The notes beneath the pieces were generated by a model. That model saw only the letters and a list, made by a program, of their open reading frames with translations, was not told the origin of the DNA and searched no databases. Shown here piece after piece: positions 1 through 64,000 of a DNA stretch of 64,000 nt. The DNA is from Vanrija pseudolonga (taxonomy: Eukaryota; Basidiomycota; Tremellomycetes; Trichosporonales; Trichosporonaceae), in assembly GCF_020906515.1 (NCBI RefSeq), contig NC_085849.1, positions 4,340,001 through 4,404,000 on the forward strand. Direction: 5' to 3'. Every line of letters begins with the position of its first letter. The first letter of the stretch is position 1. The position numbers were made by a program, and so were the translations under genes.

Positions 1-165
1 AGAGACATGGTAGCACGGTCGCCGGGTAAACCGCCTACGTCACACATCACAACAAGGTTTGCTTGGCTCTCCACGTCCACTCCGCCGTCCACCTCGCTTC
101 ATGTCAATCTTGATCATCCATCCAAGCATCCAAGCGATCTCGATCTGCACATCATCTCTCTCCCT

Positions 166-1250
166 CTAACGCCTCGCCCAGTCCTCCGCCTTGAGCTCGC
201 CCCCGCGCGCGTCCACATCAGCAACATACTCGTCCCTGGTGCGAAAGCGGACGGCGGCGACTCCGTCCCCGTCGCACGCGGCGGATATCTCAGCTTGCAC
301 ATGTTCTTGGAGCAGCGCCTGCGTGAGCACCGTGTTGGGCGGGTACGCCTGCCGCACGGCGGCTGCAAAGCGGCTGCCTTCGCCAAGGAGCAGCGTCTCG
401 AGGCCGTACAGCGTCACTTGCATATCCGGGCGTCCGATAACCAGGTCGCGCAGGCTCGGTATCACTTGCGTCAGCTTGCCCATCTCGCATCGCGACCTAC
501 TCAGCGCAGGGTTGACCGTCGTCGGCATGACCTCGGCCGGGCGCACGCTGGCGCCGTCGAGCCCCTTCCCACAGCGGCCAGAAGACGACCTTGACCCGCG
601 GCACCTTCTCAAAGCCGGTGAGCAGTCTCCCGGGGCTCTGCAGGAGCCAGCCATGCGTCGGGAGCATGATGACGAGCGTGTCGAGCCTCGCTGTGCTCCA
701 CCGCGTCTCGTGTACCCGGAGGTTCATGTGCAGCCCGTCCATGTTGCGTATGACTGCCTTGCGCGGCGCGACCCCTTGCAGCAGGCTGCAGCGATGGTTC
801 GGAGGGTGCCATGACGGGAGGTGGACGATGCGCAGGGTGTCGAGGTTGGGGAAAAAGGGCGTGTGTCTCCGCATACAGTGCGGCTCGCACATCGACGGGA
901 ACCCGACAAGGGTCAGCACCCGCACATTGGCGAGCAGGCGGGTCTTGAAGTTTGTCGTCACGGCTCTCTCGACGCCGCACAGCAGCCGGTGCTCTTGCCC
1001 CGCGCGTACCGTGATGGTGTGGTACAGGCTCTTGCCGGCCATGTGGTGGAACTCGCGGCTCACGCGCAGGCAGGTGACGAGCGTCGCCGTGTCGGCGTAG
1101 GATAGCACCATGGCGATGGTGTGCGGGCACCCGAGGAGCCCCTCGGCGATCGCGTCCTGCCCAGGTGATCAGCCTCCACGCGGTGATCCTCGGTCAGCTC
1201 ACCTTGAGCGGCTTGGCACACCGGAACAGCTGCGATAGGCTGAACTTCAT
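166..1250 (-). pseudogene. F-box-like array copy 1 (frameshifted)
   Basis: First copy of the tandem family. Exon 1 (1203-1250) encodes 16 residues beginning MKFSLSQLF, followed by a 46 nt intron (1157-1202, GTGAGC donor, CTGAT branch, GCAG acceptor). Exon 2 continues as DAIAEGLLGCPHTIAMVLSY, then TLVTCLRVS and LYHTITV, the family N-terminal module. The frame breaks near 555-585: after VVFWPLW the homology (LYGLETLLL, then the C-terminal domain) resumes one base out of phase and runs to a stop at 166. No GT-AG intron of the right phase fits there. It differs from the other copies in its longer first exon and in a poorly conserved tail that lacks ELDDGL. It is either a pseudogene or carries a base-call error. 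Confidence 0.6.
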
Positions 1251-1693
1251 GGCTGCGAACTGCGAGCTGCGAGCTGCGCGGCGACTGCGAAGAAGAAGGA
1301 CAATGACGAAAGGATTCGCGCGCCGCTGCTGTTGTTCTCTTCGCGACGGCGCGGACCGAGCTCACCTGTCGGTCGCCGAGCCCCGTGGCGCTCGCCGCCG
1401 GCATTGTCCGTTTCAGAGCTTAACTTTGTTCACACTGATGCATGCGACTGACACTGATGTGTGGGGGGAACAGGGAGGCTCGGGTGGAACTATGCACACC
1501 GTCGACGGGTGCGGATGATGTGGCGGTCTTGGACAGATGAGTGGATGGCGGCGTAGACCTTGAAGACGGAGCGATGCGGACTGGTACACAGGCTGGGCCG
1601 TCAGCGACGTCGTCCTGAAGCGACTGGGCCGCCAGATGAGCGACTCACTGGGCTGGCGCCAAAGTTAACCAGACACGCGCGCGCGGGATGACG
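1251..1693. other. Spacer between array copies 1 and 2
   Basis: About 440 bp holding the presumed promoter of copy 1 and the 3' flank of copy 2. I see no convincing open frame, tRNA or repeat in it. Confidence 0.5.
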
Positions 1694-2935
1694 CTACACA
1701 TCGAGCTTGAGCAGCTGACTCTCGAGGCTCGCAACCTGAAGCACCGGGTCCATGTCGTCGTCGATCTCAAACCTGCGCTTGTGGTACTCCTGGGCGTAGT
1801 GCTCATTGAAGGTCTTGAACGTAAAGGTGTTGGGGGTAGCCAATTCTTCGGCCTCACGACAACCGCGACGAATCATGTCCATGGCCACGTCGCGCGTCCA
1901 TTGTGGAGTCAGGATCGCAGGAGAGGATGCTTGCTCGGCCGAGACGCGCCCGAGAAGTCGGGGCGGAATCCAAAACTCCACGGATTCGAGTCCAACCAGT
2001 GTGGCTTGGGTGCCTTCGGTAGTGTAGTCGTCGAGAGTCTCGGTGATAAGGCCTACGTCGAGTGGATCGGACTTCGGAGCGGGGTGCGCACCCCAGTTGC
2101 GTGGGTGCCATTCCTCCAAAGGGTCACGGAAGACGATGGTCTCGAACGGAGCTCGGAGGAGATACGGGACATGCTCGATGGAGCCGTTGCTATTGAGGGC
2201 ATCCTGATTCACTGGGACGATGTAAACTGCCTCTTTCAGCTTCACAGTATTCCATGAGTCGCTGATGGCATAGTACCCCATGTCGAATCCTTGGTTGCGA
2301 AGAACCAGTTTGTTCGGTGTGGTGCTTTCAACGAGGGGGCATATGGCAGCCTCCCACGTTTCTACCTTGGAGGCCAAGTCGCACAAGTCGTGGCAACCGA
2401 AGGGATTCTTGGGAGTAGCCACGAGACGAAGTGTGTCGAGTTGGTGGAGAAGCGGGCCAATGTCTTTGCCGTAGAAATCACACAGGCAGTCGTGGTGAGA
2501 GCCAAGTGATAGGACGCGCACGTATCCCAGCAGCGGAACCTTGAAATTGCGTTCGGTGGGCCAGTAGTCCTCCAGTTCCGGGTAAAGCGTCGTGGTGATG
2601 GTGTCGTCGTCGTCGTCCATTTCGTCGTCAAAGCACTGGCAGTAGATAATCTCGCTATGCCAGTCGTTGACAAACGCGCCGAGGAAGAAGGCTTGCCAGT
2701 TGGCATTGTCGACCCGCACGGTATGGTAGAGGATCGCCCCAGCCTCATGGAAGAAGGTGCTGTTGACGCGGAGACACGTTGCAAGCGTTTCTCGGTGGGC
2801 GGATTGTAGGATGGTGCGGAGAATGTGCGGTTGGAGGACTAGGTCGGCGGGTGTGAGCCCCGGGCGGGTGGTGGGCGACGCGGCCTGATGTGCGTGTCAG
2901 CTCGTATGCACGGCGCAGAGTAGCATGCGCACCAT
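1694..2935 (-). CDS. F-box-like array copy 2
   Basis: Predicted protein of 397 aa. The ATG is at 2933-2935 and is followed at once by a 48 nt intron (2885-2932; GTGCGC donor, AGCTGAC branch, CAG acceptor). The main exon is 1694-2884. The start is chosen because splicing joins M directly to AASPTTRPGLTPADLVLQ, in frame with the F-box-like segment (PHILRTILQSAHRETLATCL), LYHTVRVDNA, VRVLSLGSHHDCLCDFYG and PRKLVLRN. The tail (TFNEHYAQEYHKRRFEIDDD) is a divergent form of the family C-terminus. Function is unknown. F-box-like N-termini usually bind Skp1 in SCF ubiquitin ligases, but that role is inference. It resembles copies 3 and 4 most (LVLQPHIL, IGPLL). Confidence 0.75.
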
Positions 2936-3179
2936 TGTTGTGGGATACTGGGGTGAGACGAGGGTTGTTGTTGAGTTGATGTTTGTTGAGAGTGAGTGGG
3001 AAGAATGAAAACGAAAGACGACGATCAGGTTGGGTGGCGCATGTTGAGTGTCTCGTTGTCGAGTGTGGCGGATTTGACGTCAGTGGCTAGTCGGACCGTT
3101 CTCTCCCCCAGCGCGTAGACGCCAGTAAAACACTCTTTAATAATACTATGTTATTCAATCTGCGGGAGACGACGCTCAA

Positions 3180-4665
3180 TCAGTCGGATTCTGAGTCCGA
3201 GGGGGGTTGCAAACGGGCCTCCAGGTGGTGGGCCAGCCGACATATAACCCAACGGCAGGTGCTGGCGGTGAAGGGGATGCGAGAATGGAACTCCTCGATG
3301 ACGGAGGGATCAAGAAGGCCAGTGTCACCCAGAGTCTTCACAAGGTTCTTCATTTCCTTGTACCCCTCGTTTGGGAGGGCAGAGACGTTGAAAAATTCCT
3401 GGCTCTGGAGGCTTGCCACCATCAGATGCGAGTCAAGACTGTCGTCCAACTCAAACCGCCGCACTTCAGCAGAAAGCTGGTGATATTGGGAAAGACTCTT
3501 GTAATCAAGGGGTTCGTCCTCGCACAGTGCTTCCATTGCACGACTGGAAAGTTCGTCTTTGACGAGTTGTCGCAGTCGTTCGGACGTGATCGGCTCGTCC
3601 GGGTTTTCAAGTTGAAACGCTCTCGTGATCTGACACTCGCCTCCCGTGAGTGGACCGCCAATGTGGAAATCGACAGATTCGAGACCGAAGGCCGTTCCCT
3701 CCACGGTATTGAGGAACGCGGCGATAAAGTCGACGGGGCGAACAGGAACATGTTGAACGGCGGAGTTGACAGTGACAAGGCTGAGGGCATGGTCCCCTAA
3801 AGCGCCCCACACCTCCCACCCGCGGCAGAAGACGACCTTGCAGGGGACATCAAAACGGATCAATTCGTCAAGTGCCTTGACTGTCTCGTTTCGGTACACC
3901 CTTCCATCGGTGGGGAGAATGTAGACTACCTCCTCCAGCCTTGACGGGTTCCAGATGTTATGATGCTCCCGGGTGAGGAACACCGGCCGTCCTCCAACGT
4001 TGCGGAAGACAAGTTTGCGTGGCCTGAGACTGTCAAAGAAGGGACAGTAGATTCGATTATCACAGACAGTGTCGACAGTGAAGGGCGTTAGGGGAGCGGG
4101 CACGACACGAAGCGTATCGAGGTTCTTGAGGAGGGGGCCGATATTCGTGCCATAGAAGTGACAGACGCAGCAATGGTGCGAGCCGAGGGAGAGGACTCGA
4201 ACGTGACCGAGAAGAGCTGCCTTGAAGTTTGTGACGTTGGGGCGGTCGGAGGCTGCGCCCTCGACTTGCTTCTCCTGAGGAGGCGTGGGAAGGAGCTTGG
4301 GTCCGACTTCGGCATCCCATCGCTCGTTGGTGGGTGGCGTGCACTCCTTCCCCTGCATCAGGCCGCATTCAAGCTCCTCCTCGTCGATGTTGGTGCCGAC
4401 AAAGGCCCCGAGGAAGAACTTCTTCATGTTGTGACGGTCGACCCGAACGGTGTGGTACAGGATGGGACCGGCGATCTTGTGGAAGGTCTTGTTGACACGG
4501 AGACACATGGCTAGGGTGTCGCGGTCGGAGGTGAGCAGGATAGCATCGAGGATGTGGGGTTGGAGGACGAGGTGGGCGGGTGGTATCCCAGTGTCGCTGG
4601 GGTGGGGCTCGTCCTGTCGCGTCAGCTCTTGTGCAACACACGGGCTATGTGAGCGGACGCACCAT
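3180..4665 (-). CDS. F-box-like array copy 3
   Basis: Predicted 478 aa, the longest member. The ATG (4663-4665) is followed by a 49 nt intron (4614-4662; GTGCGT donor, GCTGACG branch). The main exon is 3180-4613. The spliced N-terminus reads M-DEPHPSDTGIPPAHLVLQ, then PHILDAILLTSDRDTLAMCL and ILYHTVRVDRHNMKKFF. It has the central VRVLSLGSHHCCVCHFYG, PRKLVFRN, VKxFC-type core and FxxGxExW segments. It differs by a longer C-terminal extension after the ELDDSL motif, ending PPSDSESD. The frame is also open upstream of the ATG (to 4823), but that part reads through the 5' UTR and intron and looks non-coding. Function unknown. Confidence 0.75.
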
Positions 4666-4929
4666 TGCTGGAGGGGCAAAGACTGATAGACGGTGCTTGA
4701 AGTCTTGAGTTGGGTGGGTTGGTTTGTGGTGAGTGAAGAGGTAGAGAGTAAAGTCAAAGGATGAGTGGGATGAGAGAAATTGAAGAAGAGAGAAGTTGAA
4801 GTGACGAGGGGCGACACCGACACTCAACACACACTCAGCACACACACGCCCTCGCCCTCGCCCCCACCGCACACACACTGCACAGGTTCAACGATTCATA
4901 CTACACTCTCGTCGACGATACATGCTGCG

Positions 4930-6374
4930 CTACTCGTCCACCTCGGCGTTCCTCCACAAATGACGCGCCGTGGCAGTCGTGAATGAAACGAGCCCATCGT
5001 GTCCAGCAAGGAGCGACGCATCAAAGTCTTCACAACCACGTTCGGCCCATTTCTCGTTAGCGACCTCCAAAAGCGACCTTGGCGAGACCGGCTTGAACAT
5101 TGCCTGGCTCTCCAACGACGCGACTCGGAGTGTGTCGTCGAGGCCGTCGTCCAGCTCGAACCTGCGCTCCTCGACGGGCAGAAGAGCGTACTCGGCTAGA
5201 GTGTGGAACTCGAAGGGCTTTAACTGGTCTAGCACCTCTTCGCCGATGAGGCCGGCCCAGTACACGGGCCGCTTTATCTCGTCCTTAACGAGCTGGCGAA
5301 GCCGCTCCGAGGTGGTCGACTCGTGGGGATACGCAAGCTGGAACTCGGTGACCAATTCACACTGATCAATGTCGGATGAAATGCCCTTGGTGAAGTGGAC
5401 ACCATCCAGACCGTAGATGGAGCTCGATTCGAGGTCGACCAGGCAATCAATCACATCGATAGGATGCGCAGGGCGACCAATGCCCGAGGTGATCGTGTCG
5501 GGGCGGACTGGGTCGGTCCACACCTCCCACTGACTGTCGAAGATGACCTTGGCGTGATGATTGAACTTTGCCATAGCAACCAGGCTACGTCCAATGTGGT
5601 TCCTGTACACGGCTCCGTCGGTGGGGAGGACATGCACTAGTTCTTCCAGAGTGTCTTGCTTCCACTCGTGGTTCCATCCTTGGCAGCAGAAGAGGGGTTC
5701 CTGCCCGACGTTGCGGAAGACCAGCTTCCTGGGCCGCATGCTATCGAACAGGGGGCAATAGTACCCATTGTCGCAGATGACGTTGACGGTTATTGGCGTT
5801 GCAGGGGTATGGACGATGCGAAGAGTGTCTAGGCGCTTAAGGAGAGGACCAATGCACTGGCCAAAGACGTGGCACATGCAGGCGTGGTGTGAGCCAAGCG
5901 ACAGCACGCGGACATGAGCAAGAAGCTCCGCCTTGAAGTTCGTCGGAGCTCCAGGGATCTGCTCCAGAGGCTCCGTCCGACGGGCGTGGGCATACAACGA
6001 CGGTCCTTCCCATGCTGCTGATTCGGGGCGGTCCGAGAACCGGTCGCAGCTGCTCCGCCCATCGAGCAAGTTGCACATCCTGATCTCCTCGGTGCCTTCG
6101 GTGCCGACGTACACGCCGCGGAAGAAGGCCTGGATGTTGCTCTGGTCGACGCGGACAGTGTGGTAGAGCAGCGGGCCGGCCTGCGCGAGGAAGAGCTGGT
6201 TGACGCGCAGACATGTCGCGAGTGTCGCACGGTCGGACGACTGGAGGATGGCATGAAGGATGTGCGGTTGGAGGATGAGGTCGGCGGCGGAGGGCCCCAC
6301 GTCAGGGGAGGCGCCTGTTACCTGGTGGGGTCAGAGTTGGTTCCATTGCTGAAGGTGCTCAGCCGGCTCACCAT
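4930..6374 (-). CDS. F-box-like array copy 4
   Basis: Predicted 464 aa. The ATG is at 6372-6374, with a 50 nt intron straight after it (6322-6371; GTGAGC donor, CTCTGAC branch, CACCAG acceptor) and a main exon at 4930-6321. The spliced N-terminus is M-VTGASPDVGPSAADLILQ, then PHILHAILQSSDRATLATCL. A nearer ATG at 6344-6346 lies inside the intron and leads to a stop. The family core is intact: LLYHTVRVDQSNIQAFF, VRVLSLGSHHACMCHVFG, LRIVHTP, PRKLVFRN, FELDDGL. The C-terminus is extended (RSLLEVANEKWAERGCEDFD). Closest to copy 3. Function unknown. Confidence 0.75.
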
Positions 6375-6812
6375 TACACAGTGGGTGGACTCCTGGAGGA
6401 GTGCAGTATGTAGTGATATAGAGGGTTGGAGTTGACAGTGGTATGTGGAAGAGTTGATGGAAGGATGGGTGGGCACGAGAAGGCATGAATATAAAGGGTG
6501 GGATCAGTGCGATCAGTGCGAGATGAGGCGCATCGATTCAACCAGATCCGATCCAAAACACTGCCTCGGCTTGAGCGGCGCATGTTAGACAGCCACACAA
6601 TTCACCTTGCTGCATAGTATGCGTCTTGTCTCCCCCCACATGTATCATCTCGCTTGGCGAGTGGCCGCCACGTCTCTACACCTCGTGTCGGTGAGGCATC
6701 GTTGCTGTTATGTAGTTAAGCTCGGGCACCGCCCTCTAGCCTTGTATTCACGCACGCTTACAGGTCCGGCAGGTTTGGGCGTATCAATTGAGGTTTAGAG
6801 CATCCGAGCTGG
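6375..6812. other. Spacer between array copies 4 and 5
   Basis: About 440 bp containing the copy 4 promoter region. AT-rich hexamers resembling TATA lie near 6415-6421 and 6485-6492. No coding or RNA gene is seen. Confidence 0.4.
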
Positions 6813-8008
6813 TCATTCACGCCATGACGGAAGCCGGTCGTGGAGCTCGTAGAGGCGCTCTGACTCGGGGAGGGCGTAATACTCGTCGAGGGTCTGAAAC
6901 ATCATGTCGTGGCTGAAGTCGTCGCCGCTGTCTTCTGACTGTTCCCCCTGGAGAGCACCGGTGAGAAGCTCATCCTTGACGAGCTGTCGAAGGCGGCCAC
7001 TGTCGAGGTTGACGGACGGGAACCGAACGGTTTCGAGCCCGACGACCGTGCATGCTTCGCGGGCGCCGCGCAGGGTTGTGATGACATCTTCTGGAGAGGG
7101 GTGACCCAGAGGCCTAGTGAGTGCGTTGGCATGGGAGGGGGGTGTTTTCCGCCACTCTTCCCAGTCGCTGAAGATGAGACACCGGATCAATTGACCCCAG
7201 CTGTACATCTCTTCCGTGATGGATACGCGGCTCCTCAAGTAAAAGTATGCAGCCGGGGGTAGAACCACTGTTATCTCCCCGACGTCGCGGTATTTGCATT
7301 GATTGAAGTGGTCGTAGGGCCAGGTGAACAGGAACTGCCTGTTGTCATCGAGGTTGCGCAGCACCAGTTTGCGGGGAGCAAGGTTCGTGAAAAGGCGACA
7401 TTCGATGTCGATACACGATTCGTCGCACAGAGTGCCAAGCTCGCCGTCAGAATTGAGGCAGGGAACAGCACAAAGTGTGTGAAGGTTGTAGAGGAGGGGC
7501 GCGACGTGCTCGCCGTAGTGGTAGCAGGCGCAGGTGTGGTGTGTCCCGACGGACAGTACTTGAACGTGGGCCAGGAGGCTTCCCTTGAAGTTTGGCGCGG
7601 TGAAATCCGGAACCCGCTGCCTGGTCGCATTCGGGCTCGCAGTGGCCGTTGCCTCACGAATCAAGTTGTCATCGCTGTCGTACAAGGGATAGCATTCGCA
7701 ATTGTCCAGGGTGCTGGCGGGACACGGGCTATCCTCGCTCACGCTCGTTCCAGCTAGCGCGCCGCAAAAGAATCCAGCAATGTTGGACCCGTCGATCCGC
7801 ACTGTATGGTGGAGCACCTTGCCGGCCTCCTCGTGGAACTGCTTGCTGACCCGGAGACAGGTGGCAAGGGAGGAACGGGCGGCGTAGTGGAGGATGGTGG
7901 CCATGAGGTGGGGCGAGTTGACGATGATGCTCGCGGCCAGATACTGCGCATGTGTGCCAGGTGGCGGCGGCTGCGGGTCAGTAGTGCCGGATGATGTGTA
8001 CTTGCCAT
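6813..8008 (-). CDS. F-box-like array copy 5 (GC-AG start intron)
   Basis: Predicted 386 aa. The ATG (8006-8008) is followed by GCAAGT, so the start-codon intron here (7971-8005, 35 nt) would be of the GC-AG class; the branch CTACTGAC and acceptor CGCAG are normal. The main exon is 6813-7970. The spliced protein begins M-PPPPGTHAQYLAASIIVN, then SPHLMATILHYAARSSLATCL. Family core: VLHHTVRIDGSNIAGFF, VQVLSVGTHHTCACYHYG, LCDESCIDIEC, PRKLVLRN, and the tail TLDEYYALPESERLYELHD. No other in-frame ATG gives a complete N-terminal module, which supports the GC donor. Function unknown. Confidence 0.7.
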
Positions 8009-8443
8009 TGTGGATAAAGGTGGAAGGAGTGAAGAAGAGTGATGATGTGAAGTGCAAAGGAAGGTTGGTGTTGTTGGTTGTGAGTGGGTGAGTGCAAGGT
8101 GGTGAGAAGAGGGCGCGTCGGGCGCAGGGGGAGGCAAAAGTGTTGGTGGCGGGACGCGCCTGATTTTGACTTTGCTGCACGCGACTCAACCACAGACAAT
8201 TCAGCAAGCCACTGTAGCTTTCACAGCCACTCTGTATCGTGACATCACATGCATGCACCATCTTACGCATGCCGAGTTGCCGCCATGTCCATTCCTACTC
8301 AGGTTTTCATGTCCGTATCATGTCTGCAAGCTGCGGTAAGCTCGTCGCCCAGCCTCACTTCAGTCTTGTACTCACACACAACTGCATGTTCGTCTCAGAA
8401 GGCTCACGGGCTGGGGTATCACTTGGGGTTGAGAACAAGGTGA
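8009..8443. other. Spacer between array copies 5 and 6
   Basis: About 435 bp; presumed promoter of copy 5 and downstream flank of copy 6. Nothing else recognised. Confidence 0.4.
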
Positions 8444-9671
8444 TCACTCGAGGCGTGGCGGCAGGCCGTCGTGCAGCTCGTAGCAGCGCTCCGACTCGGG
8501 GAGGGCGGCGTACTCGTCGAGAGTCTGGAACAGCACGCTGCCCTCGAAGTCAGGCGCTTTGTTCCCCTCCTCCCTCTGAACCTGGGCTTTGTTGCGATAC
8601 CCCGCGATGAGCGCATTCTTGACGAACTGTTGATGACCGGCATTTTTGACCTGCTCGGCGGACGACATGGTCGCGGGTGGAGTGACAAGGCCGCCTCTGC
8701 CTATGAAAGAGACGGTTTCGAGGCCGACGACGGCCAAGGGGAGCTCGTAACAGCTAGACCAGTAGATCATCGAATTGACGATGTTTTGAGGGTTGGGAGG
8801 GCGGAACTCAGTTCCTATGTCGGAGTCGGAGTCATACAACCTGCTGGGCCGAGGCGCCCACTCCTCCCACTGGCAGTTGAAGATGACCTTGACCTTCGTG
8901 CCGGGACCGAGCTCCACGTCCTCGATGAGGAACTGATCGGCAAAGTCGGCATAGCACGCGACAACGACCTCCTTGAGGTTGGTTGCATTAAACAAGTGAT
9001 CGTCAGGCCAGGCGTCGAAGAAAATCATAGGGTTGGCGCCGAGATTGCGCCAAACGATCTTGCGCGGTTCGAGGCACATAAGCAGGCGACAGTGGTCGTC
9101 ATAGTACTCAGTGTCGTCGCACCAAGTGGAGGGTTGGGGCGTTGCATCGATGGCTGGTACCAAGCGAAGCGTGTCGAGGTTGCAAAGCAGATTCTTGGCG
9201 TACGTGCTGTAGTAGTTGCACACGCAAGTGTGGTGCCTCCCGATGGACAGAACGCGCACGCGAGCGAGCAGAGCGGCCTTGAACTTGCCCCTCTCTGCCC
9301 CATGCTTCGCGAGCTCGACAGGTGGGTAAAGCGTGTCGAAGTAGTCCTCATCTGGTGCGCGCTTGCAGTCGTCGGAAGCGCTGACTACACAATGACTGTC
9401 GACGTCGTCCGGTTCGATGGCGCCGCGGAAGAAACCGGCCATGTTGTGCCCATCGATGCGCACGGTGTGGTAGAGCCTCTTCCCTGCCTCGTTGTGCAAG
9501 TCCTCGTTGACGCGCATGAATGTGACCAACGTCACGCGGGTGGCGTGGTCCAGGATCGAGTCGACGAGGTGGGGCAAGCCGAAAATTATGCTCGCTGCGG
9601 ACCATTCGATCGCGGTGTCGTGGCCTAGGCCCGCCTGAGGTCAGACAAAAGCTGGGGTGAGTGCTTACCAT
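8444..9671 (-). CDS. F-box-like array copy 6
   Basis: Predicted 397 aa. The ATG is at 9669-9671, with a 34 nt intron (9635-9668; GTAAGC donor, GTCTGAC branch, CTCAG acceptor) directly behind it and a main exon at 8444-9634. The spliced start reads M-AGLGHDTAIEWSAASIIF, then the module LPHLVDSILDHATRVTLVTF and RLYHTVRIDGHNMAGFF. The core VRVLSIGRHHTCVCNYYS and the tail TLDEYAALPESERCYELHD are intact. The insert between the two blocks is short and acidic (EDYFDTLYPPVELAKHG) rather than basic as in copies 7 and 14. Function unknown. Confidence 0.75.
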
Positions 9672-10121
9672 TGTAGCTGCGGATATGTAGTGATGACAAT
9701 AGTAATGAGGTGAAGTGAAAAGTGTGAAAGCGTGCATTGTTGTGTGTGTGTGGTGGACGCGTACCAGAGGCGGTGAGACGACGCCGTTCGGGGGCAAGGT
9801 TGCGTGGCGGCGGATGGCGGGACACGACTGATTTTGACCTTTTGATGCACCCGAGGCGGTCCACTCGGGCTCCCACCTGCGGTCCTCAACTGCATTTGGC
9901 CCTCAAGAACGGGTTTCTCAACTGCCAATTCGCCCAAGGCACTGCTGTACTGTAAACATCTGTACAGTATGCATTCCGATCTACAAACACTGTCCTTTGT
10001 CGTATTGTCCTGCGTATCCGTCTCCATAGCATCTTCTCGTCGAGATGGTCCGTACCGCCTCGTGTGTAGGAAGCGGTCGGTGTGTGCACTGTGCGCGGTT
10101 GGAGTGGTTTGGAAGCCCTTA
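9672..10121. other. Spacer between array copies 6 and 7
   Basis: About 450 bp with a TG/CA-rich stretch near 9740-9760. It holds the copy 6 promoter; no gene recognised. Confidence 0.4.
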
Positions 10122-11510
10122 TCAAAGGCCATTGATCTTGGTCTCGTACATGAAATTGCTGTCCTCGGCGGCGATGTACCTAGAGCTCGTGACCTTGGTC
10201 TTGGACTCGGTCATCTCGAGCCACGGAGGAAGGTCGTCGTCGAGATCATACAGGCGCTCGAGCTCGGGCAGCGCGGCGTACTCTTCCAGAGTCTTGTACT
10301 CGATGGACTTGGGAAAGTCGTTGTCTTCATACTCGTCCTGGTCAAAGGCCGCCTGGAGGGATCCGGTCCGAAGCTCGTCGCGGACCAGTTGGCGGAGACG
10401 GTCACTGTCGAGGTGTACGTCGGGGAAGAAGTGTTCGAAAGTGCTCACGAGGTCGTCATGTTCAGGGACAAACTCGACAGTCTCGAGGCCGCAAATCGTG
10501 TTCCGGGGATCGGTGTACATGCACCAGTGGCTGGCAGGGTAGACAATGTCGGAGGGCGTAAGCGGCGCCTTGGACAGATGCATGGCCTTGAAAATTCGGT
10601 CCACTTGCGAGCCGGGGGGCAGCCGCCACACCTCCCAGTCGTCATGAAAGATGACCTTGACTTCGGCCGTTGCGAAAAAGTACTCTGCAGTACTGATGAG
10701 GCCACCGTTCCCGTGACGGCGCCCATCAATGGGGACGACCCAGACGACCTCCAAGAGGCCTCCTTCATTCCAATGGTCGCCCTCGGGCCAGGTGGTGAAG
10801 TGGGAGTCGCCGTCGTCCAAGTTGCGCAGCACGAGTTTGGCAGGGGCCACGTTCTGGAAGATGAGGCAGGTATTGGCGTCGTCACAGAGCGGCTTGAGCT
10901 TGTATGTCGTGTCGGGCGCCGGCACGATGCGCAGTGTGTCGAGGTTGGGGAGAAGAGAGCCGACGTGTTCACCATACAGATGACAGACGCAAGTGTGGTG
11001 CGAGCCCAGGGAGAGGACCTGAACGTGGGCGAGGAGCGGGGCCTTGAAGTTGGTGGTGCGGCCCGCGGCCTTCCTCTTGCGCTTCTGGGCATTCTTCTTC
11101 TGGCCGCGCGTCTTCCCCTGGCCCGTTGGAAGGGCATTCTCGACAGTCGTCTTGTTGATGTCCTTGTCCTTGTCCTTGTCCCTTTCCGTGAAGCGCCGAC
11201 ACGCGTCGCCGTGACAGCCGCTCTCCTCAGCGAAGCCCGAGCCGACTAGCGCGCCGAGGAAGAAACCGTCGAGGTTGTATCGGTCGACCCGGACGGTGTG
11301 GTAGAGTACCTTTCCAGCGGCGTCGTGGAGCTGCTTGCTCACGCGGAGGCATGAGACGAGGGTCGTGCGGGTGGCGGCGTACTGCATTATCCCGTCGACT
11401 ATGTGTGGCGAGTTGAGGATGATGAGCGCTGGCGGGACCGTGTCCGCGGGGGCGGAGGTCGACTGAGACAAGGTGGTGAGCTGTGGGAATGCTCTAGCGA
11501 GGCCTACCAT
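10122..11510 (-). CDS. F-box-like array copy 7
   Basis: Predicted 447 aa when the 45 nt intron after the ATG is removed (ATG 11508-11510; intron 11463-11507, GTAGGC donor, GCTCACC branch, TCAG acceptor; main exon 10122-11462). The intron is a multiple of three without a stop, so a read-through form starting MVGLARAFPQ is possible. The family module is very regular (NSPHIVDGIMQYAATRTTLV, HDAAGKVLYHTVRVDRYNL). A variable insert carries CHGDACRRF and a lysine/arginine-rich run (GKTRGQKKNAQKRKRKAAG) that looks like a nuclear or nucleolar targeting signal. The tail after ELDD is extended by about 30 residues. Function unknown. Confidence 0.75.
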   Translation of the reverse strand: MVGLARAFPQLTTLSQSTSAPADTVPPALIILNSPHIVDGIMQYAATRTTLVSCLRVSKQLHDAAGKVLYHTVRVDRYNLDGFFLGALVGSGFAEESGCHGDACRRFTERDKDKDKDINKTTVENALPTGQGKTRGQKKNAQKRKRKAAGRTTNFKAPLLAHVQVLSLGSHHTCVCHLYGEHVGSLLPNLDTLRIVPAPDTTYKLKPLCDDANTCLIFQNVAPAKLVLRNLDDGDSHFTTWPEGDHWNEGGLLEVVWVVPIDGRRHGNGGLISTAEYFFATAEVKVIFHDDWEVWRLPPGSQVDRIFKAMHLSKAPLTPSDIVYPASHWCMYTDPRNTICGLETVEFVPEHDDLVSTFEHFFPDVHLDSDRLRQLVRDELRTGSLQAAFDQDEYEDNDFPKSIEYKTLEEYAALPELERLYDLDDDLPPWLEMTESKTKVTSSRYIAAEDSNFMYETKINGL

Positions 11511-11809
11511 GACGTCCTTGCACTGATGATGTGAGGTGATGGTGTGAGACGACGTTGTTGGTTGATAACAATGGCGGGCGGTGGGTTGAGGTGGACAGTG
11601 AGAAAGAGAAGGTGACGATTGGCGGGCGTTGAGTGAGTCAGTAGTGCCCTTAATGTCCTGCAGTGTCCACCCACCCAGCATACAACACGTCTAACGCATT
11701 CATTCTTTATCATGTCTACACAATTCGGCACCAGTAACAACTGGCTTGTAAACAGGAACGCGAAGGGACGGCCGCAGGGCTACTGTATCTGCCACATCTG
11801 GTCGGAGCA

Positions 11810-13042
11810 CTATGGGAAGCGCGCCATAAGGCCGTCGTCGAGCTCGTACTGGCGCCCCGACTCGGGAAGGGCAGCATACTCCTCCAAAGTCTTGTACACA
11901 ATACTGTCCGGGTAACCGGGGTCCTCGTACACACCCTCCATAAGGGCCACCTCAAGGGCGCTGGTCCGGAGTTCGTCCTTCACGAGTTGGCGGAGCCTGT
12001 TGCTGTCGAGCTTGACGGTGGGAAAGTGGCGCTTAAACGTGCGCACGAGGTCGTCGACCCCGGTCTTGAATTGCACCGCCTCGAGGCCGAAGAGGGTATA
12101 GTTGACATTGGTGAATGTCGCCCAGAGTCTGATTGGGGCGACAACTTGGTGAGGGGTGACCGGGGTGCATGTGCTCGTCTTGCGTGGGTTGAGCCCGGCG
12201 GCGTTGGCCGGCGGGTGCCACACCTCCCAATGGTCGTTGCAGAGGATCTTGACGTTGGCGGCGCTGGTGAAGTACTCGCCCGTCCCCATGAGTCCACAAT
12301 CGCCGTACACCTTCCCCTCCATCGGCATGACCCAGACAACCTCCTTGAGGCGGCTGCTGTTCCACTTGTCGTTGTACGGCCAGCAGGACTCGTAGCTGTC
12401 CGTGTCGTCGAGGTTCCGGAGGACGAGCTTGCGGGGAGCGAGGTGCTCGAAAAGTAGACACGCGTCGGAGTCATCACAGAGGGGCTTGAGCTTGTAGGCC
12501 GACTTGGGCGCAGGGACAATACGAAGAGTGTCGACATTGGTAAGGAGCGCGGAAACGTGCTCGCCGTACAGGTGACAAACGCAGGTATGGTGGGAGCCCA
12601 GAGAGAGCACACGGACGTGCAGGAGCAGTGGTGCCTTGAAGTTGGCGACCTTGCTCTTCTGGGAGATCTTCTTGACTCCGCTCGAGATCTCGTGAACCTT
12701 GGCGACGGGCTTTATGCGGTCGGCGAAGCGCTTGCACTTCCCCCCCTTGCACTCGGAGTCCTCAGGCCTGGTGCCAACAAGTGCGCCGAGGAAGAAGCCC
12801 GCAAGATTGTTCTTGTCAACCCGGACGGTATGGTAGAGCGCCCGACCAGCGGCCTCGTGCATGTACTTGCTGACGCGGAGCAGTGACACGAGTGCATCTT
12901 GGGTGGCGTGGCTCATGATCGAGTCGACAAGGTGGGGTGAGTTGAGGATGACGTCCGCCGCGGGGAGGTTGGTCGCCGGCTCGCGCGCCTCCGAGTGGCT
13001 CTTGGGGGCTGGTTAGCACCGAGCGAGCAATGGACCCACCAT
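11810..13042 (-). CDS. F-box-like array copy 8
   Basis: Predicted 397 aa. ATG 13040-13042; intron 13001-13039 (39 nt) with GTGGGT donor, GCTAAC branch and an AAG acceptor, the only one that keeps frame; main exon 11810-13000. The nearer CAG, three bases past the branch, would shift frame. The spliced start is M-SHSEAREPATNLPAADVIL, then NSPHLVDSIMSHATQDALVS. Core: ALYHTVRVDKNNLAGFF, CKGGKCKRF, VRVLSLGSHHTCVCHLYG, PLCDDSDACLLF, PRKLVLRN. Tail TLEEYAALPESGRQYELDDG. It is close in sequence to copies 7 and 9. Function unknown. Confidence 0.72.
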
Positions 13043-13306
13043 GATGTCTGAATGTGAATTGGATGTGTTGATGAGATGAGGGTCCACTGGTGGACTTGAA
13101 TGCAGGATTGTCTGAACGTGGCCGAGGTGAAAGGTGCAAAACAGAAAGTGAGGATCAGCGGGGCGTTAATCGTCATTTCGCATCACGCCCCAGCGGCCCA
13201 GCGTGTCTTGTGCGTCCAGATATCTCATTCAACATGTCTATCTGCTTGTAAAGTGTTCTCTCCAAGCCAACTCATTCACCGCATGTCCATTGTGCCCGCC
13301 ATAAAC

Positions 13307-14578
13307 TCACGGGAGCCATCCATATGAGGCCGTCGCCAACGGCTGGCCCTCGGCAGGGGAAGGTAACGACAGGCCGTCGTCGAGCTCGTGGCGGCGCTCG
13401 ACTTCTGGAAGGGCGGCGTACTGGTCGACGGTCTTGTACTTGATATACGACTTCCAGATGACACTCCTTTTTCCACCCCTAGCAATGGCAGTCTCGATGA
13501 AACAGCTCCGAATCTGATTCTTGACAAGCTGGCGGATGCGACTGAGGTGGAGCAGGTGGGGGTGGTATTTCAGAAAGCTGTTCACGAGGATATCGGCCAC
13601 GAAGACCACACGCTCCAGCCCGAACATTGTGTACGTCTTGAGCGGGTGCTTCGCCCAAGAGCCGACAATCTCAACGATGAGGGAGGGGCGGAAGGTGGGG
13701 CGCGTTGATTTTTGGCGAGGGCCGACGGCGGCAGGATGGTGCCACACCTCCCACTTGTTACTGAAGATGAAGCTGACGCGGTCCGCTGCGGCAAAGTATG
13801 TGCCAGTAAGGCTCGGTGCGCCGCTGCTGCTCATCGCTCCGTTGGTGGGGATGACCACGACCACCTCTTCGAGACAGCCCAGGTTCCAGAGGTTGCCGGG
13901 CCAGGAGTTGATGTGGTAGGGCGAGCTGTCCAGATTGCGCAGGACAAGCTTGCGTGGCTTGAGGTGCTTGAAAAGGAGACAAGCGTCGCCGCCGTCGCAC
14001 AGAGGCTTCAGCTGGTACCCCGACGCGGGTTGTGGTACTATGCGCAGCGTGTCAACGTTGCAGAGGAGGTCGCCGATGCGCCTGTCGTATGTGTGACACA
14101 CACAGCTGTGGTGCGAGCCCAGTGAGAGGACTCGGACATGGGCAAGCAGTCGGGCTTTGAAGTTTTTGATGGTGTGGGCGTTGTTCTTGTTCCGCTTGTA
14201 CTTCGTAGTTGAAGCAGCCTGTGAGGGAGAGCCTGCCGGCTTCTCCGCCTCGTTGAAACGCGTGCAGGTGTCGCCCTTGCCAGAACACGCCATGTCCTCC
14301 GACGCGACGCCGACCAGCGCCCCGCGAAATCAGGCGGCGAGGTTGTGCTCGTCGAGACGCACGGTGTGGTACACCACCTTGGCGGCCGGGCGTTGGAGCT
14401 GCTTGCTGACACGGAGTAGCGTCACAAGTGTCGCGTGGTCCAAATGGCCTATGATCGAGTCGACTAGGTGCGGCTGGTTGAGAACAATGTGCGCGGGGTG
14501 GACTGGGACGAGGGAAGCGGCACTACTGGTCTGGTCCTGGAGGTTAGACACGGCCGTGGTTGTTGTTCTGCTTACCAT
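13307..14578 (-). pseudogene. F-box-like array copy 9 (in-frame stop)
   Basis: The gene has the family layout: ATG 14576-14578, a 39 nt intron (14537-14575; GTAAGC donor, TCTAAC branch, CCAG acceptor) and a main exon at 13307-14536. The exon contains a TGA at about 14330-14332, where relatives read NLAGFF (here NLAA-stop-FRGALVG). All other blocks downstream are well preserved: VRVLSLGSHHSCVCHTYD, PLCDGGDACLLF, PRKLVLRN, a lysine/asparagine-rich insert and the tail TVDQYAALPEVERRHELDDG. A single nonsense codon in an otherwise intact copy implies very recent loss, a base error, or translation from an internal ATG (14291-14293) that would drop the F-box-like part. Confidence 0.65.
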
Positions 14579-14833
14579 GGTCTCTCAGTGCCAGCGATTT
14601 GAGATAGTGACGATACGTCGCTGAAGTGGTGTGTAATGGTTGAAGTATAGTTGATGTGTGAAGCGCACGAGCACGAGGCAATTTACGAGGCACCGGCGGG
14701 TGGCGGTGCCCCACTGACTTGTTGAGTGTGGACTCACCAACCAATGCTTTGACAATGACGTGCAGTACATGTGTTGTCTACGAACATCATCACCACCCCC
14801 TCTCCCTCTCTTGCCTTGTTCAAACATATTCAC

Positions 14834-16115
14834 TCAGAGCAACACCTCGAGCCCATCATCGAGCTCGCCCAGGCGCTCAGACTCCGGGATGGCAACGTAC
14901 TCGTCGAACGTCCTATACTCGATACCCTCGTGTTCGCGGGGATCTTCATAGCTGCCCCCGCACATAGCGACCGTCAGCGTATTGGTATGGAGCTCGTCTT
15001 TCATGAGCTGCACGAGGCCGTCGCCATCGAGGGGAACATGCGGGAATTGCTGGCTGAAGGTCATCGCGAGAAAGTCGTAGTCGTAGTTGGGCTCCGGGGC
15101 GCGGTGACCAGTCTGGAACGCCACCTTCTCGAGGCCGTACACCGTGTTGCGGATGCCGATGTGCCGGACCAGATACGGACGACCTCGACGACCTCGGCTG
15201 GGAGGAGCCATTCGCGGCGGCGTTCCGGGGCTTCCTCGTCCTCGTCGGCGTCGGGGCGCGGCGCAGTTTGCTCTTTCGGGTACGGGTGCCACGCCTCCCA
15301 CTCGTTGTAGTAGATGACCTTGACGGCCGCCGAAGGCGGAGTCTTGAAGAACTTGCCCCCGTCGTTCGCGAGGTGACACGCAGCGCTGTACCTCTTCCCA
15401 TTCGTCGGCATGACGTACACAAGCTCCTCAAGGCGGTTAAAGCGCCACCTGCTGTTGACCGGCCAGTCGCACAGGATGCGGGTGCTGTCCTCGAGGTTGC
15501 GGAACACGAGCTTGCGCGGCGCGAGGCGCTCAAACAGGGGGCACGAGCCGTGGGTGTAGTCGCAGACCTGGCGGAGGTGGTGGGCCGCCTTGGGTGCGGG
15601 GACGATACGAAGCGTGTCGAGCTGGGCAAACAACGAACGCGCGTGCCAGCTGTACTTGACGCAGAGGCACGCCTCGTGCGAGCCGAGAGACAGGACGCGA
15701 ACGTGGGCGAGCAGCCGCAGCTTGAAGTTGCGGCGAGGGAGCGGCTGCCTCCTCGATGCGAGCGTCTTTTCAATGGTACTCCATGTCCCGTGCAGGCAGC
15801 CGTCAGCAAAGCAGCTACTTTCCGTACACAGCCCCACCAGGGCGCCGAGGAGGAAGCTGGCGAGGTTGGAGCTGTCGACCCGGACGGTGTGGTAGAGAAA
15901 CTTGCCACCGGCGTCGTGCAGCTGGGCGTTGACACGGAGACATGATGCCAGTGTTGCCGCGCTCGCGTGCCGGAGGATATTGTCCACAATGTGCGGGGTG
16001 TTGATGACAATACGCTCTGGGGTGAGGGCGGTGGCGGAGGGGGTGGGTGTCGGCGACTTACGGCGTCAGACTTGGGCGGCTGGACAATGGCAGGCAGCCT
16101 GGAGACACTTACCAT
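14834..16115 (-). pseudogene. F-box-like array copy 10 (frameshifted)
   Basis: ATG 16113-16115; probable 56 nt intron (16057-16112; GTAAGT donor, TCTGAC branch, AAG acceptor) giving M-SPTPTPSATALTPERIVIN, then TPHIVDNILRHASAATLASC. The core VRVLSLGSHEACLCVKYS, LRIVPAPKAAHHL and PRKLVFRN is intact to about 15180. After EVVEVVRIW homology continues in another frame (VRHIGIRNTVYGLEKVAF, then TFDEYVAIPESERLGELDDG) to a stop at 14834. No intron of suitable phase fits the junction near 15165-15185, so I read this as a one- or two-base frameshift. Confidence 0.65.
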
Positions 16116-16420
16116 GTCTGCTTGGGCGCGTTCCGCTTGGGTTGTGTGTAGTCAGAGACGTCCAAGACGTTGTAGGATCAAATAATTGGGGTGAGTAGTC
16201 GTCAGAGGTGATGCCGTTAAAACGTGAGCAACAATCCGCCGCAAGCGTCTGTCACCGCCACGGTCACGAGTGGCGGATGTTTCACCGCGAATCATCCATC
16301 TTGCCTCCTACGACACATGTGACTCCACGAGCCTTAGCTTCATCCTTCGCCGCTTTCGGGCACCGTCAAGGCCTATCTACTATAGTCCTCAATCGCCACA
16401 CACCACGCCATGTCGACTTT
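16116..16420. other. Spacer between array copies 10 and 11
   Basis: About 305 bp; promoter side of copy 10 and downstream flank of copy 11. Nothing recognised. Confidence 0.4.
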
Positions 16421-17696
16421 CTACGCCGCCGAGTGTTGCACCAGCCCATCGTGGAGCTCGTACAGGCGCTCGTGTTCCGGCAGTGCAGCGTACTCCGCCG
16501 CCGTGTGGTACTCGATATGCTCTTCTATGTCCTTTAAGAAGAAGTCGTCATTGCAGCCGTCATCGTCGTCGTCGTCGTTATCGTTGTCCTCGTCTTCGTT
16601 ATCGTTGCCCTCGTCTTCGTCTTCATCGTCGTCGTCCTCCTCCTCCTCGTCCTCGTCGTCTCCGTCGTACTCATCCGTCTCGATTAAATCGCGTGCCGCA
16701 CCCACCCGGAGCTCGGCGCGCACGAGCTCGCGCAGCAACTCGTTGTCGAGGGGTTCGCCGGGAAACCTCTCCTCGAAGTCTTCCGCCATCTCGCTGTCGC
16801 CGGCGTGGAAAGTGAACGTCTCGAGGCCGTAGACTGTCGTGTGGATGTCGGTCCGCTTACAAATCTCGGCCAGGGGGTATACTACGTCCTCGGGAATGAC
16901 GAGCGTGCTAGCGTGCTTGGTCAACCGCCGCTGGCGCTCTCCCGCCGGCCACACCTCCCAGCCATTATGAAAGATGACCTTGACGCGAGTCACGCCTGGC
17001 GTGGCGAAGCGCTCCCCGCTGTCCATCAGCTCTCCGTCGGGGTACACGCGCCCGTTGGAGGGCAGGACCCAGACCACCTCTTGCAGGCGCGCGGCGTTCC
17101 AGTCGCCCAGGGGCCACGAGTACCGGTGCCACATCGTGCCGTCGATATTGCGGAGGACGAGCTTGCGCGGCGTGAGGTGGTGGAACAGCGCGCATATCGC
17201 CTCGTAGTCGCACAGCGGCTCGAGCTTGCGCCGGGAGACGGAGGTCGGGACGATGCGCAGCGTGTCGAGGTTGCGCAGGAGAGACGCGGCGTGCGGCCCG
17301 TACAGGTCGCACACGCACGTGTGGTGCGAGCCGAGGGACAGGACGCGTGTGTGCGCGAGCAGCGGTGCCTTGAAATTACGGTGTGCGCGCGGCTGGTCAT
17401 TGTCCGCGGCCTCGGCGGCGCGCTTGCACTGAGACTCCTCGCTCACCCCTGTGCTGACGAGCGCACCGCGGAAGAAGGACGCGAGGTTGCCCTTGATCAC
17501 GCGCACGGTGTGGTACAGCAACCTGCCGGCTGCAGCGTGGAGCTGGCTCACGCGCATATACGACACGAGGTCGGGACGTGTCGCGTGGGACACGATCATG
17601 TCGACGATGTGCGGCGAGTTGAGCAGGATGCTCGCTGCGGTGATGGTTGTCGCCTGGGTGGGTCAGCGTTGTACTGCGCGAGGGGACGCTTACCAT
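16421..17696 (-). CDS. F-box-like array copy 11 (acidic insert)
   Basis: Predicted 411 aa. ATG 17694-17696, 40 nt intron (17654-17693; GTAAGC donor, GCTGACC branch, CCAG acceptor), main exon 16421-17653. Spliced N-terminus M-ATTITAASILL, then NSPHIVDMIVSHATRPDLVS; the following helix lacks one residue relative to siblings (VSQLHAAAG). Core VRVIKGNLASFF, TRVLSLGSHHTCVCDLYG, PRKLVLRN. Near residues 325-370 there is an almost uninterrupted run of Asp/Glu/Asn encoded by a GTC/CTC-type triplet repeat (about 16555-16670). Tail TAAEYAALPEHERLYELHDG. Function unknown. Confidence 0.75.
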
Positions 17697-18144
17697 TGTT
17701 GTGTCGAGTACTGGGTGATGTTGAAAGAAGAAATGTTTGTGTGTTGTCGAGAAGGACAGGACAAAGGACAGAAAGTCTGTGCAAACAGTGTGGGGCATGA
17801 GTGGCGGCGTGGCGACCACGCGCGTGGCTGTATGCACTTTGCTCACTCGGCAACATGGAACCCATCCGCATTGTCTTTCTCTTTGTCAGGAATACATGCA
17901 CGACATTCATTCATCGTCATCGGCTTCAGTCTTGAGAGCAAAGCGCCATCTCGCGCACCTCTGTCGAGCTCGTGACGTCGCGGCGGGCGGTTGACCCAGC
18001 TCGGACCGTCCACCTCGCACACTATCCGAGTCAATGAGCGATAATCTGGTGCATCGCTGCAGTTTTGACATCGCCACGGTCTTCTACTCGATCGCTGCTG
18101 TAAACCTCACGCCACCGCGCCCACTCCCCACGCCCCTCGACGCT
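17697..18144. other. Spacer between array copies 11 and 12
   Basis: About 450 bp; presumed promoter of copy 11. No coding signal beyond chance frames. Confidence 0.4.
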
Positions 18145-19362
18145 CTACACCGAGTACCACTCGAGTCCGTCGTCGAGCTCGTACAGGCGCGCCGACTCCG
18201 GTTGAGCGTGGTACTCAGCGAGCGTCTTGTACTCGATGCACTCCGGCTTGCCGTTGTCCTCGTACCTGTCGGTGTTGACCGTGGCGCGCAGGGCGCCGGA
18301 GCGCAGTTCGTCGCGCACAAGTTCACGGAGGCGGTCGCTAGTGAGGCGCACGTGGGGAAAGAAGGTTGTGAAGTGGGCCTCCAGCCAGTCCGCCCCGGGC
18401 TTAAACTGAAGATCCTCGAGGCCGTAGACCGTGTTGTGGATGTCGGAGTTCCAGCACAGGTCGCCAACAGTGAAGATGATGTTGTCTGCAAAGTGGTGCC
18501 CACGCTCCTTGGCGGGCTTCTCGTTCTTCTCGTTTTTGTTGACACGCGGGGGATCCCACGTCTCCCATTCGTCATGGAAGGTAACCTTGACTCTGGCCAC
18601 CTTGTCGTTGTTGAAATACCCCTCCGGTCCCTCGTCTAGCAGTTCAGGGATATCTCCAGAGTTGTAGTGGTCCCCACTGGAGTGCATGACCCAGACCACC
18701 TCTTCTAGTTGCTCGGTGTTCCAGTCGTCAAAGCACGCGCCCGGCCAGCCGAGTCGATGCCAGCTCCTCTCATTCATGTTTCGGAGGACAATCTTGCGCG
18801 GTGCAAGGTTCCAGAAGATGACGTATGTCGCCCCCCCGGCATCGCATAGCCAGTCCAGCTTCCAGAGGGGACGATCGAGGTAGTCCATTCTGGGGACAAT
18901 GCGCAGCGTGTGGACGTTGGGCAGGAGGCTGGCAATGTGAGGGTCGTATCCGCAACAGTCGGCGTATTCGTGCGACCCAAGTGAGAGGACGCGCGTGTAG
19001 TTGAGCAGTGGTGCCTTGAAGTTGCGGTGTGGGGGCGGCGATTTCATCGAATCCATGATCGCCTTCCTCGCCCGAACAACCTCCCAGTCCTGCTCCTCCG
19101 TGTCATCGCTCCAATCCTTCCCGACGAGGGCTCCGCGGAAGACGTCAAACATGTTGACCCCGTCGACTCGCACGGTATGGTACAGTGCCTTCCCCGCGGC
19201 GGCGTGGAACGCCTCGTTGACGCGGAGACACACAGCCAGCGTTGGATCCGTGGCGTGCCGCATGATCGCGTCGACGAGGTGCGGCGAGTTGCAGATGATG
19301 CTTGCGGCGGTTATATCGGCCTGGTTGATCAGCTGAGGCATGCTGGGTAGGGGGCTTACCAT
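18145..19362 (-). CDS. F-box-like array copy 12
   Basis: Predicted 392 aa with the start-codon intron removed (ATG 19360-19362; intron 19321-19359, 39 nt, GTAAGC donor, CTGAT branch, ACCAG acceptor; main exon 18145-19320). The intron is in frame and stop-free, so retention would add 13 residues (VSPLPSMPQLINQ). Module: ADITAASIICNSPHLVDAIM, TLAVCLRVNEAFHAAAGKAL. The Cys-rich block differs (SHEYADCCGYDPHIASLL), so this copy lacks the CVC pair of its neighbours. Tail TLAEYHAQPESARLYELDDG. The open frame runs on upstream to 19824 through the spacer, but that part looks non-coding. Function unknown. Confidence 0.75.
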   Translation of the reverse strand: MVSPLPSMPQLINQADITAASIICNSPHLVDAIMRHATDPTLAVCLRVNEAFHAAAGKALYHTVRVDGVNMFDVFRGALVGKDWSDDTEEQDWEVVRARKAIMDSMKSPPPHRNFKAPLLNYTRVLSLGSHEYADCCGYDPHIASLLPNVHTLRIVPRMDYLDRPLWKLDWLCDAGGATYVIFWNLAPRKIVLRNMNERSWHRLGWPGACFDDWNTEQLEEVVWVMHSSGDHYNSGDIPELLDEGPEGYFNNDKVARVKVTFHDEWETWDPPRVNKNEKNEKPAKERGHHFADNIIFTVGDLCWNSDIHNTVYGLEDLQFKPGADWLEAHFTTFFPHVRLTSDRLRELVRDELRSGALRATVNTDRYEDNGKPECIEYKTLAEYHAQPESARLYELDDGLEWYSV

Positions 19363-19591
19363 GATAATGTGTTGAATGGATGATGTTGAAGAAGGAAGAA
19401 GTGTTGAGTGTTGTCGAGAATAAAAGGCAGAACGAAATTGGCGATCGATCTGGGTGCAACGCGTCGGTGGCGACTCGACGTCGACGCGTCGTGGGCGCTT
19501 CTCTCGAGCTCGCGCGCTTTCCCTCCTCTTCAGTCTCGACACAATAATGCATCCTGTTATCGGTGACGTTTTGTTGGCTACGTGTGCGGCA

Positions 19592-20947
19592 CTACATGAT
19601 GTTGCAGAAGACGTGGATGGCCGTCTTGAGAGGCTCGCGGCAGTTGGGGTGGAGCACGTATGGCTCTCCGCGCCTCCCAGTGGGCGCCGGCGGGGCGGGA
19701 ACGGGTGTCGGTGTCGGGGGTGCCTGTGTCGGTGTCGGTGTCGGCTTGGGAGGCTCGGGCGGGTCGTCGCGCATTCCGTCGTCGAGCACGCCGCGGCTCT
19801 CGGGGTCCAGTGCGTATTCTTCAAGGGTGTGGAACACGACAGGCGCGGGTTCGGTGATGCCGTCGTTGTTGCTGTCGCGAGCGGAGGCGTCGAGCTTGTC
19901 GTGTACCAACTGGCGCAAGTGGGCGCTATCGCAGCGCAGGTGAGCGGAGTGGGCGAACATGCGGCCTATCTCGTCCCCATAGTCGCGGAGCGCGACGCGC
20001 TCCAGGCCGACAACAGTGGGCGAGGGCGAGCGACAGGTGTCCCCAGCGCCGCCAATGGCATGGACCACGTCCGAAGGGTTGACCGGCGGGAGCCTACGGC
20101 GGCGAAGATCCCACCCTGCGGGCGGCACCCATACCTCCCAGTCGGCGAAGACGTAGGTGTGGGGCGTAGGTCCGAAGAAGCCCCGGGAAAACTTGATCCC
20201 CCGGCCGGCGTACCCCGCCCCAGAGGTAGGGAGGACCCACACGACGTGCTTGAACGGCGGCCGCTCGTCGTACCGCGCGCGCAGGGGCCAGCCGGAGAGC
20301 GCGCCGGCGTGGGCATCGAGGTTGCATAGGACAAGCCGCCGTGCCACCGCGCTGGCGAAGACCGCACACTCGCGCGCGTCGCATAGTCGCTCGAGAGTGT
20401 GGTCGGACGCTGGGGCAGGCACAATACGCAGCGTGCGGAGGTTGGGCAAGATGGTGGCGAGGTGCGGCGCGTAGAGACGGCAAGCGCACACGTGGTGCGA
20501 CGACAGCGAGAGGACGCGGACGTAGGCGAGGAGGGGGGCCTTGAAGTTTGTCGTGTTCGCGCCGCTGTCGACCGTCTTGGCTTCCTCCTCCTCCTGCTCC
20601 AGTTGACGCTGGAGCTTCCCGCGCGAGAGGTACATGACCGTCTCGTGCGTGAACCGGGTACATCCCGCCCCCGAGCACCCCGTCTCCTCGGTGCGCGTGC
20701 CGACTAGCGCGCCGAGGAAGAAGGTGGCTAGGTTGGACCGATGGACGCGGACAGTGCGGTAGAGGAGCTTGCCTGCGCTGTCGTGGAGGAGGTGTACGCG
20801 CAGGCAGGACAGCAGGGTGCGCCGGTCGAGGGGGGCGAGGATCGCTTCGACGATGTGCGGGATTTGGAGGAGGATGTGCGCTGGTGTGAGTGAGGGTGGG
20901 GGCTGCGTGGCCTTGGTGTTAGAGGAGTAGGGGGGATGATGCGACAT
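19592..20947 (-). CDS. F-box-like array copy 13 (start intron lost)
   Basis: Predicted 451 aa in one exon. ATG 20945-20947 is followed by TCGCAT rather than GT, so no intron can begin there. The next 33 bases are in frame (SHHPPYSSNTK), still contain CTCTAAC and end in AAG, as if a former intron had become coding. Module: LTPAHILLQIPHIVEAILAP, DRRTLLSCLRV, KLLYRTVRVHRSNLATFF. It keeps CSGAGCTRF, VRVLSLSSHHVCACRLYA and LCDARECAVF. The EYALDPESRGVLDDGM tail is followed by a Pro/Thr repeat (PTPTPTQAPPTPTPVPAPPA) and a C-terminus ending HVFCNIM that siblings lack. Function unknown. Confidence 0.75.
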   Translation of the reverse strand: MSHHPPYSSNTKATQPPPSLTPAHILLQIPHIVEAILAPLDRRTLLSCLRVHLLHDSAGKLLYRTVRVHRSNLATFFLGALVGTRTEETGCSGAGCTRFTHETVMYLSRGKLQRQLEQEEEEAKTVDSGANTTNFKAPLLAYVRVLSLSSHHVCACRLYAPHLATILPNLRTLRIVPAPASDHTLERLCDARECAVFASAVARRLVLCNLDAHAGALSGWPLRARYDERPPFKHVVWVLPTSGAGYAGRGIKFSRGFFGPTPHTYVFADWEVWVPPAGWDLRRRRLPPVNPSDVVHAIGGAGDTCRSPSPTVVGLERVALRDYGDEIGRMFAHSAHLRCDSAHLRQLVHDKLDASARDSNNDGITEPAPVVFHTLEEYALDPESRGVLDDGMRDDPPEPPKPTPTPTQAPPTPTPVPAPPAPTGRRGEPYVLHPNCREPLKTAIHVFCNIM

Positions 20948-21245
20948 TGTGATGCGACGTTGTTGGTGTGTAAGAGTTAGGAGTGAGTTAGTTGAGTTCG
21001 GAGAATGATGCAGGGTGGCGGGTGGCGAGTGGCAGCTGACTGGTGGCAGTCGAAGCACTTGCACCGCCCTTTCCTGCGCCATCGCTTTCACATTGCCTGG
21101 TTCAACACTTCACCGTGTCTACACAGTGTCATCTTGCATAGCATCCTGCTTTCAACCAGTGTCGTCTTGCTGGGTGTCAACGGTGAATGTACAACACGCC
21201 CGCCTACGCTATGGCAAACCAATGTGGCGGACTCTTCCTGTGATC

Positions 21246-22709
21246 CTAAAACCCACTGAAAGACGTCTTGAGGTCGAACATGCCATTGTGCTGCGGCACA
21301 AACTCCACGCCCAGCTCGACGCCATCACGTTCCGCCATCTCCAGCGCCTCGCGCATGCCGTCGTGCAGCACGCCGTGGCTCTCCGGCAGGGCGGCGTACT
21401 CGTCCAGGGTGTGGTACGTGATCCACTCCGGGCAGTCGGCGGGGTCGTACTGGCCCGTGAGGAGCGCACACTGCAGGGCCTGGGTACGCAGCTCGTCGCG
21501 CACCATGCGGAGGAGGCGGTCGTTGTCGAGGTGTACATGCGGGAAGTGGTGCTTAAACGTGCCGACGACGTCGTCGGCGCCGCGGGCGGTGAACTGGAGC
21601 CTCTCGAGCCCGACGACCGTCGGCGGCGGCCCGAACGACGGGCTGCCCACGACGTAGATCACGTCCGACGGTAAGACGGGGAAGCGCTTGTTGTTGACCA
21701 CGTCGAAGAAGTTGGCGAGGCTCGAGCCCGCCGGGGCGCGCCATAGCTCCCAGTCGGCAAAGACGTACGTTGTCGCTGCGCGCCCGAATTGCCCCGCGCC
21801 GATCAGCCCGCCGTCGTCGCCGTACCGCTCGCCCTTGGTCGGGAGCACCCACACCACCTCGGCGAACGGCGCGTCGCCGTCAAACGGGAGGTACTGGGGC
21901 CAGCTGGGTCCCGACCCGCCGTCGAGGTTACGCAGCACGACGCGGCGCGGCGTTGCGCAGGCGAAGAGCGCGCACTCGCGCGCGTCGCACAGCGGCTGGA
22001 GGGTGTGCGTTGATGCCGGGGCGGGCACTATGCGCAGCGTGTCGAGGTGACGGAGGAGGGAAGGCATGTGCGGTCCGTAAAGGGTACACACGCAGCCGTG
22101 GTGCGCGCCGAGGGAGAGGACGTGGACACGGGCGAGGAGTGACGCCTTGAAGTTGGTGACGGACGCGCTCTTCTTCATTTTGGCCTTACGCGCGTTCTTC
22201 TTCTGCCCGCGCGTCTTTCCCGGAGACTGCGCGGGCACGCCGACCTTCTCGCCAAACCGCGCGCAGCTGGCCCCCGCGCACCCCGTATCCTCATTGGTAT
22301 CGGTACCGACCAGCGCCCCGCGGAAGAAGGAGGTGATGTTGAAACGGTCCACCCGGACAGTGTGGTAGAGCACCTTGCCCGCCGCGTCAAGCCACGTCGC
22401 GTTGACGCGCAGCGCGGTGACGAGTGTCAGGCGGTCCGCGTGGGCGAGGATCGCGTCCACGATGTGCTGCGAGTTGGCGATGATGCTCCCGGCGGTAGCG
22501 GCCTTCGTGGTGAGGCGGAGCTCCGTGCGGGCCGCGGCGTGGAGTGGCTTCACATACAGACATGCGACCAGGGTGCGCTTGTCGACGTCGGCGAGGAGTC
22601 TGTCGACGACGCGCGGGATCTCGAGGAGGTGGTGGGCCGGCGACGTGCTGGGCGGGTGATTGGGGTTGCTCTGGCTGGTTAGAGGGGACGACGGGGGAGA
22701 ACGTACCAT
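21246..22709 (-). CDS. F-box-like array copy 14 (double N-terminal module)
   Basis: Predicted 475 aa with the start-codon intron removed (ATG 22707-22709; intron 22671-22706, 36 nt, GTACGT donor, CTCTAAC branch, CCAG acceptor; main exon 21246-22670). Two F-box-like modules lie in tandem. The first (SPAHHLLEIPRVVDRLLADV, DKRTLVACLYVKPLHAAAR) breaks off before the LYHTV block. The second (SIIANSQHIVDAILAHADRL, VLYHTVRVDRFNITSFF) is complete. The insert carries CAGASCARF and a basic run beginning GKTRGQKKNARKAKMKK, shared with copy 7. The tail TLDEYAALPESHGVLHDGM resembles copy 13. It looks like the product of unequal crossing-over. Function unknown. Confidence 0.75.
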   Translation of the reverse strand: MVRSPPSSPLTSQSNPNHPPSTSPAHHLLEIPRVVDRLLADVDKRTLVACLYVKPLHAAARTELRLTTKAATAGSIIANSQHIVDAILAHADRLTLVTALRVNATWLDAAGKVLYHTVRVDRFNITSFFRGALVGTDTNEDTGCAGASCARFGEKVGVPAQSPGKTRGQKKNARKAKMKKSASVTNFKASLLARVHVLSLGAHHGCVCTLYGPHMPSLLRHLDTLRIVPAPASTHTLQPLCDARECALFACATPRRVVLRNLDGGSGPSWPQYLPFDGDAPFAEVVWVLPTKGERYGDDGGLIGAGQFGRAATTYVFADWELWRAPAGSSLANFFDVVNNKRFPVLPSDVIYVVGSPSFGPPPTVVGLERLQFTARGADDVVGTFKHHFPHVHLDNDRLLRMVRDELRTQALQCALLTGQYDPADCPEWITYHTLDEYAALPESHGVLHDGMREALEMAERDGVELGVEFVPQHNGMFDLKTSFSGF

Positions 22710-22886
22710 TGTGATAGTCGGGAAGTGAGTGGTGATGAGCGAGTGAGTGGGCAAAGCGATGTTTATCGTTCACGAGGCAGCCGTAGTGTTGCGTGGGCGC
22801 AGTGCCGATCCGCCGGGCACCACTCACTGCGGCATCGAAGCGTGACCTCAGCACATGCATCTCCACACGCCCAGCTGCGCCCAGCC

Positions 22887-23924
22887 CTACACTCCCATGC
22901 TCCCGTCGTCGAGCTCGTACGCGCGCTCGGCCTCATCGAGCGCGGCATAGTGCCACATGTGAAACGTGTTGTGCGCCAACAGCTCTCTCTCGGTGCGGCT
23001 CAAGGCGTTGTTGAACACGGCAACTATCTTGTCTGGAGTGAGGGCCTGCCCGCCAGGGATGAAGCGACGCCAGCGGGCCAAGTCGTCGGTGTTTATGTGG
23101 GTATCAACTTCGTCCATCGGCAGGTCCGAACGTAGGGCGAGAAAGTTGGCGGCCATGTTCTGGGCCAACTCGAGGACCATGTCGATGTACTGCGAAATGA
23201 CGGTCCGCGGGACGCCATAGGTGAGGAAGGACACATGTGTGCCTGACACTTCCCAGGTCTCGTGGTAGATGAACTTGGCCTTGGCAGTGGGCAGGAGCGC
23301 GAGCTCGCCGTCGTTGTTCGTCGGTTGGCGGCGGGAACGTCGCCCGTCCGTCGGGAGGACCCACACGATCTCGTGCGGTGCGCGCGCAGGCCAGCGCGAG
23401 GGGAGGTAGTCTTCGCGTTCGTCGAGGTTACGAATGACGAGCTTGCGCGGCGCGAGCTTGCCCACGAGGCGGCAGTACGTCGAGTGTCCGCAGAGTGGGA
23501 GCAGGCGGAGGCCAGTGGTGTCCGGCGAGCGGACGATACGCAGCGTGTGCAGGTTTGGCAGGAGGCCTGCCGGGCCCGGGCTGCACACGCCGGGGAAGGG
23601 AGCGTGCGAGCCGAGCGAAAGGACGCGGACATGGGCGAGGAGCGGCGTCTTGAAGTCGCTGCTTGTTGGGCGGGTGGTGAGCGCGTAGCCTGGCCAGAGG
23701 AAGGTGCGCAGGCTGGACGGGAGCTGCGCGCTGCGGAAAAAGGACGCCATGGTCCCCGAGTCGACGCGGACAGTGTGGTACAGCCGCTTGCCGGCGCTGT
23801 CGTGCAGTGCCTTGATCCGCAGGCAGGGCACGAGCGTGCTGCGGTCGACGGAGGCGAGGATTTCGTCGACGATGTGTGGGACGTTGAGGACGAGCGCGCG
23901 GGGGTCGGGTGCTGTGGTCGTCAT
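22887..23924 (-). CDS. F-box-like array copy 15 (divergent end copy)
   Basis: Predicted 345 aa, one exon, ATG 23922-23924 (ATGACGACC, no donor). The frame is open 87 bases further up, but only from a GTG. Module: ALVLNVPHIVDEILASVDRS, TLVPCLRIKALHDSAGKRL, YHTVRVDSGTMASFF. Core VRVLSLGSHAPFPGVCSP, LRIVRSPDTTG, PRKLVIRN, VWVLPTDGR. The middle is rearranged and shortened, the CVC pair is missing, and the tail reads HYAALDEAERAYELDDGS. It is the shortest and most divergent member and closes the array on this side. Function unknown. Confidence 0.72.
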   Translation of the reverse strand: MTTTAPDPRALVLNVPHIVDEILASVDRSTLVPCLRIKALHDSAGKRLYHTVRVDSGTMASFFRSAQLPSSLRTFLWPGYALTTRPTSSDFKTPLLAHVRVLSLGSHAPFPGVCSPGPAGLLPNLHTLRIVRSPDTTGLRLLPLCGHSTYCRLVGKLAPRKLVIRNLDEREDYLPSRWPARAPHEIVWVLPTDGRRSRRQPTNNDGELALLPTAKAKFIYHETWEVSGTHVSFLTYGVPRTVISQYIDMVLELAQNMAANFLALRSDLPMDEVDTHINTDDLARWRRFIPGGQALTPDKIVAVFNNALSRTERELLAHNTFHMWHYAALDEAERAYELDDGSMGV

Positions 23925-24171
23925 GTTGGTTGGTGGTGGATGGATGGACGACAGATCAACGTTAATGTCGTGGTTAGTCGTCGTCGGGTCAGTGCTGGAC
24001 AATGGCTGCACGGCCAGGTGAGGCTCGTGCGGGGCATAATACCTTTTGCGGCCTGCACCACACGCCCATGGGCTGCTCCTCCCAACGACCTCGTCCGTGT
24101 CACTCGTCGCGCCGAGTCGCGCCGTCGCGCCGCCGCGTTACCCGTGTTCAACATACAATGCCTGCATCCAT

Positions 24172-25433
24172 CTACTTGCGCGCATACGTCACCTGAGCCG
24201 TCAGCACCACCTTCCCCGCAAAAACGCACCTTCATCTTCGTCTCGCCGTCAATCTTGAAGTTGTGCAGCGCGTCCTTGGCGACCGTCGCCGAGTCCTCGC
24301 CCTCAAACTCGACGAACGCAATGTCCTTCTTGGCGGCAATGGTACGGATCTCTACGAGGCCAGGGTACTGTTCAAACACCTCGCGCAGGTCCTCTTGCGT
24401 CGTGCCGTCGGGCAGGTTCTGGATGAACAGCACCGGGTTGGGCGGCAGGTACTCGTCTGGCATTTGCAGGCGCGGCTTCTTGGCTGCGCTGGGGCCGGCC
24501 GTGTCGTCCGCGCCGGCCTTGTGCTTGGCAATCTGTTTTCGGCGGAAGGGGTTGTCCTTGCGTTTGAGCTCTGCGAGGTGTCAGTGAGCGGAGCGGGGCA
24601 GCGCACGCGGCCGAAGCCTCGGCGACGAGGTCGGCCAGGCTCCGCCTGGCCTCGCTTGTCTACTCACTCTTGTCTGCCAACCGGACCTTCTTCCACTCCT
24701 CGAGCCCCTCCTCCCCGTCCTGCCGCTTATGGACAACGTCGGATTGTGTGCGCGCGAAGGCGATGATCTGGGTTGTCAGTACGCGGCAAGAAGGGCACGC
24801 GCAGCGTGTCGCGAGCGGCAGCGGGGCGGCAGCGGGGCGGCAGTGGGGCGCTGGATACAGCCAGTCCCCCATCACTGCCCCGCCGCTCTGCCTCGCGCCT
24901 GCGGTGCTCGGCGCTCGCCCGACTCACCACAGGCTTCCCATACAGCGGAAACTCGTTCACATCCCGCCTTGCCAGATCAGCCGTCGCCTTGTCCGCAAAG
25001 CTGATGAACGCCTGCCCGCGCATCCGGGCATTACGGTGCGCCACCACGGGCTGGAGGGGGCGGTACGGCTTGAACAGCGATGCGAGGGTTTGGGTGAGGA
25101 CTGCCGTGGGTTAGCGGGCGAGCAAGGCAGGGCCAGACTGTGCTGGCGCGACCGCAGCAGCTCTTCAGGCGCCAGCCCACTCGGCACCCGCCTGCGCAGG
25201 CGGGCACCTCGCTACCTACCAGGTATCCGGACCTTCTCGTTCAGGTTGTGCAGGTACAGCGTCTCGCTCGCGTTCTTCGGCAGCCCGTCCGGGCCGAGCT
25301 GGTCCTCGTCGTCGTCGTCGTCTGCGCTGCCATGTGTCGTGCCGTTCAAAGCGCCGTTCTCTGCTGGCACTGTCGTGGCGGCTGGGGCGTCGGCGACGCG
25401 GCTCGGTCCTGCGGATGGGGCGAGGTCGGCCAT
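24172..25433 (-). CDS. U1A/U2B''-like snRNP protein, two RRMs
   Basis: Predicted 282 aa from five exons: 25220-25433, 24928-25100, 24668-24767, 24230-24570 and 24172-24192. The acidic N-terminus (GSADDDDDEDQLGPDGLP) precedes RRM1 with SETLYLHNLNEKV, VVAHRNARMRGQAFISF and GKPVIIAFARTQSD, the U1A/SNF RNP signatures. A charged linker (ELKRKDNPFRRKQ) leads to RRM2 (NPVLFIQNLPDGTTQEDL, IAFVEFEGEDSA), which ends MKVTYARK; the last six residues come from a 21 nt final exon. It should bind snRNA stem-loops in the U1 and/or U2 snRNP. Length and two-RRM layout match animal U1A; which snRNP cannot be told here. Introns 1-3 (119, 160 and 97 nt) carry strong GC-rich hairpins. Confidence 0.88.
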
Positions 25434-25809
25434 GCTGTGCGTGCCCGCGGTGTGGTTGTAGGTGTGATGGATGTCGCTTTGTTGAACTCGATCACTCGAA
25501 GCGGTCAAGAGAGGAGCAAACAGTTGGAGAGTCACAACGTGGAATATTTAGAGGAGAGTTTTTGGTTATTTATCCCATCTGCCAAAGTGGAGGTCGCCCA
25601 CCTGGATTGAGCTGCCAGCCGCCTGCTCGCGTTGCTTCACATGTTATGCATGAATGGACACAAACCCCCTCGCTGACATACAAGACACTATATCGTCTAT
25701 CTCCTCTCTGGGTATCCTTTTTTCGTCTGACATGAGGCGGGCGGCGGCGTTGATGTTGTTGCTAGTTGAATGTATGCAGAAAAGAGTGAAAAGGTGGAGA
25801 AGACCCCGG
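25434..25809. other. Spacer between U1A-like and vWA genes
   Basis: About 375 bp: promoter side of the U1A-like gene (25434 onward) and 3' flank of the vWA gene. No additional gene seen. Confidence 0.4.
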
Positions 25810-27857
25810 TTAGATCGGGAGGCGACCAGCGCGGAACACGGACTGAGTGGCGATACGACGCGCCTGGTCGAGCGAGATGGCAGCTTGGCGGAACTGGGTA
25901 CCGCTGTCCTCGTCGTCATCGTCGTCGTCGTCCTCGCCGCCTCTGAAGCCACGCATGGCAGTATTGGACGCAGGCGTGCGGGCCGTTGCGCCAAACATGC
26001 CACCACCGGGCCCAGTGGCTAGCATAGGAGCGCCAAACACCGAGAGACTGGGAGCTGATCCTGCCGCAGGCGCAGCTCCGAATACCTTGAAGTCGGAGAC
26101 AATCTTTCGCGGGGGCGAGGACGGCGAGGTGCCGAGCCGGGGAGGCGAGCCAACAGCCAAATCGGTTGGCGGGGTGCCCGGGGTTGGTGGGGCAACACCG
26201 GCCGTGGCCGACGTACGGCGCGGAGGGAGACGACCTCCAGGGGTGTACTTGAACCCAGAGTTGTAGTTGTTCTTGCGGAACTTGTCTGTCAGGCGCCGTC
26301 CAGAGACCTGAGGGTTAGCTTGGCCATGATCGATCAACCCACCGGAAGGATAAGTGGCGCAACCTCGTGAATGTACTGCGCATTCATCCACATGGAGACG
26401 TTCTTTCTCGAGCTGTCCGACTGGATGTAGACGTCCTGCAGTTGGACCTGCTTGGTCTGCTCGTTGCGGAGAAGGAGACGCTCGTGGAGCTCCCTGGGGT
26501 GTTAGGGGGAGTCCCCATAACTACACTCACTGGGCAACCTCCTCGACGCTTTGCAGGTTCTCACCCTTCTCCTTGATGCGCTCGGCGACCTCGCGACCGA
26601 TTTCTGCGGTGTCAACTCCAGCTCGTAGCCTTAGCTCACCAGAAATGAGACGCTCCATGTCCATGTTCTCCAGCACACTGCCCACAATCGTCATGGCCAG
26701 CAGGTCAGCCGTCGTCAAGGGCATCATGACACCCGACGTCATGTTGCAGATGGCCGTGAAGAAGTCGACAGCGCGCTGTGACGTCAGCTCAGAAGCACCG
26801 AGAGGTGTCGGCGCCGCAACGTACCGAGTAGTTGGACAATGTGTCTTCGCAAGCCACCATGAACTGGGAGGTTAGGCGAGCTGAATAGTACAGAGTTATC
26901 TCAACTCACGAAAGTGATACCATGCTGGGCCATTGTCCGAGCGATAACGAGAGGGTCGTGTCCTGGAATGTCAGCAAGGACTAAACGAGCTCTTTGCACG
27001 AACCATCGGGGTCACCCTGCTTGATCTCTTCCAAGGGCGTTAGTAGTTGCAGGGTACGGCGGGGCCAGACTCACGATCTCCGCTCTCGCCAATGCCTAGT
27101 AGGTCAGCCCAGTCCACTCGCCACCTCGACTCACCATGGGGGGGCGCGTCGGCGATGAGGACGACCATGCGCGCGGCTTCGCGACGCCATTCGAGCTCGG
27201 TAAGGCACGCGGCCATGGCCGCGGTGACCGCTTCTGGGCCGTCGCCACCACCAGCAGCTTGGCACGTCAGCTCGAGTCGGCCGCGAGTAACCCACCAGTC
27301 AGTCCGCGGAGGTAGCCCTGGACATCGACAATGTTCGAGGTGAACGGGTGGAACTTGTAGACGTAGGTGTTGTCCTGTGGCTTGTGGTCGCGGTAGTTGA
27401 CAATCTAGCGTGGTCTGTGTCAGCGCCCCGCTCTAGGGCGTTGTCCCGCCGTCACGGTCGGCGCTCCTGCTCCACAAAACTCACAGCAACGCGCAGGTCG
27501 TCGGCGCCGTTGAGGCCCTCTTCGCCGCGGATTAAATCGCAAATGGCAAAAATGTGGTCACGGACGGAGTTGATGTAGCGCTGCATGGAGCCTGTGCAGT
27601 CGAGGACAAAGACGAGGTCGCTGTGGGGTGGGTGTGTCAGTCGACACGTTGCAAGTCGCGCGTCGCGTTGCGTTGCGGGTCACTTACATGCACTTGCGCA
27701 TGCGCAGTCCGTCGCTCTCAATGTACCTCACATTGTAGTTTACGACTGGCTCGGGCCTGGGTGGCGTTGGTGGGGGGGAGCGGGGAGGGTAAGCTGCATA
27801 GTAGGACGAGTAGGCAGAGTAGCCAGAGGACGAGTCGTCGTACATGTCGTCGTCCAT
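25810..27857 (-). CDS. von Willebrand factor A domain protein
   Basis: Predicted 515 aa from 11 exons: 27688-27857, 27485-27620, 27296-27404, 27135-27257, 27075-27095, 27004-27027, 26910-26962, 26825-26863, 26531-26775, 26364-26493 and 25810-26307. Residues 60-250 form a vWA domain: DLVFVLDCTGSM (MIDAS, DxTxS variant), LRVAIVNYRDHKP, MVVLIADAPPHG, MAQHGITFFMVACED. The C-terminal third is low-complexity Pro/Gly/Ser with a short Asp run and a conserved-looking end (QFRQAAISLDQARRIA). The family resembles vWA proteins found across fungi and alpha-kinase vWA domains; no kinase domain is present. Molecular role unknown. Exons 5 and 6 are only 21 and 24 nt. Confidence 0.8.
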
Positions 27858-28932
27858 TGTGTGTGGGGGTGTAGAGGTTGTAGTAGAAGTAGAAGTTGTG
27901 GTGATGGAAGAGTCGAGAGTTGCAAAGGGGTGTGTGCAGGTCGGTGCTGACGTGCGAGAAGAGGAGTGTGCGTGCTCTGTGCAATTACGTAGCCGTGGGG
28001 TGAGGGGGGGTGAGGGGAAGGGCGGGGCTTATGAGGAGCGTGTCTGTGTCGTCAAAGGCTTATGCAGGGGGGACCAGGTGCTGTCTAGGAGAGAGGAGAG
28101 GAGAGTGAGGTGATAAAAGTCAAAGAGAGAGAGAGCGAGGTGTCTCGTCGAGGAAGTGGCCAAGGAAAGGGAGAGGGAGGTACATGACAAGGGACGGCGA
28201 ATGGCGACGGCGGCGACGGCGGAGGCGATGGATGGCGGCGGCGGCGGCGGCGAGCTGCGAGCGAGGACCGCCGACGACGACGAAACACCAGCCAGGCACT
28301 ACACTACTGCTAGGACTCTACGCGTATCTACAGCGCGCCTAACTTTAGAAGGGTGTATGGTGACTGCCACGTGGTCAATGAATTGCGCACGCCTACCAGT
28401 CACGCCTACAAGCACGCCTTCCAGCCCCCCCGGCCCCTGACATTCCCCCTTGTTGGGTCGTTAGTGTCGTCAAAGTTGCCGTCAACAAAGGACCGGATCG
28501 CATCCTAACAAAGTAATCCATACACTACCTGCCTTCCGCTCTTGGTCTTGTGAGCCTCGATTGGACAACGAGTAGAACCAGAGGAACGACGGCGACGAGC
28601 AGCAGCAACGCCGACGACACCGACGACGACCAGTGACGAACAAGGGCCGACGCTGACAGACGACACCCCCCCCCCCCCCCCCATCACTCTGACCAAGTTA
28701 AACCACACGCCCAAACAAACCCCCCCTTCCCCCCCCCGCATGGACCTGTGAGGAGCAAGCAAGCCGCAGCGTGACATTCCCCCTAGCTAAACCCACATCG
28801 CGCCGCCGCAACAACACTACTACACCTTCCCTCGTCGTGTAAACTCGCCATCTCATCATTCTACTCATCAATATATATAATAATACATAGACATCACACA
28901 ACACTCCCCCCCCCACACACACACACAACGCC
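27858..28932. promoter_or_regulatory. Divergent intergenic region, vWA gene / CLIP gene
   Basis: About 1.08 kb between divergent start codons. It contains a purine-rich stretch (about 28080-28200), a 17-C run at 28666-28682, a second C-rich run (about 28718-28738) and a C-rich tract just before the CLIP start. Such pyrimidine tracts are common in fungal promoters. No ORF is convincing. Confidence 0.5.
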
Positions 28933-31900
28933 ATGTCCCGCCTCCCACAGCTGTCCACACCAGGACGCCCGCTGCAGACATCGCCAGGCGGGACCCCAGC
29001 CGGGTCTGGCATCCCCACGCCTTCAATGCGCCGACCGCGATCTTCCCTCGGACCAGGGGCACCCGTCGCCGCAAAGCCAGATGCAGCAGAAATGGACCAG
29101 GCACTCAAAGACGTCCTCCGACGCCGTCCACCCTCAAGCTTGGGACGCTCAGACGACCCCGACACGCCGACCCAGCCTTCCTCTGCCGCCTCTACCGCCG
29201 CCGAGTACACGACCCCCGGACGATCACTGCAGGCCCCACGGACACCGGCCTTTAGGCCACGGACACCCTCGGCCGCCATGGCGACACCGACGGCAGCGTC
29301 AAGACCAGGGTCACGCCCGTCACTTGCCGCGCCTCGCGCCTCGCTGATTGGCTCGACATCGACGCCATCGCGCCGCTCGTCCATGTCGACCTCGACGACA
29401 TCGGCCGTAGCCACCCCGTTCAGGCGGCCCGAGTCGCGCGCCAGCATCACGGCGGAACCCAAATGGTCGCCCCAGGTGGGCGATCGCGTCCGGCTTCCCT
29501 CGCACGGCTACGAAGGGACCCTGCGGTATCTCGGTCCCACCCATATCCGAGACGGCATCTGGGCTGGTGTCGAGCTGGAAGGCGGGTTCCAAGGCAAGGG
29601 GCGCAACGATGGCTCTGTGGACGGGTATGTGGGCGTGACGTGACGCGCGGCCTGATTATCGCTGACATTGCAAAAGCGTCAAGTACTTTGAGTGCGCGCC
29701 GATGTGTGGTATCTTTGCACTCGCAGACAAGCTCTCACCGCCGACATCGGAGCGCGCCGCTCCGTCCAGACCCGCGTCTGTTGCATCGCAGCGTTCCCTC
29801 ACGTCGTCGTATTCTGCATCGGGGCGTGTCACACCAGCCGGAAGGAGGGCAGTCACGCCCAGTTTTGGCTCGCGTTCAGTGTCTGGGCGGCCAAAGACGG
29901 ACGACGACCCGAGCTTGACGCCGACGGCCGAGCGCCGAACCCAGCCACTGGGCAACAGCACCGTGTCGAATGCGGCGCGTGCCGAGGCCAAGATCACCGC
30001 GGGATCGAGGGCAAGCAAGTACTTGGGCATGACGGCCAAGCAATTAGAGGCGCGAACAGGCGTTCCGCCAGCGGCAGCTACCCCGGCCAAGAGCCTGACG
30101 GCTAGCACGACGACACCACGAGCGTCCAAAATTGGCATCGGTGGTGTCACGCCTGCGCGTGGACGGCCTAGCATTGGCGGTTTAACTACCCCGAAGCCCC
30201 GCGCTCCGAGGATGAGCTCTGCGACGGAAATGATGCCACCGCCTCCCAGCCCCCAGGCGAAGCAGCAGAGCCACGCTGCGGCCGAGCTGGAGCGAGAACT
30301 CGACGAGCTCCGTCGGAAGAACGCCGAGCTCGAGGAGCAGCTGGGCAATGCCGATGCCCTTGCCGAGGCGCAGCGCCAGGACGCCGAGGAGCTCCGCCTC
30401 GACCTGGAGCGCGTTCGAGGCGAGGCCGAGGCTCTCGAGGTGCAGCTTGCGACCACCAACTCGTCTGCCACCGAACACCGCCAGCGTGCCGACGAGCTCA
30501 ACCAGAGCGGCGACAAGCTCAAGGAAGAACTCGAGGCCAAGATCAAGGAGCTCACCGAGGTGCAGCGTGAGATGCAGCTGGCTGCCGAGCGCGCCTCTGG
30601 CGAGCTCGAGGCCGGTATCGAGGCTAAGCGTGTCGAGGTGCGCAAGGTCGAGGAGCGTGCCGAGGCTGCCGAATTTGAGGCTGCTGAGATGAAACGTTTA
30701 GTGGATGAGTTGACCCTCGCGGGTAACGTAAGTGTGTGTGTGGGAGGGCCGAGCTGACGCCCAGCAAATCATCGAGCTCAACGAGAGCAAGCAGTTCACG
30801 TTCGAGTGCCAGATCCGTGACCTCCAGGAGAGCCTCTCAAGGAAGGACGAGGAGATTGAGACGCTCAAGAAGGCCGATGCGGCGGCTTCCGCCGACAAGC
30901 CCTCTTCTCCTCGTGCTGCGACTGCCGCCGAGATCGACAACGAGACCCTCACTGCCCAGGTCAAGCACCTCCAGAACCGCATCGTGTCGCTCGAGGAACA
31001 GATCGACGAGGCCCGCAGCCAGGCTGAATCCGACTCGAGCGCTTGGCAGGCAAAGTACAACAAGACGCGCGACAATGAGCGTTCGGGCGCCGACGACCTC
31101 GCTGCGTCCAAGGCCGAAGTCGCGAGGCTGAACAAGGAGGCTGAGGGTGCCACTGCGCGCATCGCCGAGCTCCAGGGTGCCGTCAAGGAGAACCAGTCGG
31201 CTCTCGAGGCTGCGCGGGCCGACATTGAGGCGTTACGCGGCGAGGCTACCGAGGCGGAGTCGCTGCGCATCTCTGCCCAGCAGGAGAACAAGATTAGCGA
31301 GCTGCAGGCCAAGGTTGTCCAGCTGTCTGGACACGAAGTCAGAGCGCGCGACCTCGAGAACAAGATGTCGTCGCTGGTCAGCGAGATTGCCAAGGTGGGT
31401 GCCGTAGGCTGCTTAGCGCTAACCCGTCAGCTCAAGAGCCACAACACCAAGACGGTCGACGACTCGCCGATGAGCCCTGGCAGCCCTGAAGGCAGTCTCA
31501 ACCGCTCCATGTCGCGCCGCCCACGCACGTCGACGGGCACGATTGAGGAGGCAGAGAAGTCGATCCGCGGCTACCGCCACATTGTGCAGGAGATGACCTC
31601 TGAGAATGCCCTGTTGAAGAGCAGGCATTCGGACCTTGAGGAGGAGATTGTCATGCTCAAGGAGGAGATCAAGCTGCTGCAGGACATCAACGAGTCGGAT
31701 GCGCCGGCGAGCTCGGCGTCGAGTGTGAGTGCAAGGTGGCGTGCGCGACAGCGCACGCAACCGAGCTCGCGGCCTTTCGCTAACCCTGCCCAGAAGGAAC
31801 TGGCCGCCGCTCTCGCCGAGATTGCTCGCCTGCAGGAGACGATCAAGGAGGTGGGTTACTCATTTCAGCTGCGCTAACCCCCAGCTCGAGCGCGAAGTCT

Positions 31901-32316
31901 CCGAGCTCGAATCTCTCGTCGAGTCCAAGATCTACCGCGAGGACGAGCTCGAGACGCACCTTCACAAGGCCAACCAAGAGCGTGACAACTACAAGGCCAG
32001 AGTCAAGGCGCTGGAAGCGACCGCGGCCGCGGCGTCGTCTGCACCCAACTCGCGACCCGTCTCCATCGACCTCGGCGGCGCCAAGTCGCACGCTGCCAAC
32101 GGCACCAACGGAAACGGCCACGGCAGCACCGACACGCGCTGCGAGCTGTGCGAAGGGCCGCACGACCTCGACGCATGCCCCGTGTTCTCTGGCAGCACGC
32201 TCGATGGCAGCGACAAGTCGTCGCCGCTGGCCGTCAAGTCTAAGAAGTGGTGTGCAGACTGCGAGTCGTCTGCGCACGACACGGCCGAATGCCCCATGGC
32301 CGACGACGTGTTTTAG
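28933..32316 (+). CDS. CLIP-170-like microtubule plus-end protein
   Basis: Predicted 1051 aa from six exons: 28933-29624, 29677-30727, 30765-31394, 31431-31724, 31794-31850 and 31885-32316. A Ser/Pro/Thr-rich N-terminus precedes a CAP-Gly domain near residues 180-250 (VGDRVRLPSHGYEGTLRYLG, GRNDGSVDGVKYFEC, CGIFA). A long Glu/Lys/Ala/Leu coiled coil follows (about residues 370-950). The end carries two zinc-knuckle motifs, C-x2-C-x3-H-x4-C (CELCEGPHDLDAC) and C-x2-C-x4-H-x4-C (CADCESSAHDTAEC). This order defines the CLIP-170/Tip1/Bik1 family, which tracks growing microtubule ends. Three introns (31395-31430, 31725-31793 and the 37 nt 30728-30764) are close to minimal or hairpin-bearing. Confidence 0.9.
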
Positions 32317-32427
32317 TTTGTGGTCCACTTGTGTCACTTGTGTCTTTTGGGATCTGGGATTATACCGCGTATGCATGCGAAGATACAACTGGGTTATGCT
32401 GCTGCCTGTGCTACCTGCCTGCCTGTC

Positions 32428-33964
32428 TCACCGCCCAAACTCGTCGACGTGGCGGGAAGCCTTGCGCCCGACGCCGCTAGCGCCGACGCCGAGCCCGCTG
32501 ACCGTCTCGCGCTCGCGGCGGAACTCGTGGGCAGAGTAGACCTTGCCGGCGTAGTCTGACGCGCTGGCCGCGGCGCCGGACGCGACGACGTGGGGGAGGG
32601 TACTGGGGATACCGAGGGGGGGTTCACGCGCGTATCCGAGCGTAGCAGCGTACACTGGCGCGAGCAGGCCGACGAGCTCGGCCGCAGTCGGCGCGAAGTG
32701 CACCGATGAGGAGGCAGCCGGCGCGTCCAGCGCGCGCGCGAGCCGCACCGCTTCCGAGCTGGGGGCAGCGAGCGCCGGACTGGGCGTGGAGCTGGACCAC
32801 GCGAGGCGCAGCGGGTCGGTCGGTTCGAGCTGGCCGACGAACGGGCGCGCGAGCTGTGCCGCGGCCGGGGCGGTAGAGAGCCCCGTGGACGTGACGCCTG
32901 CGAGGAGGGGCACGAGCGCAGCGAGCGTGCTGCGCGGGTCGAGGCTGCGCGGGAGGGTGATGTCGGCGCCGCGCGCGAGGGCGTGTGCTGCGAGTTGCGG
33001 GAGGGCGGCGGCGAGCGTGCTCGCGACAGGCTTGGACGCGGTGTCGAGCAGCGCAGAGAGATGCGAGAGGACCGTGGCGAGCGCAGCGCCGGCTTGTGGG
33101 TGCGCGCTGTCGCGCTGCGCGCGAGCGAGGGCAAGTACGGCGGGCAGCGGGGCCGAAGTGTGTGGGTACGCTGCGGTATTCGGGTCGCTCAGCCGCGCTA
33201 GAGCAGCCAGCGCGCCGCGCGCGTCGGGGTGCGACTCGAGGCCGAGGAGCGAGGTCACTGCGCCTTCTGCGGCTGGGGTGGAGACGAGCGCGGCCAGCAC
33301 GTCTGGCCGCGGGAGGACGTCGGCGAGGGATAGGGCCGCTGTACGCGCCGCGACTTGCGCCGTCGCGAGCGCTTGTGTTGATGGGCTCAGCAGCGCGGAG
33401 AGCAGCAAGGCGGTGGGGGGTATTGGGAGGTCTGTCGCCTCGGACACGGCGACCTCGTCCTCGGCGACGACGACGTCGGGCTCACCAGCGTGCGCGTACA
33501 GGCTGAGCGTGATCTCGCGGCCTGGGGCATGTAACCTGACAACGACGAGCCGTGTCGTCGTCTGCGGCGAGTCAGCGAGCCTCAAAGGCGGACGCGGAGG
33601 GCTGGGGCGACTCACGCCCTCTGGCATGTCGAGCGCAAAGTCGAGCGCGTGCGCGCCTGGCTCGATCGACAGCGAGGTGCGCGCGAGCGCGTTGATCGGG
33701 TCGCTGGGGGAGAGGTTTAGGTACACGTCTACTGGGAACGGGTCTGGCGTTGTCGAGCTGCGCGGGGTGTCAGCTTGCGAGAGTGAGAGGGGAGGGAGAG
33801 GGGGGCAGGTCGACTTACCCCACGCCGCCCGGGTAGACGACACCAGCCGGAACCACGCGCACGCTCGCCAGCCTCACTGGCGTGCTGAAGCGCACTGCTG
33901 CCAGCAACCCCCCGCCGCCTTGTTCTGGGTATGTCCGCGGCGTGCCGCTGTAGACTAGTGTCAT
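32428..33964 (-). CDS. Virilizer-like N-terminal domain protein
   Basis: Predicted 473 aa from three exons: 33819-33964, 33616-33757 and 32428-33561. The second intron (33562-33615, 54 nt, GTGAGT donor, GCTGACT branch, GCAG acceptor) is in frame, so unspliced reading would add 18 residues. The N-terminus (AVRFSTPVRLASVRVVPAGV, then YPGGVGSTTPDPFPVDVYLN) resembles the start of virilizer/VIRMA, a scaffold of the m6A RNA methyltransferase complex. The rest is Ala/Leu-rich and probably helical (ARM/HEAT-like by inference). It is far shorter than animal virilizer (about 1800 aa). The assignment rests on one motif and is tentative. Confidence 0.5.
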
Positions 33965-34228
33965 TGTGGTGTGGGAGATGTGAAGTGTAGAGTCGAACTC
34001 GGATGTCCGAGGTGACACTGTGACCTTGTTGTTGTGCCTGACCGACTGCCCGCACATGGTTGGCGGCATCTGAAACGCGATACAATTCAACGGCACATAC
34101 TTCATAATTGCATTTGAGCTGCTACTTGACTACTTCTTACGACTGCTTTGCTTCACAGGAGCGGTGGGGAGCGGTGGGATGCACACGTTTACGAGAGACC
34201 AGTCTGACGCAGCCCGCGCACTCGCGCA

Positions 34229-37121
34229 CTACTTGCGCGCCTTGCCCCGTCCATCAACCCCACGCACAACCGTCCACCCATCGCTGCCCGAATCGCTCGG
34301 CGTCGGCGCCTCATCACGCCCCGGCGGGGTCGGTGTCGCACCCCCACGACCAATGACCAATGCCGGGGCCGCACTCTTGCGAGCTGCAGCCCCCGGAACA
34401 TGCTTCTGCGTCACGTCGTTCATTGTCGAGCCTGGAGTGTATGCCAGCGCCTTGCCAGGCTTGGTCGACTTGCGCTCTCGCGGAGCTCGGCCAGCCGACA
34501 CGGGCAGAGGCGTCTGCTGCCCCTTGGCGCTCGACTGGCTACGAACGCGCGAGTGGCCATTCGTTTCAGGCTTCTTGGGCGTCGACAGAGATAGCGGAAG
34601 CGGTGGCATGCTGAGGCGCGGAACCGTCTGCACTGGCGGCAGCGGCGGCACAGGCGGAATAGAGCTGGGCAGAGCCTCCCACTCGAGCCCGAGAACCGAG
34701 GTCGAGCCAGACGATCCATTGGCACTTGAAGGGCGCCTCTGGCGCGGTGGCACCTGGGATGTAGTTGTCGAAGCCGAGGCCAGCGACGCCGCGCTGCTCC
34801 ACGTCGTTGAGCGGGTCAGAGGCGGCACGTCGGGCGTCGTGGGCGAAGCCGGCGGCTCCAACGCCATCGTCTGGTACGTCACTGGGTCGTCTTCAAACTT
34901 GAATGAAGGCGGATCACGCTGGCACTCCTCCCACACTCCAAGGGTGAGCTGAGCAGAGTGGATAAAGTCGACTGGCACGAGCGTGGTCTTGCGGACAGCT
35001 GGGAACCGCCACTCGCCCTTGCCATGGCGACCGATCCAGCGAAGCAGCCGGAAGTTGGGAAGCCGGCGGACAAACTTGCGAAGGTCGCGCACCTCGACCA
35101 GCGTGGTGTCGCCTTCGGCCACGCGCTCAGCCAGGAACGGAGGGAGGTCGACATCAGCGTCTTTCTTTCCCTTTGCGCCTTTGACCTTGGCAGCGCTGTT
35201 TTGGAATGGTGTCTTGGACGTGACCGCGAGCTCCACCAGCGATGGGACATTGCCGAATGGCGCCGACATGGAGACAATGTCGAGAACGCTAGATTTGACA
35301 GCCACCTGGAGCTTACGCATCTTGGGGCAGGCGTACAGGATCGCCTCGAGGTCGGACAGCTCAAGTTCCCACCAGTCGAGGCATAGGTCTTGGAGGTGGC
35401 GGCCCTGGGTCGTAACCACCTGTAGGAGCTCTCGAGGGATAGCCTCGGACTGGTGGCCTGGCTGCGTCGGGGGCACCACAATGGTAAGTGGTGGCCAGGG
35501 CAGTTCTGCAACGGGGTGGATGACGCGCACGACAGCAAAGCGCGTGAGCTGCGCCATCGGGACGTGGTGCAGCGATGCAAGGTGCTTCAAGACCCAACTG
35601 GGGAGTTAGCATCATGCTCTTCTTGCTAACTCACGAATGATGCGCGCCAGACTCTGCAATTGCAATTTCCAGGTTCTTGAAGCCAGCAGGCCATGATTCA
35701 ATCTGGGCCCAGGTGTTCTTGTCAAGCCGGCCTGGCGTCAGCCAACCCCTTCCACGCCACAACTCACCCTCAACATCGTCGAGCTTCAAGCTCTCGAGAG
35801 CCGGCGAGTTTTCAATGATAGTTTTGAGGCACTCGGCGTTGAGCTTGGTGCCTGTGGTACCGAGTGCGAGATGCTTGATGGTTCGAAGCGCGCCGAACTG
35901 CCCGATCGCCTCGCAGAGCCGGAGGTCGGTAAAGTGCGTCGAGATGGAAAGACTGTGGAGCTTGGGATGGTAGCTCGGTGGCAGGTTCGAGAGGATCTGG
36001 AGGTGGCTCGCGATGGTCCGGGCCTGGAGTGTGAGTTTTGTGGAACTGACCATCCTAACTCACCCCCTGTGAGCTGAGTCCCTCGATCTGAAGCACCTCC
36101 AAGTTCTCCCACCCGACACCTAGCGCCAGCCCATTGAAACCGATGGCCTTGGCGCGCAGCTTGGTAGTCTCGGGCGCGTCGCCGATCTGGGGGAACGCAA
36201 TGCCCGGTGGTGCCGCCTGCTGGAGGTCGGGCGTGAGGCGCGGGTACGTCGGCGCCTCGGTCGTGTGTGAAGGGTGGTCTTCTGGGGTGTGGATGTACAG
36301 CCTCCTGAGGCTGTGAAGTGAGGCAATCGACTAGGCGTCAGCGAGTTCTCCACTCGACGCACCTTCCACAGCCGGCCGCCGATGCCCAGACCCGTCTGCC
36401 ACACGAGCTCCTCGACGCCCGCCACAGAGTCAATGACCGAGCTGGCAAACTCCCATGCCTCGAAGCGGTCGGCTGAGCGCGTTCCGGCGTTGATCTCGGT
36501 CCGGGTGTGCGCGTGGCACGGGTGGCGGAAGTGGACGACGCGGACGTGCCGCGCATACTTTGGGTATCTTGGGGTCAGCGTCGCGAGAGGCCGAAAGCCC
36601 ACCTGCAGATGGCGACGAGCTTGCTCTTCATGCCGTCGGCTTTGCAGCAGTCACGCGGCTTGTCGCCCTTGAGCGCCTTGGACACAAACTCGCCGTGCCC
36701 GACTGTTCCGGGGATGCTGATCTCCACTGCGAGTTCCTTGTACGCCGCGGGCGCGGCGATGGCGAACACGGCATGGTTGGGGACTCGGAGAAACTGGCGT
36801 GCGGTGTCTGGCTGCGCGTTGAACACGAGTGGGAGAGCGTCTGTGAGGATAGGGGTGAGCAAAAGGCCGACACAGCGGTGCAGAAGCCCGACGACGTCTG
36901 TGCGGTGTGGGTCGTGTGGGGTGAGGTGGGCGGCGGCGGTGCGCGGTGGGGGGCTCGGTGGCGAGTGACTAGACGCCAGGCCAGAGGTGCAGCGTAGCGA
37001 CAGAGCAAGACGTACCTAGAATCAGTCTCTGTGCACCATGGCGCAGTGCGGTCTTTGTGCTTGTAGTAGTAGAGGAGGAGTCACCGTCTGGTCGTTTTCG
37101 AGCGTCACTGTCGCCGTTCAT
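34229..37121 (-). CDS. F-box/LRR-like protein, seven exons
   Basis: Predicted 845 aa. Exons: 37016-37121, 36603-36840, 36363-36567, 36064-36330, 35768-36023, 35635-35731 and 34229-35597. The N-terminus (LILDALPLVFNAQPDTARQF, LRVPNHAVFAIAAPAAYK) resembles an F-box. Irregular leucine-rich segments follow (LHSLRRLYIHTPE, WENLEVLQIEGLSSQG, TIKHLALGTTGTKLNAECLK, SPALESLKLDDVE, FKNLEIAIAESG). The last 250 residues are disordered, Pro/Ser/Thr-rich, ending GWTVVRGVDGRGKARK. It is not a member of the 24 kb array. A substrate-receptor role is inference. The intron 36331-36362 is only 32 nt with full splice signals. Confidence 0.75.
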
Positions 37122-39506
37122 GATATCCGTGCGGTGCGGCGGCAGGGTGGGGGTTGGAGAGAGGGCTGTGCGTTGAGAGAAAGAGAGGAGAGGGAGTGTG
37201 AGTTGTTGGGAGAGAGGAAGAGGGGTGGTTTAAGAGGAAGAGAGGGGAGCGAGAGGGAGTTGAGTGAATGTGTGAGTTGAGTTGAGGAGGAGCGACGACG
37301 ACGAGTGAAGAGAGACAATGTTGAAGGAAGAAGAAGAAGAAGAAGGAGGATGACAAGGGCGCCGACGAGGGGGGCTCGAGTGTGCTCGAGTGTGTGTGTG
37401 TCGCGTGTGTGTGCGTCAACTTGCACAGTGCCGACCGAGCGAGCGAGGCGAGCGGGCGACGAGACGCGCGACGGCGATGGCGACGACGACTGCAACAACA
37501 GTGACAAGGGTGCATACAACAAGGGCAGGAAGAGCAAAGAACACGTCGGACGCGTCAATACAGGATCAGCACAGTGCAGCTCGCGGTGCAACAATGCACA
37601 TCGTCGCGACGTCCAAACTCTCGCATCGCCCAACCTTGTCCACCTCGGATCTTCTCTCAACCCTCGACGTCGACGTCAGACAGACACGTACAGGTCAGTG
37701 CAGAGATCAGCCTGTTCGCGGGGCAAGCATACCGCCGTGCTGCTTTGCTCACTTGTTCACTCCTCGCCTCGCGCATCGCCCCACATGACACGCTGCAGCT
37801 GCACGCGACGCCTCGGCGCCACCACGCTGCAGCTACTCCAAGCCACGGGCTGAAACACTCGTCAGGCGAGGCGAGGCGGCGCGGCGCGGCACGAGGCGTG
37901 GGGCGTATGTACGAGGTGTGAGTGGGGTGAGTTGTGCATGGGATTCTGGCCAGGTGGTGGTGGCGTAGTGCTCACTAGCTAGTAGGTCATCCAACTCGAG
38001 TTGTCGTCGACGTTGTCGTCGTGCGAGACACCGGCATGACCATACTGGTGTTGTACTCACTGCCAGTGGCGAGGGCCACGCATCGAGCGCGACGACTTGG
38101 TACTGACCATCGAGAAACTGACCTGCATTACTGAGTGACGTCGCTCACGCGTCTAGCAAGCATATCGATATCGCAACCCCCGCAAGCTCCGCTATCGCAC
38201 AAATCGCCTGCTTATAGATCAAGTTATGCGGAGTGTTGGCCGACCCACCGACCCACCCAGCGTCAGGGCGGCCGTCGGAGCAAAGACGCCGAGTGTCAAC
38301 AAAAAATCGTCATCACAACCCCCCCCCCCCCCAAGGCTAGGGTGGACGCCAAGCCACAGAACTGCCCACGACCCGCACCCTCGGCGACGTCCTGAGACAA
38401 CCTCGGCCAGGTGCTATTCCAGCACCGCGCCGCAGCAGTCACCTCTGTCGTCGGTCATTTCCAGTTCATCATCGGGGGCATCGGGGACGGGGGTTCTGCG
38501 CCGTGGTGTGCTCGTTGCTGTTGCTGGCGAGGAATGTCGTCCCACCGAGGAATGGTATGAGTCAGTCGGCTGCGCTGCTGCCCGCCTGCTTGCCGCCCGT
38601 TGCTGCTACGTGGGTCGTGCCAGCTCCGCCCGTGCGCTTGCTGCAAATGCATGCATGCATCCACCCACCGACCGACTGATCGATCGATGCCGCAGACAGC
38701 ACTCACTCACCACTCACGACCTCATCGGACTCTCTTATCCCCCTCTCCGCCCGACAGCGTGCCTCATTGCACGTGTTGCACGACTCCCCTCGCGCACCCC
38801 TCGCCAAAACCCTGGCAGCAGCTTCGGCACCACTGGGGCAGCCGCTCAACGGACGGCGGCGGCCCACCGCCAGCCTACAATAGCCCTCGAAACGCCGCTG
38901 ACAGCTCGCGAGCTCAATCGCCAGCTCGCCTCGCCTCCTGCTGACTCAAACCCTCGCTGCCGAGGTCCTCCACCGAGGCGGACGCTCAAGCGAGCGAGCA
39001 AAATGGTGTGACGTCAACGCGGACATGTGCGAAGGCACTGCAGGCAGACAAAAATTGCTGGCTGCCGCCGCCAGGGCTGACCGCGGGGGCAGCGCCTCGG
39101 CACCCAAAGTCAGCTCGCCCAGGGTTCGGGCATGCGGCGAGTTGAATCGCCCTCCATTCCACTGCTGGTCGCCTGCCTTGCCTTGCCGCCGGGCCCCCTG
39201 AGGCACCCAGGCTGCAGCGGGTCAGTTTACTCAAGTGGCGCGATGCCTGCTCTCGCCGCTGCTGCAGCCGCCGCCCCCGCCGCCCCCGCCTGCCGCAATG
39301 CGCAAACAAAATCTCAGCGGCGCCCGTCGTCTCGGGCGGTCGGGGAGGAGGGGTAGGTATATAACGATGCGATGGCTGGGCAGGCAGACTTTCTCCCCAT
39401 TCATTATCAACAAGCAGCGCCTACACCAAAGGCTAGCAGTAGCAGTCACTCACCCTCGCTCGACCCCCCATACACATCAGCCAAAGTGTCGCCCGTCACC
39501 GCCCAA
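37122..39506. other. Gene-free region with purine-rich tracts
   Basis: About 2.4 kb upstream of two divergent genes. 37150-37360 is GA-rich (CT-rich on the LRR-gene strand). A C run sits near 38322-38333. 38640-38700 has ATGC-type and CCGACCGA short repeats. Many chance frames exist, but none has splice structure or a recognisable domain. It likely includes both promoters. Confidence 0.45.
39358..39364 (+). promoter_or_regulatory. TATA box of the MFS gene
   Basis: TATATAA, followed about 140 bases later by the donor of a leader intron. Its position supports transcription starting near 39390, so the in-frame ATG at 39372 is unlikely to be used. Confidence 0.5.
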
Positions 39507-39593
39507 GTGAGTGGACACGGGCCTCGTGGCATCCACCCTCCTCGTGGCACCCGACTGGCCACTCCCCACTGCGCACCCACTGACACCGCGCAG
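39507..39593 (+). other. 5' UTR intron ending at the MFS start codon
   Basis: GTGAGT donor at 39507, CTGAC branch (39580-39584) and GCGCAG acceptor that touches the ATG at 39594. It is 87 nt, a multiple of three without a stop, which is why an unspliced frame appears open to 39372. Confidence 0.6.
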
Positions 39594-41417
39594 ATGTCGA
39601 CCGCGTCCTCCGAGACGGCCCAAGGCGCCGTCGTGCTCCCCAACGGCGAGCCAGCATCAAAGTACACGCTCAAGAAGCTCCCGTGGCGCCCCTACGTGAC
39701 GCCGTTCGAGACCATCCTCAACCACCCCTACAAGGGCAGCGGCACCGAGGAGGACCCCTACATCATCGACTGGCTCCCCGTCGACCCCGAGGACCCTCAG
39801 CGCTGGCCTGACGTCTACAAGTGGAGCCAGATCGTGCTTGCGTCGTTCGCGACGCTCGCCGTCGCGCTCTCCTCGTCAGCATACACCGGCGGTATCCCGT
39901 CCCTCCTGCACGACTTTGGCGGCTCGCTGCGTTTCTGGACTGGCGGCGTCTCGCTCTTCGTTCTCGGCTTTGCCTTCGGCCCGCTCATCTGGGCACCCAC
40001 CTCCGAGGTCTGGGGCCGCCGCATCATCTACATCATCTCCTACATCTTCCTCACGCTCTGGCAGGGTGTGGCCATTGCGTCGCCTAACCGCGGCTCGATC
40101 CTCGTCTTCCGCGGCCTCGCGGGCTTCTTCGGCTCGTCGCCCCTCGCCAACGCCGGCGGCACCATCTCGGACATTCTGAGTTCCAAGCAGATGGGCCTCG
40201 GCATGGCCCTCTTCTCCGTCGCGCCCTTCCTCGGCCCCGCGCTCGGCCCCATCGCTGGCGGCTTCCTCGGCCAGGCCGCGGGATGGAAGTGGGTCTTTGG
40301 CCTCCTCACCATCTTCTGCTTCGTCGTCCTCCTCGCCATCACGTTCACCGCCGCCGAGACTTACACGCCCCTGCTACTCCGTCAGCGCGCGACCACCCTC
40401 TCCAAGGCCACCGGCAAGGTCTACCGCTTCCGCGCCGACGCCGCCAAGCCGCTCGACGTCAAGGCCCTCTTCATCGCCTCGCTCGCCCGTCCCTGGAAGT
40501 TCCTCTTCCTCGAGCCCATCGTCCTCATCTTCTCCATCTACATTGCCATCATCTACGGTATCCTCTACCTCAACTTTGCCGCCTACCCCATCGTCTTCTC
40601 GACCCCCAAGGCGGTCGGCGGCCGTGGCTGGAGCACCGGCATCGAGGGCCTCGCCTTCCTCGGTATCATGGTCGGCGCGATCCTTTCCGTCATCATCACC
40701 ATCTTTGTCTCCAACCCTCAGTACCTCCGCCGCGTCAAGGAGCGCGGCCACCCCGAGCCTGAGGACCGTCTCCCCCCAGCCATGTGGGGTGGTATCGCCA
40801 TCGTGATCGGTCTCGCCGGCTTCGCCGCCACTGATGGCCCCAAGGTCCACTGGATCGCGCCCATCATCTTTGGTGTCCCCTTCGGCATGGGCATGGTCAT
40901 CCTCTTCCTCGCTGTCATGGGCTACCTCGTCGACACGTACACCATCTACGCCGCCTCGGTCCTTGCTGCCAACTCGGTCCTCCGTTCGCTCTTCGGTGCC
41001 GCCTTCCCCATGTTCACCCACGACATGTACGACAAGCTCGGCATCCACTGGGCTGCTGCTCTCCCCGGCTTCCTCGCTTTCGCGTGTCTCCCCGCTCCCT
41101 TCCTGTTCTACAAGTACGGCAAGACCATCCGCGCCAGGTGCAAGTACGCCTCCGAGGCCGCCGCCGTCTTTGCCCAGATCATGGCCGCCCGTGCGGCCGC
41201 GCTCGCTGGCGGCGCTACCGACCCCGAGAAGACCGCCGGCATCGCCGCCTCCGAGACCGAGGAGGAGGGCTACGCCAACCCCGAGATGTTCGACCTCGAG
41301 CGCACCATGTCGATGGAGGAGGAGCTCGGCAGCCCCCAGACTCGCCCCACCGAGCTCTACCACGCCACGAGCAACACGACGCAGCTCGCCCGCAGCATGT
41401 CGCCTCGTTCGCCCTAA
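39594..41417 (+). CDS. MFS transporter, DHA1 multidrug/polyamine type
   Basis: Predicted 607 aa, single coding exon. A cytosolic N-terminus of about 85 residues (WRPYVTPFETILNHPYKGSG, YIIDWLPVDPEDPQRWPDVY) is typical of the DHA1 branch related to yeast TPO1-4/FLU1. Twelve membrane segments follow, from about WSQIVLASFATLAVALSS. Motif A reads GPLIWAPTSEVWGRRIIYI; motif C is in LGPALGPIAGGFLG. The central loop and the acidic C-terminal tail (about 70 residues) are cytosolic. It should export drugs or polyamines by proton antiport at the plasma membrane; the substrate cannot be told. The start is the ATG placed exactly at the leader-intron acceptor. Confidence 0.85.
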   Translation: MSTASSETAQGAVVLPNGEPASKYTLKKLPWRPYVTPFETILNHPYKGSGTEEDPYIIDWLPVDPEDPQRWPDVYKWSQIVLASFATLAVALSSSAYTGGIPSLLHDFGGSLRFWTGGVSLFVLGFAFGPLIWAPTSEVWGRRIIYIISYIFLTLWQGVAIASPNRGSILVFRGLAGFFGSSPLANAGGTISDILSSKQMGLGMALFSVAPFLGPALGPIAGGFLGQAAGWKWVFGLLTIFCFVVLLAITFTAAETYTPLLLRQRATTLSKATGKVYRFRADAAKPLDVKALFIASLARPWKFLFLEPIVLIFSIYIAIIYGILYLNFAAYPIVFSTPKAVGGRGWSTGIEGLAFLGIMVGAILSVIITIFVSNPQYLRRVKERGHPEPEDRLPPAMWGGIAIVIGLAGFAATDGPKVHWIAPIIFGVPFGMGMVILFLAVMGYLVDTYTIYAASVLAANSVLRSLFGAAFPMFTHDMYDKLGIHWAAALPGFLAFACLPAPFLFYKYGKTIRARCKYASEAAAVFAQIMAARAAALAGGATDPEKTAGIAASETEEEGYANPEMFDLERTMSMEEELGSPQTRPTELYHATSNTTQLARSMSPRSP

Positions 41418-43629
41418 GCGACACGAGGACCCGGCGAGAGGCCGTCTCCATCGCATCCCACCACATACACCACTTGCATTTTAATAGACTACATATTGCA
41501 CATGTATAATTGCATGCCGAAGCAATGCGGAGCGGAGCGTGTCGAGGTGGCTGTTGAGGGTTGTGCCGCTGTGGGCGATGCCGAGGTGGATGCGAGGTCG
41601 CCGAGGCGCGGCCGCCGAGATGGGGCCCGTGGGGATTGCGTCTCGAAATAACAGTCGGGAGGAGGGCTACGACGCGACGTGCGATGACGACGCGCGCGTC
41701 GAGGTCACGAGGTGGTGGAGGGCTTATCGAAGCAGCCGAGCGCGTCGAGCAAGTCGGGCGATAAGGCCAGAGGGCGCACTTGTTGGACACGCTACACCCC
41801 AGCAGTGTGCGCAAGCCGGGGCGTGAGCCCGCGCCAAGGATCCTCGACATAGCTCTCCTTCCACAGTCCGCCGCCGCTACCGCCGCCGCCGTGCCCACCA
41901 CCACCATGGCCACCGCGCTCTCCACGGCCGCGATGTCCACCACCACCGCCTCCTCCTCCGCGCGCACTGCCGCCGCGCGCGCCAAAGTTTGCGCGGTTCG
42001 CGCCCGAGACGAACGACGGGGGCGGGCGCTGCTCGGTCGGCTGGGGCGAGTGGGGCCGCTGGTCGTCAGCTCAGCTCTCGTCTGTTTGGTTCGGGTTGTT
42101 TGGTTCACTCTGCGCCGACGGCGAATCGGGTCGTCTCGGCGGTGCACGAGGCGGGCACAGGTACGTTGCACGCTCGCTCGGTCTCGAGTAACCTCTGCGC
42201 TCGATCCCTCGGTGAGCGAGCGCGCTTGGCAGCCGGCTGGCTGGCGGTTGGGTCGCTCGAGCTCGAGCTCGGCCCCCGGCGCCGTGCTCTGGCCGCGACG
42301 TGCCGCCGGCGAGCTCGAGCACAAGCCACCGCCAACGTGTCACCCGGGCCAATGGCGCTGGTCGCTGGTCGCACGATACGCTCGAGCGAGCGGCGCGGGA
42401 GGGTGTATGCGTTACGCTGCCGGCGGCGGCGTTGGCGGCGCGCACCGATCGCGCCGCGTGGGCCTCTTGTTGATCCCCAACGACAACAACAACACCCCAC
42501 CCCTCGCGAGGAAGGTGACCCACCCACCTACGCAAGGAAGGAAGGTGACCCACCTACCGCTACTACGTGGGCGGGCACATGCTCGCTCGATGTGCCCGCC
42601 CGTCACCCGAGCAAGTCGCCCACCCACCCACCAACCCCCTGATCGCGTCGCGATCGCGCGATCAAGAGTCACCACACGACTCACCTTGACGCCACTGCGA
42701 GTCTCGCCGCCCTCGCCACCATCGTCCACCCCTTCCCTGCCACCTTCCCTCCCCCCACCACCCCTTCCTCCTCGGCGCGATCGTTTCCCGCGGCCCACAC
42801 TGCCGCGCGGCCCGCGGGACGAGCCCTCGCCGCGCTCCGCCTGCGCCGGGCGATCAGGCAGCGCGTGGGTTTCGCGTTCTTGCTTTTGCTTGCCGAATGC
42901 TATTGGGAGGCCGAGGTCGTCCATCGTGTGTGGTGTGGATGAAGTCAACGCCATCACTGTCAACATTGTGCTCATCATCCATCAACCCGGCTTGACTTTA
43001 CACGTGTCATTCATCTCCCCGGTGTTATCAAATGTGATAAGATTCCTTTTTGGCATCGCTTAGCGGGAGCCGGGTGGTCGGAAAGATGTTCAGGAAAGAT
43101 GTCTATACCAAATGACTAGAGGAGGTGGAAGCCATATGCATGTAAAATGGCTGTGCTGTATGCAGCCGACGAGTACCGGCAGGCAAAGGGAGGCGGCCGG
43201 CGGCCTTGCCCCAGCCAGAGCCCAGCCAGGGTGACTGCCGCACACGCCGCCCGCCGACGCCGCCGCCGTGTCGGAAACTGGAAAGCGTGTAAAGCCTTCC
43301 GGAGCGCAGGCCCGAAGCGCCGGTTGGGACTGGAGCGCGTTGCCCTGATATTTCACCCCGAGCGAGACGTGTTGTGCTTGCAGTCACTGCAGTCACTGCT
43401 CACTCCGACTCGACACGCCGCTCCGACCCCTCACTTGCACTTGCACCGTCCAATCCAGCACGCCAGACGAATCAACAAAACCCGGGGGCTCCATCATCCT
43501 CTTGTTGTTCCTCTTTCTCCTAGTCGAAGCAAAGTCGTCTCTCTCTCGCAGTCACATTCCTCTCTCCTTCTCTTCTCTCCCTCTCTCCCCCCTCACCACT
43601 CTTACACCCCCCACCCCCCACTCTTCACG
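41418..43629. other. Gene-free region between MFS and AGC genes
   Basis: About 2.2 kb with very high GC. No spliceable gene was found; long frames (for example 41215-42324 minus, 41780-43063 plus) are arginine/proline-rich and lack domains. It contains the hairpin/C-rich repeat at 42510-42665. The last 200 bases (43420-43629) are CT-rich and look like the AGC promoter and 5' UTR. Confidence 0.45.
42505..42665 (-). repeat. Hairpin plus C-rich (G4 on minus strand) repeat
   Basis: Alternates CCCACCCACC-type blocks with palindromes: CCTCGCGAGG, a perfect 12 bp stem at 42569-42580 / 42590-42601 with a 9 nt loop, and GATCGCGTCGCGATC. The minus strand can form G-quadruplexes. The block pattern (GGTGGGTGGG, CACCTT, hairpin) matches the block in the first intron of the neighbouring gene, in opposite orientation. 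Confidence 0.6.
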
Positions 43630-46600
43630 ATGCCTGCCGACTCGACCCCCGCGACGACCCTTTCGTCAATCAAGTCGACGGCCGATGCGCTCGTCAAGCC
43701 AGGAGAGACCGAGCTCCAGCGCTGGAGGAGGACCTTTGACAAGTTTGCGACGACCGAGGACGGCGGTAAAAAGTGAGTGGAACGAAGGGGCAGCGGAGCG
43801 GGTGGAGGGGTGGGTGCAAACCTCGGGGAGGAGGAGCGGTGGAGGGGTGGGTGGTGGCATACTTCTTGATCGCTTTGCGATCATAGGGGTGGGTGGGTGG
43901 GCCATCTTCTCGCGCTTCGCGCGTAGGGGTGGGCGGGCGGGCAAAGTATCGCTCGCGCCAGCAGGGTGGGTGGGTGGGGACACGAGTAGCGAGCGGAGCT
44001 CGAGGGCGGGCGGGGGTGACCTCCCTCGCGTGAGCCTGCCCGGGAGTGGGTGGGTGGGTGACCTTACTCGAGGGCAGGGTGTGGGCCATGGGCCACCGTC
44101 TGCTGGCTAGAGGAAGATGAGGAAGGCGAGGAAGGCAGGGAAGGCGAGGAAGACCCAGCGGGTATCCTCGGCGACCTCGGCGACGGCGACGCGACACGTC
44201 ACTTTGCTTGCGCCGCCTTCCTCGGGCCGCCTTCCCCACGAGGCCACGTTCGCCCCCGTCACCGCCGACGTCGTCGCGCTACCACCCACTGCTACCTCCC
44301 TGCCGCACACCCCTCCAGCACACCCCCCGCGCGCACCCTCCCCAGCACGAGGAGCTAGAGCGGGCGGGGAGGTGTGGGGAAGGAGGCTGGAGCGGGGGGC
44401 GAGCGGCCTGGGCCGCCGCGCCGAACCAGCTCCAGCTCCAGCTCGGTCCTGCCGAGAGAGCACATCCCTTCCCCGCCGTCGGCGTCGGCCGCGACTCTTG
44501 CAACTGCAGCCGGCTGGTTACAAACCGGGGTTCGGCGCTGGTGACTTCCCTGAGTGCGCGCTTTCCGACGCGCCAGACCCAACCGCGCTTGTCGGACGAG
44601 CGATCCCGCCCGACAACCAATGCACACACGCCGGCGAGCACAAACCGCTCGCCGGTGAGCTCGCCGCGTTCAATGGCGCGCGCGCGATTTTCGGTGGGGG
44701 AGGGCTGAAGACGTCGGCGGGATTTGATCGCGCTTGGCGTGATTTGCGGGAACCCATCCACACTGCACCCGAGATATCGTGGCTGATCCGATCTCCCCCG
44801 ACAGGTACCTCAACGAGAGCGAGTTCATCGACGCCATCGCCCCCACCGACGAGGGCTTCAACCGCATCAACCGCGAGCAGTACGGTGTCCGTGAGTGTAT
44901 GCGGTGTGTGGTGCGCCGGGGAGGGACATGGATGGCACAGCGCGCGACGGCATGGCACACTGGGGTTGGTGGTCGGTTGGTTGCACTGCCGCCGCGTACC
45001 GCGCGAGCCGCGCTCAGGTCCCATCGCCCCGGCCGTCACTCGGCTCGGAAAAACTACCTGCCAACAGCAGGCTGATCTCTACCCTCTACAGTCTTCCGCG
45101 TCGCCGCCTCGCGTCAGACCAACCTCGTGTCGTTCGAAGACTTTGTCGTTTTTGAGACCCGTGAGTTATTTGCTGCATGCACGCGACCCGTATTTGTAAC
45201 TAACGCCCGACAGTCCTGAAACGGGTAAGCTTGACCCGATGTTGACACGCCGGAGTGAATCGGTCTGACGCGAACCCTTACAGCCCGACGCAGACTACCA
45301 GCTCGCCTTCTCCGTCTTTGACGTGTACGTGTGGCGTCGGCCATGCGGCGGCGCGTGCGGCGCAGGCTGACCCCCCAGCGATGACTCCGGAGCGATCGAC
45401 TTTGAGGAGTTCAAGTCGGTGCTGCAGGAGAACATTGCCAGCAGTGGTATCCGTGCGTGCTGCCCCAAAATATTGTTGTCGACGTGCTTCTGCTGACATC
45501 AGCCGACAACAGCCTTCAACTTTGACTGCGACTGGATCAAGCTCTACCTCGGCAAGCGTGGCACCAAGCATGTTCTTGGCTGTGAGTGGGCTACAACATC
45601 TTTGTTGGCATCACTAACCTGCTCTAGACTCCGAGTTCACGCAGCTCATCAAGGGCTTCCAGGGCGAGCGTCTCCGCCAGTCGTTCCACTACTTTGACAA
45701 GGACGGCGACGGATACATCAACCCCGATGAGTTCCAGCGCATCATCATCGAGCTCGCGGGCCACAAGCTCTCCGACTCGGTCCTCCAGCGTCTCCCCACG
45801 CTCACGACCATGAACCCCGGTCGCAAGATCTCGTACTCCGAGGTCATTGCCTTCCACAACATTATTCGTGACATGGACACTGTCGAGGCCCTCATCACCC
45901 GCGCCGTGCGCAAGTCCAAGGACGGCCGTATCGACGTCTCAGACTTCCTCAACGAGGCCGCGTCGAGCATGCGCTACTCGCAGTTCACCCCCATGGAGGC
46001 CAACATCATTTGGCACTTTGCCTCGCGCGGCGAGGCTGGCCACGGTGCTGGCCAGCGTCTCACCCTCAACGACTTCCAGTCGCTCCTCGACGCCAAGTGG
46101 CAGCCGCCTTCTACGTCGCCCATCGAGGCGGCCGAGAAGGCCGGCTTTGTCGCGCAGCTCGGTCAGTCGACTTGGAGCTTCATCCAGGGTGGTATTGCCG
46201 GTGGTATCGGTGCCTTTACCGTCTACCCCATTGACCTGGTCAAGACTCGTCTCCAGAACCAGCGTTCCAACGTTGTCGGCGAGGTTCTCTACCGCAACTG
46301 GCTTGACTGCGTCAAGAAGGTCTACGCGAACGAGGGTGGTATCCGTGCCTTCTACCGTGGTGTCCTTCCCCAGCTTGTTGGTGTCGCCCCCGAGAAGGCC
46401 ATCAAGATTACCGTCAACGAGCTCGTCAGGAAAAAGGCCACCGACCCCGAGACTGGTCGCATCTCTCTCGGCTGGGAGCTGATTGCTGGTGGTGCCGCTG
46501 GTGGATGTCAGGTGGTAGGTTGATTTGGCTCGCAGCAAGAGGCTTCCCGCTCACCCAACACCCAGTCCGTCACCAACCCTCTTGAGATTGTCAAGATTCG

Positions 46601-47326
46601 TCTGCAGATGGCCGGTGAGATGGCTCGCGCCGACCCCGGAAACGCTGCTCCCCGTGGTGCGCTCCATGTCATCAAGCAGCTCGGTATCTTTGGTCTCTAC
46701 AAGGGTGCCGTCGCGTGTCTCTGGCGTGACGTTCCCTTCTCGATGATCTACTTCACTGCCTACGCCCACCTGAAGAAGGACATCTTTGCCGAGGGCCACC
46801 GCGGCAAGCAGCTCTCGTTCGGCGAGCTCCTCCTCGCTGCCGGTATCGCCGGTATGCCCGGTGAGTAGCAACCCCCCGGTGTAATGACCACCCACTGACT
46901 TTGCCAGCCGCCTACCTCACCACCCCCGCCGACGTCATCAAGACGCGTCTCCAGTCGCAGGCTCGTGCTGGCCAGACTGTCTACAAGGGCTTCTTTGACG
47001 GCTTCCGCAAGATTCTCCAGGAGGAGGGTGTCAAGGCGCTCTACAAGGGTGGTATTGCCCGTGTCATCCGTTCGTCGCCCCAGTTCGGTGTCACCCTTGC
47101 CGTCTACGAGGTGCTCCACAAGCAGTTCCCTTACCCCTGGGCCCCCGAGGCTCACGTCGTTGCTGGCGCCACTCGCCCCACGCGCGCGTCGCACACCGAC
47201 ATCTCGCGCATCCGCGCGCGCAACGGTCTGCGCATCCTCCTCGACTGCTCGAGCCAGTTTGGCATGGTCAGCCCCGAGCAGGCCGCCAAGCGGGTGCAGA
47301 GCCTGCCCAAGGCGCTGCGGGCGTAA
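43630..47326 (+). CDS. AGC1: Mitochondrial aspartate/glutamate carrier (Aralar/citrin type)
   Basis: Predicted 697 aa from ten exons: 43630-43772, 44805-44890, 45092-45160, 45214-45224, 45284-45324, 45379-45452, 45513-45581, 45628-46514, 46566-46860 and 46908-47326. The N-terminal half has EF-hands, two with clear loops ([26 protein letters not shown]). The C-terminal half has three carrier repeats with signatures [20 protein letters not shown] and [10 protein letters not shown]. This layout is that of calcium-regulated aspartate/glutamate exchangers of the inner mitochondrial membrane, part of the malate-aspartate shuttle. Full EF-hand versions are typical of animals and many fungi, unlike the short yeast Agc1. 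Exon 4 is an 11 nt microexon, and intron 1 is 1032 nt, about twenty times the local norm. Confidence 0.92.
43795..44075 (+). repeat. G-quadruplex and hairpin array in AGC intron 1
   Basis: Inside intron 1 (43773-44804). Canonical G4 motifs lie at 43886-43901, 43926-43941, 43964-43979, about 44006-44018 and about 44043-44060. Between them are short palindromes such as TGATCGC-TTT-GCGATCA (43867-43883) and CGCG-CTTCG-CGCG (43911-43923). The G-rich strand is the transcribed RNA sense. Confidence 0.7.
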
Positions 47327-48114
47327 GCGCAAGCGTAGGGACGATGAGTCGGCGTCGGCGCGACCGTCGTGTCATCCACGACCACGACGCACACGCGCAT
47401 CTAAAAAACGAGAGCAGGATCTACCAAGATGGTTGCATTAGCATAGGCGAGGGCCGGGCGAGGACGACGCGCCGTGGCCAAGATACCCGAGTTGTGTCAC
47501 GAGTAGTGTCGTCGTTTTATCAATTGGGACAATGGTGTGCTGAGTGTGGAGATGCATTCGGTGCAAAAGACGCGCGCACTCGCGCACTCGGCCGTCAGGC
47601 CGAGGGCGTGGCGCGGGATTGGCGTTGACGGTGGACGGGTGCGGCCTGGACCCCGGCCACAAGCTACGAGAACCCCGGCCGCGAGGTGAGGTGAGTGTGG
47701 CGATTTCCCACTCGACGACGATGCGAACGAGCACTGTGATCACACACGCCAGTCACTCGACCACCAACCTGATCACATGTATCCCACTCGCAACTTGCTT
47801 GACCCCACTGCTCCTCCACGCCACGCCTCTTGGCAACACTCGCAGCGGACCCCGCCGCGCCGCCGATCCAGCGCCACGGCGCCACCATTCGCACGCTTAC
47901 CCCGCGGCATCCCGACCCACCACCGGGTCGCGTACACAGACTCTGACTGACCGTGCCACTTGCTCTCGCTTGGATGCACGTCCATCAATCAAGCTCTTCA
48001 CTGGGGCCGGCCGGGTATCTCGTCCCGGGGCCAAGCGGAGCACCGTGATACTTTACTCGCTCACTCGCTCTCACTCCTCCACTTACACCTCCCTCACTAC
48101 TCACCTCACCCCGC
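47327..48114. other. Spacer between AGC and acyltransferase genes
   Basis: About 790 bp holding the AGC 3' end and the promoter of the downstream + strand gene. Its last 70 bases are CT-rich. No further gene seen. Confidence 0.4.
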
Positions 48115-49466
48115 ATGGCCTCCTCCCGACCTCCCACACTCGTTAATACCATGCCCCCACCCGACCCCGACCCCGCGCCGGACCTAATCATCGTCGTCCT
48201 CTTCGCCTCGTTGGCCCCACTAGTCCTGCAGTCGTACCTCGCCTTCTCCCCCAACTCAAGGACCACGCCGAACCGAGTCGCGCGGTGCGTGCTCGGCGTG
48301 CTCGGCGGGGTGGTGTTCACGTCCGCGTTCCGATGGTGGTCCAGCCAGAGTACGTCCCCTTCGTTCTACGAGAGCCGGCTCGCCCACTCGGGCGCTCGCT
48401 GACGCTCGCTCGCGCGACAGACCTCCGCCGAAACATGCTCACAGCGGCAATGAGCACCCAGTACCCGCACATGGCCCTCAAGCACGTCCAGCTCGCCCTC
48501 CTCCCCTCCCTGTCCGACAGCTATCCCCGAGCCCGCGCATTCTCCGCCCTCGACACAGTGATCAACTTGCGCTGGCGCAACATACGCATCGCAGGCGCAC
48601 CAGCCACAGGCTATCTCAAGCCGCGCACCGCCAAGTCCCACACCCCTCCGAAGGCTGCGAGGTCACGCATCGCCGCCGTGGCACACCACGCGCGCATCGC
48701 CGCCACCCAGTTCGTGATAATGGACACGATCCAGGCCCTCTTCCTCGCCCTGGCGCCGGGCACGATCGGCTCTCCCTTCCCCACGCCACGCGGACGCATC
48801 GACGACTTGCTGGGCACACAGCTGTACCTCCTCCCCGCCGTCCTCCCGCCCGTGGCCCTCCCCCACGTGGTCTTACAAGCAGCGATCGCGGCGGCCATTG
48901 GCGCGGGGACGTCGCTCGTCCTCTCGTGGCCTTATCACGCGCTTGCCACGGTATCGATCGCGACTGGCATCTACGAGCCCGACGCGTTCGACCCGGATCT
49001 GTTCTCCAACCCGTTCGCGTCGACCTCGTTGCTCGACTTTTGGGGACGCAGGTGGCACCAGAACTTCCGGCGCGACTTCACGCTCTTGTCAACTGGCACG
49101 GTGCGGCTCTTGCGCCTCCCGCAGCGGGCGGCGCTGCCGCTCGTGTTTGTCTTCAGCGCGGCGTACCATGCCGCCTTCCAGCCCGCTGCTATCGGCCCTC
49201 GCGCGCTCCTGTCCGTCGCGGCCTTCTTCACGCTCTCTGGCGTCAGCGCCGGGCTCGAGGCCGCGTTCCGCGCCATCACCGGCCGCAAGGTCCGCGGCTG
49301 GCCTGGCCGCGTCTGGGCCGTCGGCTTCTTCCTCGCCGCCGGCTACATGATGCGCGACGGCTGGATCGACGCAGGGTACGTCACGGTCCCGTTCACTACT
49401 GGCGCTGGACGCGGCATCGCGCGGTATACCCTCCAGCACGTGCTCGTGCCCGGTGCAACTGCATAG
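48115..49466 (+). CDS. Wax-synthase-like membrane O-acyltransferase
   Basis: Predicted 426 aa from two exons, 48115-48349 and 48421-49466 (71 nt intron with GTACGT donor and a hairpin-rich interior). Several hydrophobic segments start with LIIVVLFASLAPLVLQSYLA. The motif NPFASTSLLDFWGRRWHQNF is the conserved core of the wax synthase / MBOAT-like family, with His in RRWHQNFRRDF as the expected catalytic residue. C-terminal helices end near GRGIARYTLQHVL. It probably acylates a lipid or small alcohol in the ER membrane; the substrate is unknown. The gene is convergent with the Zn2Cys6 regulator, stop codons only 34 bp apart. Confidence 0.72.
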
Positions 49467-49500
49467 TACAATGTACAAGATTACAACATAAACTAGTGCC

Positions 49501-52074
49501 CTAACTCGTGAACATGTCGTTAAACGAGTGCCACAGCCCCGCGTCGTCGCTCGCGGGCATGAGTGCCCAAAACAACGTCCAGTCGTCGATGATCTCGGCC
49601 GCCGTACCTGACATGTCTGGTGGGGGCGGGGGCAGCATACGACCAGTGTTGAGCAGGTGTTGTCCCGTGTCGAATGAGCCGGTTTCTGGCTGCGGACTTG
49701 GCGGCCGTGTCTTTGCTCCCACCGCGCTGAGGTTGCGCAGAATGTTGACGTGCGACGACGCACTCGCCCACGTCACTGACATGTCGTCGAGCCAGCGGAT
49801 ACACTGCTCCAGCCGCTGGATCGACTCGACGCGCAGTGGCGACAGCGAGTGCACGTTGAGATCGTTACCGCGGGTCCGGCCAGCGTGTGATGCCAGACCG
49901 GCGTGCACCGTGGCCGCCTGGAACACGAGGTAGACCCACGAACTTGGAAACTTGCGGATCCTAAACGTCGTCTCGTACGCCTCCATGATGCTGCAGATGC
50001 CGTTGGCTGCTGCTCTGCTCGCATCGACACCCTTGGGTAACCGGTGGAACGGGTCGGATAGCGACGAGCTGGGGTCGGGCTGCTGTAATCTCTGCAATGC
50101 GTGGATCGCATCCAGGTCGTGGTCGTTCTCGTACGTCTCCTGGAGGTAGGGCACGCGGGGCCGATGCAGTAGCAGCAGGCAAGTATAGTACCATCCACGC
50201 AGGGTGAGGATGTGCGGGCCGACATTGACGTGCGCCGACACGCCGTCCTCGTCGCGCCATTGCAGGTGCTCGGGGAGGTTAGACCGCCACCGCCGCAGCT
50301 CGGCGTCAATCTGCATGGTCGCTTCATCGGCCTGCTGCGAGTAGACGCCCTCAGCACGCGCACGCCGCGCTGCGGGCCGGTAAACCTGGTCAAGGACCGT
50401 CTCGACAATGATCCCGATATCGCACCACGAGTTGAAGCTAGACAGCGCATGTGACTTGACACACTCCATCGCCTGCGCCGCCTGCGGCTGGAGAAAGTGT
50501 TGCCCGCCGCCCGAAAGCCAGAGGTCGAGCTCATCCCGCTCCATCACGCTCGGCCGCAACGTGTCGAGGTCGGCGAGGCGGAGCATCGACGGGCGCTGGA
50601 GCGCAGCGGCCAGGATCTTGTCGAGCAGGAAACACGCCCACAGCGTTCGGCACTGCTCCTGCTTCCGTCGGCCATCGCGCTCCCCGCCACCTCCGCCTCC
50701 GCCGGCAGTCGTCGGACCGACGTTGTGTAATCCCAAATCGATCGCCATGCGGCTCGCAATCCCGCCCATCTGGTACGCGAGCGACGTGCGGCCGTACCCC
50801 AAGTCTTGCAGGGACACGATCACCAACGCCTGCACGGTCGCAAGGTCGCTGCGATTGGAATAGAGACTCGCCAGGATACGGTGGCGCACGGACTCGAGAA
50901 TCGTCTCGGACAATGACGACAGCGGCCCGCGCGTGATGCGTTCCCCGAGCGCCACGGGTGCGGGGCTCTGGGTTAAGTCGCTGTTGGCCGAGGAGATGGC
51001 GAGGATGGCGTCAAACAGAATCGGCGCCTGTGTCTCCAGTGCGCGTAGGGAGCGCAGCGCAGGAAGGTAGATGACCGGCCAGTGCGGGTGGATGAATGTC
51101 TCGTAGATGAGCAGCAGCCCGTCGATCGCCTCCTCCGACAGGCCAGTGTCGCACGATACGCTCCGCATCGAGGGCGACGCGGCAGCGCGGTAGCTGTTGT
51201 GGTTGCTCAGCGTGGGTATCCGCGGCGTGCGTGCCGTGTGGGGCGAGTTGGCCGGCTTGGAGGTCGCAGGCGACACGGCGAGCGACGCCTCGGAGCGCAG
51301 TAGCAGATCAGACATCATGTCGCCCGTGTCAAACTCCATACTCGGGGGCATGTTGGCCAAAAGCGACGAGTAGGACGGCGTGATGGCCGACGGCGGGGCC
51401 GGGTCCGCAGCAGCTGCCGACGCTGACCACGCCGAGGAGAAGTCGCTGCTGCCAGTGTCGACTTTACGGTCCTCGCTCTCTGCCGCCGTCGGCGGGGAGC
51501 TGTCGGGAACCTGTGTTGTCAGCGGTTTGAACTAGGTCTTCGCCTTCTGGCGCCGTGGTAAAACGCCTTAGCCGCGGCTACTAGCGGCGTGGGGCGTCGC
51601 GTGAAACGGCCAAGTGCCGCCGGACGTGGTGGCCACGGCGACACCAAGAGTGTGGGGCAGCGTGCAGTGGAGGCGAGAGGCAAACACGTCTTCCTCAAAT
51701 GTGGAGTGGGAGATGGGTGTGCACTGAATCGGCGCAGCCGACCACCGAGGCCGTCGGCCTAGCTAGCCGGCCTCACCGCCGCCGCCGCCGTCGCCGCCGC
51801 TCAATGCTCCGTCCCCGCTGCCCCAGCCTCATCCCCACCACCACCTCCTCCATCGCCAGGCGCCAACAACCCCACTTACCTGCTTCTTCCTTCCCCCACG
51901 CGCCGGCGCACCCTTTGGCGGGCCCCGCTTCTTCCCCGAAGACACATACACGCACGCAACGCCGAGCTTGACGCAGCTCGCGCACGTGTCGTTGCCGTCA
52001 CACTTGACTTTGCGGGACGAGCAGGCCGTGCACGCGCGCAGCGTGCGGACCCGCTCGCGCGGGGCGGAGGGCAT
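49501..52074 (-). CDS. Zn2Cys6 transcription factor
   Basis: Predicted 734 aa from two exons, 51880-52074 and 49501-51510, separated by a 369 nt intron (GTAAGT donor, CGCTGACAACACAG acceptor region). Exon 1 carries the binuclear zinc cluster CTACSSRKVKC...CASCVKLGVAC with spacing C-x2-C-x6-C-x5-C-x2-C-x6-C, followed by a basic linker (SSGKKRGPPKGAPARGGRKK). Exon 2 carries a fungal-specific TF middle homology region (LLLIYETFIHPHWPVIYLPA, LGYGRTSLAYQMGGIASRMA, DLGLHNV). It lies just downstream of fumarylacetoacetase on the same strand, so it is the obvious candidate regulator of the homogentisate cluster (inference). Confidence 0.88.
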
Positions 52075-52657
52075 GGATGGGGTGAGGGGTGGTGGGGGTG
52101 TCGGGGTTGTTGGGGCGGTGGGGAGGGGAAGGTGGGGCTGGGTGCTCCTTCGTTCTGCGATGCGATGCGATGTGTCGCTTTTACGAGGCTTGCTTGCGTG
52201 TTGATGCGAAGAGGAGCAGCAGCTGCAGCAGCAACAAGCAGCGACAACAGTGCACACGATAAGAGAGATGAGTAACTTGATGACTTTGAGTGGATGTCAA
52301 GTCGTCGTCGGTCGAGTTGCCCCGCGGCACCCCACGGCGATTGCGCGGAGTCACGCCGGGAGGAATAGCCGAAGCCAAAGTCAGGCAGCCAACGCCGACA
52401 GCAACCGCGACACGCGGCGATGCCTGATCTCTCTCTCTCGTTTGCCCACTTGTTCATGTCCGTCGGACGTGCACAACGCAGAGCGACTGTGCATGTGTGC
52501 ATAGCCCAGGTAGATAACAGCGTCCTGCGGGATCTAGCTGCCGCAACGGCACAGCGCCGCGCCCAGAGTCCAGCATCGGCCAGCCCCGCCCTGCCCACCG
52601 CCCCACCATGGAGCCCCCCTCGCCACTCTATCATATCATCCATGCTTCAACAAACTT
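52075..52657. other. Spacer between regulator and fahA
   Basis: About 580 bp with the regulator's promoter and the 3' flank of fahA. GCAGCAG-type repeats occur near 52210-52240. No gene seen, and no CCGGGTAAA element. Confidence 0.4.
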
Positions 52658-54165
52658 CTAACCCTCAAAAGGAACAGCAGGCAGCACAGTCCCCTCACAC
52701 TCGCCAAAGCCGACACTCCACCCACCAGGCGCCTTGACGACCGCCGAGAACTTGACGCTGTCCCCGTCCCGGAGGAAAGTCATGTCCTTGCGGCTCGCAT
52801 CAAGCTCGAACGGCTCCCGGCCCATCTTGCTGCGCTCCAGCAGCGAGCCGAGCCCGTCAGGCCTGGGCGCAGAGAGCGTGCCGCTGCCCAGCATGTCGGA
52901 CGGGCGGAGCGGGCAGCCCGTCGCCGAGTGGTGCGCGAGCATCTGCGCAAAGGTGTAGTATGTGTGCTGGGTGTTGCTGGTCGAGACGTGGGCGTAGGCT
53001 CCGGACTCGGGGGCTGCGGCGAGCGTTAGCGAGCCGAAGAGAACGAGAAGGCCGGCCGTAGAGGTCCCCTCGAAGCGGCTACGCCGCTGCTCGCTACTCA
53101 CTCTTAATCTCAATAGTCAGCGGCACGTCGAACCCGAACCCCTCCGGATCGTCGAGGTACGGCAGCAGCTTGGGGTCATGATCGTACTGCTTGGTCTTGA
53201 ACGGCTCCAGTGCCTCGGGGGAAACAATCCACGGCGAGATGGTTGTGCAGAAGTTCTTGGACAAGAACGGGCCGAGGGGCACATACTCCCACGTCTGGAT
53301 GTCGCGCGCCGACCAGTCGTTCATGAGCGTGTACCCGAAGATGTGCTTGCGGGCTTCGGAGGGGGAGAGGCGCGAGCCAAGCTTGGTGGGGGCACCGCCG
53401 TAGATCTGCACGAGCGAGCGTCAGCGAGCGACCCACCCCACGTCTGCACACGCCCCACTCACGAAGGCCAGCTCGAGCTCGTAGTCCAAACGACGGCACG
53501 GCGCAAAGATAGGCTGCTTGTCGCCGACCTTGTCGAGGATCTGCCCCGTTGGGCGGTGGAACGGCGTGCCGGACACGACGACGGAGCTAGCGCGTCCATG
53601 GTACGCAACAGGCAGATGCTTCCAGTTCGGCTGAATCGCGTTCTCCGGCCCCCGGATCAGCACGCCGCAGTTGTACGCGTGCTCGTACGACGCATAGTAG
53701 TCTGTGTAGTCGCCGATCGTGATGGGCAGGTGCATGGTCGCCGTCTCGCGCGGGACGAGGTACGCGCGGGCGTTGGCCTTGAGCGGGGAGGTGGGGGAGA
53801 GGAGGCGGGTGATGAAGGCGCGCACGAGGGGCCAAGACTCGGGCGAGGACGCGACGAGGGGGTCGAGAGTGCCCTAGGCGTGAGGTCAGCTCGGCTCGTC
53901 GCCATCACCACCACAGCGGTGTCGGCCTCGCGACGTCACCGCCGCCGTCGCTCCGCTCCGGCGTGCTTACCTTCTGGAACACCTCAGCCTCGACGCCGGC
54001 ATCGACGAACCACTCGCTCCGGCTGACGGCGTCGAGATCAAGGATAAAGTCGCCAATCGCCACGCCCGGCCGGGTGGACGCCACGCCGTCGGTCGAAAAG
54101 ACGCCGTAGGGCAAGTTCTGGATCGGGAACGGGTGGTCGGCGGGGTACTGGACGAAGGAGGCCAT
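52658..54165 (-). CDS. fahA: Fumarylacetoacetase
   Basis: Predicted 421 aa from four exons: 53971-54165, 53463-53873, 53102-53405 and 52658-53013. It hydrolyses fumarylacetoacetate to fumarate and acetoacetate, the last step of tyrosine/homogentisate breakdown. The N-terminal SH3-like part includes [12 protein letters not shown]. The catalytic fold shows [18 protein letters not shown] (Asp metal ligand and catalytic His), [10 protein letters not shown] (Glu ligands), [20 protein letters not shown] (Asp ligand), a Lys in [10 protein letters not shown], and [18 protein letters not shown]. Length matches the family (about 420). Upstream at 54251-54260 lies a CCGGGTAAAC element. Introns are 97, 57 and 88 nt. 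Confidence 0.95.
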
Positions 54166-54250
54166 GGCAGTGGGTGTGGTGAGGTGATGGGCAACGTGAC
54201 GACGAGTAAGATGGTTAATGAGGAGGTGGGTGGGGGAGGGGAGGTCGCGG

Positions 54251-54260
54251 CCGGGTAAAC
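54251..54260 (+). promoter_or_regulatory. CCGGGTAAA element upstream of fahA
   Basis: CCGGGTAAAC, 86-95 bases upstream of the fahA start codon. The same core occurs in the hmgA/P450 and maiA promoters. It contains a CGG triplet of the kind bound by Zn2Cys6 factors. Confidence 0.45.
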
Positions 54261-54566
54261 CACTCGCTGTGATGACGGCCCGGCTGGGCGGTTGTGCCGG
54301 CGCGGCGGGGATATGATCCGTCCCCAGCCCTGCTCTTTGTCACCACGCAAAGGGGATATCTCGGTCCGCCCGCGGGGATGCGCGGGGGAGATGTTGCTGC
54401 TGGCGAGGGAGACGACGGTCCGTGGGGGAGTGAGTGGGGGACGACGGGGTGTGGCACTTGACGAAGACGATGGGCAAGCAACTGATTCATTCTGATCATT
54501 CTTTCTGCTTTCTGCTTTGTGCTTCTGCCCTGCCTCGCTTCTGGCTTTTCTTCTCCCTGCTCACAC

Positions 54567-57004
<2,438 letters not shown>

Positions 57005-58735
57005 CTACGCCTTCATACCAATGCTCTTGGCGAGCTTGAGCTCGGCCCTGCTCTTCTCGTCCTCGATCCAGCCCTCGATGGTCGACGCGTCGCGGGGCAC
57101 GAAGCGGACCTTGAACGGGTGTGGCGTGGACGCCAGGCCGAGCGGGTTGGCGCACGCCGTCGCGGGGTCGATGTCGTAGTCCTTGTCGCCCATCTCGATC
57201 TTGAAGAAGTAGATGAGCTTGCAGAAGGCAATGTACATCTCGCGGTTGGCGAGGTGCACGCCAGCGCACATGCGGCGGCCGGCACCGTAGCTGTAGTGCG
57301 CCTGGCGACTGGCCTCGCTCTCGTCGAGGAAACGCTCGACGCGGAAGTTCTCGACGTCGCCGTACCGCTCCTCGTCGTGGTGGATGCCCCACGCGTTGAG
57401 GAAGACGGTCGTGCCGTCCGGGATGTGCACGCCGCGGTACTCGCTGTCGCCGAGGGTCGCGCGCGGGAGCGCGAGCTTGAGAACAGAAAAGTAGCGCGAG
57501 CACTCCTTGCCCAGCGCGGTGATGTACTCGACCGTCTCCTCGTTCGAGTCGGGAATCGCGCCCTGGTACACGTCGTAGATGGCCTGGTAGGCGCGCTCCT
57601 GGATCTCGGGGTGCTTGGCGAGGTACCCGATCGACCAGAAGAGCGTGTTGGCGAGGGTGTCGAGGCCGGCGGAGACCATGGACAGGCAGATGGACGACAG
57701 CTCCTCGTCGGTGAGCTTCGCCTCGGGGTCCTTGAGGATGTTGCCCGTGATGCAGGGGATGTCCTTGCCGGCCTTGACGCGGTCCTTGAGGTCGTCGAGC
57801 AGGAAGTTCATGTACTTGTCGCGGCGCACACGGGTCTCGGCCATGAGCTTTGCCTCGGCGGCGCCGGCGGACGACGGCACCAGACGCAGGAGGGGGATGT
57901 AGTCGCGCCACGAGTTGTTGACCGAGCGGAAGTTGGCCACGTTGGTCTCGACGTCGACAATCTCGCGGAGCATGTCGTCGCCGACGCCGTCGAGGCGACA
58001 GCCGTAGTTGGCCACAAGGGACACGTTGAGCGCAAGGCGCTGGACGTACGCGAAGGGGTTGATCTGGACCTTGCCCGCCTCGGAGCCGGTGTACAGGTCC
58101 TCGATGAGCGCGAGGGTTTCGCGGTCGATGATGGGGACGTAGGTCTGGACTGCGACCTTGTTGAGTGCGGTCGCCGCGGCACGGCGCTTGCGCTTGCAGC
58201 TCTCGTCCCACGGCGACGTGCCGATCGTGAAGCCGGCCGAGGACGAGATGACCTTGTGGAAGTTGTGGAACATGGGGCGGGAGATGTACACGCTGCCTTG
58301 GTCGAGGAAGAGGTCCTTGGCCGCCTTGGCCGAGTTGACGACGACCACCTCGCGCTCGCCGAGCGTGATCTTGAAGACGTCGCCGTAGGTCTTGGACCAT
58401 TCGTGGTATGTCATCGCTGGGTCCTGCGCCGAGCGTCAGCGGCGTGGGGTGGTAGGGCGGGCAGGTGGGGATGGGCGGGTGGCCAAACGGTCATCGACGA
58501 CACCGCCGGAGCCCACTTCCGTGTCCGAGGATGACAAACTCACCTTGCCCAAGTGCAGCAGGTTGCCCACAATCGGCAGCGGCGTCGGGCCGGGCAGGTG
58601 GATCTTGCCCTTGGCATAGCGCGCGTAGTGGACCACGGCAACGGCGACGAGCGCGACGGCGATAATGGCCACCGTGTGCGCGTTCAGGCCGAGGCTGAGC
58701 TCGTGCAGGCGGTCGAGGATGACTGATTCGGACAT
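57005..58735 (-). CDS. Cytochrome P450, CYP504-like (phenylacetate hydroxylase type)
   Basis: Predicted 536 aa from two exons, 58544-58735 and 57005-58423. An N-terminal membrane anchor (about residues 18-36, AHTVAIIAVALVAVAVV) and a Pro hinge (HLPGPTPLPIVGNLLHLGK) precede the catalytic domain. I-helix SAGLDTLANT, K-helix ExxR in KECSRYF, RVERF, and the heme loop YGAGRRMCAG with the Cys ligand are all present. The end PLGLASTPHPFKVRF and the neighbourhood point to the CYP504 family, which hydroxylates phenylacetate or 3-hydroxyphenylacetate toward homogentisate. Which ring position is used cannot be told. Divergent with the dioxygenase gene across 544 bp. Confidence 0.85.
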
Positions 58736-58968
58736 TGTGTGGGGGGATGGGTGTTGAGAGACCTCGTCAGTCACCTGCGCCTTGTTATATCCTGGTCGTG
58801 GTTGGCTCCGGCCGTCGTGAGAAGTGAGTGAGTCGCCGCTGCTCTGCTCCACCCGTGCCCTCTCTCGGATACACACTCTCTCTCGCTGCTGTCGCGTGAT
58901 ACTGTTGACAAGACGAGCAACAAGGTTGTGGGTATACCGCCACCCGTCCACCCGCCGCCCCACAGATA

Positions 58969-58978
58969 CCGGGTAAAC
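58969..58978 (+). promoter_or_regulatory. CCGGGTAAA element in divergent promoter, copy a
   Basis: CCGGGTAAAC, identical over 10 bases to the fahA element. Confidence 0.45.
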
Positions 58979-58996
58979 CTCCAAGGCCCCGTGGGT

Positions 58997-59007
58997 GCGG
59001 GTAAAGC
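58997..59007 (+). promoter_or_regulatory. CGGGTAAA element in divergent promoter, copy b
   Basis: GCGGGTAAAGC, 28 bases after copy a and in the same orientation. It shares CGGGTAAAGC with the maiA element. Confidence 0.4.
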
Positions 59008-59279
59008 GAGGCGACGAGGTCGACGCGTCGGGCGGATATGTCGCTGCGTCGTTGTCGTGTGCATGCATGCATGGTGCACACCTTGACAGGTTGTAGCGCA
59101 TGCATACCTCCCCCGCTCGACCCGACGGCTTCGAGATCCGTGGCCCGAAACGGGCGTGATGAGCAACCTTCGTGAAGTCGGCGACTCGCCAAGCCACGCC
59201 ACTCGGCACATCCATCTCACTGACGTAGATATAACCTCGACATCGTGACTTTGACAAGTTCACCACCACCACTACGACA

Positions 59280-60796
59280 ATGCCAGCAGCAAAGGCGACA
59301 GACGCGACAGACCTAGCCTACCTGAGTGAGTAGGCCGCCCATGGCACTTCCCACCGCCTCGCGCCGCTCAGCGGCTCACACACGCAGACGGCTTCGGCAA
59401 CCACTTCGAGTCGGAAGCGGTCCCCGGCACCCTGCCAAAGCTCGGGAATGCGCCGCAGCGCGTAGCACACGGGCTGTATGCGGAGCAGATCAGCGGCACG
59501 GCGTTCACGGTGCCGCGGGCCAAGAACCAGCGGTCGTGGGTGTACAGGCTTCGTCCGAGCGTGCAGCACTCGCCTTTCCGCCCGTACGCGAGTGCAGCGA
59601 GCACGACACCCCGCCTCGTATCCTCTTTCCACGCCTTCAGCCCAGGCATCAAGGCCACGCCACAGCAGCTCCGGTGGGACCCCCTCTCGCTCGGGGAGAA
59701 GGACGAGCGCGAGGCGGATTTCGTCGACGGCCTCGCTACGCTCGCCGGCGCGGGCGATAGCCAGACGAAGGACGGGCTCGCGATCCACTTTTATGGGTTT
59801 GGGAGGGATATGGGGCGCAAGAGCTTCTACAACTCTGACGGCGACTTCCTGATCGGTGAGTGCGGCGTGGCAGGATGGCCGGTTCGGCGGGTACTGCTCG
59901 CCCGCGTCGCTTCGCTCTGCGTGCTGACCCCTCCCTTAGTCCCCGTCACCGGCGAGCTCCTCATCACGACCGAGTTCGGCAAGCTGCACGTGCCGCCGCA
60001 GCACATCGCGGTCATCCAGCGTGGGCTCAAGTTCTCCGTGGACATTGTGAACCGCGAGCGCGCGCCGGGCGGCATCGCGCGCGGGTTCATCTGCGAGACG
60101 TACAAGGGCCACTTTGAGCTGCCTGACCTTGGCCCGATCGGCGCGAACGGGTTGGCGAACGCCAAGGATTTCGAGTCGCCCGTCGCGAGCTACGAGGACA
60201 CGAGCGACGACTGGGTCGTGGTCAACAAGTTTATGGGCGAGCTGTTTGCGTACGAGCAGCGCCACAGCCCGTACGACGTCGTCGCGTACTCTGGCAACTA
60301 CGTGCCGTACCGGTACGACCTGCTCAAGTTCAACGTGATCGGGTCGATCTCGTACGACCACCCGGATCCCTCCATCTTCACGGTTCTCACCTGCCCCACC
60401 GACAGCCCGGGCACAGCAGTGTGCGACTTTGTCATCTTTGCGCCGCGCTGGCTCGTGGCCGAGGACACGTTCCGCCCGCCGTACTTCCACCGCAACTGCA
60501 TGGCCGAGTTCATGGGCAACATTGCCGGCACGTACGATGCCAAAGCGACCGGCTTCCTGCCCGGCGGCGCGAGCCTGCACAATATGAACTCGGCGCACGG
60601 ACCCGACGCGGACACGTTCAACAAGGCGAGTGCCGCGGAGCTGCGCCCCCAGAAGGTCGGGGACGGCTCCATGGCGTTCATGTTCGAGTCGGCGTACCAG
60701 CTCGCCACGACAAAGTGGGCCATCGAGGAGAGCGATAAGCTCCAGCAGGATTACTGGAAGGTGTGGCAGGGCTTGGAGAAGCAGAGTGATTTGTAG
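59280..60796 (+). CDS. hmgA: Homogentisate 1,2-dioxygenase
   Basis: Predicted 456 aa from three exons: 59280-59325, 59388-59855 and 59940-60796. The second intron (84 nt) is in frame, so an unspliced reading looks open. It opens the homogentisate ring to maleylacetoacetate using Fe(II). Family marks: GFGNHFESEAVPGTLP near the start, GLYAEQISGTAFT, PRAKNQRSWVYRLRPS, the cupin core GELLITTEFGKLHVPPQHIA, FVIFAPRWLVAEDTFRPPYF and the iron ligands His and Glu in HRNCMAEFMG plus His in NSAHGPD. Length fits the family (about 445). Divergent from the P450. Confidence 0.95.
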
Positions 60797-61368
60797 GCTG
60801 GGGAGGAGGGGGTGGCGGCGGTGGGCGGCGGTGGGCGGGCGGGCGTTGGAGACGAGCCATCAAGACAGACAGACCAGTAGCAGCAACATCACCAGCGTTG
60901 TACATGATTCCATCGATGCACAAGTGGAAGAGGACGCGCAGTGCCGAGGCAGAGGCGGCCGGGGCATTGATCAGGAGGAGCCGAGGAGGATGCTCAGAAC
61001 AGCGCTAGCAAGCTCCGGTGGCCTCGTTGTGGCTAGTGGCCGTCGGGTCGTCGCCGCCCCCCCGCCCCTGCCACCATTCACCGTCAACCCGCCGCCCGCC
61101 GCGCCCGTCCGCGGACATGTCGTCGTCCCCACTCGCCTACCGCCTATCCGCCGTCTGAGGCGTCGAGGCGCGGCGAAGCGACAGCGCCAACGCCGGTGAC
61201 GCCGAGGGAGCCACGCGACACGGGTGTGTCCCGCGGGCGGATAAAGGTGCTTTACCCGGTTGTGCCTCCTCCCCCACTCACGTCGGGTGTCTGTCGGTCT
61301 GTCATTCATCGTCGAGCGAGCTCACTCATGCATGCTGTTGCAGTTGTTGCAGTTGCTCCTCACTCACC
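60797..61368. other. Spacer between hmgA and maiA
   Basis: About 570 bp; hmgA 3' flank and maiA promoter. It contains the CCGGGTAAA element (reverse) and a GGATAAAG TATA-like site at 61239-61246. Confidence 0.5.
61249..61260 (-). promoter_or_regulatory. CCGGGTAAA element upstream of maiA
   Basis: On the minus strand ACCGGGTAAAGC, about 110 bases before the maiA start. Shared with the fahA and divergent P450/hmgA promoters. Confidence 0.45.
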
Positions 61369-62151
61369 ATGACCACCCCACAGCCCAAGCTCACGCTCTA
61401 CACCTACTTCCGCAGCAGCGCCGCGACGCGCGTGCGCACCGTGCTGGCACTGCACGGCGTGCCGCACGAGCAAGTCTTCATCCACCTGCTCAAGGGCGAG
61501 CAACGCACGCCAGCGTACCTGCAACACAACCCGAGCGCCGCGGTGCCCGCGCTGCATGTCACCGACGGCAGCGGAGGATGGGACCTGACGCAATCCGCCG
61601 CGATCATGGAGTACGTCGACGAGGTGTTCGGCGCGGCGTCTCCACGCGGAAGCCTCATGCCGAAGGACGCCCGCGGGCGCGCGCTCGTCCGCAGCATAGT
61701 CGATATCCTCGTGTGCGACATGCAGCCGCTTGCCAACCTCAAGGTGTTGACGAGGGTCAAGGCGCTCGCGGGCGACGAGGCGGCGATGCCGTGGGCCAAG
61801 GAGTGGTGCGAGGCGGGGATGAAGGGTGGGTTGTCGGGGGAGGGAGGGGGAGGGGGGAGCTGACGCGCGCAGCCCTCGAGGCGATTCTGAGCAAGACGGC
61901 AGGGACGTACGCGTACGGCGACAGCTTGACGCTTGCCGACGTCGCGCTCGCGCCGCAGATGAACTCGTGTATCCGGTGGGTGGGGCGTACCGGCGGGAAG
62001 GACACGAGCTCACCCACGGCGCAGCTTCGGCGTCCGCTTGGAAGACTACCCCGTCGCACATGGCGTGTTCACTCGCGTCTCTGCACTGCCGGAGTTTGTG
62101 AGCGCCGACTGGCGACACCAGCCCGACACGCCAGACGAGTTCAAGGCGTAG
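61369..62151 (+). CDS. maiA: Maleylacetoacetate isomerase (GST zeta)
   Basis: Predicted 228 aa from three exons: 61369-61825, 61873-61975 and 62025-62151 (47 and 49 nt introns). It isomerises maleylacetoacetate to fumarylacetoacetate using glutathione, between hmgA and fahA in the pathway. The N-terminal thioredoxin fold has YFRSSAATRVRTVLALHGV with the zeta-class SS-x(3)-R motif, NPSAAVPALHV and QSAAIMEYVDEVF. The helical domain has GDSLTLADVALAPQMNS. It ends PDTPDEFKA. Length is typical for the family (about 215-230). Confidence 0.93.
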
Positions 62152-63293
62152 CGTGCGCCGCGGAGTGTGGTGGGGAGGTGACTTGTCGAGGTCGTCTGTG
62201 TGGGGACCCCAAGCTGTCGCGACATTCCGGATTGTATTGCATGCCACGCCATGCTCGGGGCTCGCCGATGCATGCACAATCAATGGCTCACGCTCGCGCT
62301 CGCTCAATCACATGCCTCGTGCGACTCGTGGCGCGTCCGAGGCGGCGGCATGGCGCGGGGCTCAATTCAAAGTGTGGTTTGTTGTGCTCCCCATTGGCTG
62401 AGGCCGAGGGGGGCGGAAAATGCGCAGCGGAGCGCGGCGGCGTTGGGACGGGGATATGGCTGTCGTTGTCGTTGGGAACGCTGAGAGTGAGAGCATGTGA
62501 GTGAGTGTCGACGGCAACGAGGAACAATAACAGTGTACAGTACGACCATGTCCGCTGCATCTCCGCTGTGGGTGTTGTGATCATGAGGTGTGTCAGGGAC
62601 GAGGGACGGACGTCATGCCGCCGATGCCGATGCTGGTGAGTATCGAGGCGGGCAGGCCTGGGGGGGGGCGGGGGGACGAGGGCAGTAGGGCAGAAGGAGA
62701 CAGGGCAGGAGAGCGGTGATTGACCGTCCGTGGAGCGGGGCTGAAGTGTGTCAGTTGTTAGTTGGTTAGTGGCTGGGTCGAAGCATTCATTAGCTTGGCT
62801 CGCTTGTCAGTCGCCGCCGAGAGAGAAGGAAGGAGACAAAAAAAAACAGAGTTTGAGATGCGACAAGAGATCGACAGGGAGCAGCAGCAAGAGAGGATCA
62901 CGAGGGAGGTAGGTGGTGGCTGGGGTTGCGTGGTGCTGGTCATCCATCCTTCGGCCCCACTTTAAACAACAACACACACACCATCATCATCATCATCATC
63001 ATCTTTGCATCCCAAGTGGCCATCTCCTCCTCCTCCTCCTCGTCCTCCTCCTCCTCGTCCGCTTTGTGCACCATGCTGCGTGCTTGACGCGCCACTGGAG
63101 ATTTCTTGTGACAAGTCTTACGAGTACGACGTCATTTTCAACTGCTCCTCCTCCCCGCGGCAGCAGCACCCACCCACCACCCACCACCTCCCTCCCTCCC
63201 CTCCCGCCCCCCCCCGCCGCGGCGACCCCGACACTCCTCCGACCCGTCAACAGACTTGCAACATTACATCTTTGCCACCACACACTCACCACC
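62152..63293. other. Gene-free region before the last gene
   Basis: About 1.14 kb. It contains a G run near 62660-62670, a CAT triplet repeat (about 62982-63002), CTC/CGT triplet repeats (about 63025-63060) and a C-rich tract (about 63180-63225), probably the promoter and 5' UTR of the next gene. No ORF is credible. Confidence 0.45.
62982..63002 (+). repeat. CAT triplet microsatellite
   Basis: About seven CAT units in the upstream region of the last gene. Confidence 0.8.
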
Positions 63294-64000
63294 ATGCTGC
63301 CCTCAGCAGACGACTACAAGGCCCACGGCCTGTACAACGTCGAGCTGGACCCAGACACGGGGCTGTGCGACCCGCCGACGGGCGCCTGGCTGTCGGGCTT
63401 TGCACGCCTCGTCCCCACCCCGGCTTACCCGCTCATCGAAGACAAGGACAAGGACCACGACAAGCACTCGACGACAGCAGGCGACAAGCACTCGAGCGTC
63501 GGCTCGCTCGCCGTCGCCGTCAGCCCGTACCCGCCCTGCTCGGCAGAAATGGCCACGGTCCACTCTGCGTCCATGTCGTCGATTGACGACTCGAGCTCGG
63601 CTGGTCCAAGTAAGAAGTCGGCGTTTCGGAGGACATCAATCTCGGCCCAGGCGGGGTCGCGTGTCCGCTTCCAGTGCGTACAGAGCCAAGTCTGTTGCTG
63701 GTCAGTGCTAACATTGCTTCAGCTTTTGCCCCCATGGAGACTCGCAATGTAAGCAGCACAAGCCGGCAGGCAGGCAGTCACCACCTCGCATCGGTCGCTT
63801 ACTAACTCTTCCTTAGCCGCAGCATACTTTCGCCGCACATGCCAGGTCAAGGCGCTCGATACCGTCAGCGATATTGGCGAGCGGCCATGGGCGGCCATGA
63901 GCGTCGACAACAGCCAGGCCGACGACGACGTGCCAATACCAGAGTCGTCGCCGCCCCTCTCCGAGACGGCGACGACGACGACATACCGCCGCTACCAGGT
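63294..64000 (+). CDS. Unrecognised protein, 5' part only
   Basis: Partial gene running off the window. Exons 63294-63673, 63723-63748 (26 nt) and 63817 onward; introns of 49 and 68 nt have GTGCGT/GTAAGC donors and GCTAAC/ACTAAC branches. It starts MLPSADDYKAHGLYNVELDP, followed by a Ser/Asp/His-rich stretch (KDKDHDKHSTTAGDKHSS) and RVRFHFCPHGDSQ across the first two junctions. The third exon opens SAAYFRRTCQVKALDTV. No domain recognised. The CT/CAT-rich leader and CACCATG context support the start. Confidence 0.6.

Follow-up and report, generated by a model that had tools for sequence, protein, structure and literature searches.

What are the fifteen related genes that stand head-to-tail in one stretch of a yeast genome, and what might their proteins do? 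The window, that is the whole stretch of 64,000 nucleotides analysed here (C1:4340001-4404000), lies in the 24.9-Mb genome of Vanrija pseudolonga, a basidiomycete yeast of the Trichosporonales, and its positions 166-24137 hold the 15 paralogues, all on the minus strand. The first-pass annotation had described a tandem array of 15 paralogs about 1.5 kb apart that share a series of sequence blocks, and six-frame ORFs, DNA repeats and a family profile search confirm the array. DNA repeat family D3 gives back the register of c2-c15, in which the 13 spacings from start to start measure 1413-1831 bp with a mean of 1.6 kb, and the family profile, built from array copies and their homologues, recovers all 15 window copies. 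The quoted blocks (PHIVD, CLRVS, LYHTVRVD, VRVLSLGSHHTCVC, PRKLVLRN, VYGLE and TLEEYAALPE..ELDDGL) are all present in alignment A1, whose 32 rows exclude P0002, P0004, P0023, c1, c6, c9 and c10 and include c3, c11 and c12 twice each, in window and public version. A single uninterrupted frame spans 12 of the 15 copies (c2-c8 and c11-c15); in the present assembly the other three (c1, c9 and c10) are broken. The window has no Rfam match at gathering scores. From left to right the copies are:

c1, 166..1250, minus strand: divergent copy, from ORFs and profile search
c2, 1694..2896, minus strand: intact frame; long branch in the tree
c3, 3180..4823, minus strand: intact frame; metagenome partner P0018, further relative P0017
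c4, 4930..6330, minus strand: intact frame; metagenome partner P0021
c5, 6813..8294, minus strand: intact frame; GC-type donor GCAAGT directly after the ATG; partner P0016
c6, 8444..9640, minus strand: intact frame
c7, 10122..11690, minus strand: intact frame; ATG at 11510; P0001; copy used for the structure model
c8, 11810..13012, minus strand: intact frame
c9, 13307..14584, minus strand: in-frame TGA near 14330, where the frame of partner P0007 is open
c10, 14834..16065, minus strand: frame change near 15200; partner P0014 full length
c11, 16421..17662, minus strand: intact frame; acidic insert; public model LOC62_01G001631
c12, 18145..19965, minus strand: intact frame; ATG at 19362 or 19341
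c13, 19592..21109, minus strand: intact frame; likely ATG at 20947
c14, 21246..22769, minus strand: intact frame; tandem pair of F-box-like modules
c15, 22887..24137, minus strand: intact frame; ATG at 23924; in the tree a long branch apart from the rest of the array

Several copies have features of their own. Read by eye, the predicted structure of c1 has a probable exon 1 at 1250-1203, an intron at 1202-1157 and exon 2 from 1156; as its frame shifts near 560, this copy is broken or misassembled. The long acidic run of c11 is encoded by a coding repeat at 16558-16668. The two modules of c14 are matched by the profile at ORF residues 33-80 (E 2e-5) and from residue 82, and by eye its metagenome partner P0005 also carries a second upstream F-box-like module. 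The right border of the array is an RRM gene (PF00076, window 23921-24580) directly upstream of c15, whose stop-to-stop stretch is overlapped by the RRM ORF, and ordinary metabolic neighbours lie at window 39357-60796 (an MFS transporter, an MBOAT acyltransferase, a fungal transcription factor, a Thi4-like protein and homogentisate dioxygenase).

In 18 of the 25 array copies with a located N-terminus the upstream ATG directly abuts a splice-donor-like GTRNGY or GCAAGY, as compared to 121 of 5,000 random windows of the same region, a somewhat flattering contrast since these control windows were not selected for start codons. Eight window copies (c2-c6, c8, c10 and c11) need a predicted intron to bring ATG and body into frame, and the frame-keeping acceptors of c8 and c10 are other than the CAG/TAG type. 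We infer from the sequence that array transcripts would be spliced at the donor abutting the ATG. Three public gene models each join two adjacent array copies (P0002, LOC62_01G001630, fuses c9 and c8; P0004, LOC62_01G001627, fuses c5 and c4; the third is P0026), and therefore the family is easily miscounted; an overlooked start-codon intron is one possible reason for the fusions.

The N-terminal module had been read as a degenerate F-box. Direct matches to the Pfam F-box are weak: 6 of the 32 rows in the alignment give a match, each of them weak, and against PF12937 (cut-off 24.3 bits) c1 scores 24.8 bits at 1007-1114 in a six-frame search and 22.0 bits as a whole ORF. Elsewhere in the genome, the family profile matches ORFs that form a tandem cluster on C5 (C5:1573139-1589962) as well as a single ORF at C1:4078808-4079083. 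Among the 51 places listed by the six-frame PF12937 search, six in the C5 cluster, two of them by a small margin and with adjacent matches included, and the C1:4078808 place are over the cut-off. Of five C5 members scanned over the entire ORF, a single one is over the cut-off; three reach 20.3-22.4 and the fifth is without a match. The C1:4078808-4079083 ORF, scanned likewise, is over it. Aligned by hhalign with nine C5 ORFs, one apparently frame-broken at the N-terminus, the family profile is homologous over nearly its full length, from the F-box to the C-terminal tail (TMDEYLAEPG in one, TLEEYAALPE in the other; prob 99, E 4.6e-18). The C5 proteins differ in having an LPxE-type F-box start and in forming a separate tree branch. 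Thus the array N-terminal module is homologous to the Pfam-recognised F-boxes of the C5 and C1:4078808 ORFs, and this homology, together with mostly concordant fold comparisons, supports the degenerate F-box: the array proteins are F-box-like, as the first-pass annotation had correctly recognised, and they are a diverged family of an already known kind in a new host.

The first-pass annotation had also named membership in a known single-function enzyme family as the outcome that would speak against its reading. No such family reaches its curated cut-off in the members scanned by Pfam, scans that, at the protein level, covered a minority of plus-strand copies and outposts, and we reject this candidate. 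DUF3760 was likewise rejected: P0018 alone matches it, over the F-box stretch, and its score of 20.3 stays below the cut-off of 26.6; a genome search gave no hit to DUF3760, nor to its controls. Weak low-complexity matches, such as one to DNA_pol_phi (E 0.31), fall on the acidic run of c11.

When the whole c7 model is compared with known folds, F-box proteins head the list, for the most part in register and with middling Z. The top chains are of the F-box/LRR type and the array N-terminus lies mostly on solved F-boxes, three D3 (D3/MAX2) rows aligning away from the F-box; the structural check of the N-terminus, suggested earlier, thus agrees with an F-box in most rows though not in all. Foldseek alone returned nothing at E <= 0.001 for the c7 model, nor did a model of the F-box by itself find a fold match at that threshold, and a sequence search of solved structures gave two hits no better than chance (E 0.53 and 0.9). 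Pyruvate carboxylases fill much of the Foldseek list and are absent among the 50 re-aligned rows listed; they were rejected. The modelled body consists of repeated strands and helices with LRR proteins among its structural matches, and is most likely irregular leucine-rich-repeat-like. As modelled, the array proteins would resemble F-box/LRR receptors (Skp2, FBXL2, FBXL5, D3/MAX2 and COI1) in an N-terminal F-box that leads into a strand-loop-helix solenoid; unlike these receptors, they have no Pfam LRR match among the members scanned, a degenerate F-box start, a conserved H/C/C/C set and a variable linker after the F-box.

We consider it highly probable that the array encodes substrate receptors of SCF ubiquitin ligases, whose number grew by tandem duplication under birth-and-death evolution. 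Through its N-terminal helical module each protein would attach to Skp1, for which one locus was found in the genome (C4:790987-791168), and so serve as an exchangeable receptor of the ligase. Target proteins, perhaps different ones from copy to copy, would be caught by the C-terminal solenoid with its variable loops, then ubiquitinated and sent to the proteasome.

The family extends beyond the window. Eleven further copies lie on the plus strand at C1:4317993-4334958 and end ~5 kb left of the window array; the single orientation first described is therefore limited to the window, where it holds for all copies, and the two arrays point towards each other across ~5 kb. This spacer holds at least a SIS-domain gene (L012:8029-8745, plus strand; PF01380, 105 bits), the product of which we take by eye to be like bacterial sugar-phosphate isomerases. 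Smaller groups and single copies occur at C1:4083599-4095572, 4139048-4144144 and 4230254-4264998, bringing the family to roughly 40 loci within 0.3 Mb of C1, as counted by a profile search of selected stretches of the genome. Off C1, a whole-genome protein search with one copy as query, in which the best candidates were scored, listed no match at E <= 0.001. PF12937 also marks tandem F-box-like groups at C3:4129877-4143505, C3:4183493-4197174 and C7:2191725-2206353 besides the C5 cluster; the family profile matches the C5 group, and its best matches in the C3 and C7 stretches that were scanned have E > 1.

Since pairwise identity is 29-54% (median 36%, 14 of the 15 window copies compared), the array copies are old. 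Neighbours are more alike than non-neighbours (identity 0.408 versus 0.357; Mantel r 0.47, p 0.0001, with 0 of 9,999 shuffles as high), and recent gene conversion was not seen among 14 window copies, whose best 90-nt window is 83% identical. The repeated unequal crossing-over proposed by the first-pass annotation fits the likeness of neighbours. The duplications are not of recent date, however, and no sign of homogenisation is seen. In the tree, nine window copies pair with one metagenome-contig protein each, c3 having a second (P0017) close by. Of six consecutively numbered V. albida copies, three group in a clade beside c13 and c14, two are each other's partners and the sixth goes with c7, weakly (86/65). 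The tree omits P0001, P0009, P0013 and P0022 (doubles of window copies), the fused models P0002, P0004 and P0026, and matches spanning < 220 residues, such as c1, the plus-strand copy at 4325462, P0028 and P0031; it holds two genes twice (P0029 is plus6, and P0025 is plus9). P0029 and P0033, tagged 'lgn' there, are V. pseudolonga proteins. The pattern reads as old tandem duplication followed by birth-and-death evolution, in which the family would have grown locally into old, diverged and mostly constrained copies, with lineage-specific gains and occasional pseudogenes.

As dN (0.41-0.61) is below dS (0.9-2.1) in 8 pairs, the array proteins are constrained; the rates from this selection test, which had been suggested earlier, are rough, and dS is near saturation. 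Constraint is uneven: in nine orthologue pairs, c9 contributing no F-box residues, identity is 263/336 (78%) in the F-box, 352/432 (81%) in residues 153-200 and 52-69% elsewhere. This bears on the alternative that the copies are former F-box proteins outside SCF, whose degenerate N-terminus lost Skp1 binding and which serve as LRR-like binding scaffolds or inhibitors. Their Pfam scores are weak in most copies scanned, whereas the cut-off is reached by the C1 ORF and by part of the C5 members, and an LPxE-like F-box start is absent in array copies; yet few parts are better conserved than the F-box, across paralogues and orthologues alike, and such conservation would not be expected after a loss of function. 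Moreover, KSS antidotes of Caenorhabditis tropicalis complex with the Skp1 homologue SKR-1 despite F-boxes without sequence conservation (PMC12680543), and we regard such a loss as quite improbable.

The body strands match the F-box in conservation, and it is the loops, the helices and a linker of 11-140 residues that vary, so that the LRR strand face is not indicated as the fast-evolving surface. Overall orthologue identity is 50-80%, as compared to 93% in one C5 F-box pair (229 residues), the metagenome contigs perhaps not coming from one organism. In protein searches that scored the 7,995 and 7,992 closest candidates, the family was found in Vanrija and metagenome contigs alone, a lineage restriction that is not proven, as genomes without predicted proteins may be missing from the searches. 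Fast divergence, variation placed in this way and a tandem family so restricted would fit an intracellular surveillance repertoire comparable to nematode and plant F-box expansions, with receptors that degrade viral, transposon or selfish-element proteins, a role argued for other systems (PMC12680543). Relaxed constraint accounts for the identical pattern, however, dN is below dS, and dS is near saturation; we find the proposal possible, though unlikely.

Large, fast-turning F-box families are best known in plants and nematodes (PMC12680543). The KSS/KSL proteins of C. tropicalis resemble the array in combining a hard-to-recognise F-box with a solenoid, with structural matches to Skp2 and COI1, and in their genomic clusters and fast, largely species-specific evolution; KSS proteins are SCF antidotes linked to toxins, and nothing comparable is seen for the array proteins (PMC12680543). 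The parallel is close, by analogy rather than established kinship. F-box antidotes of like architecture being known there, the array copies could be antidotes in toxin-antidote selfish elements, each with a paired toxin gene. Against this, family ORFs almost fill the spacing of ~1.6 kb and no second repeated gene per unit was seen between copies among ORFs of at least 150 aa, and we consider the idea very improbable indeed. As with the receptors that we favour, F-box expansions in Caenorhabditis arose by species-specific tandem duplication with some loss, animal genomes holding between 39 and 1,426 F-box homologues each (PMC8665587), as compared to ~40 loci of one family in 24.9 Mb here. Among the totals listed for other fungi, the lowest is 19 F-box proteins, for Cryptococcus neoformans, and the highest 63, for Fusarium graminearum (PMC7991009); a single V. 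pseudolonga family reaches ~40 loci, by a different way of counting. The main text of a comparative Trichosporonales paper, in the part available, is without F-box (PMC12820176); the one paper found to pair Vanrija with F-box concerns ataxin-2 rather than this family, and among the F-box papers whose titles were listed, none is on it.

In 61 aligned rows, which are related and count two genes twice, 16 columns are at least 90% one residue, among them the near-invariant H171 (59/61), C176 (59/61), C209 (58/61) and C215 (60/61), with cysteine overall just 2.3% of residues; at column 209 the C5 proteins carry Tyr instead of Cys in two of three rows compared. The H-x4-C ... C-x5-C pattern looks like a putative metal site. 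Human FBXL5 carries an Fe-S cluster in its LRR part. One could imagine metal-stapled F-box receptors for intracellular defence, in which a Zn or Fe-S site would lock the first solenoid repeats and perhaps sense metal or redox state, and fast loops and linker would pick foreign or selfish proteins, much as KSS proteins act on toxins in worms, a speculation that we hold to be rather improbable. The H/C/C/C set itself is a concrete structural prediction open to test.

What the analysis shows is the array, its homology to Pfam-recognised F-box proteins, a constraint that is strongest on the F-box and strand core, and one Skp1 locus; Skp1 binding, ligase activity, targets and target differences between copies are what we infer. 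The family is of interest because it is so large in a small genome and because of its conserved H/C/C/C set. A compact yeast in which one Skp1 locus was found and ~40 loci lie in 0.3 Mb is a genetically simple setting in which to probe the targets of an F-box family.
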